The position numbers and the translations under genes are program-made. This document shows, piece after piece, positions 1 to 64,000 of a stretch of 64,000 bases of DNA; within the stretch, counting starts at the first letter, position 1; the number at the start of each line of letters is the position of its first letter. The stretch covers positions 27,528,001 through 27,592,000 of the forward strand of contig OX485803.1 of the NCBI GenBank assembly GCA_950295325.1, read 5' to 3'. The notes below the pieces were generated by a model. The model did no database searches. It saw nothing but the letters and a program-made list of their open reading frames with translations, and was not told the DNA's origin. Source of the stretch: Polytrichum commune (Eukaryota > Streptophyta > Polytrichopsida > Polytrichales > Polytrichaceae).

Positions 1-604
1 CCCAATCTATGGGGCCAACAACATAATAGTGGATTCGCGGGTCATTAACCCCACCTTTCCACCAATAACATTCAGAGTGGTCGTGTCGGTGATTAATCCG
101 ACTTACCACACACGAAACTTGCTAATAAATGAAGCTACTACCACAAAACATACCAAGGGCCCCGAAAACAATGGAGTTGGGTATTCCCTTGGCGGTCAAG
201 TGGTCAAGCCACTTGACCTTACGAGATAGGTGAGTGGGTTTAGAGATGCGTACCTTAGCCGCGCTCCCTCCAACCCTAAATGGAAGGCTAATGTTAGTAA
301 ATTTACCTCAATTCTCCTCGGTTAATTTGGGCTCGATGGAGGCCGAGCCGCTACCTCCTTCCTTGCTCCATTTCCCGAGCGTTGACCTTGCCTCCTTCTT
401 TGTAACTAGTTTGGTAGTAAGCGTACCTTAGTTAACAATTCAAATATAAAGTATTTATTCTGCACTATAATTTAATCCTAAGCATAATATTTATACTTAG
501 TGCACCTAATTATCTTTCCAATGATCTAAAAATCACTTTAATCGGATAAGATTTGCAAAAGTTATGAGGGTTGGAAGTGTGAGGTCGATTCAACCGACCC
601 TTCC
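1..604. other. Non-coding, no gene seen
   Basis: I see no coding potential beyond short chance reading frames and no recognisable repeat. The stretch is A+T-rich and lies to the left of a degenerate tandem repeat. It may be decayed transposon DNA, but nothing in it shows this directly. Confidence 0.5.
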
Positions 605-1215
605 AACCCACCTATCTACCTTCTAACTTTAAAAATTCATAGCACATTCCTTACTACTTGGATCTAGGCTTTCCTTATACCATTGGAAATCTATGAACAA
701 GCTCTAACTAGGAAAATTATGACATCAGCAGGTTAAGCTAATAAAAATTCAGCAGACTCCTTGTAACACAGCAATCAAGAAGACTTAAACTATGTATCTC
801 ACCTTCAACAATTCATATCTAATTCAAATCTTATTCAAATCAAACGTTCTATATGACCCTGGAGAGATATTAAAAAGATGTATTTGATAAAAATATGTGA
901 TTAGAAAGGTAAGCCGAAGTGAACCCAGCAGGTCCTCTGTAATGCAGCAGTCAACCAAAAGTTCTCAAACTATGTGTCCCATCTTGCACAATTCATATCT
1001 AATTCAAATCATTCTCAAATCAAATGTTCTAAGCCATTTTGGAAAGCTACACAAAAGTTCTACTTGGGAAAAATATAACTTTTTGGAATTAAAATTCCTA
1101 TTGGGCTCGCAGGTCTGATCCAGCAGCCGCTACCCACAAGACCACCCAGTTTTTTCTACTCCATCTTTGAAAATTCATAACTAATTGTCATCTTAACCAA
1201 ATCACAAATGGGAAA
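605..1215. repeat. Diverged tandem repeat, about three units
   Basis: Three related blocks of roughly 190 bp follow each other. Each contains a version of 'caattcatatctaattcaa' followed by a run ending in 'caaatcaaa(c/t)gttct', and a 'cagcag(a/g)' segment. The copies are clearly related but strongly diverged, so this is old. It lies upstream of the gypsy remnant and may be part of that element's long terminal repeat or of an unrelated satellite. Confidence 0.5.
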
Positions 1216-1845
1216 TGGCTATGGATAGCTATAGGAAATCTCTCTAAGAGAAAAATGATAAGTATCTTGTTCTAGCTTCTGAACTAAGCCTTCAGGGCAT
1301 TGGCAGATGAGGTCTACAATGCCTCCACTCAAAACTCTACCATCCAACCTACCTCTACAAAAGAAGGAATCATTTTGTTGGTGTGTTAATAAACACACAT
1401 TCTAACTAGGAGAGAGAGTAGAGGAGGTTCTCAAGCCTTTTTTTTAGGCCATTGAGAATGCATGCTAAAGGATTTTTTCCTAACTACCTTGAAGCAGGGC
1501 TTCGCCCAAGCATTAGAAGAAGAGAGAGAGCTACAAGGTGGAAGGAGGGGTTTTTAAACCCTCTCACAAAAGGGTTGGACACCTCCTCCACCGGATCCAT
1601 TTGTCAAACCCTTTCCCGAAATTTTGGCTCGGGGGTTTTCCCGGTTGAGGTTGCCACCCTCTCGCCGAGGTGGCTCCGACGGGGAACTTAGAAATCTTTC
1701 TAATTTTTCGCCATCGAGTTGGCAAGGGGGCAAGTGGGCAAGTAACCCCCTTGCTCTCTTTCTTTTTTGTCTTCAAAAGTCTTCAAGCCGATTTTATCTT
1801 CTTACGTAAAACACCTCCAATAGTCTTGTGTGCCTCACACTAACT

Positions 1846-2040
1846 AATAAACTAACACTTGCTTAGCTAGCATTTACTAACATTTGCTTAATAGCTAGCA
1901 TCTACTAATATTTGCTTAGCTAGCATCTACTAACATTTGCTTAATAGCTAGCATCTACTAATATTTGCTTAGCTAGCATCTACTAACATTTGCTTAATAG
2001 CTAGCATCTACTAATATTTGCTTAGCTAGTTGTTTTTACT
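1846..2040. repeat. 53-bp tandem repeat (TAGCTAGCATCTACTAA motif)
   Basis: About three and a half copies of a 53-bp unit built from 'atttgcttaatagctagc' and 'atttgcttagctagcatc' alternate head to tail. The copies are nearly identical, so the expansion is recent. No coding potential. Between 1216 and 1846 and between 2040 and 2507 I see only non-coding sequence, with a short hairpin near 2215-2260. Confidence 0.75.
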
Positions 2041-2507
2041 AGCTAGCACATTTTTTCTACTTTGCTATCTTCTAGCACTACTTAGTTTCATTTTGACCTT
2101 CCTTCTTCTAGGCTAAATGCTAAATGAACTAATTTTCCCTAAATTCCCTATCAATTCTAACTTTTAATGCTAACATTCTAACTAAAAGTGATCCCGCAGA
2201 GTGGTGGACCACTCAAAGGGTTCACACTTTGGGAGGAGGCTAAGGGGTCGGACCCCTCTCTCCTCAAATGAGGGTTGTTGAGTTTGGGGATAGTAGTGTG
2301 TGGAGAAGGAGAAAAAATGTGGGTGTACTTGGAAGTTTTTTTCTATGGAAATTTTGAGAGTTGATACGTATTGTCGAGCATGGAAACGTTTGTAAGGGTT
2401 TTAAGGATGAATACTTTGTGCATTTTATAGTCTCCCATGTCTTAAGCCGAAACTAATTGCACCCAGAAATCCAGTATTTTCCCGAAGCAAAGACTTCTCT
2501 ACCCGAC

Positions 2508-2530
2508 ATTTGGTGCTTCCACTGAGAGTG
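2508..2530 (+). other. Putative 3' LTR boundary and primer-binding region of a Ty3/gypsy element
   Basis: The sequence 'ccgaca' followed by 'tttggtgcttccactgagag' sits 30-50 bp upstream of the first gag reading frame. A similar 'tttggtgctt(t)cattgagag' segment follows the 5' LTR in many plant gypsy elements, so the LTR probably ends at about 2507. I could not place the LTR start, and the matching 3' LTR is absent because the element is truncated. Confidence 0.4.
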
Positions 2531-2560
2531 CTTTGGGGCATCGGTTTTGGTTGAGGCAAG

Positions 2561-3903
2561 ATGGGGGACACAACAAATGATGTGGAGTTTGGGGGTGGTT
2601 CTCGGGAGCCTGGCCATGGTCAAAATCTTGTTGGAGAGTTTTTGAGAGCTATACAGATGTTAATCGATCGTCAATCTGCTAATGCTACTGGGCAAGGGGC
2701 TACGAAAGCATTGAGGGATGTTATTGGAAAGGTGGGAAGGTTTGATGGGAAGGATATTACCAAGTTTTTGAGGACCTACACATGTGAGATGGAAATCTAT
2801 CAAGTTCCAGAGAACCTGATGATTGAGACCTTCGACTTGGCAGTTGTCCCAGAGATTAGGGAGAGAGTGAGACAATTGCATGGGGATGTCCATGTGCATA
2901 CATGGGTTAGATTTGAAAAGAGGTTGAGGGATGAGTACTTTGATGAGGATTCAGAGCGAATGACAAAAGGGGCATTTATTGAATAGGTGGAGCAACGGCC
3001 TGGAAAGCATATGGGATCAAGTGAGTTGCTTCGTGAGTTTGAGAGAAAATTTGGCCAACTTTCTTTGTCATAGAGACGGCTTATGGAAGCTCGGAAGTCG
3101 GAGATGTTTTTACAAGCCTCAGATGAAGCGTTAGAAGATAGGCTTCTCATACTCCTTCAAGATGGAACAGCAGAGGGAGGATTCACCACTGACTGGGAGA
3201 GGATGATAGAGTCAGTGAGTCTTATTTCTAAACAACAACGTGTAAAGTCCAGGGGATCAGGTTCTAAAGTGGGCATTACAGTTGTGACAACTCCAAAGGT
3301 TCCAGCATCATCAGGTGTACCTTTGGTAACTTCAACACCAGGGGATGGAATTTAGGGAAGGGAGGCATGAAGAGGTTAATGGAAGAGAAGTTGGGAATGA
3401 GCAATTCTTCTCGTGGAAATGAAACAGAGACCTACACGATTGGAGCTGATTTCAACACAACCCAAACTTCTACATATGCATCTAAAGAGATGATGGTCAG
3501 GGGAGCACAAACCATTAGAAGGCTGACTGGGTGGGATGATCCAGTTAGTACTACTACCATCAGAGCTTATTTGATGAGTGAGAATGGGGAAATGGAACCC
3601 CATGATGCATCAATAGAAGTAAAGAGAGGCATGGTTGTTGAGGAAGGTGAGTCTGAAGAGCCTGCAACGAAGAAGAAACCATCAAGCAGTGGAGAGGCGT
3701 TTCCGAAGGAAGAACCAGCGACCAATACAAGGCAAAGGCAAGAGTCACCACCATATCCAGGTGAGAATACAACTTTACCCAAAGACAAATGGGAAGAAAG
3801 AATGGGGAACAAGAAGGGTAAAGGGAAGGAAGATGAAGCTAAAGGAAAGGGTAAGACACCAGCTTATAAATTCCAATCCGATATTGAATCTTCAGTGACA
3901 TAA
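2561..3903 (+). pseudogene. Ty3/gypsy gag remnant
   Basis: A gag-like region with in-frame stop codons near 2984 and 3071 and shifts of frame near 3355. The first segment (2561-2986) is a hydrophilic helical capsid-like stretch. The later segment (3367-3903) is rich in Lys, Glu, Ser and Pro and resembles the tail of gag or a linker. No CCHC zinc knuckle is visible. Gag identity rests on position before the protease and on its size; sequence alone would not be enough. At least three lesions make it non-functional. Confidence 0.6.
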
Positions 3904-3911
3904 AGGGCATT

Positions 3912-4877
3912 TTGGAAGAGAGAATTCTGGATGCCAAGATAGAGTTTATTCTCAGAGAGGCTCTTGGCATAGCAAAGAAAGATTTTCACGAGCTCATCAT
4001 TGACGTGATCAAGAGGAAGAGGCAAATGACAGCTGAGACAGTGATGACAATGGCATTGGATACTTTGATGTCTAAAGAAGAAGAAGATGAGATTGGACAA
4101 GTGTTTGCTTTGAGCTGTGATAATGTAGGAAATGATGACCATACCAAAGAGCAGAGAGTTATCCTTCACGAAATCCAGGTTACAAAGGTTGATGAAATGG
4201 AAGAGGTTTTGGGTGATGAGTTGGAGGATGAAGTGTTGCAAATGTTTTTGTGTGATGGAGTGGTTGACACAAAAGAGAGGAAGGATTCTACCAAGAATAA
4301 AAAGGAAATTATCACAACAGAGGCCAAGGTTTTACGATGTGGAGCTGAGAAGTCATGGGAGCATAATAGTGAAGCCGTGGTAGCATTTACACATCCATTC
4401 TGGGCAAGAGCTACCACAGAGACACGTGCGAAGATTGGAGATATTGAAGAGTCAGTCTTAGCATTGGTGGATCATGGCTCAGAGATCAACATTTTATCCC
4501 GAAAGATTTATGAAAAAGGAAAATGGCCAATTGACACCAATCATAGATGGGTATTGAAAGCTGCCGACAATGAAAGAGGTAATCTTTATGGAGCATGTCC
4601 AGCAGTGGCTATAAAAATTGGTGATGTAGAGGTGGAGTAAAATTTCTTTGTGCAAAATCAAGGAAGTTATCCAATCATTTTAGGACAATTATATATCACT
4701 GGGACAAGGATGGAGACCAAAGTACTGGATGATGGCTCACATTATGCCAGAATTCGCAGCCATGATGGTATGAGGTCAGTCCAATTTCTTACAGTTAGAC
4801 CAAATCATGAGAGGCATAGAGACAAACTCAGGGAAATTCATGTGGACTATGCCCCTGAGAATTTTCTGGATTTCTAG
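3912..4877 (+). pseudogene. Ty3/gypsy aspartic protease remnant
   Basis: The segment at roughly 4450-4510 encodes ALVDHGSEINILS, a retropepsin active-site motif in the D-(S/T)-G position, here DHGS. A stop codon at 4638 breaks the reading frame before the rest of the protease fold, which continues in the same frame to about 4877 with a segment containing ILGQLYI. An acidic Lys/Glu-rich region precedes the protease. This DxGSEIN type of protease is known from a branch of Ty3/gypsy elements outside the chromoviruses. Confidence 0.65.
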
Positions 4878-4972
4878 ATTGCACACGTGGAGTATGGGGT
4901 GCTACGGGTGCAAATAAATCATCTACTGTTACAAGCCCCAATGTACAGAAGAGTGGATACAAGATTTGGAAT

Positions 4973-6682
4973 GTGACAAATGATGGATTTGTAAGTTTCC
5001 AAAGGGTTGAAGATTTGGATTCTAGGAATAGAGGATTGACCAAGAAGATGGAGAGAAAATTAAAAAGAGTTGGTGTGATTTTGGGTGATGAGTTTATTTA
5101 TGGAATTGTTGAAGAAGAAGGATTTTCAAATGATATTTTACAAGTTTTGGAGACCTTGCAAGGGGAAGTCACCGAGTCTACTACTATGATGGTGGAGATT
5201 CATTCAAGAAGCTTACATGAAGAAATATTGAAGGTAGCTAATGATATAAGGTTGGTTGGGAGTTATGGCTTGGAGACTGAGGCAATGGTGAATACCAAGT
5301 ATAAGACTGTTGCAAAGAAGGTGAAGCCTGTGGCATCACAATTGGCACTAGACTCTGAAGATCATATCAGAAAGGCTGAGGAGGAGCCTAGATTGAGGGA
5401 GACAAGAAAAATTGGGCACAATTTTACAGAAGAGACATTGGCCAAGCTGAAGATTGGAGGGGGTGAGTTCTTGAAAGAACCTGAGAAGAAAAGGTTCCGA
5501 GAAATGATTTCCAAGCATGGTAAGGCTTTTGCTTCTTCACCGGATAAGATTGGGTGTGTTAATCCAAAGATTGTTGCTCCAATGGTCATTTTTATTGTTC
5601 CACATGTGCCTTGGAATTTGAAGCCGATTCCTGTGCCAAAAGCCTTGCTACCTAAATTGGTGAGTCTATTGAAAAAGAAGATACAGATGGGGATACTTGA
5701 GCCATCTATGGCTCCATACTCTAACCGATGGTTCACGGTGCCAAAGAAGTCTGGGGCTTTAAGGTTTATCCAGAACATGCAACCAGCCAACAAGGTGACA
5801 ATCAGAAACAAGGGGTCGGGACCAATTGTGGATGAGGTTGCTAAGGCTTTTACAAGACATGCCATCTATTCTATTGGGGATCTTTATTCAGGCTATGATC
5901 AGTTTCAACTTGCATCAGAAAGTAGAGATTTGACAACTATGAAGACTCCATTGGGACTTATAAGGATGTGCACATTACCTCAAGGTGCCACTAATTCTAT
6001 AGCTCATATGCAGAGTGCCATGAACCAAATCTTAAAGGAGTTTGTGCATGAGAAGACTATTCCTTTTGTAGATGACATACCTATCAAGGGTTGCAAAGAA
6101 GAGGCCAGAGACTTGACATTGGATGGTAATGGATGTAGAAGGTTTGTAAATGATCACATTGAAGATGTAGAGAAGATTTTGAAAAGGCTTGAAGAAGTGG
6201 ATTTAACCTTGTCCTTTGAGAAATCCAAGTTTGGAGTGGATGAGATTATGGTGGTTGGACACTTGTGTGGAACTTATGGAAGAAAACCTAACCCTGAGAA
6301 GGTTGATGCTATAGCTAGAATGAAAGCATGTAGTAGTATCACTGAAGTAAGGAGGTTTTTAGGAGCTTGTGTCTTTTATCAGATTTGGATCCCTCATTTT
6401 GCTCACATAGCGGAGCCACTGTGTAAACTGTTAAGAAAAGGGACCAAGTTTAGATGGGAGCACAAACAAGAGCTAGCCATGGAGGGTCTAAAGGAGATTT
6501 TGAAGTCACCACCAATCTTGAGGCAAGTTGACTATGATTGCAACGGACCAATTGTTGTTACTGTTGACACAAGTCCAATTGCTATTGGTTGGGCTATTGG
6601 TCAACATGATGCAGAAGGAAAAAGATTTGCCATTAGATTTGGAGCAAGAATTCTCACGGATAGACAAAGAGCATATCCATAA
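4973..6682 (+). pseudogene. Ty3/gypsy reverse transcriptase and RNase H remnant
   Basis: A 569-codon open stretch encodes the RT fingers and palm: WFTVPKKSGALRFIQ near residue 250, the GDLYSGYDQFQL catalytic block, TPLGLIRMCTLPQGA, and FVDDIPIKG in place of the usual YxDD box. The thumb follows (VRRFLGACVFYQIWIPHFA), then the start of RNase H (VTVDTSPIAIGWAIGQ) before a stop. RNase H resumes in another frame. The enzyme would copy element RNA in cytoplasmic particles. The stop inside RNase H makes the copy defective. Confidence 0.85.
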
Positions 6683-6714
6683 GTGAAGAGGGAACTTTTG
6701 GGGCGCTAACAGCT

Positions 6715-7500
6715 ATGAAGGCAGATAGAAATTACTTAATTGGAGCCAATGTGGTGTTGGAAACTGATTGCTTACCATTGTTAGGAATGGTTGCTAACTG
6801 TTTTATTCCTGATATTGCCATGTTGAGGTGGATAGCCTACATCAGATCACTCAATCCTGTTTTGGTGCACATTTCTGGCAAGAAGAATTCCGTGGCAGAT
6901 ATGCTATCTAGGGCCAGATATATTTGTGAAGAAGAAATGGAAACGCAAGAGATTGGTGAAGATGAAGAATGTGAGGGCTATGGGTATGTGCAGGCTACTG
7001 ATGGAGCAAACACAAGTGATGCAGACCAAGCTTTCAGAGAAGATATTTATAGAAGTAAATTAAAAGACATTGGAATCTATTTAAGTACTATGAAGAGGCG
7101 AGAAGGTTGGTCAGACAAGGCTTTCAAAGGCATTCGACACCAATCTTATAACTACATCTTGAGAGATAGTTTCTTATGGAAGAGGCCAAAGAAGAAGGAT
7201 GGAGTACCATTGAGAGTGGTGGATGATGAGGAAACCAAGAATCAGATTCTCAAAGAATTTCATGACACACTTTGGGCAAGCCACGGAGGAGTTTGGGCCA
7301 CTTACCATAAGATTAAGGAGCGATATTGGTGGAAGGGCCTCTACAAAGATGTGGAGGAATTTGTGGCTTCTTGTATTGAGTGCCAATTGCAATCCAAAGT
7401 CAGATACAGAGATGAGTTGCATCCTACCTACCCACTTGCTATGCATTTTCAATGGGTGATTGACTTGGTAGCCATGCCAACGACGCTACCGTGTGAGTGG
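6715..7500 (+). pseudogene. Ty3/gypsy RNase H end and integrase zinc-binding domain, truncated
   Basis: The first part completes RNase H (VVLETDCLPLLGM and the HISGKKNSVADMLSRA block that ends this domain in Ty3 elements). After an acidic linker comes an integrase H2C2 finger: HDTLWASHGGVWATYHKI, then CIECQ. Recognisable sequence ends near 7480 at DLVAMP, exactly where the catalytic core should begin. What follows does not resemble integrase, so a rearrangement or another insertion removed the 3' part. Confidence 0.8.
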
Positions 7501-7524
7501 TGGGACGCGATCGGTGAGCGGTGA

Positions 7525-8096
7525 GCAGGAAAAAGTCAACGCTTTCCAATTATAGTAATAAAATTAATAAAAATAGAAAATAAAAATAGAAAATAAAAAT
7601 AGAAAAAATCGTGGGACCTTTTTTTTTAGTAAAAATGATGGACCTATTTCCGTGCAAATTTTGAGGGCTTTAAGGACAGAGACTTGGTTTTACGGTACCT
7701 TTCAGAGAGACTAGTTCACATGATCTAATTAAACCAGGGAACTTTTGACTGTCCATATTATGGTGAGAGCCGCTTAATCATAGGCTATGGTCACAACGTA
7801 AGAGAAAATTCTAAGTCAAAAAATTCAAGCATTCAAGCAAAGTAGCAAAACTTGTACTATTCAATAACATCTAAAACTACCGTTGGAAGGAGAGACCCAT
7901 AAATATTTAGAAACCTTTATAGATATCTAAAAATGAATACAATTCACATCATGTAGATAATGATAGGTCTGATATATCAGCGATATTTTCGGAAAACGTG
8001 CACTCATACTATAGTATACTCAACGCAATAGGAAAGACTTAGCGAGAACTTATAAATAAGGGGGGGGGGGGCGCCTAGCTCCTATGGGTATCCACG
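7525..8096. other. Non-coding A+T-rich gap
   Basis: No gene is visible. It contains a short (AAAATAGAAAAT)n-like tract around 7560-7610 and a run of about twelve G residues near 8061-8072 followed by 'cgcc'. It lies between the broken end of the gypsy remnant and the 3' end of the SWIM transposase gene, so it may be 3' flanking sequence of that DNA transposon. Confidence 0.5.
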
Positions 8097-9292
8097 TTAA
8101 GGTCCCACATGCTTCATGATGCCACTTTCGAGGAGGTGCTTCACTTCATTGAAACTAAGGCTCGGAGCATGGATGAAAGTATCTTGGTATTGATCCAAGT
8201 TGCAGGTCACACGGAAGATGAAGTACAAGTGCTTGCAGTTCACCCAAGTGTGCCGCTTCCCAAGTGCTCTTGATGACATCTTCACAAATCTGGGCATGTG
8301 CAGGACGGGAAGGTGCTGATAGAGATACGGTAGTCTTCAACCTTAGCCTTCTTTCGGGACTGGAAGAGAATGATGCACCCGATCCCTGGGTGAGGTATCA
8401 TTGTGACGGAGGTGATTTGTCCGTCGACGTTGAGGGTTGACTCCCACTTGTTGCGTTGTTGGACGCATGGACCGTTGTTACTGCGTCGGATCTTCTTTCC
8501 AAACCTCAGCGAAGGGTATTGATCGGCTTGGGCCGGAGTAGGGAGTTCGGCCATGGATGAGGCAACATTGGAGGAGTTGCCGAAAAGTCTTCTGGGTGAC
8601 ACATCTTGACGCTGCTGAAGTTGGAATCCCCCTTCTTCAAGGGCCAGAACCTCCTGGAGAGTGAGGTTTGTCCCAGTGAGGACAGGCCAGACGTCCAGGA
8701 CATCCGGACGGTGCTGCACCCACTTCCTCCTAGTGCCTTTGACACATCTCTCAATGTCGTCGTTGCAGAAGAAGAACTGTGTTAAGAATTCCTTGTTCTT
8801 CTTGTAGTCGCGCATGTAGCCGGTGTACGTAGGAGCTGGAGTATTTTTACCATGCCGAACGATCTTCTGGGTGCACTTGGTCTTTGTGCGAGCTTGCATG
8901 GCGAAGCAGGCCTTGGTGGAAGTCTTGGGTAGTCTAGAAATGTGCCACTTGGAGACATCGCAGTGGGTCTCCTGAATGTTATTGACGTGGGTGACCCGTT
9001 GTGGAATCGATTTCTCGAGGGATTGTGTTAGGGGCAGGTCTGATGGTGTGGCGGAATCAGTGCGTGCCTTGGTTGACCTAGTGCTCACTCGTGGATGAGA
9101 GAAGCTGACCTTGTCGGGTCTATGTGAATCTTGATCAGAACCAGGGGGCATATCAAGTTTGCGCTTGGTGGTGCCAAAGACCTCCTCTCCTTCGAGTTGG
9201 GGTTTGCGGGTGCACCAATGCTCTGCTCCAGGCATGTGCTCGAGTGCTGCAACAATTCTCTTGGCGTCACCGGATCGTTGTGCAGCACGAAG
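8097..9292 (-). pseudogene. 3' part of a SWIM-type MULE-like transposase gene, split by Giant element 1
   Basis: About 350 codons continue the reading frame of the gene fragment at 23722-26201. The right boundary is the GAAG target duplication of Giant element 1. It contains the block FFFCNDDIERCVKGTRRKWV, a repetitive positively charged region, and a C-terminal SWIM zinc finger: the first half (SCTCPDL) ends at a stop near 8282. The second half (WVNCKHLYFIF) continues in another frame from about 8297. Loss of a single T in a short T run would explain the shift. SWIM fingers (CxCx(n)CxH) are typical of MULE-family transposases. The gene is doubly dead: split by a 14-kb insertion and frameshifted. 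Confidence 0.8.
9289..9292. repeat. Target-site duplication GAAG (left) of Giant element 1
   Basis: GAAG here matches GAAG at 23722-23725 on the other side of the element. Keeping one copy and deleting the element restores the host transposase frame across the junction. Confidence 0.9.
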
Positions 9293-9336
9293 AACACTAT
9301 ATTCGTTAAATTGAGACTTTCTCTAGTCTCAAATTA
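9293..9336 (+). repeat. Left terminal inverted repeat (transposase-side end) of Giant element 1
   Basis: Starts AACACTATATTCG, then GTTAAATTGAGACTTT. The same end adds a small hairpin, TTGAGACT and AGTCTCAA separated by a few bases. The identical arrangement occurs in inverse at 60242-60285, the transposase-side end of Giant element 2. Confidence 0.9.
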
Positions 9337-9824
9337 ATATATGGATCAAAGAACTTGAAGAGGCCAGAAACTATATTGTCAACAATCTCAATTATATTAT
9401 ATGTTCTAATATCCCAAATCTATGATGTGCGGACATAAGCACATATGGTAGAGCACTCGACACCAACTTCATCAACAAAAACACATTGGGTAGAGCACTT
9501 CAAACAAGTTTCACCCAAAAATATATATAAAATGATTTCTATTATTAGCATGTTCAATAGAATATAGACATTGCAACATACAAAGTGCATGTAATAAATG
9601 CATGTTTCTTCATTCGAGAATATAGTCCCAAGCATAATAATAAGATGAACTTCAATTGCAGCTTGAAATATAGTAAATGGATATTCATCCAACTCCAAAC
9701 AATATAGTATTCGTAAGTTCTACCCAAACTCTGCCCCAATTTTGAAGAGCACACATATGTGTAATTTATATTGCTATAATTACGTATTAAACTATAATCA
9801 TGCTAACACAATCCTACCAACTTC
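9337..9824. other. Subterminal non-coding DNA downstream of the transposase gene
   Basis: A+T-rich, no gene. It aligns by eye with 59751-60241 of Giant element 2 in inverse orientation, so it belongs to the element: transposase 3' untranslated region plus subterminal sequence that may bind transposase. Confidence 0.6.
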
Positions 9825-12800
9825 TCATTCAACGTGGGTTGCTTCTTCTGCAATCCGAGCAAGGTTGTCTTTTGCAAAAGTTATGTACTTTTGAGGGATG
9901 GACACTGATCCACTATGGTGTTTCCGTGGTTTCCATGCTATGAATATGGAATCTGTATCTACCCAAGATGGACCGTGCTCAGAATCCACCTTCCACCGAA
10001 AGTTAGGGTTTGTATCCCAGCCTGTATAATGCTGAATCACATCTTCATTCCTTGCTGTCGGTCGATAGTACTCCACTTGTATTTGTCGAAAATGAGGGCT
10101 GGAAGTTACAAAATTGGGATTGGACAAAGCTCTTGCCACCCACACTGGCTTCGCATATGTCTCGTCTCCAGGACGCAAAATGAGCATATAACCTTCATGA
10201 CAATCCACTGCAATGCGGAAAGATGGTGGGGGACGACTACTAGCAGGCCCCACGTAATGGTCGTCCACATCAAACTCCTCTCGAACCTCTCCATTTCCCA
10301 AAAGACTAGGCTCTGAAGCTTGTACATCGACTCGTGTTTGTGGCCAAAATCCATGCCTCAAAGTATGAGGGCTATCTTGGTGGAGGTCTGCCAAGGCGGC
10401 ACGAACACGTGTCCAATAATGTATCCAACTCCCATAACGATGCCAACATGATCCGCCAACATCCGCTATTTTCAAACTCTCCCAATATTGTATGAAGCCT
10501 GATATACCTTTCAAAATATCCTCCAAATTCTTCATGGCTATTGGCTTACAAGGCCTAGGCTCCCCATCCGGTAACATGGTCTTTCCATCCGCATCCACGC
10601 GCCACACAAGAAGACCCTCCGGCGGGCTCCAGTCTTGTGACGTGCACAACAACTTGTATTGCATGGCCGGGACACCATCGTCACGCATATAGAAGCGGAA
10701 TTGTTGTGCCTTCGTATGCCCGATCAATCGGTGAGCTCCACTTCGAATATAAGGTTCTATAAATGCCTTGAAGTCTGGCACCTCCTCAATCATATGGGGG
10801 ATGACGGGAACGTTCTCCAAATCCATGTACGACTTCATCAATAATGGAATTGTAGGAAAATCCTCCTCCCGCAACTTCATGCTCCACCGCCCAAAAGATG
10901 CATCAATATCATCGTGCGTGTGGCCTACCAATAGGAAGGACACAAAAACCTCCTTGAAAATGCCTTTCGCAACCAACAACGACCAATATGCAAATACATA
11001 TCTGCTTTTATTGTCCTTGGCACAATTGTCCAATTGGACACGCAAAGTTGGAGGCAACTTCTTGGCAATCACGGGTTCATTGGGTGGCTCGGGCAACGAA
11101 TGCAAGCATACATCTTTTCCATCCAACACCGCTTCATATAAAGGTGTTGAACCCGTGTTCTCAAATAACAATCCTGAAGAATAGGCTGGTGGTTTCTCTA
11201 AATCACGTAAAAGCCTTGCAAATGATCCTATCGTGTGGTTTGAATCCGCTGGATACAAATCAAGAGCATAATGAGCAAATTTGACATCACCGTGTCCATG
11301 TGCAATCATTCCTGCAATGCCAACCCAACGTGATTAGCATCTATGTATGAATAAACCATTATGAAGGAATTCATGTTCTCCAGTACATCACGGAATAAAA
11401 TACAACAACATTTAGGGTATGTCATGACATTGTTTCGAAGTTCACCTGTAACCGATACAGGCAACTTGAAAAACCCATCCGTGGCCTTGATTCGATTTGC
11501 AAAACATGGGGAGGTTGTTTTGGCATGGTCCATTTTGTCATGGATGACCGTAAGAACCTCCAAGGGCCTGGAGATGGACAAAGCTCTATTTGTGTAGTAA
11601 TCATTACGGTGTGCCTCTTGCATGTTTACGTGCTTGAAATAGTTCAATTGATGCGCTGCATATGACTCGGTGCCCATCGTGTGTGCATCCCGGAGGCGCT
11701 TCAACTTCTCGCAATTAGAGCACCTGGCAAATTTGTCCCCTCGTCTTTTTGTAATGTATTCGCTAAAGTTTTGTTTCTTGATTGCACTCAATTTTGACAA
11801 TGAAATTGGCTCCAACCCAATCTTTTCGCCAACTGCATTAACGTCCAACAATATGTCTTTCCATTTTGTGCCTGTGGGAAGAACTTTCTCTACAACCTTT
11901 TCACCGGTTGTGAATGTGCGTGTTTTGTGCGGCATTGCATCGGCAAGAGGGACAATGATGGTTGCTAGAGTGGCCGTTGCTTGCCTTGTTGCTTCCCTAG
12001 GCTTCTTTAAACCCACGTTACCATGGTGACGGGACCGGCGGCCTTCCTTGGCATAAGCAGCTTGTCTATAAAAGTCCGATTTCGACACACCGTGAATGGT
12101 GTACCATGCCTTACAACACACGTCTATGCTTTCAATGGTGATGACCTTGCGACCCGTCCCATTCACATGTATCGCCCTATGGACATCAAGTTTTCTTGTG
12201 GATCTTAGACGGAAATCACCAAGCCACATTTCTTCGCGGATGGCCTTCAATTTATCCCTTGGAAACAATTGGCAACAACGATGCACACAACAATCCTTTG
12301 TGGCAACTTCTCTAATGGACTCCTCCCCGAGCAACCTTTGACGTTTACAATCAGTTGCAGACGGAGCAGGACGTGCCAATGTATCGTACTTTCTTTGACC
12401 CTTGCGCGGCCGCATGTTTGATTGCACCTCCTTTTCGATTTGCATGTGTCGTTGCTCATGTTCACGCAAGCTAACTCCATCAATTGTGACATTCCTCAAT
12501 GGCCACCTGCGGAGGGAGAACCTATGAGTGGGATCCACCTCGGAATGAACGACCGACTCCAATATGACAACCCCAACGTCCTCAGTGCCAAGCGGGTTTT
12601 CATCAATGCAATCTTGCGGATGGGTGTTACGGCAAATCCCCTCCGCCACAACAACTCCACTATCGTTAAGAAGTATCACCTCCAAATTCACCCACGAAGC
12701 CCTTGAAAGTCCCGTACATTCAACAATGGGACACTACGGTACGGAAGACGAAGGTAAATCCAAATGATCTTCATCCGCACTGTCAGCCATAGTATCCTCC

Positions 12801-12889
12801 CCGACAATGTCTAGGTCATCATCAGATGCAGATGGCCAAGTGGCCATGTCATCAGATGACCAATCCCCTATTTCACTAAACCCATCCAT
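9825..12889 (-). pseudogene. Giant-element transposase, copy 1 (nonsense codon)
   Basis: Probable cut-and-paste transposase, just inside one terminus of the element. It starts at the ATG at 12889, directly after an apparent splice acceptor (TGTGTAG then GCAGA). The N-terminus is acidic (SSDDMATWPSASDDDLDI). Next come a Cys-rich stretch (KDCCVHRCCQLFP), a CxxC segment (SNCEKLKRL) and three blocks that look like an RNase H-fold acidic triad: IHDKMDHAKT, QLDNCAKDNKSRYV and GHTHDDIDASFG. These blocks recall DUF7869-type and Sola-type transposases; I could not test this. A TAG at 12734-12736 replaces the CAA codon present in copy 2 and would stop translation at codon 52. Between 11306 and 11309 the frame changes, in the same place as in copy 2, probably at a short intron of about 60 bp. 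Confidence 0.72.
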
Positions 12890-13102
12890 TCTGCCTACAC
12901 ACATGAACATTGAACATTGTCTTAAAATCACAAAAATTGTAGGTTCAAATCGAAGAACAAAAAAACCATCATATATAAACAAAATTGCAAATACTCAGTG
13001 CTCATACAAGTTCATATGACTGCTATGCCATTGGGCTTGCAAAGGTTTCGGAAGGCCAGTGGCCACACCGGCACCCAGATCCCAACCACACTTAGAGGCT
13101 GG
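12890..13102. other. Transposase 5' intron or leader
   Basis: Non-coding stretch between the palindrome array and the first transposase codon. The acceptor-like sequence on the minus strand just before the ATG suggests a 5' untranslated exon further upstream. The same layout occurs at 41595-41806 of Giant element 2. Confidence 0.45.
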
Positions 13103-13905
13103 GTTTGGGTCGAGCGACCCAAACCTTTTGGGAGGATGGGTTCAGGCTCAATACAGAGAGCACCCACACTTAGGCGCTGGATTTGGGTCGAGCGACCCAA
13201 ACCTTCTGGCAGGATGGGTTTAGGCTCACTACAGACAGCATCCACACTTAGGGGCTGGGTTTGGGTCGAGCGACCCAAACCTTTTGGCAGAATGGGTTTT
13301 GGGTCACGACAGGGAGCACCCACACTTAGAGGGCTGGGTTTGGGTCGAGCGACCCAAACCTTTTTGCAGGATGGGTTCAGGCTCACAACAGTGAGCACCC
13401 ACAGTGTAGGGCTAGGTTTGGGTCGATCGACCCAAACCATGAGGCAGGATGGGTTCAGGCTCACAACAATGAGCACCCACACTGTAGGGCTGGGTTTGGG
13501 TCGACCGACCCAAACCATGAGGCAGGATGGGTTCAAGTTCACAACAGTGAGCACCCACACTGTAGGGCTGGGTTTGGGTCGATCGACCCAAACCATGAGG
13601 CAAGATGGGTTCAGGCTCACAACAGAGAGCACCCACACTGTAAGGCTGGGTTTGGGTCGACCGACCCAAACCATGAGGCAGGATGGGTTCAGGCTCACAA
13701 CAGTGAGCACCCACACTGTAGGGCTGGGTTTGGGTCGATCGACCCAAACCATGAGGCAGGATGGGTTCAGGCTCACAACAGTGAGCACCCACACTGTAGG
13801 GCTGGGTTTGGGTCGATCGACCCAAACCTTGAGGCAGGATGGGTTCAGGCTCAATACAGAGAGCACCCACACTGTAAGGCTGGGTTTGGGTCGACCGACC
13901 CAAAC
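13103..13905. repeat. Array of 11 palindromes, 78-bp period, upstream of transposase copy 1
   Basis: Eleven copies of a 22-bp palindrome with arms GTTTGGGTCG and CGACCCAAAC and two variable centre bases (AG in the first four, then AT or AC). They are spaced by a 78-bp unit that also contains 'gaggcaggatgggttcagg' and 'gagcacccacac'. Because 78 is a multiple of three, all frames stay open and long false reading frames of 286-320 codons arise on both strands. The array lies 214 bp upstream of the transposase start codon. Confidence 0.92.
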
Positions 13906-14524
13906 AATTCCGCAAAATCCGCCTATTTATTCGGGTGATGCTCTATTAATCTATTTATAACCTATTTGGGACAACTGAACTCATAGATGCTTGTTGTAAT
14001 TAGCTGCTCATGAATGGAAGCGTATACAAACCGTGTATTACAGCTCCAACTTAGAGAGCTTGCAGCAATCTCAGGATTGGGACATGAAAGAAAGAACCAG
14101 CATTTGGGGGGTTGGACTCTTTATACTACCCGCCTCCGCTTTGGGCATCCTCTTTGGATGCCTTTCCCACCTGGTCTCCTTTGGATGTTAATTCAAACCT
14201 TCTGACTCAATTTCCCGCTTCTTGTCAATAATAGAGAATGTATATTTAGCTTGGCTCTTCGTTGCCCCAACCACCAAATGAATAATTCAACATATATTTA
14301 AAGTTGTTACCACCCTAACTTGGTCAACACTATTCTTCAACTCTTTCATAATTAGTTTTATACATGAATACACCACCACCTTCCCTATTGCCATCTCCTT
14401 TCTCCTTTTATCATTGTTGTATATTTTTCTCACATCCTTACTAATACTAAATCCCTATATGTAACTTCCATATATCACCATAGTGGATATTTAGTGTTTG
14501 AGTTTACATTTAATGTTACTTACT

Positions 14525-14665
14525 CTCATAGGGTTAGTAATGGGAAGTGTATGCATTCGTTTTAAGTGTATCAAACACTAACTATCATATAACTAAAAAG
14601 GATATAAAGATTTTGATACACTACATATGAACGCATACACTGAATACCAATAACCCTATGACAAT
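14525..14665. repeat. Imperfect inverted repeat (foldback) in the core, copy 1
   Basis: The arms run from 'catagggttagtaa' with 'gtgtatgcattcg' and 'gtgtatcaaa' on the left to 'ttgatacac', 'gaacgcatacac' and 'aataaccctatg' on the right. The loop is about 50 bp. The corresponding structure in Giant element 2 (38670-39085) is larger and extends the arms outward. Confidence 0.7.
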
Positions 14666-15474
14666 ATGTAAGATTATATCTATTAAGGGGTTTTACTCTA
14701 CTTGTAGTCAAACATTATGGTATATTTCAAACAATATATTGACAAAAGATGTGCATGTATTATAAAACTTCATATACTAAAAGTCACTAAATATAATAGT
14801 TAATGCTATTATTTAGACTCTCACATGAGGACTTATATTTTGAAAACAAATAATTAATGCCATGACAAACTTGAATAATTTGGCCAACTTTCAATTTCTG
14901 CTAATTAAAAGAACATATGTTGTGTTGTAATGTGTGCACCCAATATTGCTTCATCCTCAAGACTCCAAGTGTGACAATAACCTAGTACCTATGTGGAAGT
15001 CATTAATGGAACCCTAAACCACAAATGACATTTGGCACGTTCAATCTTCCAAGGATGTTTGAACCTATCGTGAAGTCCCTTGAACTCTACCAATGTGTGT
15101 GAGCAAAACATGCAAAGTTCAAAAGGTATGTCCTCATATCATTCACAACATGAAATCTACTTTAAATTAATATATAATATTTCACTATTCCAAATAACAT
15201 GTTAACATGAACAACATCCTATCCATTATAATCTAGTTCTTATGCTCTTCTTACCAGGTGACAAGGTTATAGGTTAATATTGTATCACCTACTTGTGAGC
15301 ACAATATCGTTTATTTCCTTTAGTGCGTTCATTCGTGAAAAACCACACATCCATCTTTCACGTTTGTGAATTAGGATGTTGTGATGACAATATACATTTG
15401 TATTGGAAACTACAAGCACCAAGGCCCATGTCATTTGACCTATGTGCCATCCAGTTATGGTTTGTGTTGTTTAA

Positions 15475-15508
15475 GGTTTAGGGTTTAGGGTTTAGGGTTT
15501 AGGGTTCA
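15475..15508 (+). repeat. Interstitial telomere-like repeat (TTTAGGG)n, copy 1
   Basis: Four perfect and one imperfect copies of the plant telomere unit TTTAGGG stand in the element core. Giant element 2 has the complementary CCCTAAA run at the corresponding place (37803-37828), so the tract was part of the ancestral transposon and was not added at this locus. Confidence 0.9.
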
Positions 15509-16159
15509 GGCATCATCAAACATCAAACTGAATGTTTAAATGACTTCATATGATATGTGAACTCCATGGGGTTGCAGTAGATACATTTGTAATCATTTGT
15601 TTCTCCCATGTACTTCAAATGTGAACTTCTAAGTACATATATTAATGTTCACTCTAATGCTACTTGTTAGGGTATCCATTATAGACTAGAGCATTGTCCT
15701 CTACCAACAACCATCATATAAATTACAATACATAATCGTAAACTGTTAACCATGTGAATGGTTACCATATTTATATTATTGCACCGTGTAATTGCCTTTG
15801 TGGATTGCAATATAATTATGACTTACTCCTCTTAGACTTTGTAACACTCTCATATGATTCCATAAATTACATTATTCATACACCAAAACGATAATGGCTA
15901 CATTCAACGATGTTATCAATTCCAACGGGTGATCATTCAATTGAACACCATTAAAATATGAGTTGGCGATGGTGTTAATTTTGTGGAATACCTTAGTCCA
16001 CGTAGGTTTTTGAGTGGTATTGAATTGCCGCTAATGAATAGCGGGTTAGAAGGCCGGGGCCAGGCGGCCAAGAGAGGCGCCGGCCCTCCTATGTCCCGCA
16101 CCTAGGGGCAAGGACAACCAGGAAGGCAATCTCCCTAGGGTGGCAGGTGTCAACACCAC

Positions 16160-16228
16160 AAGCCTCGCGGGCAACCACCTAAACCAAGGAGGTGTCGACA
16201 CCTGGCAAGGTGTTGGCCCGCGAGGCTT
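16160..16228. repeat. Hairpin, 13-bp arms AAGCCTCGCGGGC
   Basis: AAGCCTCGCGGGC at 16160-16172 and its reverse complement at 16216-16228 can pair around a 43-base loop. Giant element 2 keeps a slightly eroded version at 37121-37187. It lies just upstream of the presumed leader exon of the ParB-like gene. Confidence 0.75.
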
Positions 16229-16259
16229 CTGAGCCGTTGATGGGCCCGGCGCAATCTAA

Positions 16260-16888
16260 TGGCCCGGATTCGAGGGTTTAGGGTGACCCCTTCCGCTCTC
16301 TCCTTCTCTCCCCTCCTCTTTTTTCTTTCTCTCTTTTTCTTCCTCTCTTCCTCCGCGCCAAGCGCCGCTCTTGGAAACGCCGCCGCCGCTTTCCATAGTG
16401 CCGCGCCAAGCGCTTCCTCTCGCACCTTTTGCTTTTGTCTTGGTCGCGCCGCTTCCCTTCATTCTTCTTTCTCCTTCATTCCTCTCCTCCTCTCTGATGC
16501 TTCTCCTCCTCTTCTCTCATTCTATTCCTCTTGTTATTGTCTTCCTCTTCTTATTCTCTCTTCTTGGTCCAGAGTGTTAGCTTTGAGTGAGTTCGGAGCG
16601 GTTTATTGTGTTGAACTCCTTACTTGTTTTGTAAAATTCATGCATGGAGTGATTTTAGGTTGAGTAGAAGTGAGCACGGTCGAGTGTGATAGAAAGGTAG
16701 AGGTCTTTCAAATTAGGCCTGAGTTTGCAAGAATCAGGGGGTTTGTGAGAAAGTTTTAGGGTGCTTGAGAGATTCATTGTGTTTCTGAGATCTTTGTGAG
16801 AGTTGTTCTTTAGTGCCACAACAGAGTTTCTGAGTCTGGTTGTAAGAAGCAGATTGTGAGAGCAGCTTTCAAGAGTTTGAAAGACAAG
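16260..16888 (+). promoter_or_regulatory. Probable promoter and 5' untranslated exon of the ParB-like gene, copy 1
   Basis: Pyrimidine-rich, C/T-repetitive sequence followed by a G-rich stretch that ends in a good splice donor (GACAAG then GTAAGC at 16889). The next acceptor upstream of a long reading frame is at 18009, immediately before an ATG. The reading frame across 16259-16663 is low-complexity Ser/Leu/Phe and I do not believe it. The equivalent stretch in Giant element 2 is 36252-37080. Inferred from splice signals only. Confidence 0.4.
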
Positions 16889-16944
16889 GTAAGCAATTTG
16901 CATCAGTGCACACAATTTGCATCATTCCCTTTAGGTTCCTGTTA

Positions 16945-16972
16945 CATATACAATGCATAAGCATTGTATATG
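16945..16972. repeat. Perfect 28-bp hairpin at the start of intron 1, copy 1
   Basis: Twelve-base arms CATATACAATGC and GCATTGTATATG around a four-base loop ATAA. Giant element 2 has the same structure with 13-base arms and loop TTAT at 36171-36200. The perfect pairing in both copies while the loop differs suggests selection on pairing or recent gene conversion. Confidence 0.85.
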
Positions 16973-17081
16973 TTGCCCAAGCATTAAACATGCATCTGGA
17001 AACACAGTAGTTTGGGGAGACGACCCAAACTCATATTAAAATATAATAAATATTTGAATTGCAGCCTAAAATGAACTAAAT

Positions 17082-17983
17082 GTTTGGGTCGAGCGACCCA
17101 AACATTGGAGCCTCTTGTTTGGGTCGAGCGACCCAAACATTGGAGCCTCTTGTTTGGGTCGAGCGACCCAAACATTGGAGCCTCATTATGTTTGGGTCGC
17201 TCGACCCAAACATTACAGGGAGAAGAACTAAACCACATTGTAAAATATAAAAGAACTTTAAAAATTAAGTAAATGTTTGGGTCGTTCGACCCAAACATTG
17301 CAGACTGAAATGACTGGGTTGAGGTACCTAAATTTGCAGCCTAACATGTTTGGGTCGCTCGACCCAAACATTACAGGGAGAAGAACTAAACCACATTGTA
17401 AAATATAAAAGAACTTCAAAAATTAAGTAAATGTTTGGGTCGTTCGACCCAAACATTGCAGACTGAAATGACTGGGTTGAGGTACCTAAATTTGCAGCCT
17501 AACATGTTTGGGTCGCTCGACCCAAACATTACAGGGAGAAGAACTAAAGCACATTGTAAAATAAAAAAGAAATTTGAAAATTAAGTAATTGTTTGGATCG
17601 TTCGACCCAAACATTGCAGTCTGAAATGAATGGGTTGAGCTACCTAAATTTGCAGCCTAACATATTTGGGTCGCTCGACCCAAATATTACAGGGAGAAGA
17701 ACTAAACCACATTGTAAAATATAAAAGAACTTCGAAAATTAAGTAATTGTTTGGGTCGTTCAACCCAAACATTGCAGTCTGAAATGAATGTGTTGAGATA
17801 CCTAAATTTGCAGCCTTATCATGTTTGGGTCGCTCGACCCAAACATTACAGGGTGACCACCTAAACCACACTTTAAAATCTAAAAGATCTTTTAAAACGA
17901 CTTTGAAAATTAAGTAAATGTTTGGGTCAATCCTCCAAATGTTAAATGCACATTGCAATACTTTGGGTCGATCGACCGAAACT
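17082..17983. repeat. Palindrome array in intron 1 of the ParB-like gene, copy 1
   Basis: About 13 copies of the GTTTGGGTCG/CGACCCAAAC palindrome. The first four are closely spaced (36-40 bp). The rest lie in a tandem unit of about 160 bp in which a CT-centred copy alternates with a TT-centred copy, separated by 'agggagaagaactaaa' and by 'aattaagtaa' spacer sequence. Several late copies carry single changes, mostly at CpG. The last, degenerate copy lies 27 bp before the start codon. Confidence 0.9.
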
Positions 17984-19343
17984 CACAGTTTCGATTTCTT
18001 GGATTGCAGATGGCCCCTAAAAAGAGACCAGGTGAAAGGTGGTTCATGCTCGCGCCAGACCACCTTTGGCAGGAGTATGAAACTCCACAGGACGATTCTT
18101 ACGTCCCAAAAGATGGCGTCGTTCTGGCATGGTCCGTTCAGGTGGTGAAGGCATCCATGTTCAAGCTGCTATTCGTGGTGAAGGTGGGGACCCACGAGCA
18201 GCACACCTGGGCAACGCTGACGGGATGGGAGGTTGCGTCCGTCCAGTGTCTCGGAGACTACGTAGACGTCATACTGGAGAACTCCGCCGTGCAGAACGTC
18301 CACATGTTCATGCACCAGTTCTCCGAGCCCTTCGACCCCCTGTACGCCAAGGAGACTTGCGTCGACCCTGAAACCATAAAACCGGAGGCTATATTCATAG
18401 ATGGCAGTGTAACGAACACGAAGGTTGCGAGCAGGTTCACGAAGTTAAAACAGGCTATCACGGTTCTCAACAAGGCGCTGCAAAGCAAACCCAAGACGCA
18501 GCAGCCTGTGAGGCGGAAGGCAACGACGGAAGAAGGCGCAGGGTCCTCAAGACCACAAACTGTGAGGAAACCGCGGGCGGTCCCTGCAGACTCGAGACGG
18601 ACGAGCACTACAACAACGCCGGCTGACAGCGAGACGCCAACGCCATCAGGAAGCCGTCAGACGACCCCTTCCAAGAGGGGAAGAGAGTCATCGGGGATGA
18701 CTGACGAGCCTGTTTCCCCGGAGCTCCGGATGCCGAAGCCTGGCCAAGAGGTGGATGCAGGCGAAATACAAAAAATAAACAACAACTTCGAGACAAAATG
18801 CCTGCACTGCTTCTTCATGGGCAGGGACTTCAAATTCGAGGTCAACATTGCGCAGTGCCACCTTGCGCCACCAGAGAAGTGCGTCCGAGCCAAGGAGGAC
18901 GCCTACGTCGACTGGATGGTCGCTCAAATCTTGGGCGGGCAGTTCAAGGACGACAGGCAGACAATTGTTGTCATGCCACAAGGGCTGAAAAGAATGCCGA
19001 CGCCTGAGATGTGGCCGGCAATCTCTAAAAGAGACTTCTGGCTGATTGACGGGCAGCACAGTGTGGAGGCCTCGAAAAAAATCCAGCTGATGACCGAGTG
19101 GAACGACCCCAACAACCGGAAGGAGAAGCTAAAAGTTTGGAAGGCTTTGGTGGTTTGGTCGGACAACGAGACGGTCCTCAGCGACATCTCCAGGTTCTTC
19201 AACATGGGGAACAAAAAGAGGGCCTATCAGGCATCGTGGATCAGAAACATCATGGCCTCGAGGGAGGTGTGGGAGTTTTATGGAAGGCCTCCCAAGGAAA
19301 GGGAGAATGCTAAAGACAAGAACCCCAAATGGGAGGTGAGTAT

Positions 19344-19536
19344 GTTTGGGTCGATCGACCCAAATTCCTACATTGTTTTGTTGTCATCGCCAGGTTGATA
19401 GTTTGGGTCGGTCGACCCAAACTCTGAAATTATTTTGATATTTTCCCCAGGTTCATAGTTTGGGTCGGTCGACCCAAACTCTGAAATTGTTAAGATGTTT
19501 TCGCCAGGTTCATAGTTTGGGTCGTTCGACCCAAAC
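19344..19536. repeat. Four palindromes filling intron 2 of the ParB-like gene, copy 1
   Basis: Four palindromes with centres AT, GT, GT and TT, spaced about 58 bp, with 'gttttcgccaggttcatag'-type spacers. The first begins 8 bp after the donor. The same intron in Giant element 2 (33708-34016) has five, all AT-centred. Confidence 0.9.
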
Positions 19537-20553
19537 TGCTGTTGCATTTGTTTTTCCATTATGTGTTGTCTAACATGTGCTAATGTCTTCCTGTGCAGGA
19601 CTTCAAATATCAAATGATCAATAAATTCTCCTCGATCGACAATGCTAGCCACAAGCAGAAAAAGTATAACGAGCTGAGAGGAGAAATCTATTTGATCACA
19701 GCGTCCGATTCCGTATGGGCAAGATGGAAGAGTGTTTTTGAAAAACACGAGACGGGTGACCTCATGGACCCCGACACCGGCATGCTCTTCAACCAGACTG
19801 GGCGTTTCAAGCAAATGAAGCCTCTGGTGAGGGAGTTCTTCAGAGCGCTTCAAGGTCTCTCCGAGACGACGCCAAGGATATGTACTCAAGGGACGCGACG
19901 GCCACCTTCAGGGAGCGTAGAAGGATGAAGGGGAAGAAGCTGTACGGGGACTATGCGGTGGAGGAGACGATCGCAATAAGCTCCGAGGACGAGGACGACA
20001 TGGAACTCGCCAAGAAGCTGAGGTCTGATCTTGCCTCCCCCAGAGCGTTCGCCGGGAATGTGAAGGTGAAACCGGAGGTCCTCACCGTGGAGGAGGCGAA
20101 CGCAAAAATGCTCCGAGACGAGGAGCAGCGTGTGCGACTGCAGAGGGCTGCCGCCGAGGAACCCTCTGTCCGCAACGAAGTCGCGGAGTTGAGGGCTCTC
20201 CTGTTGGAGCAGGAGCGGCAAAGGGCGATGTCCCAAACTCCGTCCCAAGCGGACCTCATCACGCAAGTGATCCAGGGCATGCTGGCGCAGGGATTGGTGA
20301 TGGCTCCCCCGAGTTCATTCCCTCACTTGCCCGCAGGCTTCCCTCCACAGGATATCCGCCCGCGGCCGGCGTTGGAGCATTCCTTCAGCTTCGCGGATTT
20401 GCTGCAGCCGCACGCCCGTCCTTACGCGCCTGTGCAGCAGGTGGATGATCCAAACCTTTGGCGCGTCCCCGGAGCGTCCAGCTCGTTGGCACCCCCGCCG
20501 CTCCGGCCTCCCATCCTCTTGCCCCCACACCACCAGCGGGACGACCCCCACAT

Positions 20554-20644
20554 GTTTGGGTCGTCCGACCCAAACAGTGCCGACGTTGCAGCGTCGCAGA
20601 GCGACCCTCGCCAAGCAGCAGGGTTTGGGTCGGCCGACCCAAAC
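20554..20644 (+). repeat. Two palindromes inside the coding exon, copy 1
   Basis: Palindromes at 20554-20575 (centre TC) and 20623-20644 (centre GC) are read in frame as FGSSDPN and FGSADPN. Copy 2 has the same two sites at 30877-30898 and 30808-30829. The 22-bp sequence has no stop codon in any of its six frames, which makes it tolerable in an exon. Confidence 0.9.
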
Positions 20645-20905
20645 CCCGTCCCCCATCAGACCCCGGTCGACGAGCCTATGCTAGATGTTGAAGGCCCGCA
20701 AGGGCCTGGTGATACCTCTACTCCTAACCCAGTCGATGAACCAATGCATGATGCGCATGCGGAGGTTGGGTTGGGACAAAGGCCTGACAGTCAGCCTTTG
20801 CAGGAGCAGGTTGCGGCTGACGGCGTCGTCGGAGGCGGCGGTGACAGATGTGGGGCAGCGCACGCGATGCCGGCATCAACGTCGTCAAGGCACGACCAAG
20901 GCGAG

Positions 20906-21409
20906 GTAATGCACTGACCCCACTCAGTTTGGGTCGGTCGACCCAAACTTCCTGGGTCTTTGACTTCTTGCCTTGGTCGTGTCCCCTAGCTAGGACGAAC
21001 TTAGGCCCCCCCCCCGGCACTCGCGCCCTTCGTCACCCCCAGCGACCATTCGTTCGTCCACCTACCCCCGGCTTTGCAACGAAGTCTTCATCACGGCGGC
21101 CCGTCTCTTCAATTTTTTCTAGATGTAGAAGTAGGCTAGTTTGAACGCATCGTTCAACGCGGCTCCCCCAATCAAGATGTACATAGAGCATTGTATATAA
21201 TATAATCACCATTTTTGACTCCTATATACTTGTATATTGTGTTTGAATGTATTTTGTATGCTCTTGTATCCCTTGTATCCCTTGTTGCACCCCCTCCAAA
21301 ATGAATCAAATGCTTTTGTGTTTGCACCGAGAACGCTCGTTTCCTTAATGCTTCGTTTGGACATAGCATGACATAAGTCGCCCCCGTTTTCTCTCGCTCG
21401 TATCCGCAG
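20906..21409 (+). other. Presumed intron between the ParB-like gene and the HAD exon, copy 1
   Basis: Begins GTAATG after a phase-0 codon boundary and ends TATCCGCAG. It holds one GT-centred palindrome (20927-20948). I find no reading frame shared with copy 2 in it, supporting an intron. The intron of copy 2 (30030-30546) is of similar size. Confidence 0.5.
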
Positions 21410-22220
21410 GGCTCGGAGCATAGCGTAGCGGCTCCCCGACGCTTTTCCCCAAGGAGCGGAGAGGGCAGGCGGCGGCGCCCCCGGTTTTACCCGCCCCGCC
21501 CCCGCTGCCGAAGAAACGATTCCTGGTGTTAGACCTGAACGGGGTCCTCGTCCAATGCGTTCATTGCCCTAGGACCCCCACGGTGCCCTTTTGCAAGCCC
21601 GAGGACGCTAATTACGACGGGCCGCCCACGTTCATAAAGAGCAAACTAGTTCACCTCCGCCCGTGGCTTCGGACCTTCCTCCAGATCGCCCAACAACGAT
21701 GGTGGGTGGTCGTGTGGAGCTCCATGAAGGCCGAGAACACCAATGCCGTCGTGGAGTTCATCTTCAAGGGCATCGAGCCCCCCTGCATGGTCCTAGCACA
21801 AGAAGCCTGTAGAATATTGTACACACCTGACGGCAAAGTCGTCAAAAAACCAAACAACCCCGCTTCCCCCCAATATCTCAAGGTCTTGAAGCCCATTTTT
21901 GGGACCAACGTCCGTCCTTGATAGGCGTCCCCTACGACGTCCGCCCCACCCGCGAGAACACGCTCATGGTGGACGACAGCGCCGCAAAGAACATGTTGAA
22001 CCCGACGGCCAACCTCATAGTTTGCCCTACATGGACGGTCGAGAAGGTCCGGGACCGATTTTTGTTAGACCTTAGTAAATACCTCCAGGCGCTCTGGGGT
22101 AGCGGGCTACCTGTAAACAATTTTGTTAGGAACAATCCGATAGGCGAGAGATACTTGGATCCACGAGACCATTTGTACAGAGAGTTGTTCTCACACGCGA
22201 AATTCAACAAGCTCATTTGA
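21410..22220 (+). pseudogene. FCP1/NIF-type HAD phosphatase domain exon, copy 1 (frameshifted)
   Basis: Encodes the HAD-superfamily FCP1 homology fold: motif I LVLDLNGVLVQ, motif II VVVWSSM, and motif IV MVDDSAAKNML. The usual motif I is DxDx(T/V); here the second Asp is Asn (DLNG), as in some plant FCP1-domain proteins. Compared with copy 2 this copy has lost one base near the start (in the GGCAGC/GCGGCG run around 21465). It has also lost one T in the run near 21897, which shifts the frame after LKPIF. The domain continues in another frame to a TGA at 22218-22220. The stretch has no good ATG and an acceptor precedes it, so it is probably a 3' exon of the ParB-like gene. Confidence 0.75.
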
Positions 22221-22223
22221 GGC

Positions 22224-22255
22224 ACTATGTGTGTTTGTATGTGTGTGTGTGTGCC
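22224..22255. repeat. TG microsatellite
   Basis: A short (TG)n run follows the HAD stop codon. The copy in Giant element 2 has expanded CATA and CA repeats at 29160-29210, as expected for a fast-changing microsatellite inherited by both. Confidence 0.7.
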
Positions 22256-22357
22256 CGCCCACTTTGTGTAATATATGCTTCATATGTATCTTGATTTTCA
22301 CGCGCTCTATCAAACCCTCCTCCCTTGGGTTTTGTTTTGTTTTAATTTTGGCTCCAG

Positions 22358-23172
22358 CGTTTGGATCCCTCGATTGACATCGTGAGCGAGTCAAACTTGG
22401 AGAGCTTCTTCTACGAGACTGTTTACGACGCAGCGTCAACCATTGACTACTCCAAGGAGCCTATTGACGCCGGCGTCGTCGATAGCCCCCCACCCAAGCA
22501 AATCTTCCGGCGATCTGCGTCCCCGTCGCCGCTCAAGGGCATAAATCGCAAATGCGTCCGGACGTCCCCCTCTCGAGCCGGCGGCCATATTACACCTCAA
22601 CGGCGGCTGCGGATGGACGCTCGGCCAACGAAGAGTGGAACCCTTCCTATTCCTTTGCGGGACGCCTTGCCCCTCCTCGCCAACTCCGACGGGAACGCCC
22701 CCGGTGACAAGGTGAACCCCCCCCCCCAACATGGTTAACCGCGCATTACAATCATCCCGCACTTAAAAAATGAACGTGTGACACGTTTGGGTCTTCCTCC
22801 CTTAACTAACACGTGTGTTCTTGCATTCACGCGTTGCAGGTTGCTCCCGCCCGTAAACCTATGCGGGATGATCCGTCCGTCGAGTTGGAGCGTTTCTACT
22901 CCATGACCAGAAATGCAAGACAGTCCACTTCATCGTATTCGAATTCTTCGTCGTATAATTCGGGCGGCCGACGGAATCCAAAATGTGTTATTGTTGGCTG
23001 TCACCCCAAGAATGGCTATAGTCGCGGGGCGGAGATTTTCAGGAATGTTGAAGCAATGCGAGCAAAAGAAGCCGCAGCAAAAGAAAAAGAGGCAAAAGAA
23101 AAAGAGGCAAAAGAAAAAAAAGCAAAAGAAAAAGAGGCAAAAGAAAAAGAGGCACTCTCCGAGGCTAGATAG
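22358..23172 (+). CDS. Two-exon Ser-rich protein with Lys/Glu/Ala tail, copy 1; function unknown
   Basis: Exon 22358-22711 (354 bp) follows an acceptor (GCTCCAG) and ends at a GTGAAC donor. Exon 22840-23172 follows GCGTTGCAG and ends with a stop. Both lengths are identical in copy 2 (28238-29051). The protein has an acidic start (SIDIVSES), a Ser/Pro/Arg-rich middle (RRSASPSPLKG), a Ser/Tyr-rich part, and a C-terminal helix of KEKEA-type repeats. I do not recognise the family. There is no ATG at the start of the first exon, so an upstream exon must supply it; this may be an alternative 3' end of the ParB-HAD transcript or a separate gene. Intact reading frames in both copies speak for a real gene. 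Confidence 0.6.
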
Positions 23173-23677
23173 GCCATAGTAGGCGTAGGGTTTTGGGCCA
23201 TAGGCAAGAACATTTTGGGTCGCACTATCCAATGGATGTTTAGGTGTTAGCATGCTATGCATTTTACATGCCATACTTTGTATGTTCTATTTGCAATAAT
23301 ATAAGTGTCATATGATTTCCCCTTCCATATGGTCTAAGGTTTGGATTGCCCTACCTAAACCATCACAAATATGAGTTTGGAATATTTTGTATGCCATATT
23401 ATATTGGTTAACATATTAACCCTTCAATAAGATCTATGGTTTGGATTGCCCTACCTAAACCATATTCGTACAAGCTCTAATATTTTGTGTGCAATAATAT
23501 GAATGTTTTAAGGTTTCCCCTTCAATTTGGTCTAAGGTTTGGGTTGCCCACCCTAAACCATCACAAATATGAGTTATATATGGGGTTTTTTGGTCTAAAC
23601 ACCCGCTTCAAAGTGTTCACATCTTACAACTTTCTCCAATATGTGTTCCATTTATCCTTGTTCTTATTTTTATGAAT
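23173..23677. repeat. Subterminal repeats of Giant element 1, cargo-side end
   Basis: Non-coding. Between about 23320 and 23560 three diverged units of roughly 100 bp each contain GGTTTGGATTGCCC and CCTAAACC or a close variant. One reads GTTTGGGTTGCCC then ACCCTAAAC, which looks like a decayed relative of the main palindrome. Giant element 2 has an expanded version at 27588-28080. Confidence 0.65.
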
Positions 23678-23721
23678 GTCTCAAAATGCCCAAAAAGTCT
23701 CAATTTAACGAATATAGTGTT
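23678..23721 (-). repeat. Right terminal inverted repeat (cargo-side end) of Giant element 1
   Basis: Reads inward on the minus strand as AACACTATATTCG, GTTAAATTGAGAC, then TTTTTGGGCATTTTGAGAC. The same cargo-side end, in inverse, starts Giant element 2 at 27429. The two ends of one element share about 28 bp and then differ. Confidence 0.9.
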
Positions 23722-23725
23722 GAAG
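23722..23725. repeat. Target-site duplication GAAG (right) of Giant element 1
   Basis: Matches 9289-9292. See the left copy for the reading-frame argument. Confidence 0.9.
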
Positions 23726-26201
23726 GCGGAGTTCTTCTTTTCCTGGGCCAGTACCAGAGCGATCACCCTTCAAGTAGGCGTAGTAGTTAGTACATTGCAT
23801 GAACGCCCTCACGAAATCATCCACGGTCGCAACATACAGATCAGAGCCACGGTTTCCAGACTGCTGAAGCCATTTGTTATGGACTGTCTCAGAGAGGTTG
23901 CAAGATGGCATCTCTGCCAACTCAGAATCTGTGAAATTCTGAGATAAGTAAATAAAATGTAGTGAGTATGCTTTGCACAAAAACAGGCCAAAAGCCTAAA
24001 CTGACACCAAAAAAAAAACCAAAAAAACCAAAAAAAAAATCAAAAAAAAAATTGACACCAAAAAGCGAAATAGAAAGTGGGTGGGTACTCACTAGTTGCA
24101 TGAAACCACCCCATTGACGGTAACGAAAGTGCCAGAATGCAAGCCATGTATCAAGGTCCTTGATTCCTTCCTCGGATGCAGCTCCAGAGGAAAGCCACCA
24201 TGCCCGGATGGCAAGATAACGGGACTCGGACTGCTCGGGAGTCTTGGCATCCTTGTACTGCTTGCATAACAACATGTGTTGTTGTTGGAGGTCGGGCTTG
24301 ATGTGGGTGGTGGTGTGGCGTTCCATAGACACCGTCCAATGCAATAGACATGTCCTCTCGCGAGACTCCATAGGAACCTTGGGATCACCACTGCCATAGA
24401 TAATCCTAACTGCATTCCAATTGGCTTGTGCATTGTCCGCCATGAACCCTTTGAAGTTAACTTTAGCAATGCCATGTCTGTGCATAACTTCATTGAGCCC
24501 ATGCCAAAGAAGGCTCTGCGCCGTGACATCCTCAGACTGCATATCACATACTGCAATAGTCATAACCCGGCAGTAGGCCGAGTCATAGACATGGCAAGCC
24601 ATGGTTGTCCACCCCTTGACACGCTTGACATGGTCAAACATGACCCAAGCATCCTGCAGATCACCGTGTGGTTGCATTCTCCTGACAAGGTCCACTCCAG
24701 AGCTAGGGCCCACCTCGGACATCTTGAACACATAGACTTTCTCCAACAGCTTTCCTTGGCCTGGGAATTTGTTTTCTTGCACATAGGGCCAACTGCTATG
24801 ACCTCTGAGTCCGGTGATGTTGTCAATGATCCCCCCTCGCCCAATGCGCTTGAAGGAAGTGACTGTGTTTCGAATACTCGGGGTGCTGAGGTGTTGGTAC
24901 CTGTCCATGACAAACTTCATGGACTCCAGGTCCATAACTTTATTGGGATCAGATCCCGTGCGTAGAAGATACTTGGCCAGGAACTCTTTACTTGCAGCCA
25001 ATGCAATGGCAGAGTTGGTGGCGGTGGGAGTCCTCTCAACCTCTCTACCAATGAGATCATGAATTTCGACCTTAGACTCTCTACAGACACCTTGCGAAAC
25101 GGGGTGATGGTGATGACCCATATGGATGCATGCACGGGTCATGTCACCTTTGCCAAGAACATAGTACATCTTAGCTTGGCAAGTATCAAGACAATAGGGT
25201 GGTGTCTTACAAACCTTACAAACGAGAGATGACCCAGCTGGGGGATCAGCTCCTGCGGAGAAGGGTGAGGCGGTACAACCTTCCCATTCGGTCTCGTTGA
25301 CGGTAGTGGCCCGATTGGGGCGGTTGAGGTAATCACAACCCTCGTTATTACAACGTAGATGGCCAACACAACATGAAAACCGGAAGGTCAAGCCTAGATC
25401 ATTGGTAATGTTAGACGTCTTTGTCCTACACCAAGCATGACCGTCGAAACGCTTGTCCATTCCGAACATGAGTCTAGCATGGGAATGGGGAGCATCAGCT
25501 CCCAGAGGAGGGAACTCAAAGATGACGTCGCCGTCAAAAACAGAAGGGAGGAACTCAACCTTCTCATGCCTAACAAATTCATAATCAATACTCTTGAGGA
25601 TGTTCTTGGACCCTGGTCGGGTTGCAAGCAACTTCAAGTGGTGGACAACACTGGGACGATCTATAGACACACCTGGGTGAACTGGGGGTCTGGAAGTAGA
25701 TGGTTGACTTACAGTAGGCGAGTGTGGAATCCTGGGAGGATTGATGAAGGGTTAATCCTGCGATGGAGGTGGGGTAAGTGAGGCAAAGTCAGAGGCAGGT
25801 GGCACATTATCATCAGAGTCATCGCTGAGCAAGGTAACCTCTTGGATGCCGGGCTCCTTCTTGACCGTCGCCAGAAGAGGAGCCTGCGTGGTGGACGTGA
25901 GGGACACGCCTGGTGTTAGCAACACAGTAGTGGTGGCCATCTCCGACTCAGTGACGCCTATGGCCTTGTACTTTCCAGGGAGCAAGAACCAAACTCTACC
26001 ATCGTCAATGCGAAAGGACATTTGAAGGACAGTGTGACTCAAGTCACCGTTGTCATTAAAGACCTCTTCCTCGACATGAATTGAGTCTGGGTGGAATCTA
26101 AACCTCAAACTAAGGAATGACTCTGCGACTTTGGCTAGACCATCATCTCCTAGAGGGATCATAAGGGGGATGGAATGGTGCAGTGCTCGGATGGTGGCCA
26201 T
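23722..26201 (-). pseudogene. 5' part of the SWIM-type MULE-like transposase gene, split by Giant element 1
   Basis: Minus-strand gene. A likely start is the ATG at 26201 (MATIRALHH), with an ATATA box about 70 bp upstream. The first segment (to about 25755) ends in SLTPPPSQD and a stop, and I could not fix its splice to the second. Segment 25670-24093 has a Cys/His-rich zinc-binding region (CVGHLRCNNEGCDYL, CKVCKTPPYC, GHHHHP) and a MULE-type catalytic core (RVKGWTTMACHVYDSAYC and NFKGFMADNAQANWNAVR). An intron of 154 bp (24092-23939; GTGAGT to TCTCAG) leads to exon 23938-23722 (TVHNKWLQQSGN, ATVDDFVRA), which ends at the insertion. The remainder lies at 9292-8097. MULE transposases cut and paste their own DNA; this copy is broken. 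Confidence 0.78.
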
Positions 26202-26303
26202 TGTAGAAGGAATGTAAATGCGAGTTGGCCAAACGGGCAATGGACTTAAGCTGAGCAGAAAGTGGGCTGTGTATATAGTGATGTGATGAGCAGGCCATGG
26301 CAA

Positions 26304-26606
26304 GAGGGAATATGTGAAAGACGGCGGAGACTTGGATTAGTAGTGGAATAATAAGCCGACTCATGATAGCAACATGATTAAGAACTGAAAATGCACTGCA
26401 GCAATTATTTAAGTTAGTCATGATCATATGCCAATCCAATGTACATATATTAAGAAAAAACATGAGGCTGAATGCCGAGTGCCGTAATTATAAATACACC
26501 AGAGACCACGTGAACCATTTAGTGGCTGTAAGGGACATTATAATATATATAGGCAAATATATAGGGCATGTAGGATTACAGTGTACTACAATAAAGCTAT
26601 ATCAAA
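26304..26606. other. 5' flank of the split transposase gene
   Basis: Non-coding A+T-rich DNA with no gene that I can support. Confidence 0.4.
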
Positions 26607-26925
26607 CTAATCCCACCCCAAGCCTAGCCTTAACCCTCCCTGACCTCACTAATTGAACCTGAAAAGAGCGTATCGGGGCCGAGACTAGGAATTCCAGAAA
26701 TCAAAATCAAAATCTATCCCTTACTAATCCCACCCAAGCCTAGCCTAAACCCTCTCTGGCCTCACTGATTGAACCTGAAAAGAGCGTATCAGGGCCGAGA
26801 TTAGGAATTCCAGACATCAAAATCAAAATCTATCCCTTACTAATCCCACCCAAGCCTAGCCTAAACCCTCTCTGGCCTCACTGATTGAACCTGAAAAGAG
26901 CGTATCGGGGCGAGACCAGGTTTGT
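26607..26925. repeat. Minisatellite, about 120-bp unit, 2.6 copies
   Basis: A unit containing 'taatcccacccaagcctagc', 'cctgaaaagagcgtatc' and 'ggaattccaga' is repeated head to tail with a few differences. No coding potential. Confidence 0.85.
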
Positions 26926-26955
26926 CTATTGTGTCGTGACGGAGGGTAATCCCGA

Positions 26956-26999
26956 CATAATGTCGTGCCGTCACGACACGTATCCGTCACGACATTATG
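26956..26999. repeat. Inverted repeat CATAATGTCGTG / CACGACATTATG
   Basis: Twelve-base perfect arms separated by 20 bases that are themselves rich in GTCACGACA. The region 26930-27030 repeats the CGTGACGG/CCGTCACG theme several times and could be the terminus of an unrelated small transposon. Confidence 0.6.
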
Positions 27000-27148
27000 C
27001 CGGATGCTGTCTTTATCCTGACGGACTTGAATTTTACCGATTTTTTTGTGTAATTACATTAACCCATTTCTGACACGTAGGATTTACAATGTCCACGTGT
27101 GATGACATGTCAGCAAAGTAAAGGTAAAGTGGGGAAAAATTTACTAGA

Positions 27149-27421
27149 GCCCGTCCGCCCCCCCGTCCGCCCCCCCGTCCGCTCCCTTGTCCGCTCCCCC
27201 CCCCTCCGTCCGCTCCCCCCCGTCCGTCCGCTCCCCCTTCCGCTCCCCCGTCCGCTCCCCCCCGTCCGCTCCCCCCCGTCCGCTCCCCCCCGTCCGTCCG
27301 CTCCCCCGTCCGCTCCCCCCCTTCCGTCCGCCCCCCCGTCCGGTCCCCCCCCCCTCCGTCCGCTCCCCGTCCGCTCCCCGTCCGGTCCCCCCCCCCCCTT
27401 CCGTCCGCTCCCCCGTCCGAT
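27149..27421. repeat. Pyrimidine-rich (CCGTCCGCTCCCC)n tract
   Basis: About 270 bp almost purely C, T and G on the plus strand, made of CCGTCCGCTCCC-like words of varying length. It produces long false reading frames rich in Pro/Arg/Ser or Gly/Arg. It borders Giant element 2 and might form non-B DNA; strand-slippage is evident from the variable C runs. Confidence 0.85.
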
Positions 27422-27424
27422 TCG

Positions 27425-27428
27425 AATA
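27425..27428. repeat. Target-site duplication AATA (left) of Giant element 2
   Basis: AATA immediately precedes AACACTACATTCG and matches AATA at 60286-60289 just after the right end. Confidence 0.85.
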
Positions 27429-27472
27429 AACACTACATTCGTTAAATTGAGACTTTTTGGGCATTTTGAGAC
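27429..27472 (+). repeat. Left terminal inverted repeat (cargo-side end) of Giant element 2
   Basis: AACACTACATTCG, GTTAAATTGAGAC, then TTTTTGGGCATTTTGAGAC, matching 23678-23721 in inverse with one T/C difference. Confidence 0.9.
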
Positions 27473-27587
27473 ATTCATAGAAATAAGAACAAGGATAAAT
27501 GGAACACATATTGGTGAAAGTTGTAAGATGCAAACACTTTGAAGCGGGTGTTTAGACCAAGAACCCCATTAATAACTCATATTTGTG

Positions 27588-28080
27588 ATGGTTTAGGGTG
27601 GGCAATCGAAACCTTAGACCAAATTGAAGGGGACATCTTAAAACATTCATATTAATGCACACAAAATATGAGAGCTTGTATGAATATGGTTTAGGTAGGG
27701 CAATCCAAACCATAGATCTTATTGAAGGGAAAATCTTAAAACATTCATATTAATGCACACAAAATATGAGAGCTTGTATGGATATGGTTTAGGTAGGGCA
27801 ATCCAAACCATAGATCTTATTGAAGCGAAAATCTTAAAACATTCATATTAATGCACACAAAATATGAGAGCTTGTATGAATATGGTTTAGGTAGGGCAAT
27901 CCAAACCATAGATCTTATTGAAGGGAAAATCTTAAAACATTCATATTAATGCACACAAAATATGAGAGCTTGTATGGATATGGTTTAGGTAGGGCAATCC
28001 AAACCATAGATCTTATTGAAGGGGAAATATTAAAACATTCATATTAATGCACACAATAAGGCACTCCAAACCTTAGACCA
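27588..28080. repeat. 98-bp subterminal tandem repeat of Giant element 2
   Basis: Four to five nearly identical 98-bp units containing 'ggtttaggtagggcaatcc' followed by AAACC, 'atagatcttattgaa' and 'cattcatattaatgcac'. The first motif is a partial palindrome related to the diverged palindromes at 23320-23560 and possibly to the main palindrome. No coding potential. Confidence 0.88.
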
Positions 28081-28237
28081 TATTGAAGGCAAAATCATGT
28101 GACACTTATATTATTGCAAAAAAAAACATACAAAGTATGGCACGTAAAATGCATAGCATGCTAACACCACACATCCATTGGATAGTGCGACCCAAAATGT
28201 TCTTGCCTATGGCCCACAACCCTACGCCTACTATGGA

Positions 28238-29051
28238 CTATCTAGCCTCGGAGACTACCTCTTTTTCTTTTGCTTCATTTTCTTTTGCTTTTTTTTCTTT
28301 TGCCTCTTTTTCTTTTGCCTCTTTTTCTTTTGTTGCAGCTTCTTTTGCTCGCATTGCTTCAACATTCCTGAAAATCTCCGCCCCGCGACTATAGCCATTC
28401 TTGGGGTGACTGCCAACAATAACACATTTTGGATTCCGTCGGCCGCCCGAATTATACGACGAAGAATTCGAATACGATGAAGTGGACTGTCTTGCATTTC
28501 TGGTCATTGAGTAGAAACGCTCCAACTCGACGGACGGATCATCCCGCACAGGTTTACGGGCGGGAGCAACCTGCAACGCGTGAATGCAAGAACACACGTG
28601 TTAGTTTAGGGAGGAAGACCCAAACGTGTCACACGTTCATTTTTTAAGTGCGGGATGATTGTAATGCGCGGTCAACCATGTTGGGGGGGGGGTTCACCTT
28701 GTCACCGGGGGCGTTCCCGTCGGAGTCGGCGAGGAGGGGCAATGCGTCCCGCAAAGGAATAGGAAGGGTTCCACTCTTCGTTGGCCGAGCGTCCATCCGC
28801 AGCCGCCGTTGAGGTGTACTACTGCCGCCGGGTCGAGAGGGGGATGTCCGGACGCATTTGCGATTTATGCCTTTGAGCGGCGACGGGGACGCAGATCGCC
28901 GGAAGATTTGCTTGGGTGGGGGGCTATCGACGACGCCGGCGTCAATAGGCTCCTTGGAGTAGTCAATGGTTGACGCGGCATCGTAAACGGTCTCGTAGAA
29001 GAAGCTCCCCAACTCTGACTCGCTGACGATGTCAATCGAGGGCTCCAAACG
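28238..29051 (-). CDS. Two-exon Ser-rich protein with Lys/Glu/Ala tail, copy 2; function unknown
   Basis: Exons 29051-28698 and 28570-28238 on the minus strand, same sizes and splice signals as copy 1. Sequence is nearly the same: acidic start, Ser/Pro/Arg-rich middle, Ser/Tyr-rich block, and a KEKEA-type charged helix. The reading frame is open through both exons. Like copy 1 it has no ATG at the exon start. One conceivable splice from inside the HAD exon is a phase-0 GTAAAC after GSGLP; this is only a possibility. Confidence 0.6.
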
Positions 29052-29159
29052 CTGGAGCAAAAAAGGAAACGAAACAAAACCCAAGGGAGGAGGGTTTGAT
29101 AGAGCGCGTGAAAATCAAGATACATATGAAGCATATATTACACAAAATGAACGGGCGCG

Positions 29160-29210
29160 CGCGCACACACACACACACATACATACATACATACATATAC
29201 AAACACACGT
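29160..29210. repeat. CA/CATA microsatellite
   Basis: (GC)n, (CA)n and (CATA)n runs follow each other just downstream of the HAD stop on the minus strand. The homologous site in copy 1 is a plain TG run. Confidence 0.8.
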
Positions 29211-29216
29211 AGTGTC

Positions 29217-30029
29217 TCAAATGAGCTTGTTAAATTTCGCGTGAGATAACAACTCTCTGTACAAATGGTCTCGTGGATCCAAGTATCTCTCGCCTATCGG
29301 ATTGTTCCTAACAAAATTGTTTACGGGCAGTCCGCTTCCGCAGAGCGCCTGGAGGTATTTACCAAGGTCTAACAAAAATCGGTCCCGGACCTTCTCGACC
29401 GTCCACGTAGGGCAAACTATGAGGTTGGCCGTCGGGTTCAACATGTTCTTTGCGGCGCTGTCGTCCACCATGAGCGTGTTCTCGCGGGTGGGCCGGACGT
29501 CGTAGGGGACGCCTATCAATGACGGACGCTGGTCCCAAAAAATGGGCTTCAAGACCTTGAGGTATTGGGGGGAAGCGGGGTTGTTTGGTTTTTTGACGAC
29601 TTTGCCGTCCGGTGTGTACAATATTCTACAGGCTTCCTGTGCTAGGACCATGCAGGGGGGCTCGATGCCCTTGAAGATGAACTCCACGACGGCATTGGTG
29701 TTCTCGGCCGTCATGGAGCTCCACACGACCACCCACCATCGTTGTTGGGCCATCTGGAGGAAGGTCCGAAGCCACGGGCGGAGGTGAACTAGCTTGCTCT
29801 TTATGAATGTGGGCGGCCCGTCGTAATTAGCATCCTCGGGCTTGCAAAAGGGCACCGTGGGGGTCCTAGGGCAATGAACGCATTGGACGAGGACCCCGTT
29901 CAGGTCTAACACCAGGAATCGTTTCTTCGGCCGCGGGGGCAGGACGGGTAAAATCGGGGGCGCCGCCGCGCTGCCCTCTCCGCTCCTTGGAGAAGAGCGT
30001 CGGGGAGCCGCTACGTTATGCTCCGAGCC
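29217..30029 (-). CDS. FCP1/NIF-type HAD phosphatase domain exon, copy 2 (intact)
   Basis: An 813-bp exon (270 codons plus stop) open from the acceptor TATCCGCAG without any ATG. It starts GSEHNVAAPRR, runs through a Pro-rich linker (PPILPVLPPRPKKR), then the FCP1 homology fold: LVLDLNGVLV (motif I, second Asp replaced by Asn), VVVWSSM (motif II) and MVDDSAAKNML (motif IV). FCP1/SCP enzymes remove phosphate from Ser residues such as those of the RNA polymerase II tail. The substrate here is unknown and the Asn may reduce activity. The phase fits the donor at 30547 of the ParB-like gene, giving a predicted fusion of about 1,650 residues once the 14-bp duplication is disregarded. It could also be a separate gene with an unseen first exon. 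Confidence 0.72.
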   Translation of the reverse strand, partial: GSEHNVAAPRRSSPRSGEGSAAAPPILPVLPPRPKKRFLVLDLNGVLVQCVHCPRTPTVPFCKPEDANYDGPPTFIKSKLVHLRPWLRTFLQMAQQRWWVVVWSSMTAENTNAVVEFIFKGIEPPCMVLAQEACRILYTPDGKVVKKPNNPASPQYLKVLKPIFWDQRPSLIGVPYDVRPTRENTLMVDDSAAKNMLNPTANLIVCPTWTVEKVRDRFLLDLGKYLQALCGSGLPVNNFVRNNPIGERYLDPRDHLYRELLSHAKFNKLI

Positions 30030-30546
30030 CTGCGGATACGATCGAGAGAAAACGGTGGGCGACTTATGTCATGCTATGTCCAAACGAAGCATTTAAAGAA
30101 ACGAGTGTTCTCGGTGCAAACACAAAACCATTTGATTCATTTTGGAGGGGGTGCAACAAGGGACACAAGAGAGGCAAGAGCATACAACATACATCCAAAC
30201 ACAGGATACAAGTATATAGGAGTAAAAAATGGTGATTATATTGTATACAATGCTCTATGTACATCTTGATTGGGGGGGGAGCCGCGTTGAACGATGCGTT
30301 CAAACTAGCCTACTTCTACATCTAGCAAAAATTGAAGAGACGGGCCGCCGTGATGAAGACTTCGTCGCAAGCCGGGGGGTATGTGGACGAATGAATGGTC
30401 GGGGGGATGTGGCGAAGGGCGCGAGTGCCGGGGGGCGCGACGTGTGCGTGAGTTTAGGGTAGCTAGGGGACACGACCAAGGCAAGAAGACAAAGACCCAG
30501 GGAGTTTGGGTCGACCGACCCAAACTGAGTGGGGTCATTGCATTAC
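30030..30546 (-). other. Presumed intron joining ParB-like gene and HAD exon, copy 2
   Basis: On the minus strand starts GTAATG and ends CGCAG, phase 0 on both sides. It contains one palindrome (30504-30525), next to the donor as in copy 1. If not spliced, the upstream gene ends four codons later at a TGA. Confidence 0.5.
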
Positions 30547-31710
30547 CTCGCCTTGGTCGCGCCTTGACGACGTGGATGCCGTCACCGCGTGCGTTGCCCC
30601 ACCTCTGTCACCGCCGCCTCCGACGACGACTTCAGCCTCAACCTGCTCATGCAAAGGCTGACTGTCAGGCCTTTGTCCCAACCCAACCTCCGCATGCGCA
30701 TCATGCATTGGTTCATCGACTGGGTTAGGAGTAGAGGTATCACCAGGCCCTTGCGGGCCTTCAACATCTAACATGGGCTCGTCCACCGGGGTCTGATCAG
30801 GGACGGGGTTTGGGTCGGCCGACCCAAACCCTGTTGCTTGGCGAGCGTCGCTCTGGGAAGCTGCAACGTCGGCACTGTTTGGGTCGGCCGACCCAAACAT
30901 GTGGGGGTCATCCCGCTGGTGGTGTGGGGGCAAGAGGATGGGAGGCCGGAGCGGCGGGGGTCCCAACGGGCTGGAAGCTCCGGGGACGCGCCAAAGGTTG
31001 GGGTCGTCCACCTGCTGGACGGGCGCGTAAGGGCGGGCGTGCGGCTGCAGCAAATGCGCGAAGCAGAAGGACTGCTGCGTAGCCGGCCGCGGGCAGATAT
31101 CCTGTGGAGGGAAGCCTGCTGGCAAGTGAGGGAATGAACTCGGGGGAGCCATCACCAATCCCTGCGCCAGCATGCCCTGGATCACTTGCGTGATCAGGTC
31201 CGCTTGGGACGGAGGTGGGGCCATCGCCCTTTGCCGCTCCTGCTCCAACAAGAGAGCCCTCAACTCCGCGACTTCGTTGCGGACCGAGGGCTCCTCGGCG
31301 GCGGCCTTCTGCAATCGGATGCGTTGTTCCTCGTCCCGGAGCATCTTCGCGTTGGCCTCCTCCACGGTGAGGACCTCGGGTTTCACCCTCACCATCCCGG
31401 CGAACGCTGTGGGGGAGGCAGGATCCGACCTCAGCCTCTTCGCGAGCTCCATGTCGTCCTCGTCCTCGGAGCTTATGGCGATCGTCTCTTCCACCGCATA
31501 GTCGCTGTATAATTTCTTCCCCTTCAGCATTCGCCGCTCCCTGAAGGTGGCCGTCGCGTCCCTCGAATACATGTCCTTCGCGTCGGCCACCGTGAGGACG
31601 GGCACTAGCTTGCTCTGCGGCGTGGCAGCCCGCATGGCCTTCTTCCGCTGAGGGGCCTTGGATTCTTGAGTGAATCCTGTTGCCCCTTCCTCCACCTCTC
31701 CTTCCACTTT

Positions 31711-31741
<31 letters not shown>

Positions 31742-34700
31742 GCAACCTCGCCACCTGCCTCCACGGACGGATTGCCCGGATGCAATCCGGTGAGGGGTTC
31801 TGGCATTTGAACGGGGGCCTGCATGACGAATTCGCCTGGGTTGATTCGCCTGGGTTGATTCGCCTGGCCATGTCCAACGGGTTCTCGCCCCCCTCGACGA
31901 TCTCTTCGACGTAGGATCCGGGAATCCAGTCGAGGATGTCCATTCTCTTCGCCAGAGCCTTCTGGGTCCTGTAGAATTGAACATCGGTATCCTCCACATA
32001 GGAGTAGATGTTCAACCCAGACATCTGCACAATCCAAATCAATAATATTAGGATCACAAATGAAGAATAAGCAAAAATAACACCCAAAACAAAACAAGAA
32101 TACTTAGTTTGGGTCGAGCGACCCAAACTGTGCCTGCTCTAGTTTGGGTCGAACGACCCAAACTGTGCCTGCCCCTAGTTTGGGTCGAGCGACCCAAACT
32201 GTACCTGCCCCTAGTTTGGGTCGAGCGACCCAAACTGTACCTGCCCCTAGTTTGGGTCGAGCGACCCAAACCAAGCATGCCCTAGTTTGGGTCGAGCAAC
32301 CCAAACCAAGCATGCCCATAGTTTGGGTCGCTCGACCCAAACCAGGCATATAGATCGACGAGGTGAGTTTCTTACCATTGCTGCAAAAATCGGTTTGGAG
32401 CCCCCGAAGACGTTGAAGATGAAGTCCCCCCTCTTCGTGAGGGTCCTCATCATCCGCAGGTAAAAATCCATCCGCAGCTCATCCGCGGGGTACTTGGCGT
32501 ACTTCGCCTCGTCGTACAAGCTCCTGCTGGTGCCCAACCCTTCTGGGACTTGGAAAAGCTTTTCCATCCGGGCTATAGGATGGTTTGGCACCTTCAGCAG
32601 CTCAGCTTCGTACACGAAGTACAAGCACAGCACACATACTATCTTCGTCTTCTTGTCTTTCAATGAGCTGTACGCCCCCTCCGCCGGTGCAGCAACGTAA
32701 TGAGATTTTGAGACGGCGTACTCTGGTTGCAATTTACGCACGATCTCGTACACCTGCTCCGCCCTCCTGTCCTCGACAATCCACAACCAGACGTCGACCT
32801 CCCTGAATTTGGGGCTGGCGTAGTCCACAAACTTGGTGAAGAACGGCTCGTAAAACGGGGTGCTCATTGTCCCCTCGAATGAGGCTCCAGGAATGTTCCT
32901 GAAGTCTATCATTCCGAAGGGGAAGCGGTCCCCAGCTGCAGTCCTGATCGCCATCCTGGACTCAGAGCCCGGCCAACCTTGGATCTTTAGAGGTTCGAGG
33001 GAGACCAAGTTGAAGTGAGCTTCGCCCTCGAACCTGACGATCTTCTTCTCCTTTATAAAGTTGGAGAAGGCACGCGCGGAGTGTTCGGGAAGCGCCCGGT
33101 TCCTCCCCCCCTTCACGAACTTGGACCTGAGGAAGTCGTCTCCCGCCTCCCTCATGAGTGCCGCCATGGACGCACTGGTGAACTTGTACTCGGCTTTGAA
33201 TGCCCTCCAGTGCGCCTCGTCAACCTCTCCGTCCACGATGAGCTTCTTCTCGGGCACCAGCTTGTGCAGCTCTTGGACAATGGTCGTCTTCTTCTTCCTG
33301 TTCTCCGTCCATTCCTTCAAGGTGTAGCATGAAGGGACGAAGATCTTTGGCTTCGTGAAGACGATCTTTGGGTGAACCCAGCATCTCTTCGCCGTCGGCT
33401 CCACGTGGAGGATGTGGGACGCCGCCTTTCCCACCTCTGTCTCCGAGAGACCTTGAAGAGCTCTAAAGAACTCCCTCACTAGTGGCTTCATTTGCTTGAA
33501 GCGCGCAGTCTGGTTGTACAGAATACCGGTGTCGGGATCGATGAGGTCTCCCGTCTCGTGTTTTTCGAAGACAGTCTTCCATTTTGTCCACACGGAGTCG
33601 GACGCTGTGATCAATAAGATTTCTCCTCTTAGCTCGTTATATTTTTTTTGCTTGTGGCTAGCGTTGTCAATAGAGGAGAATTTATTGATCATCTGGTATT
33701 TGAAGTCCTGAACATGAAGTCAAGAACATATGTTAGAGAACACATCATGAAAAAAATGGAACAGCAGTTTAAGACATGCCAATAGTTTGGGTCGATCGAC
33801 CCAAACTTTAAATCTGATGAAGACTATAAGACATGCCAATAGTTTGGGTCGATCGACCCAAACTTTAAATCTGATGAATCCAAGAGTTTGGGTCGATCGA
33901 CCCAAACTTTAAATCTGATGAATCCAAGAGTTTGGGTCGATCGACCCAAACTACAAAACTTGGGAAGAAAATAAAACAATACAAGAGTTTGGGTCGATCG
34001 ACCCAAACTTACTCACCTCCCATTTTGGGTTCTTGTCTTTTGCATTCTCCCTTTCCTTGGGAGGCCTGCCGTAGAACTCCCACACATCCCTCGAGGCCAT
34101 TATATTCCTAATCCAGGATGCCTGATACGCCCTCTTTTTATTCCCCATGTTGAAAAACCTGGAGATGTCACTGAGGACGGTCTCGTTGTCCGACCAAACC
34201 ACCAGTGCCTTCCATACCTTCAGCTTCTCCTTCTGGTTGTTGGGGTCGTCCCATTCAGTCATCAGCTGGATTTTTTTGGAGGCCTCTACACTGTGCTGGC
34301 CGTCAATCAGCCAGAAATCTCCTTTAGAAATCGCCGGCCACATATCAGCCGTAGGCATTCTTTTTAGCCCCTGGGGCATCACGACAATTGTCTGCCTGTC
34401 GTCCTTGAACTGCCCTCCCAAGATTTGAGCGACCATCCAGTCGACATAGGCATCCTCCTTGGCTCGGACACACTTTTCAGGTGGCGCAAGGTGGCATTGT
34501 GCAATGTTCACCTCGAACTTGAAGTCCCTGCCCATGAAGAAGCAATGGAGGCATTTCGTCTCAAAATTGTCGTTGATTTTTTGAATTTCCCCAGCATCAA
34601 CCTCTTGGCCAGGCTTGGGCATCTGCAACTCTGGCGAAACTGGCTCGGTGGTCATGACTGATGACTCTCTTGCCCTTTTCGACGGGGTCGTCTGCCGGCT

Positions 34701-35366
34701 TCCGGAGGGGGTCGTCAGCCGGCTTCCTGAAGGAGTTGGCGTCTCGCTGTCAGCCGGAGTCGAGGTAGTGCTCGGTCTTCTAGAATCTGCCGGAACCGCC
34801 AGCGGAATCCTCACAGATTGGGGTCTGGAGGAACCTGCTCCTTCTTCTGTCTTGGCCTTCCGCCTGACAGGTTGTTGCGTTTTTGGTTTGCTTTGCAACG
34901 CTTTATTCAAAACCGTGATCGCTTGTTTCAGTTTTGTGAACCTGCTAGCGACCTTGGTGTTCGATACAGTGCCATCTATGAAGATGGTCTCCGGTTTTAT
35001 TATCTCCGGGTCAACGCACGTCTCCTTGGCGTATAGGGGGTCGAAAGCCTCGGAGAATTGGTGCATGAACATATGCACGTTCTGCACTGCGGAGTTCTCT
35101 AGAATAACGTCAACGTGCTCCCCGAGAGCTTGGACGGAAGCAACCTCCCATCCCGTCAGCGTTGCCCAGGTGTGTTGCTCGTGGGTCCCCACTTTCACCA
35201 CGAACAAGAGCTTGTACTGGGAGGCTTTCACAACCTGAACGGACCACCCAAGAACAATCCCATCCTTTGGGACGTATGAGTCGTCCTGTGGAGTTTCGTA
35301 CTCCTCCCAAAGGTGGTCTGGGGCGAGCATGAACCACCTCTCTCCAGGTCTCTTTTTAGTGGCCAT
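30547..35366 (-). CDS. ParB-like / degenerate DNA-methyltransferase gene of Giant element 2
   Basis: Three visible exons, all phase 0: 35366-34017 (450 codons), 33707-32376 (444 codons) and 32024-30547. Translation starts at an ATG right after the acceptor TTACAG. Domains: Ser/Thr/Pro linker near 180-260, CLHC and further Cys near 270-300, and a ParB/sulfiredoxin-like motif WLIDGQHSVEASKK with DGQH at 355-358. Residues 700-930 look like a DNA amino-methyltransferase in permuted order: a degenerate DPPY region (VDVWLWIVEDRR), then an SAM-binding motif (NVFGGSKPIFAAM at 882-894) continuing into MSGLNIYSYVEDTD. The last part is acidic, helical, then Pro/Gln-rich with FGSADPN encoded by palindromes. 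Bacterial proteins with a ParB domain fused to a methyltransferase are known. A 14-bp tandem duplication at 31841-31868 breaks the frame; apart from that it is open. Confidence 0.62.
30808..30898 (-). repeat. Two palindromes inside the coding exon, copy 2
   Basis: At 30808-30829 and 30877-30898, both GC-centred, perfect palindromes read as FGSADPN. Positions correspond to those of copy 1. Confidence 0.9.
31841..31868. repeat. 14-bp tandem duplication causing a frameshift
   Basis: GATTCGCCTGGGTT occurs twice in a row in exon 3 of the ParB-like gene. With one copy the exon from 32024 to 30547 is 1,464 bp, exactly 488 codons, and reads through RRINPGEFVMQ. With two copies the frame is lost. Confidence 0.85.
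32107..32342. repeat. Seven palindromes in intron 3 of the ParB-like gene, copy 2
   Basis: Palindromes about 38 bp apart with spacers of the type 'tgtacctgcccctagtt' or 'caagcatgccc'. Centres are AG, AA, AG, AG, AG, AG and CT; the sixth is imperfect. The intron is 32025-32375 (GTAAGA to GTGCAG on the minus strand). Copy 1 has lost this region. Confidence 0.9.
33785..34008. repeat. Five AT-centred palindromes in intron 2 of the ParB-like gene, copy 2
   Basis: Five perfect palindromes, all with centre AT, spaced 42-57 bp, with spacers such as 'tttaaatctgatgaa'. The intron is 33708-34016. The most donor-proximal palindrome sits at the same place as the first one in copy 1. Confidence 0.9.
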
Positions 35367-35392
35367 CTGTAAGTCCAGAAACAAAATTGTTA

Positions 35393-35499
35393 GTTTAGGT
35401 CGATCGACCCAAAGTTTTTCAACTTGGATTGAACATCAGTGCGAATTGAAGGGTGCTCTACTGGCCATCATGAATAGGTTTGGGTCGACCGACCCAAAC
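35393..35499. repeat. Two palindromes just upstream of the ParB-like start codon, copy 2
   Basis: A degenerate AT-centred copy at 35393-35414 and a perfect AC-centred copy at 35478-35499, both within the 5' intron. Position matches the degenerate palindrome before the start codon of copy 1. Between 35500 and 35757 I see only A+T-rich intron sequence. Confidence 0.8.
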
Positions 35500-35757
35500 C
35501 CAAGCCTCGAATAGCCTAATCTTATAAGAATTATTGGTAGAGTTCGGGTCTTAAGAATATGAATATATTGAATATTGTGTAGTGGTCAAATTATCCAACA
35601 TGAGAGCAATTTTTGGTGACCTTCTAGAGCCGCGCTGGACGTATGTGGACATGCCAGCAAATATCAGACGATTTCAAATTATAGTCATTTGAATATAATT
35701 TCTTGTTGATGGTGGGAAGGATGTTTATCTTGGGATATTGGATTTGTAGGTTGCAGA

Positions 35758-36067
35758 GTTTGGGTCGAGCGACCCAAACCAGCTGCAGAGTTTCGGTGGA
35801 GCGACCCAAACCAGCTGCAGAGTTTGGGTCGCTCGACCCAAACCAGCTGTAGAGTTTGGGTCGCTCGACCCAAACCAGCTGCAGAGTTTGGGTCGAGCGA
35901 CCCAAACCAGCTGCATAGTTTTGGTCGAGCGACCCAAACCAGCTGCAGAGTTTGGGTCGAGCGACCCAAACCAGCTGCAGAGTTTGGGTCGAGCGACCCA
36001 AACCGGCTGCAGGTTTTGGGTCGTTCGAACCCAACCAGCTGCAGAGTTTGGGTCGGTCGACCCAAAC
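35758..36067. repeat. Ten palindromes in intron 1, about 31-bp period, copy 2
   Basis: Ten copies with the short spacer 'cagctgcagag' between them, so the repeat is nearly continuous palindrome. Most are AG-centred, two are CT-centred, the last is GT-centred, and three carry mismatches. The period differs completely from the homologous intron of copy 1 (about 160 bp). Confidence 0.9.
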
Positions 36068-36170
36068 TAGCTGCCCAGTTAATTCTTTATGGGTTTGGGG
36101 TTTTATATAGAGGTTTCGGGCGTCTACCGAAACCGTAGTGTTTCCATATTCACCCATAATGTTTTACGCT

Positions 36171-36200
36171 GCATATACAATGCTTATGCATTGTATATGC
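36171..36200. repeat. Perfect 30-bp hairpin at the start of intron 1, copy 2
   Basis: Arms GCATATACAATGC and GCATTGTATATGC around loop TTAT. Same site as 16945-16972 in copy 1. Confidence 0.85.
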
Positions 36201-36251
36201 ATGAAGACCCTAAAGGCTAAGAAGCAGGTTATGTTGAATGAGATAAGTTAC

Positions 36252-37120
36252 CTTGATGCAAGCTCTGCCAATCTGATGTTGTTTTGCGAATAGGTTTTGC
36301 GAATCTGATTCTTAGAATCTGATTACACCTGAACACTCAGATATCACTAACACTCACTAGAATTCCACTCACTAGATTTCACAAACAACTCACACACACT
36401 TCAAAACAACAAAAGCACTCTGAAATCACTACAACGGCGCACTTTAAAACAAAAACACACTCCTAACCAACAAACACACTCTGAAATCACTCAATGCTCG
36501 TATTTTTAAACAAAACAACACTCCTAAACAACAAACACACTATGAAATCACTCAATGCGGATACTTTTACACAAAAACATTACCCTACTACAATCACTCC
36601 TAAACCCTTACAAGAAGAAGAGAGAATGAGAGACGGCGAGAAGAATGAGAGAAGAGAGAAGGAGAGTATGAGAGAATGAGAGAATGAGAGAATGAGTGTA
36701 AGTCGAAAGGCGCCGCTTGCAGTCCTAACCAACAAACACACTCTGAAATCACTCAATGCTTGTATTTTTAAACAAAACAACACTCCTAATCAACATACAC
36801 ACCCTGAAATCACTCAATGCGCATATTTCTACACAAAAACACTTCCCCAACTCCTAAACACACTCTACAATCACTCCTAAACCCTTACAAGAAAAAGAGA
36901 GAATGAGAGAAGAGGGTTACAAGAATCAGAGAGGTGGAAAGGAATGAGAGAGAGAATGTGGGAAGCGGCGTTAGGCGGAGGCGCCGCTTCACGACAAGGT
37001 GAGAAATGAGGGAGAGAAAGGAGGGAGCTTGGCGCGGAGGGAGTTAAATAGACAAAGCGAAGGGTCGCCATGGGACCCAATCTGGGCCATGGGAGCGCCC
37101 CGAGCCCATCTACGGCTCAC
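36252..37120 (-). promoter_or_regulatory. Probable leader exon and promoter of the ParB-like gene, copy 2
   Basis: On the minus strand a donor (CATCAAG then GTAACT, 36251) precedes intron 1. Upstream is a repetitive region with 'acactctgaaatcactcaat' occurring several times (36470-36860), followed by GAGA-rich tracts at 36610-36700 and 36885-37030. No credible reading frame. Inferred from position and from similarity to 16260-16888. Confidence 0.4.
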
Positions 37121-37187
37121 AAGCCTCGCGGGCAGCCACCCTGCCATGTGTCAACACCTTATTGGTGATGGTGGCTACCCGAGGCTT
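37121..37187. repeat. Eroded hairpin AAGCCTCGCGGGC, copy 2
   Basis: Left arm identical to copy 1; the right arm (GGCTACCCGAGGCTT) has two changes. Same position upstream of the ParB-like leader. Confidence 0.65.
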
Positions 37188-37802
37188 CTGGGGTGCACAC
37201 TTGGCGCCTAGTGGCCACCCGGCCTCCTGCCTGCCAAAGCCCGGCCCCGGCCTTCTAAGCCGCTATCTATAGCGGCTTAGCCCAAAAATCGAAAAGCAAC
37301 ATAGCCTAAGGTATTGCACATAATTAACACCATCACCAACTCTGATTTTAATGGTGTTCAATTCAATGGTCCCGCGTTGGAATTGCTTACATCATAGAAT
37401 GAATCCATTATTTGTTTTAGTATTTGAATAATGTAGTCATATGGAGTAAGATGAGAGCGATACAAAGTCTAAGAGGAGTATTTCATAAGTATATTGCAAT
37501 CCTCAATGCAATTGCACGGTGCAACAATTAAAATATGGTGACAATTTACATGGTCAAGGGTTTAGTGCTCTCTATTGTAATTTCTATAACCCAAGTTCGT
37601 AGAAGATAAGGCTCTAGCCTACAATGGATATTACCCACCCAAGTAGCATTAAATTCAACATTTATATCAGTACATAGAAGTTGACATTTGAAGTACATGG
37701 GAGATACACAAAGATTACAAATTTATCTACTGCAACCCCATGGAGTTCAACATCATATGAAGCCATTTAAGCATTAAGCTTGATGTTCGATGATCCCTCC
37801 AA

Positions 37803-37828
37803 CCTAAACCCTAAACCCTAAACCCTAC
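37803..37828 (-). repeat. Interstitial telomere-like repeat (CCCTAAA)n, copy 2
   Basis: Three to four units of CCCTAAA. It is the homologue of 15475-15508 in copy 1. A second, shorter TTTAGGG pair is at 39437-39455. Confidence 0.88.
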
Positions 37829-38667
37829 ACACCGCAAGCCTTAAATGAATGGCACATAAGGTTAAATGACAGGGCCTTAGTGCTTGTAGTTTCCAATACA
37901 AATGTATATTGTCTTGACAACATCCTAATCATATGTGCTCACGATCATGTCAACCAATATTAAGTTATAACAATGTCTGTCTAAAAAAAAGAGTATAATA
38001 ACTTGATTATAGTATATATGATCTTCATACTAGATTTCAAATGGACTTCATGATAGTTTCAAACATCCTTGAAAGAGTGAACTAAAAAGTCCTATTCGTG
38101 ATGGAATTCCCATTAATGCCTTTCACATAGGTTATCCATTGCCACACTTGTATGTTGGACAATGGATCAACGTTGTGTGCACACATTACAAACGTCACAT
38201 GTTCTTTTAAAGCTTTTCTCATTTTATTGTTGCAAATTGAAAGTTGGCCAATTTATTCAAATTTGTCATGAGATCAATTCCTTGTTTTCAATGTATAAGT
38301 CCTCATGTGAAAGTCTTCATAATGACATAAACTGTAATTATTGTATTTGGTGGCTTCGGCTATATGAAGTTTCATAATGTTCCCACATATATTGTCAAGA
38401 TATTATTTGAAATAAACCATAATATTTGAGTCCAAGTAGAGTAATATCCTGGAAGTACATAATTTAATTTGTATGCAATGCATCAATGTGAAGTTGTGGA
38501 GGATGGGTTCTCAAAATCACTTATCAAATATCATTTTCTTCCCAATGGTGCATGTCATAGGCACATAAAATGAGACAGTCTACCCCCATCAACAATAATT
38601 TTAATTTTTTTGACAAATATTGTTATAGGATATTGGAAGATATATTGGAGATCTTTCTTTATCATTT

Positions 38668-39085
38668 TTTTTTCATATCCTTACTAACACTATATTCAAA
38701 CATGTAACTTCAACATATTACCATAGATAATATTGAGTGTTTGAGTTTACATTTGATGTTACTTACTTTCATAGTGGTATTAGTATTGAGTAGATGCGTT
38801 CGTATTTATTGTATCAAACTCTAAATATGTTATTTATTGTAGGGACACTACAACACTACATTTTTTTGACAGGTCAAATCACAAATAACTTAAGTTACAA
38901 AACCCAACTACACAAAATATGATATCTAGTGTTTGATACCCTATATACAAGCGCATGCACTAAATATCAATAACCATATGAAAGTCAGTGACATAAAATG
39001 TAAACTCTCACAATAAGTATCATCTATGGTAATATGTGGAATTTACATGTTTGCAATTAGTGTTAGGAAGGATGTGAAAAGAAAA
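38668..39085. repeat. Large imperfect foldback in the core, copy 2
   Basis: The left arm (about 38668-38830: 'catatccttactaacac', 'gtttgagtttacatttgat', 'gatgcgttcg') is complemented by the right arm (about 38930-39085: 'gcgcatgcactaaat', 'aaaatgtaaactctcac', 'gtgttaggaaggatgtg'). The arms are some 155 bp with mismatches and the loop is about 100 bp. Homologue of 14525-14665. Confidence 0.75.
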
Positions 39086-40146
39086 AATTTACGTGAAAGT
39101 AGAAGGTAAGCGACACATTTATGTGTAACAATAATTGTCAAAGATTTAAAAATTAATGTTGAGCATAGTAGAGTGGTAACAACACTAAATATAATGAAAC
39201 ACACACCCCATATTTTGTGTAGTTATTTCATCACGGAATTAGCAATGTCATTTGATGGTTGGCGCCACGAAGAGCCACGAAGGCCACACATTAGTAAACT
39301 TGAAGTGAACTTCAAGATGGATTCAAATATCATTAACAGATTGAACTAAAACGCCACATTGGTAGTTAGTATCCCTTTAACAACGTCCACATACGTTCCT
39401 CATTGCCACACTTGCATGCGAGATAATAGAGCAATGTTCTAGGGTTTAGGGTTTATGGGAGACAAATAAATAATTTTATTCATCACGACAATGGCCTCAA
39501 GCCTTGGAAACCCTTTCATAATTGCAGCCTCCAAATGGCCCAAACCCCACCTAAATAGGTTTACACTTGAAAGCATTGAATGGAGTTAAAATATTGGTTA
39601 AAATATACCGTCATGACACTTGAAAAAATTAATGTGGCCGCCACCCTTCCTCCCAACGGCGTATGTCATATCCACAAAAGACAAAAAAAAAAAGGATTAA
39701 ATATCATAGACTAAGTCATATGACGGCTGGGGTATCAGAGGGGCATTGATAGATGCGCATTTTCCACTATAAACAAAAAACGGGGAATTATGTTAGGAGG
39801 TTTTGAAATAATCAAAATATGAGAACAAGGCGGGAAAGGCATCCAATGAGGAAGTCCGAGAAACGGAGGTGGATAGTATAAAGGGACGCACCCCCCAAAA
39901 TTCAGTCATTTTTTGCTCTTCTCCCACTCTTGAATTCGTGGAGAGAACTCTTAGTCGGAGCTATACTTCAAGGTTCGTGCATGCTTCCGTTCATTAGCAC
40001 TTATCCACAGCATGCAAGTTCATGAGCACCTATCCACAGCATGGAAGCCCACCGTGAACTTTGCAATGAGCTCAAAATCAACACATTTCGGATTATCCGC
40101 CGCATTATCCGCCGGATTTTGAGGGTTTTAGTGTGACTCTTATCAG

Positions 40147-41594
40147 GTTTGGGTCGGTCGACCCAAACCCCTCCGCTAGTGTGGGCGGGTTTCAGCCTGA
40201 CCCTGATCATCTGAGGAGTCCATCTTGCCCCTCAAGGTTTGGGTTGGTCGACCCAAACGTTTACTCTCATGAGGCAGTTACTAGGGTGGACACGGAGTCC
40301 ATCCTGCCCCTCAATGTTTGGGTCGGTCGACCCAAACCCACCCTCACATGGGGCAAGTACTAGGGTGCGCACGGAGCCCATGCTGCCCCTCAATGTTTGG
40401 GTCGGTCGACCCAAACCCACCCTCACATGGGGCAAGTACTAGGGTGCGCACGGAGCCCATGCTGCCCCTCAATGTTTGGGTCGGTCGACCCAAACCTATC
40501 CCCTCGTGAGGCAGGATATAGAGTGGACAAGGAGCCCATCCTGGCCCTCAAGGTTTGGGTCGGTCGACCCAAACCTATCCCCTCGTGAGGCAGGGTCTAG
40601 AGTGGACAAGGAGCCCATCCTGGCCCTCAAGGTTTGGGTCGGTCGACCCAAACCTATACCCTCATGAGGCAGGTACTAGGGTGGACACGGAGTCCATCTT
40701 GCCCCTCAAGGTTTGGGTCGGTCGACCCAAACCCACCCTCACATGGGGCAGGTACTAGGGTGGACACGGAGTCCATCTTGCCCCTCAAGGTTTGGGTCGG
40801 TCGACCCAAACCCACCCTCACATGGGGCAGGTACTAGGGTGCACACTGAGCCCATCCTGCCCCTCAATGTTTGGGTCGGTCGACCCAAACCTATACTCTC
40901 ATGAGGCAGGTACTAGGATGGACACGGAGTCCATCCTGCCCCTGAAGGTTTGGGTCGGTCGACCCAAACCTATACCCTCATGAGGTAGGTACTAGGGTGC
41001 ACACGGAGCCCATCCTGCCCCTGAAGGTTTGGGTCGGTCGACCCAAACCCACCTTCACATGAGGCAGGTACTAGGGTGCACACGGAGCCCATCCTGCCCC
41101 TGAAGGTTTGGGTCGGTCGACCCAAATCCACCTTCACATGAGGCAGGTACTAGGGTGCACACGGAGCCCATCCTGCCCCTGAAGGTTTGGGTCGGTCGAC
41201 CCAAACCCACCTTCACATGAGGCAGGTACTAGGGTGCACACGGAGCCCATCCTGCCCCTGAAGGTTTGGGTCGGTCGACCCAAACCCACCCCCACGTGAG
41301 GCAGGTAGTAGGGTGGACTTTGAGCCCTTCCTGCCCTATGAGGTTTGGGTCGGTCGACCCAAACCTTATCCCACAGTGGGCATGTACTAGGTTTGACCCA
41401 TCCCAGTGCCCTTACATAATTTGGGACGGTCTACCCAATCCATCCCCGCTGTGTGGGTGCTCTCTGTGATGAGCCTGAACCCATCTTGCGAAAACGTTTG
41501 GGTCGCTCGACCCAATTTATCCCCACTGTTTGGATGGAATCTGGATGACCATGATCCCATCGTGCCACAAGGTTTGGGTAGGTCGACCCAAACC
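40147..41594. repeat. Array of about 19 palindromes, 79-bp period, upstream of transposase copy 2
   Basis: The first 16 units are regular. Each has a GT-centred palindrome (GTTTGGGTCG, GT, CGACCCAAAC) followed by 'gaggcaggtactagggtg' and 'gagcccatcctgcccct' spacer sequence, 79 bp per unit. The last three near 41420-41594 are degenerate and their spacers resemble the 78-bp unit of copy 1 ('gtgggtgctctctgtgatga'). This suggests an old unit at the edge was overtaken by expansion of a new unit. Confidence 0.92.
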
Positions 41595-44500
41595 CAGACC
41601 CACCGTGTGGATGGGCTCTAAATGATAGTGTGTCCACTGGCCAACCCAAACCTTTACAGAGCCAATGGCATAGCAGTCATACGAACATGTATGAACACTG
41701 AGTATTTGCAATATTTTTTATATAAGATGGTTTTTGTATTATTCGATTGGAACCTACAATTTTTGTGGTTTCTTGATAAGGTTCAATGTTCATGTGTGTA
41801 GGCAGAATGAATGGGTTTAGTGAAATAGGGGATTGGTCATCTGAAGATATGGCCACTTCGCCATCTGCATCTGAGGATGAGATAGACATTGTCGGGGAGG
41901 ATACTTTGGCTGACAGTGCAGATGAAGATCATTTGGATATACCTTCGCCTTCCGTACCGCAATGTCCCATTGCTGAATGTACGGGACTCTCAAGGGCTTC
42001 ATGGGTGAATTTGGAGGTGGTACTTCTTAATGACAGTGGAGTTGCTGTGGCAGAGGGGATTTGTCGCAACACCCATCCACAAGATTGCATTGATGAAAAA
42101 TCGCTTGGCACCGAGGACGTTGGGGTTGTCATATTGGAGTCGTTCGTTCATTCCGAGGTGGATCCCACTCATAGGTTCTCCCTCCGGAGGTGGCCATTGA
42201 GGAATGTCACGATTGATGGAGTTAGTTTGTGTGAACATGAGCAACGACACTTGCAAATCGAAAAAGAGCAGCAATCAAACATGCGGCCACGCAAGGGTCA
42301 AAGAAAGTACGATACATTGGCACGTCCTGCTCCGTCTGCAACTGATTGTAAACGTCAAAGGTTGCTTGGGGAGGAGTCCATTAGAGAAGTTACCACAAAG
42401 GATTGTTGTGTGCATCGTTGTTGCCAATTGTTTCCCCGGGATAAATTGAAGGCCATCCGCGAAGAAATGTGGCTTGGTGATTTCCGTCTAAGATCCACCA
42501 AAAAACTTGATGTGCATAGGGCGATACATGTGAATGGGGCGGGTCGCAAGGTCATCACCATTGAGAGCATAGACGTGTGTTGCAAGGCATGGTACACCAT
42601 TCATGGTGTGTCGAAAGCGGACTTTTATAGACAAGCTGCTTATGCCAAGGAAGGCCGCCGGTCCCGTCACCATGGGAACGTGGGTTTAAAGAAACCTAGG
42701 GAAGCAACAAGGCAAGCAACGGCCACTCTAGCAACCATCATTGTCCCGCTTGCCGATGCAATGCCGCACAAAACACGCACACTCACAACTGGTGAAAAGG
42801 TTGTGGAGAAAGTTCTTCCCACAGGCACAAAATGGAAAGACATATTGTTGGATGTAAATGCAGTTGGCGAGAAGATTGGGTTGGAGCTAATTTCATCGTC
42901 AAAATTGAGTGCAATCAAGAAAGCAAACTTCAGCGAATACATTACAAAAAGACGAGGGGACAAATTTGCAAGGTACTCTAATTGCGAGAAGTTGAAGCGC
43001 CTTCAGGATGCACACACGATGGGTACCGAGTCGTTTGCGGTGCATCAATTGAACTATTTCAAGCACGTAAACATGCAAGAGGCACACCGTAATGATTACT
43101 ACACAAATAGAGCTTTGTCCATTTCCAGGCCCTTGGAAGTTCTTACGGTCATCCATGACAAAATGGACCATGCCAAGACAGCCTCCCCATGTTTTGCAAA
43201 ACGAATCAAGGCCACGGATGGATTTTTTAAGTTGCCTGTATCGGTTACAGGTGATCTTCGAAACAATGTTATGACATACCCTAAATATTGTTGTATTTTA
43301 TTCCGTGATGTACTTGAGAACATTGATTCATTCAAAACGATTTAGACATACATAGGTACTAATCACTTTGGATTGGCATTGTAAGAATGATTGCACATGG
43401 ACACGGTGATGTCAAGTTTGCCCATTATGCTCTTGATTTGTATCCAGCAGATTCAAACCACACGATAGGGTCATTTGCAAGGCTTTTGCGTGATTTAGAG
43501 AAACCGCCAGCCTATTCTTCAGGATTGTTATTTGAAAACACGGGTTCAACACCTTTATATGAAGCAGTGATGGATGGAAAAGATGTATGCTTGCATTCGT
43601 TGCCCGAACCACCCAGTGAACCGGTGATAGCCAAGAAGTTGCCCCCCACTTTGCGTGTCCAATTGGACAATTGTGCCAAGGACAATAAAAGTAGATATGT
43701 ATTTGCATATTGGTCGTTGTTGGTTGCGAAAGGCATTTTCAAGGAGGTTTTTGTGTCCTTCCTATTGGTAGGCCACACGCACGACGATATTGATGCATCA
43801 TTTGGACGGTGGAGCATGAAGTTGCGGGAGGAGGATTTTCCTACAATCCCGTTATTGATGAAGTCGTACATGGATTTGGAGAACGTTCCCGTCATCCCCT
43901 GTCGCAACCCTTGCTAGCCCCCTTAGCAATCTTGCCAATTTTCAATTCAAGCAAAGGTTACGAGCGCTAACCCTTCGCATACCGCCATGCTAATGGTTAG
44001 CTCCTCTTACCCCGGACCATATAGCTCATAGGAGGGAACCAACCCCCCTACTTTGCTATTTCGGGACTCACCCCTTAATCGGTAACCCATTCCTAGATGT
44101 GGACTTCCATTCATGGAAGTCCAATCCCATGTTGATCATCGCGTTGCCGAAGCAACACTACAACAACCCGAACCATACTAGGCAACTATGGCCTCACATT
44201 GGGCCAATGCCCATGGAGGCCGTGCCGTTCGGCCTCGGGTGGGTGAGGCCACACCACCTCACCCATATAAGCCTCTAGGACTCTACGCGGGGCCCCTACC
44301 CCACCGTCAACCAACCTCTTGTCTCTCTACCAAGAGTTGGGGCCAAGTGGACATTTTCCCTTAGCCGCTGGGCCTAGAAGCCCCCACAGCTTTAGACCAT
44401 CATAACTTCCTTGTATGATGTCTGATGTTAACACTTCACCACTCCATCTTCATCTACGCTTCACGTAGATGCCGATGCACTCCTCACTTGCCCCATTCGG

Positions 44501-44859
44501 GCAAGTCTTGAGGAAGTTATGCCTGTTTGAACCTTGGCAGTCCCGGGAATCACTCCCAGGCACTGCTGTACCAGGGCGCTGTCCCGGGACAGCGCCCCAC
44601 TCAAATGGCCATAACTCCTAGCTCACACCTCCGATTGAGGTGTTCTTGAGCATTCTAGAATCACCACGCCATGAGCTACGCATGGCTCATGGCCTTACCC
44701 TTGTGCCTCCTAGTCTCCGTGGGTGGGAGGCGTTCCCAACGCCCGGGGCCCTCACCCACACTAGGATCACTTGGGCCCTCTCACCAACGGCGCCACAAGT
44801 CCCGGGTGTCACTCCGGGGTCCCCCTTGTGCCCATGGTGTTTCGGGCACTCCTCATGGA

Positions 44860-45361
44860 TGTAAGGCCTCGTTAGAACGGGCTAAACACTTAAGAGGTTT
44901 TGGGTGTGGCCTTGAGCCACACCTCTTGAGTAGGGTTGAACCCGGTTGGGTTTCGGGACTAAGGCGGGAGGACTTAGTCGCGAAGGTGGGGTGACCCGTG
45001 CGCGAGGCACGAAGGTCTTGGCCGCGAGGCTAAGGGGTGAGTCTTTGAAGAGACTCGGAGCACATGCGGGGCATGTGGGAAATGCCCAACTCCCGGGGCC
45101 GTGGCAAGGGTCCGGGGTACTGAGGGATGACTATTAATAGCCCCAAAGGAGTGTTAGGAAACTAGTACGCAAGTACTTAGGATCGGGACTCGTTGGGACT
45201 AGTCGGGACTAGTCACAACGAGCCGGGACATGTCGGGATGAGTCGGGACTAGCCCGGGACTAGTCATGGCGAATCGGGACTCACGGGGCAAAGTGGTTTG
45301 CAGGTGGTGAGTTAGAAGCTTTGCGCGGGGCGCAAGGGACGTAACGTTGAGCGACGTTACA
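44860..45361 (+). repeat. T1 5' LTR
   Basis: 502 bp, starts TGTAAGGCCTCG and ends GACGTTACA. A TATTAATA box near 45132 may be the promoter. It contains a run of GGGACTAGTC-type words near 45190-45270. Confidence 0.92.
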
Positions 45362-45363
45362 TG

Positions 45364-45375
45364 TGGTATCAGAGC
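45364..45375 (+). other. T1 primer-binding site (initiator Met tRNA)
   Basis: TGGTATCAGAGC, two bases after the 5' LTR, is the standard initiator methionine tRNA complement used by plant retrotransposons. Confidence 0.9.
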
Positions 45376-45437
45376 TGATTCAAGCTCGGGATTGCATTTT
45401 GGAGCCTAAGTGCCGAGTTGGAGCCTAAGGGGGAGTT

Positions 45438-48400
45438 TTGGAAACTTCGAAAATGGCGGCCAACAAGCGGACTAAGAGGGGCGAGGTCGAAGTGCAACGA
45501 GAGGGCGATCAAGGTGAGTCCGCACCGGGAGTTGAGATGTTAACCCAAGGTGTGGACGACGGCGGGCCGAGCAGGAAGCCTCGGGCAACCCGCAAGAAGA
45601 AAGGTCTCGAAGGAGACAAGACGGCGAGTTTGATTCGGGATGAATTTAACTTAGAGCCGATAGACTTGGACCCGAATCCGGGAGCGGATGAGGTCAACCA
45701 AGGCATTGGTGATTCGGGGCCACCTAACGAACCGCCTCCGAGAGGTGATGAGGTGGATTATGAACCCGAACCCGAAGAGTCCGCAAGTGACTCGGATCGG
45801 AAGAATCCGAGGCGGAGCGAGACTAAGATGGCTCGGGTTGAAACCGAGCTAAAGGAAATGAGGGACATGATGAACCTAGTTGTGCTTCAACTTGCGAAGG
45901 CAACTAGCGCTTCATCGGGAGGCACTAGTCCCGGCCTCTATATGAAAAACGTGCCCAAACCGCCGCTTTGGGACACGAGAGACAAACGCAATATAGAAGC
46001 GTTTCTCACCGAGTATGAGGCCTATTGTGAGGCCGCGGGTTACATTGGTGACGCCGTTCGGGTGAGAAGTTTCGGTTCCTTCTTGAAGGAAGGCGCGTCA
46101 ACGACCTTCGCTAGTTGGCGGAGCTCGCAAGGTGATGACCTTGGGTGGGACGCGCTAAGGACTTGGGCAATCCGGGTGTGGCGAAAGCCGCATCAGCACT
46201 TGCTGGATGTCACCGCGCTGGGCGCGATGAGGTGGCGAAGCGAGCAAAACCTTTCCCGTTACGCCGAGGAGTACAAGGCGAGATTCTTGCAATTGGATTG
46301 CGAGAAGAATCCGGGCTTAGGAATGATGGGATCATTCCTAGCGAGTTTGGATGAAAACATCCGCCGAAAGGTGTGGGAACGGGAGCGGCTCCCGACTACG
46401 ATGTTAGAGCTACTTGATGTAGTAATCCGACTCGGCGACGCGCGAGAGGTTAGCCGCCCCGAAACGACGAACGGCAAGCGCCCGTTCGAGAAGAGTTTCG
46501 GGGGCGGAAAGTCTAAGTTCCCGAAACGAAAATACGAGCCGCGAGATGACGGCGAGGGGGGGTCGAGCGGGAAGCCGACTACTCCGAAGGGGTTCGTTAA
46601 GCGGGCGAAACGAATCGACCCGAAAGATGCGTCCAAGAAAGGACTTTGCTTTAAGTGCGGGAAGCCCGGCCACATGGCGAGAGATTGCCGCGAGAACGGG
46701 GGCGGAAAGGTAGAATTGAATTCTACCACGATCGAGCCACCCAGGCAAGCCGAGTGGCCGCCCGCTAATTCAATCAATGAACACGTATTCAAACGGGGGC
46801 ACCGGGTGCTAGAAAGTTTGAATCGGAGGTTGCTAATCGCCGAAGGCGGTTTTGAGGCAACGTTGTCGATTGCTAGTCTGAATAAGAAAGGTCTTATTTA
46901 CTTGAAAAGTCAAGTTAGCGGTACTAACATCTCGATGTTGATTGACACAGGAGCATCGAATTCCTTCATGACCGCGGAGTGCGCGGCGAGGTTGAAACTG
47001 GAAGTGGCGACAACGTCCTTGCCGGTGCGGATCAACTTCGCGCAAGGGTCTTGTCTAGCGGGGCAAGTTGCTAGAGGCGTGAAATTCAAAGCGGGCGACG
47101 CGAAGTTCGAGGAGGACTTCACGATTTGCAACTTAGAAGGCGTAGACGTAGTTCTAGGAAATACCTTCCTTCATTACTACGGCGTGGAAGTTAGGCAAAG
47201 GCCTAGCCTTCACGTCGTGATGGTCGGTTCGGATTGCAAACCGAAGCCGTTACCGTTTAGTAGACTAGCCGGGCTAGGTGGGTTAGGTATAAACCTAGTT
47301 ACTAAAGAAGCCCTCTTTGAAGAGCAGTTTGTATTGATTTTGACCGAGAAGTTTCTCGAAAATAATACTAAGGAAAAAACCCCGCTTGTCTATCCTGCTA
47401 GCATTTCTTGTGTGCTTGACGAGTTTCAAGATGTCTTAACGAACGAACTCCCGGAGGACTTGCCTCCAGTTCGGGAGGTCGATCATAAGATCGAGTTAGT
47501 GCCCGGGGCGGAGCCGCAGAATAAAGCTCCGTACCGGCTCAACCAAAGTGAGTTGGTTGAGCTTAAGCGGCAACTAACGGAGCTGCTTGCTCGGGGCTAC
47601 GTGCGGCCGAGCAAGTCGCCGTTCGGCGCGCCCGTACTTTTTGTAAGTAAAAAGGCCGGTCAAATGCGAATGTGCATTGACTACCGTGCCCTTAACCGAG
47701 TGACGGTTAAGAATAACTACCCCTTACCGCGAGTCGACGACTTGCTAGATAGGTTAGCCGGAGCGAAGTGTTTCAGTCGGGTTGACTTGAAATCGGGCTA
47801 CTATCAGATTCGGGTAGCGGCACAAGATGTACACAAAACGGCGATGAGAACTCGGTACGGGTCGTACGAGTTTCTCGTGATGCCGTTCGGATTGTGTAAT
47901 GCGCCGGCAACGTTCATGTCGATCATGAACGGCATTTTCCATGACGAAATGGATGAATGCGTGGTCGTCTATATTGACGACATTCTGATCTACTCGCGAA
48001 GTGAGGTAGAGCACGCGCGCGACCTTCGGAAGGTCTTAGAAAAACTTAGAGCGAACAAGCTCTACGTTAACGCGGAGAAAAGCGAGTTCGCGCTAAAGGA
48101 GTTAGACTTCTTGGGTCACGTTTTGGGCGGAGAGGGAATCCGCCCGGACCCGAAGAAGATTCAGGCCATCCGGGAGTGGGAGACTCCGCGGACGCAAAAG
48201 GGAGTGAGGTCCTTTTTAGGCTTGGCTAACTATTATCGAAAGTTCATTAAGAACTTTTCGAGAGTAGCGTCGCCACTTTCAAACCTGTTAGGTAAGGAGG
48301 GGCAGCCCCTCAAGTGGGACGAAGCGTGCGCGAATGCTTTTGACGAACTCAAAATGTTGTTGTCGACTGCGGGGGTGTTGAAATACCCCGAGTTCGATAA

Positions 48401-51400
48401 GGAGTTCGAAGTGCATACCGATGCGAGTGGATTCGCAATCGGGGGCGTCTTGATGCAAGACGGCCACCCCGTGGCGTACGAGAGCCGCAAGTTGACCGGG
48501 AGTCAACTTCGGTGGCCAACTCATGAAAAAGAGTTGTACGCAATAGTGCACTGCCTCAAGAGTTGGCGTCACTATGTTGGCGGTCGGAAAACGAAGGTTT
48601 TCACGGACAACATCTCGCTAAAGTATTTGGACTCGAAGGCACAGGCCACTCCGAAGGAGTTGCGGTGGTATGACACCATCATTTCGATGGATGTCGAGTT
48701 GATCCACAAGCCGGGGCGAGATAATCTAGTGCCGGACGCACTTAGCCGCCGCGAGGAGTTGCTAACTTCTCGATTGCTAATGCTAGCGGAAGAGGACGTC
48801 GACGAAGTCGAACGGGAATTCCGAGATGATATCAGGGAAGCGATGAAACATGACGAAGACGCCGTGACGAACAACAAGTTCTTCGATGCTAAAGGCACGA
48901 GTAAGAACATGCCGGGAGGCCGGCGGATGCGAAATCTGAAGCGAAAGAATGGGCTTCACTATTTCAAGCAAACTAGGTTGTACGTCCCGGACGGCGAGCT
49001 TCGGAAGCGCTTGCTTCACGAGTTTCACGACACGCCGCTAGCGGGGCATAAGGGAGTTCGCGCCACGATGGCCGAACTCCAGAAACGGTACTTTTGGCCG
49101 TGTATGGGCGCCGACGTTGAAGAATACGTCAAAGCGTGCGTCAAGTGTCAAATGACAAAACATAGCACTCAACCCAAAATCGGGAAGTTGAGGCCCTTAC
49201 CTATTCCTAAACAAAACTTTTACTCGATCTCGATGGATTTCATGACGGGTATCCCGAAGGTAGCGGGAGACGACGCGATAATGGTTATCGTTTGTCGCCT
49301 AAGTAAGTGGTCGGCGTTCGTGCCTTGCCCGAAGCAAGCCACGGCCGAAGAGGTAGCGCAATTGTTCTTAGACAATTGGGTTAGGTTTAGAGGGTTCCCG
49401 TGGGATATAGTTAGCGATCGGGTATTAGTGTTCCAAACGCAGTTTTGGCAACACGTAATGCGACGCACCGGAGTGAGATTGTCGATGACGACGGCGTGGC
49501 ACCCGCAAGGCGATGGCCAAACCGAAAGGATCAATTCTATCCTCAATATGTATATGAGTGTCGCAACCCTTGCTAAGCCCCCTTGACAATCTTGCCAATT
49601 TTCAATTCTAGCAAAGGTTACGAGCGCTAACCATTCGCATTCCGCCATGCTAATGGTTAGCTCCTCTTACCCCGGACCAATAGTTCATAGGAGGGAACCA
49701 ACCCTCCTACTTTGCTTTCGGGACTCACCCCTTAATCGGTAACCCATTTCCCCAATGTGGACTTCCATCCATGGAAGTCCAATCCTATGTTGATCATCGC
49801 GTTGCCGGAGCAACACTACAACAACCCGAACCATACTAGGCAACTATGGCCTCACAATAGGCCAAAGCCCATGGAGGCCTTGCCGTTCGGCCTCGGGTGG
49901 GTGAGGCCACACCACCTCACCCATATAAGCCTCTAGGACTCTACGCGGGGCCCCTACCCCACCGTCAACCAACCTCTTGTCTCTCCACCAAGAGTTGGGG
50001 CCAAGTGGACACTTTCCTTTAGCCGCTGGGCCTAGAAGCCCCCAGCAGCTTCAGACCATCATAACTTCCTTGTATGATGTCTGATCATAACATCCAACCA
50101 CTCCATCGTCGTCTACGCTTCACGTAGATGCCGATGGACTCCTCACTTGCCCCATTCAGGCAAGTATTGATGAAGTTATGCCTGTTTGAACCTTGGCAGT
50201 CCCGGGAATCACTCCCAGGCACTGCTGTACCAGGGCGCTGTCCCGGGACAGCGCCCCACTCAAATGGCCATAACTCCTAGCTCACACCTCCGATTGAGGT
50301 GTTCTTGAGCATTCTAGAATCACCACGCCATGAGCTACGCATAACTCATGGCCTTACCCTTGTGCCTCCTAATCTTCGTGGGTGGGAGTCGTTCCCAACG
50401 CCCGGGACCCTCACCCACACTAGGATCACTTGGGCCCTCTCACCAACGGCGCCACAAGTCCCGGGTGTCACTCCGGGGTCCCCCTTGTGCCCATGGTGTT
50501 TTGGGCACTCCTCATGGAGAGGTGCGCGACACTCACCCCCACCAAACGGAGTCGATGCCCTCATCGACTATACTCGTAGTCGGCACACCAATTCTCAAGT
50601 TGCCATCCTCTATGGTGCCGCATTGTGTTTACCTTAGGGCGCGACCCCCACAATGCATCTTCAAATTTGGCATAGTCCCAAAGGTGTCGTTCCTAGGTGG
50701 TCCGTTAGCGACCTTGGATCTTTCATCCAAGGACCTAACCTATACTAGACCCACCTACTTTGGGACTCACTTGGGTTGCCCCTCCTTTGGGGCCTCCCCC
50801 GTTAGGCTCCACTAGCCTAACGTGACACATCTAGGCGAGACCTCAACGCTTCCACTAAGTTGTCTCGGTTGCAACTCCGAGATGGCTTTCCATTGTTAAG
50901 CCATGCCTCGATCGCACGGGGGTGATGCCAAGTCCCGCCCGACTCGGTTCCCACTTTGCTCTTTCGAGACATGGGTTCATGACTCCCATGCGCCAACTCT
51001 CGTTAGCTCGCGGGTAGCACTTTTATGAGCACGCGCCATCACCTTGTCCCCGCCCGGACAAGCCCACAACTAAGAAGTTTCTTGGTTTTATCCAAGGCCC
51101 CTCCAAGCCATGGCCCCCAATTACTCGGCTTACCCAACCTAGTTTGGCATATCTATTCCCCCTCTTCCATTAACCAAGCACAAGTACAAGACTAGGACCT
51201 CATCTCATACTTTTCTCTTTGCACCACTAAAGTTTGGACTTTATTCCCTCAAGCCAAAGAACAAGTTCATGTTGTGGAGTAATTAGCCTCGAAGCTAAGT
51301 GTGCTACTAGCGTCTCTCCCCCACTAAAGGAGATTGATGTCCTCATCAATGCCTACGCTTCATTTTATTGGAATCCTTAGCCTTAGTTTCTTCAAAGTGC

Positions 51401-54400
51401 TTCACCAATTCATTGGTGGTCACCATGTCTCTTGCCGCCACCCAAGCGGTTTCTTTCTCATGGTATCCTCACCATTTCACCAAGTACTCCTTTGTACATT
51501 TTCTTTTCTTTTCACTTGGGCTTCCTACACTTGAGGATGCCCTCCTACCTCATGTTCCAAATGACGTCCACAAGGTCGGGAGGTGGCCTAATCACTTGCT
51601 TGTGATCGGGCCACAAGGTGTCGTCCTTAAATGACTTAAGGAATGAGACATGAAATATGGGATGCACTTTGATCTCGGGCGGTAATTCCAACTTATACAT
51701 GTCCTTGAACATTTGTTCCACAACGGGAAGCGGAGTTGCAATTTTGGAGATGAACTTTGGAGTGAGGCCTTTCGGGTAAGTGAAGTTGTTCACATTCAAC
51801 AACACCTTTTGGCCCACCTCATTCTCCACTTTGCGTCTTCCGGCATTGACTTGCACTTCGTACCACCTTCGGGCTTTCTCCACCAACAACTTGGTCATCT
51901 CCAAGACTTGTTTTTTGCTCCTTGGCCAAGTCCTCACCATCTAGTGTTGAATGTGCCCCCTCGAGAGCTAGGTTAATAGGTTGGAGCGCATCCACTCCAT
52001 AAGCCACCATCAAAGACCACCCCTTGGTAGCCAAGTGCGTGGCTACATTGCAATTACACTCCGCTCGACCCACATAGTCCGCCCAATCTCCTTGGTCCGC
52101 CCCCACCAAGTTCCTCAAGTATTGCTTCAAGACTCCATTCACATGCTCCGCTTCCCCATCCATTTGGGAATGCAAGGTCGTGCTAAACCTAAGTTTCATT
52201 CCGACCTCCTTAGAGAAATGCATTGAAAATGCACTTGTGAACTTTGGATCTTGATCCCACACAATCACTCTTGGCAACCCGTGGTGCCTCAACCATCCTT
52301 TGAGAAAAGGCTATGCGGTCTCCAACGCGGTGGCGGTTCCCACAATCGGCACCATGTGTGCCAACTTGGCAAACCGCTCTACCATCAACAAGATGGCATC
52401 ATACCCATGTGACTCCGGCAAACTTGTGATCAAGTCCATGCACATACTATGCCATGGCCCCGACGGGATAGGCAACGGTTGCAAGAAGCCGCCTTACTTT
52501 TGGTACGAGGCTCGGTTCACTTGGCACTTCATCCAAGCCTTCACAAAGTGGGCTATATCCTTCTTTATGCACCGCCAATGGTACCCCCATGACACCATTC
52601 TATGGCGGTTTTTTCTTTCTCCTCTATGGCCGGCAATAGGACTATCACATTCTTCCTTCAAAACCGATAGCCTCAACTTGCCTTGTGGCACATACACCCG
52701 ACTTTGTTTACACTTGAACAATCCGTCCACCAACTTAACCTCTTTGAGCACCTTGCTCTTGCGAAGCTCACCTAAAAGCATTTGTGCTTTGGGGTAGTTA
52801 ATTTACCCCTCCCGTATCTTGCATCACAAGTTTCCTTCGCCGGCACACATTAGCCACAAGGTTTGGATGGTTCTCATTGCTTGGAACTCTTCCCGTCTAC
52901 TTAGCGCATCCGGCACCACATTTCCACGGTCCGGTTTGTGGATTAAATCCACCTTCATAAGCGCCAAGCTATCATGCCAACGCAATGACTTGGCGGTCAC
53001 TTGCGCTTGTATGTCAAAATAATTTTAGGACACATTGTCCTTGTAGACCTTTACTTTGTGCGACCCCAACTAGTGTCGCCACATCTTCAAGCAATGCACT
53101 ACCGCAAAGAAATTCTTTGTCATGAGTTGGTTGTCTTCTTTGACAACCATCGAGCTTTATGCTCCCATATGCAATGGCCATCCATCTTACATCAACAATC
53201 CGCCATTAGCAAAGTCGCTCACCCCCGTATGCACCTCAAAAGGTTTGTCAAGCTCCGCGAACTTGAGCACGGGTGTCTAAGAACACTTGCTCTCAAGCTC
53301 CCCAAAGAGTTGGTGGCAAGGTTCATCCCACTCTTGGGATAGCCATTTCTTCCACAAGTCGGATAAGGTCGGATAACCATCAAGCTTAACGCTCTCATAT
53401 GCAATGGCCATCCATCTTACATTGACCATCCGCCAATGGCAAAGTCACTCGTCCCCCGTATGCACCTCAAAAGGTTTTTCAAGCTCCGCGAACTTGAACA
53501 CGGGTGGTAAAGAGGAACTTGGTCTTAAGCCCCTCAAAGACTTGGTGGCAAGGCTCATCCCACTCTTGGGATAGCCATCTCTTGCACAAGTTGGACAAGC
53601 TTCTACAACCATGGAGCTTAATGCTCCTATAAGCAATGGTCATCCATCTTGGATCAACATCCGCCAATGGTAAAATCCTTCGCCTTCATGTGCACCTCAA
53701 CATGCTCATGAAAACCCAGAAACGTAACCACATGTTGTGAAGAGAACTTATTCTTGAGCTCCCCAAAGGCTTGGTGGCAAGGCTCATCCCACTCTTGGGA
53801 TAGCCATTTTTTCCAACATGTTGACTAAGGTTCTAGCAACCTTAGAAAAACCATGAATGAAGTGGTGGTAGTAGTTGTCTAGGCCAACAAATGACCTAAG
53901 CCCTTTTCTTGAATCAAGGGCCAATTCTCTTCTTGGATTGCCTTGACATTCTTCATGTTCGTCCACCAACTTCCTTTGTCACCACATACCTCAAGAACTC
54001 AATCTCTCGTTGAGCAAAGTTATTTTTCACTTCTTGGCGGTAACTTTTTGGGCAACACATTGGTGAATACATCCTTGTATCTCACCAACATCCCACCAAT
54101 GTGGTTTGGAGGAGGCCCATCTTTCCTAGCCTCCCCATACATTCCTTGGAGTTGCTCCAATTGAACCACGACCATTATGTTTTCTATTTTTCATTTGGTC
54201 CATTAAGACCAAATTCAACTTGGGTCCTCCTACCATAGGAGTCCTTGTCAATTTGAACTTCAATTCTTTGCCATTATGACACATCATAATGCACCGCAAG
54301 CTCACCGGCTTGCACCTCACATCTATCATGTGAGTTTCAAAGTAGGCGGCCTTCACAATGACATGCATTTCATCTATTTCACATGGTGTGAAATTTTGAC

Positions 54401-57400
54401 AAATATCCAATGTCCCACATTGAAAGGTTACATGCATCGCGGCCTCCTTTGTCTCATGCGGTTCGCCCTTTCCAAACCGCACCTTGGTGGGCTTGCTTTC
54501 TCTATCAATCGGCAAGCCCCAACTCCCTTGTGAGTTTTGGGCTCAAGAAGGAGTGGTAGCCTCTTTGTCAACACATGAGACATTTCTCCCATTCATTGAG
54601 CCTCAAGGTACAAAAGATTTGGCCTTGGCTTAAGGCTACTAGCCTTGGCCACAATGCCATCGTCTTACATTCGGTCCTCGGCAACTTGGCTTGGCTTGGT
54701 CCGCAAAGCCAACTTTAAACATTTCGTCCGCGGGACAAATTGGTTTGGCGCCACAAAACCAATTTCTAATAGTTTGTCCGCAAAACAAACATGTTTTGCC
54801 TTGGTAGCACAAAGCCACCTTCCCACACTCCGTCCGCGGCACGAACATGAATTGCCTTGGTAGGACAAACCCACCTCCCAACATTCCGTCCGCGGCACAA
54901 GTATGATTTGCTTTGGAAGCATAAAGCCACCTTTCAACATTCCGTCCGCGGCACCAACATGTTTTGCCTAAGTAAAATGGACCAAACAATTTGCACTCAT
55001 TTCTTTGGGACCTACTTTGGCTAAAGCCACTTGTGGTGATGCGCCGCCACACTTCTCTATGGGACCATCGGCTTCAATGCTCTTGCAAACTTGATGGTCC
55101 CCACCATGTCCTCAAGAAGCCTTAGGGACTTAAACAAGGCATCCACCACCCGCTTTTAAAACCCCACCTAAAAGGATGCATTTCTTAGAAAGCTCGTCCG
55201 TTTTAGGTGTATCCTTCATTTGTGCGTTTGAATAGCCCACATAGGCCTTAAGAGGCCCCGGGTGCCTCATTAGCACCAAATTCATTCCAACATCAATACC
55301 TTCTAAGCATTTGGAATTGGAATTTCAATCCAACATTAATGCCCTCTAAGGTTTTGGGTGCATTCGGTATTCTAGGCCCCAAATGTTTTTTGAGGTGTGC
55401 GGGAGCCCTTTCAAAGGACTCCACCATTTTCCTTACCGAATCCACCATCATGCCCACCATTGTCATTAGAACTAATGGTTTGGTCAAATTCCATTTACAC
55501 ATGATCTTTGTTCCAATTTGAGCCTCACAACCTTTTGGAAACCCCGGGTCACCATCACAACCCGCTTATTTGATAGCCATGCTTCCCTCAAAGTGCTAGC
55601 TCAAAAATTGGAAACCTGCTCTGATACCAAGTGTCGCAACCCTTGCTAAGCCCCCTTGACAATCTTGCCAATTTTCAATTCTAGCAAAGGTTACGAGCGC
55701 TAACCCTTCGCATTCCGCCATGCTAATGGATAGCTCCTCTTACCCCGGACCAATAGTTCATAGGAGGGAGCCAACCCTCCTACTTTGCTTTCGGGACTCA
55801 CCCCGTAATCGGTAACCCATTTCCCCAATGTGGACTTCCATCCATGGAAGTCCAATCCCATATTGATCATCGCGTTGCCGGAGCAACACTACAACAACCC
55901 GAAGCATACTAGGCAACTATGGCCTCACAATAGGCCAAAGCCCATGGAGGCCTTGCCGTTCGGCCTCGGGTGGGTGAGGCCACACCACCTCACCCATATA
56001 AGCCTCTAAGACTTCACGCGGGGCCCCTACCCCACCGTCAACCAACCTCTTGTCTCTCTACCAAGGGTTGGGGCCAAGTGGACATTTTCCTTTAGCTGCT
56101 GGGCCTAGAACCCCCCAGCAGCTTCAGACCATCATAACTTCCTTGTATGATGTCTGATCATAACAACCAACCACTCCATCCTCATCTACGCTTCACGTAG
56201 ATGCCGATGGACTCCTCACTTGCCCCATTTGAGCAAGTCTTGAGGAAGTTATGCCTGTTTGAACCTTGGCAGTCCCGGGAATCACTCCCAGGCACTGCTG
56301 TACCAGGGCACTGTCCCGGGACAGCGCCCCACTCAAATGGCCATAACTCCTAGCTCACACCTCCGATTGAGGTGTTCTTGAGCTTTCTAGAATCACCACG
56401 CCATGAGCTACGCATAACACATGGCCTTACCCTTGTGCCTCCTAGTCTTCGTGGGTGGGAGGCGTTCCCAACGCCCGGGGCCCTCACCCACACTAGGATC
56501 ACTTGGGCCCTCTCACCAACGGCGCCACAAGTCCCGGGTGTCACTCCGGGGTCCCCCTTGTGCCCATGGTGTTTTGGGCACTCCTCATGGAGAGGTGCGC
56601 GACAATGAGGGCATTTTGCGAGAATGATCAACAAGATTGGCCGACACTCATACCTCTTGCCGAATTATGCTATAACACTACGATTTCGAGAACAACGGGT
56701 AAGACCCCGTTCTATTTGTGTTACGGGCAAGAGGCGGTGTTAGCAAGTGACTTGTCCGTTGGTCAAAGTGAGTTTACTCGTGACCAAGAACGACTCTCAG
56801 GTTACTACTCGCTCGACGCGGCCCAATGGGTTGCGCGGAGGCAAATGATACTCCGAAACGCTAAGGCCATGATGGCCAAAGCGCAAGATAGATACGCAAG
56901 TGCGGTAAACAAGAAACGGAGAGAGGTAGCATTCCAAGTGGGAGAAAAGGTATGGTTGGACTCGCGGAACTTAGGAATTCCTACGGAACTTTCGATTAAG
57001 TGGTCCGCGAGGTGGATAGGCCCGTTTCCGGTGAAGAAGATTCTTCATCCGGACGTATACGTGCTAGACTTGGGCAAACGAGTTGGTAAGAGTTGGCATC
57101 CGGTGTTCCACGTGTCCTTACTCAAGAAGTATAATCGCGACGAGAAGGAATTGCATCTGTGGCAGGAAGATCCTAGGCCGCCGCCGGAGTATGAACTTTG
57201 GGACGGGGCAGTTGGAAGGGTCACGGCAATTCTAGACTCGCGGCAAATACACGGACGAGGGAAGCAGTATAAGTGCTTGATGCACGGCTACTCGCCATAT
57301 GAGTACGAGTGGATAAACGGGGTGAACTTACCGCACGCCAAAACTCTTATCAAGGCGTTCGAGGCTCGCAAGCTCGCCGAAGCGGCAGCCGCGGCTAACG

Positions 57401-57603
57401 CCAAAGCGAACAAGCCGGCACGGAAGCGCACGACGACTAGCAAGAAGTTGCCGCCTCTCATTGACGATAACGACATTGAGGAGGATGAAGGTCTAGTGAC
57501 GCGACGGGACGAGGAGCCAACTAACCCATTGGATGTGCCCCGTTACACGAAACCCACTAAGAACAAGCGTAGAATGGCCGGTCCCATCCACGTTAGGCAT
57601 TGA
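45438..57603 (+). CDS. T1 Gag-Pol polyprotein (split by T2; exonic parts 45438-49558 and 56610-57603)
   Basis: The ATG at 45438 (or 45453) opens one frame. Gag: Glu-rich start, capsid-like region, CCHC knuckle [14 protein letters not shown] near residue 404. Protease: [11 protein letters not shown] near 503. [17 protein letters not shown] and [11 protein letters not shown] near 845. RNase [12 protein letters not shown] near 991. Integrase: [12 protein letters not shown] with CVKCQ, then core acidic positions in MDFMTG, VSDRV and TERIN. T2 cuts the frame at NMYM, and it continues with [11 protein letters not shown] after removal of T2 and one ATGAG. The end has the WIGPFPV block and a chromodomain ([21 protein letters not shown]) that steers integration to marked chromatin. 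No stop is seen in either part. VSDRVLVF has Val where DxP or DPxF is usual. Confidence 0.9.
49559..50531 (-). repeat. T2 3' LTR
   Basis: 973 bp. Contains the GGGACAGCGCCC and GTCCCGGGAC palindromes near 50230-50250 shared with T0 and the other T2 LTR. Confidence 0.92.
51545..52292 (-). pseudogene. T2 integrase core and C-terminal remnant
   Basis: Two overlapping minus-strand frames: 52292-51819 has [13 protein letters not shown] and a degenerate [11 protein letters not shown] (usual form: HPQTDGQTERVN) with Glu kept; 51940-51545 has [18 protein letters not shown] and [10 protein letters not shown], the GPF-like C-terminal domain. Stops and frame changes separate them. The DDE core is incomplete, so no active integrase is made. 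Between 50532 and 51545 I see only decayed non-coding or untranslated sequence. Confidence 0.75.
52494..52781 (-). pseudogene. T2 integrase zinc-binding remnant
   Basis: Encodes [16 protein letters not shown], then GHRG and [19 protein letters not shown], a degraded H2C2 finger. It precedes the core fragment in the element's own direction, in the proper order. Confidence 0.65.
53150..53830 (-). repeat. Tandem repeat inside T2 built from an RNase H fragment
   Basis: Three to four units of about 230 bp each contain 'ttggtggcaaggttcatccc' and 'gcaatggccatccatctta'. On the minus strand they encode repeated LGSLRASV and [12 protein letters not shown]-like words, that is, part of the RT thumb/RNase H start. 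Fragment expansion after loss of function is the simplest explanation. Confidence 0.7.
53784..53969 (-). pseudogene. T2 reverse transcriptase thumb remnant
   Basis: [31 protein letters not shown] corresponds to the conserved [12 protein letters not shown] region at the end of gypsy RT. The palm with the YxDD box is not recognisable upstream. Confidence 0.7.
54126..54515 (-). pseudogene. T2 protease-to-RT linker remnant (uncertain)
   Basis: A 129-codon minus-strand frame with [13 protein letters not shown] and [21 protein letters not shown]. The second half resembles the late protease segment of gypsy elements (LPFDVILGMDWL-like position). Evidence is weak; the call rests on order within T2. 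Confidence 0.3.
54660..54990 (-). repeat. About 62-bp tandem repeat in T2
   Basis: Five units containing 'ccgtccgcggcac' or 'cgtccgcaaaac', then 'gttttgccttgg' and 'acaaagccacctt'. On the minus strand this encodes repeated VPRTEC and CYQGK-type Cys-rich words, which could mimic zinc motifs but are only repeat translation. From 54990 to 55617 I see no other feature. Confidence 0.75.
55618..55629 (-). other. T2 primer-binding site (initiator Met tRNA, minus strand)
   Basis: GCTCTGATACCA is the complement of TGGTATCAGAGC and lies two bases from the right LTR. It fixes the orientation of T2. Confidence 0.88.
55632..56604 (-). repeat. T2 5' LTR
   Basis: 973 bp; differs from 49559-50531 at scattered positions and in small indels. 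Confidence 0.92.
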
Positions 57604-58256
57604 TGGTTGGCGAGGTCGCCAACGCCTCTAAGTGGGGGAGGGCGTGTACCCCAAATCGAGCAAAAGGTGAGTAGAAAGGAAGTGCAACCCAAAGCACAAG
57701 CTAAGGAAAGCTAAGATTGTGAAAGTAAGACGGTGAGAGCACAAGTACACGTAGAATGAACCTAAGTCGAAGTCGGAAGATGGGCGCCGCCAAGGGGACT
57801 ATCGAAGCAAAGTAAGATGGCTTGGTTGTGGCGATACCAAGGTGCGGGTGCCGAGCGTGAGGAGGATCTCCCACATGGCACACCCCGGATCGAAAGAGCA
57901 TGAATGGCCAATCATGTCCTAATGGGTAAACGGGGGAAGGTCTAGCTAACTCGAACGCATTCTATTACCAGCCGGCAACAAATACCCGACACTCGCTGCG
58001 GCCAGGCGAGGTCTAAAGACCGAGGGACTTGAGGATTGTTCTAGAGGTGGCAATTCCCGATTCTACACGAACGGGAGCCGCAATGGATTGGCGCAAGTAG
58101 GAGGGAAGGCACACGCGTTCAAAGCCTTCGCCTTGGAAGCTAAAACGAGCCGGTGAAGGATCCACACCGAAGGCGTTTAGACTTCGCCCCGTCCGGGACG
58201 GGAAGAGCCGAATTAAGGACTTGATGCGGACATCAAGTGTTCTAAGCGGGGGAGGA
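57604..58256 (+). other. T1 3' non-coding region with polypurine tract
   Basis: About 650 bp between the stop codon and the 3' LTR, no reading frame. A first purine-rich block (AAGTGGGGGAGGG) is at 57630-57642. The true polypurine tract GCGGGGGAGGA is at 58246-58256, directly before the LTR. Confidence 0.75.
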
Positions 58257-58758
58257 TGTAAGGCCTCGTTAGAACGGGCTAAACACTTAAGAGGTTTTGG
58301 GTGTGGCCTTGAGCCACACCTCTTGAGTAGGGTTGAACCCGGTTGGGTTTCGGGACTAAGGCGGGAGGACTTAGTCGCGAAGGTGGGGTGACCCGTGCGC
58401 GAGGCACGAAGGTCTTGGCCGCGAGGCTAAGGGGTGAGTCTTTGAAGAGACTCGGAGCACATGCGGGGCATGTGGGAAATGCCCAACTCCCGGGGCCGTG
58501 GCAAGGGTCCGGGGTACCGAGGGATGACTATTAATAGCCCCAAAGGAGTGTTAGGAAACTAGTACGCAAGTACTTAGGATCGGGACTCGTTGGGACTAGT
58601 CGGGACTAGTCACAACGAGCCGGGACATGTCGGGATGAGTCGGGACTAGCCCGGGACTAGTCATGGCGAATCGGGACTCACGGGGCAAAGTGGTTTGCAG
58701 GTGGTGAGTTAGAAGCTTTGCGCGGGGCGCAAGGGACGTAACGTTGAGCGACGTTACA
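58257..58758 (+). repeat. T1 3' LTR
   Basis: 502 bp, one visible difference from the 5' LTR. Confidence 0.92.
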
Positions 58759-59750
58759 ATGGAGAGGTGCGCGACATCCCCCATATGATTGAGGAGGTGC
58801 CAGACTTCAAGGCATTTATAGAACCTTATATTCGAAGTGGAGCTCATCGATTGATTGGCCATACGAAGGCACAACAATTCCGGTTCTACATGCGTGACGA
58901 TGGTGTCCCGGCCATGCAATACAAGTTGTTGTGCACGACACAAGACTGGAGCCCGCCAGAGGGTCTCCTTGTGTGGTGCGTGGATGCGGATGGGAAGACC
59001 ATGTTACCGGATGGAGAGCCTAGGCCTTGCAAGCCAATAGCCATGAAGAATTTGGAGGATATTTTGAAAGGTATATCAGGCTTCATTCAATATTGGGAGA
59101 GTTTGAAGATAGCGGATGTTGGCGGATCATGTTGGCATCGTTATGGGAGTTGGATACATTATTGGACACGTGTTCGTGCGGCCTTGACAGATCTCCACCA
59201 AGATAGCCCTCATACTTTGAGGCACGGATTTTGGCCACAAACTCGTATCGATGTACAAGCTTCGGAGGCTAGTCTTTTGAGTAATGGAGAGGTTCGTGAG
59301 GAGTTTGATATGGACGACCATTACGTTGGGCCTGCTAGTAGTCGTCCGCCACCATCTTTCCGCATTGCAGTGGATTGTCATGAAGGTTATATGCTCATTT
59401 TGCGTCCTGGAGATGAGACATATGCAAAGCCAGTGTGGGTGGCAAGAGCTTTGTCCAATCCAAATTTTGTATCTTCCAGCCCTCATTTTCGACAAATACA
59501 AGTGGAGTACTACCGACCGACAGCACGGAATGAAGATGTTGTTCGGCATTATACAGGCTGGGATACAAACCAACACTTTCGGTGGAAGGTGGATTCTGAG
59601 CACGGTCCATCTTGGGTAGATACAGATTCCATATTCATAGCATGGAAACCACGGAAAAATCATAGGTGGATCAGTGTCCATCCCTCAAAAGTACATAACT
59701 TTTGCAAAAAACAACCTTGCTCGGATCGGAGAAGAAGCAACCCACATTGA

Positions 59751-60241
59751 ATGAGAAGTTGGTAGGATTGTGTTAGCATGATTATAGTGTAAACTGTGAT
59801 TCGACGAATATATATTACTCATATGTGTGCTCCTCAAACTTGGGGCAAAGTTTGGGTAGAACTTGCGAATGCTATATTGTTTGGGGTTGGATGAATATCC
59901 ATTTACTATATTTCAATACAATTGTGAAGTTCATTTTTTTATTAAGTTTGGGACTAAATTTTCCATTGAAGAAAAATGCATTTATTGCATGCACTTTGTA
60001 TGTTGCAATGTCTATATTTTATTGACCATGCTATTAATAGAAATCATTTTATATGTTTTTTGGGTGAAACTAGTTTGGAGTGCTCTACCCAAAGTGTTTT
60101 TGTTGATGAAGTTGGTGTTGAGTGCTCTACCATATGTGCTTATGTCCACACATAATAGATTTGGGATATTAGAACATATAATATATTTGAGATTGTTCGC
60201 AATATAGTTTCGGAACACGGAATGTTGTTTGATCCATATAT
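59751..60241. other. Subterminal non-coding DNA of Giant element 2
   Basis: Transposase 3' flank, homologous in inverse to 9337-9824. No gene. Confidence 0.6.
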
Positions 60242-60285
60242 TAATTTGAGACTAGAGAAAGTCTCAATTTAACGAATATAGTGTT
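60242..60285 (-). repeat. Right terminal inverted repeat (transposase-side end) of Giant element 2
   Basis: Reads inward as AACACTATATTCG, GTTAAATTGAGACTTT, then CTCTAGTCTCAAATTAA, identical to 9293-9336. Followed by the target duplication AATA (60286-60289). Confidence 0.9.
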
Positions 60286-60527
60286 AATACTATAAATTGA
60301 GGGTTCAAGGTGCCATTTTTGCCTCCACTGACATAGTGTGTCTCAAGTCTTTTGATTCTCCTTTGAGGAGTGAGGATTGAATGCGTGAGACCTGAATGTA
60401 GAGGATACTTTGTCCAATCTAGTGACTGTGAATTAGGGTTGCCCTTGTGGCACTCTTGAACAGGACCTAGTATGCGATCAAAGTTACTTGCTCTAACTTG
60501 TTTGTATTTGCAGGTTTTGTTGAAGTC
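60286..60527 (+). other. Flank of Giant element 2 and 5' region of the hAT gene
   Basis: Non-coding. Ends with an acceptor-like TTTGTATTTGCAG, 14 bp before the hAT start codon, suggesting an upstream untranslated exon. Confidence 0.45.
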
Positions 60528-63500
60528 ATGCCACGCCGAAATGATGCATGGGATCATTGGTACGAGGATAAGGGGATGGTTCCCGGTAAATCACAAAGGC
60601 AGGTTAAATGTAGGTTTTGCCCGTTCGTCATATCTTACCGAGGAAATAGAATGTTGGCCCACCTTGGTTATAGACCTCCTGTAGGGGGTGCTTGTGATGT
60701 TTCCACATGTAGGATGGTACCCCCGCATATTAGGGTCTTGTTTGAACATTGCGGAGGCATTGTGCCCTTACATGTAGGCATTGTAAATGAGGACTCTCCG
60801 GTGCCAGATATTGTACCTCTGGAGCCTATTATAGCGGACTCCGTAATTAGTGAAACAGAGCCTTTGCTTATGTCCCAATCCACTCAACATTCTGATGTTG
60901 TGATATATGGCACACCTCCTCGTGAACTACGTCAACTCAACATAACGGAGGGGTTCAATGTGTCAACAAAACAACTCCTTGATAGAGCATGGGCAACGGC
61001 TTTTTATGAAGCTAACATTCCTTTCAACATTGTGAGACATCCTGCATTTGTTCATGCTGTGCGTGAAACTGCCCGTCATCGAATGCCAGCCTACACACCA
61101 CCATCGTACAATGCCATCCGTACGAAGTTGTTAACTGATAAAAATGTTGACCTAGATAGGCAAGTGAAGGAGAAGATGGGGAATTCAGTTGAAAAATACG
61201 GTGTTACAATATGTTGTGATGGATGGGACAACGTGCAAAACCGACCTCTCCTAAACGTTCTCCAATGCGGCACAAAGGGAGACGTTTTCTTGGGTACCAT
61301 TGATACCACGGGAAATCATAAGGATCATGTATACGTTGCTGCTCAAATTCAACCATTTGTGGAAAAGGTTGGTCGACATAATGTGGTCAAGATTTGCACC
61401 GACAATGCCCCAGTTATGGCCTCCGCTGCTCGCGACTTGATTCAAGCAAATCCCGATCTATATTTTCAAGGATGTGCTGCGCATTGCCTAGATCTCCTCT
61501 TAGAAGATTGGGGGAAGGAGGAATGGGTGAAAAAGTTGGTAAAAAAGGCGCGCCATATTTGTGTTTTTATCAAAAACCATCATGCTTCTCAAGCTATATT
61601 CCGGAGGTTGTCACCAAATCTCTCACTCCGCCTACCTGTAGAGACCCGTTTTGCAACGAATTTCATCATGATAGATCGTCTTCTTCAAGTACGCAATGCT
61701 TTGGAAAGAATGGTGGTTGATGAGGATTGGCCTACTCTAATGCGTGATATGAGGAGGAGATCTCGCACCTCTTACATGAAGGGCTCTGCTGTGCGAAGTT
61801 TTATACGTTCTGATGGATTCTGGAACACGTGCGAAAATTTCTTGTATATGGTGATCCCGGTTGTTAAAGCTCTTCGTGTATTTGATGGCAAGGCGCCTGC
61901 AATGGGAATGGCTTGGAGGGTCATGCATGATTTACAAACCCATATTCGTGGATTCAGTAAACCTCCATTTCGCTTAAGCCCTGAGCTTGCTGCAAATGCT
62001 ATGCTAACGTTTCAAAATAGATGGAGGTTGATGTTGAATGATCTACATTGGGCTGGAGCGATGTTAAATCCGCTTCTACGTGGTTGGGCCCCACTCCATG
62101 AGGATGAGAATTCGAGGACAATCCTAAATCGAGTTCTTCGCAGGCTTGCTCAAGATGAGGACACTTATGTCCAAATCCTCCACCAGTACCAAGATTTCCT
62201 TGAAAATCGAGGGCCTTTTGCTGATTCTACTGACCCGAGCGTGCATGCCGCACCTCTCCATGAATGGTGGGATGCAATGGGAGGTGGAGCTAAAGCCCTC
62301 CAAACAATAGCAAGACGTATCCTTGCACAAGTATGTTCCGCATCCGCATGTGAACGCAATTGGAGCATGTACTCATATGTTCACAACAAGAGTCGCAATC
62401 GCTTGAAGCATAGTCGTGCCGAGGACCTCGTCTACATATATACCAATAGTAGGCTCATTCGACATCGGAGGGGCCCAAGACCTGCGCAATGGTACGAATT
62501 GAATGAGGTCCATTCTGACGATGACCTTGACGAAGAAGATGACAATGAAGATGACGTGGATCCAAATGATAGGGCCGGAAATGATGATGACAACAATGTT
62601 GATGACATCGACTTTGATTTGGATGACCTCGATTCCGAGAATCATGATTCAGAAGATGAGGATGGCAATGGTAGTGATGGAAACCTTGGGGTGTTTGATT
62701 TTGATGAACCGGATGTCCCCCAACATAACGACGGAATGCATGACGATCATGAGGGGTCTATTGGAGGACCGCCTTTTGAAACTCTCCACACTGGACAAGG
62801 GTTTCGCCCTGCCCATAATGTTGCTATGGGGGCAAGTGAGAATGTAGGAATTGAAGTAGATTCCTTGCAACCTCGGAGCGATTCTCTTTCTTTTGGTGAA
62901 GGTGACAATGTACTACCCGCAAATGAGCCAACGCACGTTCAACAGGATCCACTTCCAGCCCGAATACATTCTGAATCCATGGACGCCTCCCTCATATCCA
63001 ACCATCGTATAGAAGATCAAACGCCCAATGTTCCTGAAATACCTACAACTCGATTCCGTGCTCTTCAAAGAACTGCATCAACCTCTACGGTGCAAGTGCA
63101 TGCACAAGGTCAACGTCGTCCTCTCACTCGAAGTATTGCCAATACTTCTAGATTGGGTGTTTCACGTGCAACTGCGGTGGGTGCTACTTTGGTTGCTATA
63201 CACAATGTTTCAAGAAATGTTACTACAGAGGCGCCACGTCGTCAATCTGTTCGTCGACATGTTGTTGAGAACATACCAATTGCAATTCCATCCGCATTAG
63301 TTTCACTTCCACACAGTCAATCCAATGGAACATGTGGCCTTGGAGTTGGAGGCGGAAGTACAACGGGGGATGTTTTTATAGATGGAAGTAGAGATGAAGT
63401 GCACTCAAGTCGTGGTACAGGTGGAGGGCGTCAGAGAACTACGAGAGGTGTCAAACGTACTAGGAAGAGGTATCAGGGAAGATCGCTTCCGTTTACTGCT

Positions 63501-63725
63501 GAAGACTACAATGAAGATGAGGGTAGACCACATCTAGATGAAAATGGCATACAGGATGCAGAGGGCTCCCGGCCGACCAAGAAGATAATTTTCTCACAAC
63601 GTGACCGAGAGTTGCATCTTCGGAGCGCGACTCCCCAAACGGATGATGATTGCAGCACAGACGAGTCTGAAGAGGACCCAAGATGTGTCGAAGCAAATGA
63701 TCCCACAGTACGGATTCGAACGTAA
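60528..63725 (+). CDS. hAT-superfamily transposase, 1,065 residues
   Basis: Start chosen at the ATG at 60528 (MPRRNDAWDHWYE), just after an acceptor. N-terminal BED-like zinc finger: C28, C31 and H45 (CRFCPF, AHLGY). The catalytic region (DUF659-like) shows CCDGWDNVQNR with Asp near 231, CTDNAPVM with Asp near 292, and GCAAHCLDLLL. ETRFATNFIMIDRLL follows. The C-terminal hAT dimerisation block CSASACERNWSMYSYVHNKSRNRL has the likely catalytic Glu near 609. It is followed by a very acidic stretch (EEDDNEDDVDPN) and about 350 residues of Ser/Arg/Pro-rich tail, longer than most hAT proteins. hAT transposases excise and reinsert DNA with 8-bp target duplications. Frame fully open; it may be active or domesticated. 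I could not identify its terminal repeats inside the window. Confidence 0.88.
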   Translation: MPRRNDAWDHWYEDKGMVPGKSQRQVKCRFCPFVISYRGNRMLAHLGYRPPVGGACDVSTCRMVPPHIRVLFEHCGGIVPLHVGIVNEDSPVPDIVPLEPIIADSVISETEPLLMSQSTQHSDVVIYGTPPRELRQLNITEGFNVSTKQLLDRAWATAFYEANIPFNIVRHPAFVHAVRETARHRMPAYTPPSYNAIRTKLLTDKNVDLDRQVKEKMGNSVEKYGVTICCDGWDNVQNRPLLNVLQCGTKGDVFLGTIDTTGNHKDHVYVAAQIQPFVEKVGRHNVVKICTDNAPVMASAARDLIQANPDLYFQGCAAHCLDLLLEDWGKEEWVKKLVKKARHICVFIKNHHASQAIFRRLSPNLSLRLPVETRFATNFIMIDRLLQVRNALERMVVDEDWPTLMRDMRRRSRTSYMKGSAVRSFIRSDGFWNTCENFLYMVIPVVKALRVFDGKAPAMGMAWRVMHDLQTHIRGFSKPPFRLSPELAANAMLTFQNRWRLMLNDLHWAGAMLNPLLRGWAPLHEDENSRTILNRVLRRLAQDEDTYVQILHQYQDFLENRGPFADSTDPSVHAAPLHEWWDAMGGGAKALQTIARRILAQVCSASACERNWSMYSYVHNKSRNRLKHSRAEDLVYIYTNSRLIRHRRGPRPAQWYELNEVHSDDDLDEEDDNEDDVDPNDRAGNDDDNNVDDIDFDLDDLDSENHDSEDEDGNGSDGNLGVFDFDEPDVPQHNDGMHDDHEGSIGGPPFETLHTGQGFRPAHNVAMGASENVGIEVDSLQPRSDSLSFGEGDNVLPANEPTHVQQDPLPARIHSESMDASLISNHRIEDQTPNVPEIPTTRFRALQRTASTSTVQVHAQGQRRPLTRSIANTSRLGVSRATAVGATLVAIHNVSRNVTTEAPRRQSVRRHVVENIPIAIPSALVSLPHSQSNGTCGLGVGGGSTTGDVFIDGSRDEVHSSRGTGGGRQRTTRGVKRTRKRYQGRSLPFTAEDYNEDEGRPHLDENGIQDAEGSRPTKKIIFSQRDRELHLRSATPQTDDDCSTDESEEDPRCVEANDPTVRIRT

Positions 63726-64000
63726 TGGTTTTGCACAAATGTGGTATTTCGGTGCTCCCACGTACTCCCATAATTTATTACTTACGTCAAAATTGATACA
63801 AGTTACAACCTTAGGGCCTTCGGTAAGACATTTAGACCACAAAGCGAACGTTACCTTCGAAGTTGTAACATTTTATTATAGTAATAAAATTATTTATTGC
63901 ATGTTTTTAAAAAAATTTAAAATACAATATGGTTGTCAACTTAGCATTGCAATTAATGTCCAATAACATGTTATGCCTTTATTAATTACTATTTTGTATA
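63726..64000. other. 3' flank of the hAT gene
   Basis: A+T-rich, no feature seen; the element's 3' terminus, if present, is likely beyond the window. Confidence 0.5.

Follow-up and report, generated by a model that had tools for sequence, protein, structure and literature searches.

The window, a 64,000-nucleotide stretch of the moss Polytrichum commune, is best explained as containing two copies of a giant cut-and-paste-type transposon family with terminal inverted repeats (TIRs), a DUF7869 transposase, a fusion gene divergent to the transposase gene and a small gene for a Lys/Glu-rich protein. Each element family behaves as if it tags its own copies by a palindrome. By analogy with the VANC proteins of Arabidopsis, we see about an even chance that this is a VANC-like anti-silencing system, with a ParB-like protein at its core and the palindromes as its candidate sites. 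A ParB plus methyltransferase gene is already known from a brown-algal Sola-1 element; the family-specific 20-bp palindromes are new here.

Element ends and copy number

The inverted end AACACTA(T/C)ATTCG is found at four places in the window (9293+, 23721-, 27429+ and 60285-), as the preliminary description had it. Over the first 28 bp the two ends are identical in copy A and agree at 27 positions in copy B, and the perfect 4-bp flanking duplications described earlier are indeed exact (GAAG/GAAG for copy A, AATA/AATA for copy B). Alignment confirms that both copies carry the same genes in the same order and in opposite orientation. The sizes are also correct: 14,429 bp for copy A and about 18.0 kb for copy B once an insertion of about 14.9 kb is subtracted. 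The qualification as full copies holds for the boundaries, which are complete, but not for the interior: copy A has lost about 1.7 kb relative to its sister copy E1, including most of the methyltransferase-like exon, while in copy B transposase exon 2 is split by the insertion and exon 3 of the fusion gene is out of frame. The features are as follows.

9293..23721, minus strand: copy A, 14,429 bp, transposase at left read on the minus strand; paired ends, duplication GAAG at 9289-9292 and 23722-23725
9293..9320, plus strand: copy A terminal inverted repeat, transposase side, 28 bp
23694..23721, minus strand: copy A terminal inverted repeat, other side, 28 bp
9828..11311, minus strand: copy A transposase exon 2, DUF7869 domain (PF25273, E 1.1e-42); splice sites in several copies
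11446..12733, minus strand: copy A transposase exon 1, frame opening late relative to copies E4 and E8; intron of 134 nt at 11312-11445
13104..13904, no strand: copy A, 11 palindromes TTTGGGTCGNNCGACCCAAA in tandem units of about 78 bp, upstream of transposase
17083..17981, no strand: copy A, 13 palindromes upstream of the fusion gene
18010..19335, plus strand: copy A fusion gene exon 1, N-terminal region and ParB-like DGQH domain (hhalign probability 89.2, P 2.2e-6, a value flattered by the profile seed)
19345..19535, no strand: copy A, 4 palindromes in intron 1 of the fusion gene
19599..20905, plus strand: copy A, what remains of fusion gene exons 2 and 3; exon 3 holds 2 palindromes (20555, 20624)
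21410..22220, plus strand: copy A fusion gene exon 4, NIF/HAD phosphatase-like
22346..23172, plus strand: copy A small third gene, two ORF pieces, the second Lys/Glu-rich
27429..60285, plus strand: copy B, 32,857 bp, opposite orientation, with nested insertion; duplication AATA at 27425-27428 and 60286-60289
28238..29114, minus strand: copy B small third gene, two ORF pieces
29217..30029, minus strand: copy B fusion gene exon 4, NIF phosphatase-like (PF03031, E 9.8e-15)
30547..32024, minus strand: copy B fusion gene exon 3, acidic and Pro-rich linker, frameshifted
32376..33707, minus strand: copy B fusion gene exon 2, methyltransferase-like by eye; no Pfam match
34017..35366, minus strand: copy B fusion gene exon 1, ParB-like
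30505..41592, no strand: copy B, 45 palindromes in introns 1-3, exon 3 (2) and the intergenic region
41780..43899, plus strand: copy B transposase exon 1 and first part of exon 2
43900..58759, plus strand: nested insertion in copy B transposase, LTR-like repeats and Gypsy-like pol, boundaries approximate (self-alignment; ORF 45429-49586)
58760..59747, plus strand: copy B, rest of transposase exon 2

Genome-wide (408 Mb), the end motif yields 1,603 exact matches (784 + 819), against 40 (14 + 26) for the reversed pattern. Among the first 100 matches listed, neighbouring ends 12-21 kb apart face each other (+-) 16 times, and the arrangements ++, -+ and -- occur once each. All 32 facing neighbours less than 60 kb apart among these first 100 matches were checked for the duplication: 27 have identical flanking 4-mers; when the same flanks were re-paired at random in 10,000 trials, the average was 1.1 and the count never exceeded 8. 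The duplications are AT-rich (86 of the 108 bases are A or T) and most elements measure 14-18 kb. This confirms the claim of a multicopy giant DNA transposon family that has TIRs and 4-bp duplications; the further paired copies with which it was to stand or fall are present. One derivative of 3.6 kb (L031), flanked by an exact ATGT duplication, contains neither a palindrome nor the fusion gene; both may therefore be dispensable in cis for transposition, although a deletion after insertion would explain its state too.

A single fusion gene

The ParB-like, methyltransferase-like and HAD phosphatase-like parts, previously listed as separate cargo proteins, are four exons of one predicted gene with three phase-0 introns. 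Splice sites conserved across elements rule out a reading with four cargo genes, and copy E8 has one open frame for a 1,651-aa protein (ParB-like, methyltransferase-like, linker, NIF phosphatase); in copy E3 the frame is open over its full length as well. All 12 elements have donors 1 and 3 and acceptor 3; acceptor 1 was located by motif in 11 of 12, and donor 2 is present in 11 of 12 (deleted in copy A). Acceptor 2 could be placed by its motif in 7 of 12 elements and by eye in E10, whose exon 3 was left out of all figures. The cargo is thus mostly one fused gene and not several captured genes. The Lys/Glu-rich protein, on the other hand, does have a gene of its own: its ORF, short and partly low-complexity, lies outside the fusion gene.

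Fusion gene exons and transposase are under purifying selection. In pairwise comparisons of group I elements, exon 1 has a dN/dS of 0.04-0.07, exon 2 of 0.05-0.13, exon 4 of 0.085-0.21 and the transposase of 0.115-0.23, with saturated-dS pairs left out (most group I versus group II pairs, and 7 of 10 within group I for exon 1). For the linker it is 0.17-0.18, with one stop in two of the three rows.

Domains of the fusion protein

ParB proteins bind CTP and load as clamps on palindromic sites. Against a profile of 11 phage ParB-like proteins, exon 1 reached an hhalign probability of 89.2 on the DGQH motif (P 2.2e-6, which flatters the match because the profile seed is the phage protein that was the exon's best, non-significant tblastn match at E 7). 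Controls gave 0.1-0.4 (other element profiles), 0.1 (reversed profile) and at most 1.0 (40 column shuffles), and with a third-group row added the probability was 91.8 over 23 columns. This profile similarity, which includes the DGQH(R) motif, assigns the exon to the ParB-like superfamily, subject to the same reservation about the seed. The aligned core is short. Pfam returned no ParB match above cut-off for the fusion protein. Of the three phage matches obtained by tblastn, all at E 7, one lay near a thyX gene and the other two were a single ParB-like protein recorded twice; the ParB-like match was used only to choose the family for the profile test. In plasmids a single match was obtained (E 9). 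AlphaFold reached a pLDDT of 37 for the ParB core (two window rows) and 34 for the methyltransferase-like exon (one sequence), values too low for either model to be of use. Sequence searches against solved structures gave chance-level matches only, and in viral contigs no relative was confirmed for the transposase or for the ParB and methyltransferase exons.

The last exon matches the NIF/FCP-type HAD phosphatases (PF03031, E 2.9e-16 in copy E3 as well as the value listed for copy B). Their active-site motif is DxDx(T/V); all six aligned copies read DLNGVL, so that Asn replaces the second Asp and the motif is absent. Pfam lines below cut-off were not counted (YEATS 0.021, DUF6551 0.23 over the DGQH stretch, CTD2 0.05, N-SET 0.19).

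Exon 2 has no family above cut-off in Pfam, NCBIfam or PHROG. N4/N6 DNA methyltransferases carry a (D/N/S)PP(Y/F/W) motif, and where this is expected (aligned by eye) the elements read DFRN/G or YFRA, and DTRF in the third group; neither family profile nor catalytic motif thus places the exon among these enzymes. A motif N-V-F/C-G-G-S/T-K is conserved near the end of the exon, and we take it to resemble a cofactor-binding motif. The protein gp30 of phage Shpa ('DNA methyltransferase', 80 relatives) was not used to build an exon 2 profile, since its PPC motif points to the C5 type.

It might nevertheless be argued that the fusion protein does methylate DNA, as a genuine N4-cytosine or N6-adenine methyltransferase aimed by its ParB-like part at its own element and marking it instead of unmasking it, as proposed for Sola1-1_Ec32. 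The cofactor-like motif would fit such active self-modification, but the missing family match and the residues at the DPPY-type position do not, and we consider it unlikely. It is also supported by the domain pairing and strand arrangement, which match a published 1104-aa gene with ParB and methyltransferase parts: according to the available part of that paper, the Sola-1 element Sola1-1_Ec32 from the brown alga Ectocarpus is 21.5 kb long and, on the strand that does not encode its transposase, has one gene with a ParB-like and a DNA methyltransferase part (PMC12477816). Such algal genes are suggested there to bind and mark their own element, the target site being left unnamed (PMC12477816). 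Both are giant TIR transposons with a ParB-like/methyltransferase gene opposite the transposase. However, the E8 product is longer than the algal one, the same part of the paper mentions neither a phosphatase domain nor palindromic sites for Sola1-1_Ec32, and its authors recognised the methyltransferase, whereas the moss exon lacks a profile match. The cargo, called unfamiliar in the preliminary description, is consequently not new to transposons (PMC12477816).

Internal palindromes

Each of the 12 elements has 21-45 copies of its own class of 20-bp palindrome (geometry 9+2+9), mainly in introns and the intergenic region, and all 76 palindromes of the window lie inside copy A or B. Four versions are distributed over three element groups, with genome counts of 9,731, 5,107 (two versions) and 819, and zero for each reversed control. 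Group I elements contain no group II classes and group II elements no group I class. The one third-group locus read, chosen for its differing transposase, carries 14 palindromes CCACGGGTGNNCACCCGTGG of the same geometry, none of the other three classes, and a fusion gene that has diverged to 24% identity (tblastn E 9e-21); its own element ends were not found. Since palindrome, ParB exon, transposase and small protein all change together between groups, this covariation does not single out the ParB exon.

A ParB-like domain, many palindromic sites and an element of more than 14 kb would also suit an architectural or transpososome role, in which bound palindromes pair or condense the element, join its distant ends, or help to replicate or segregate an excised form in a parABS-like manner. 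The position of the sites argues against this: none lies within 500 bp of an end in the 12 elements, the nearest being 2.3 kb from the transposase end in E10 (at least 3.8 kb in the other 11) and 2.4-3.1 kb from the other end. Many are in introns, and no ParA-like gene was found among the element ORFs scanned against Pfam. We regard this role as improbable.

About as improbable is that the palindromes are autoregulatory sites of the transposase or of the small Lys/Glu-rich protein, with the ParB-like protein employed otherwise. The palindromic stretch does begin just upstream of the transposase gene in most elements, and the palindrome differs between transposase groups too. In Spm/CACTA elements, however, the TnpA sites that serve autoregulation are subterminal and not internal as here, and the short, partly low-complexity small gene is a poor candidate.

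That the palindromes are non-functional tandem repeats spread by slippage and gene conversion within each family is very improbable: many do occur in regular 32- to 85-bp units, but the 33 sites of E8 agree to 94-100% at the 18 arm positions and differ in the centre and outer flanks, the geometry is kept by four unlike sequences, and two sites are retained within coding exon 3 (the latter statement excludes A and E9, whose boundaries are incomplete; for that reason the 13 'exon 3' palindromes of E9 are unplaced).

Proposed working

We return to the VANC-like anti-silencing system, for which we infer binding, anti-silencing and the role of each domain. A dimer of the fusion protein would recognise the palindromes of its own element family via the ParB-like exon and would load on the non-coding DNA between the two genes and on its own introns, both in cis and in trans on every copy with the same palindrome. 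Once loaded, it might hold the element DNA open for transcription and so counter host silencing in the VANC/VANDAL fashion. The phosphatase end could act on the transcription machinery or on a chromatin protein, and the methyltransferase-like domain might either modify DNA or, because the expected catalytic motif was not found, only aid binding. More doubtful, though conceivable, is that a ParB-parS-like module has become a self-recognition system: perhaps a CTP-gated sliding clamp on family palindromes, whose methyltransferase-like and RNA polymerase II phosphatase-like domains keep its own copies expressed, with at least four co-diverged protein-palindrome pairs in one genome.

The candidate target sites are now explicit, abundant, absent from reversed controls and present in four versions beside four diverged proteins, so that self-recognition can be tested directly in vitro. 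If true, a partition-type DNA-binding module would serve as a transposon anti-silencing system in a eukaryote, with a set of orthogonal protein-palindrome pairs.

VANDAL/VANC elements are of the Mutator type. In the available text on them, VANC motifs form tandem repeats that differ between related elements and are located upstream of VANA and within VANC and VANB introns (PMC5735166). The moss family resembles these Arabidopsis elements in combining an element-encoded protein with motifs in its own introns and in upstream tandem repeats, again differing between related elements (PMC5735166, PMC10398659). VANC, however, has DUF1985 and DUF287 domains and short motifs instead of a ParB-like protein and 20-bp palindromes (PMC5735166), and its binding has been demonstrated, whereas the moss protein is a candidate binder. 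Several lineages of fungal DNA transposons likewise carry a DNA-modification enzyme (TET/JBP) and are thought, in the part of the source at hand, to escape silencing with its aid; the enzyme is a different one, and the duplications are 8 bp (Zisupton), 7 bp (Kyakuja) and 3 bp (EnSpm) against 4 bp in the moss (PMC12730594).

Superfamily placement

DUF7869 is the only Pfam match of the transposase above cut-off, in agreement with one of the families named for the profile search; a literature search found no paper naming this domain. The 4-bp duplication (27 of 32 facing pairs) and short TIRs are compatible with a Sola placement. In the accessible description, Sola2 elements of Dictyostelids have TIRs of 12-13 bp, AT-rich 4-bp duplications and a large transposase (888 aa), although their cargo is Fanzor1 and the likeness is one of description, not of transposase sequence (PMC3627910). 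EnSpm/CACTA elements have CAC..GTG termini and 3-bp duplications, and KDZ elements (Kyakuja, Dileera, Zisupton) duplications of 7 or 8 bp, as far as the source text extends (PMC12730594). Both are ruled out here, the former by the termini AACACTA..TAGTGTT and the 4-bp duplication and the latter by this duplication length; no KDZ-named family occurs among the Pfam matches of the element ORFs. A CACTA string sits two bases inside the element terminus.

Element ends and target site duplications

The window covers 27.53-27.59 Mb of contig C1 (OX485803.1) in a genome that was searched over 408 Mb and 64 contigs. All four ends described for its two giant TIR transposon copies were found, and the 4-bp duplications reported around them are confirmed:

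9293-23721: copy A, AACACTA(T/C)ATTCG at start and end, flanks GAAG/GAAG
27429-60285: copy B, AACACTA(T/C)ATTCG at start and end, flanks AATA/AATA

The preliminary description regarded both as full copies. This holds for their exact boundaries, but both are broken: copy A is missing about 1.7 kb that is present in E1 (one of ten further complete elements, E1-E10), and copy B carries a nested insertion plus a frameshift in exon 3 of the fusion gene treated below.

Genome-wide the 13-base end motif was matched 784 times in forward and 819 times in reverse orientation; the reversed pattern gave 14 and 26 matches. Pairing of ends was analyzed for the first 100 end-motif matches listed, all on C1. 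Among these, facing (+-) neighbours at a distance of 12-21 kb occur 16 times, and each of the three other orders occurs once. Facing neighbours less than 60 kb apart number 32. The 32 pairs comprise E1-E10 (9 of 10 with identical 4-bp flanks), the two window copies (both), nine further end pairs (8 of 9), one 3.6-kb element (also identical) and ten more pairs (7 of 10). Further copies with paired ends and 4-bp duplications, for which the preliminary description had proposed to search, are present by the 13-base motif: flanks are exactly identical in 27 of the 32 facing pairs, against a mean of 1.1 and a maximum of 8 when flanks are re-paired. One of the five pairs with differing flanks consists of two same-type ends and is not a true pair.

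Gene structure and protein domains

The transposase, which matches family DUF7869, has two exons and is read towards its own element end; its intron is 133-138 nt long across seven modelled copies, and the joined frame breaks in E2. The apparent open reading frames on the opposite strand had been taken for separate cargo genes, but conserved splice sites indicate that they are exons of one fusion gene (exon 1 ParB-like, 2 methyltransferase-like, 3 linker, 4 NIF/HAD phosphatase-like), all introns of which are phase 0. With a slash marking the exon boundary, the splice sites in element group I are GAG/GTGAG..AG, ATG/GTA..AG/ATG and GAG/GTA..CAG/GG; group II has AAG/GT and CAG/GT at donor 1, and TTG/GT at donor 2 of E10. 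All 12 elements have donors 1 and 3 as well as acceptor 3. Acceptor 1 and donor 2 were each located in 11 of the 12, and acceptor 2 in 7 by motif and in E10 by eye, E7 being one base short there. Joining the exons of E8 yields a single open frame of 1,651 aa without a stop, and a full-length open frame is also read in E3; the other joined copies contain stops or frameshifts. Purifying selection on the exons is seen within group I, considering only pairs with unsaturated dS. Downstream of the fusion gene lies a small gene, the second part of which is Lys/Glu-rich.

Exon 1 carries a conserved DGQH motif and matches no Pfam family over cut-off. Its profile aligned to one built from 11 ParB-like phage proteins with probability 89.2 and P 2.2e-6, a P-value that is flattering because this phage family was chosen via exon 1's own best, non-significant match (E 7). 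Controls scored 0.1-0.4 (three other element profiles), 0.1 (reversed) and at most 1.0 (40 column shuffles). Exon 4 is a NIF phosphatase by profile (E 9.8e-15 and 2.9e-16) and reads DLNGVL at the place where the NIF/HAD active-site motif is expected to have its second Asp. Exon 2 gave no profile match over cut-off; its likeness to methyltransferases is based on motifs picked out by eye, together with a published precedent, a ParB-like plus DNA methyltransferase gene in a brown-algal Sola-1 element (PMC12477816, passages).

Element groups and mosaic history

Group I consists of copies A and B, E1, E2, E4, E5, E6, E8 and E9. Group II (E3, E7 and E10) shares the same 13-base end, after which the sequence soon diverges. 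E3 and E7 are 99.4% identical along their whole length, indicating recent transposition. Between E8 and E6 (stretches L023/L024 and L019/L020) the first 3 kb are 97-98% identical and the last listed kilobase 94%, whereas the interior shows 66-93% identity, mostly below 84%. The transposase shows a synonymous divergence of 0.06-0.11, exon 2 one of 1.5. Ends and transposase have a history separate from that of the interior, and evolution of the elements is mosaic; the uneven divergence is probably caused by recombination between elements.

The 3.6-kb element (L031, 301-3906) is an internally deleted derivative with an exact ATGT duplication, of which about 2.9 kb remain on the transposase side and 0.7 kb on the opposite one. 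Given that neither palindromes (see below) nor the fusion gene are present in it, the derivative argues that transposition requires neither of them in cis, unless the element was shortened after it had inserted.

Palindromes

Each of the nine group I elements is rich in a 20-bp palindrome of 9+2+9 shape, GTTTGGGTCGNNCGACCCAAAC. The palindrome of E3 and E7 is TTACGAACGNNCGTTCGTAA and that of E10 is TTACGGACGNNCGTCCGTAA; these two group II classes are one base apart per arm and overlap at two or fewer mismatches. At this threshold each of the 12 elements has 21-45 palindromes of its own class, and no group II class was found in group I elements, nor the reverse. Across the 33 sites of E8, the 18 arm positions are 94-100% conserved while the centre and outer flanks vary.

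The sites occupy introns and the intergenic stretch that separates the divergent genes. Ten of the 12 elements have two in exon 3; E10 has none counted there, and those of E9 are unplaced. One E10 site falls within the transposase region, at 2275. Palindromes are absent from exons 1, 2 and 4 of the ten elements with resolved boundaries and from the outer 500 bp of all 12. Within the window, 76 of 76 are inside copy A or B. Exact places genome-wide number 9,731 for group I, 5,107 for both group II versions and 819 for the third group, with 0 for each reversed control. Of the first 100 group I places listed, E1 accounts for 38 and E2 for 25, and 18 are close to a third end; the remaining 19 have no exact end motif listed nearby.

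The third group is represented by one locus on C4, chosen for its differing DUF7869 transposase type and read on the upstream side. A new palindrome, CCACGGGTGNNCACCCGTGG, occurs there 14 times and again has the 9+2+9 shape. Five of its sites lie upstream of the transposase and seven upstream of a ParB-like exon that has diverged; the other two are further in. The other three classes are absent at this locus. The ParB-like exon is on the strand opposite to the transposase and keeps its motif as NGQHT. The AACACTATATTCG end was not found, at up to two mismatches, in the 3 kb beyond the DUF7869 domain, and therefore the third group seems to have different ends.

Possible role of the system

According to PMC5735166 (section 9), target motifs of VANC, the VANDAL anti-silencing protein, occur in introns of VANC and VANB and upstream of VANA, and vary between related elements. 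The palindromes resemble them in layout, being found in introns and upstream regions and differing between related elements. Because of this match a VANC-like anti-silencing role is ranked first, with about an even chance of being correct. Second comes the reading of the fusion protein as an active self-methylating enzyme; architectural, transposase-binding and inert-repeat readings of the palindromes rank below these two. Relative to the published passages, the present elements add the palindromes, the fusion to a phosphatase, turnover in matched pairs and the lack of the catalytic motif; no further literature on this theme was among the best matches listed.

Copy number and neighbouring features

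In genome searches, 87 of 1,137 ParB-like exon candidates were scored (56 of the 87 without a stop) and 150 of 1,492 for DUF7869; copy counts are lower bounds, and DUF7869 is broader than this family. Five more DUF7869 matches in the source genome (C2:52992202, C6:41940433, C7:2075344, C3:1632694 and C6:11663904) span almost all of the domain without a break, four with one stop, and are candidates for additional transposase groups.

Other features were observed around the two copies:

3268-7524, +: decayed retroelement left of copy A, Gypsy-like pol fragments in several frames, by eye
23922-26336, -: two long open reading frames between the copies (609 and 194 aa), no family over cut-off in the Pfam scan
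60471-63725, +: hAT-type transposase-like gene starting 186 bp past copy B; its 1084-aa open frame contains a DUF659 and a hAT dimerisation domain

The insertion in copy B (43900-58759) is composite and built around an open 1385-aa Gypsy-like frame. One repeat, of 963 bp, has copies at 43900, 49559 and 55632 that are 95-97% alike; another, of 505 bp, occurs at 44857 and again at 58254 (99.8%).
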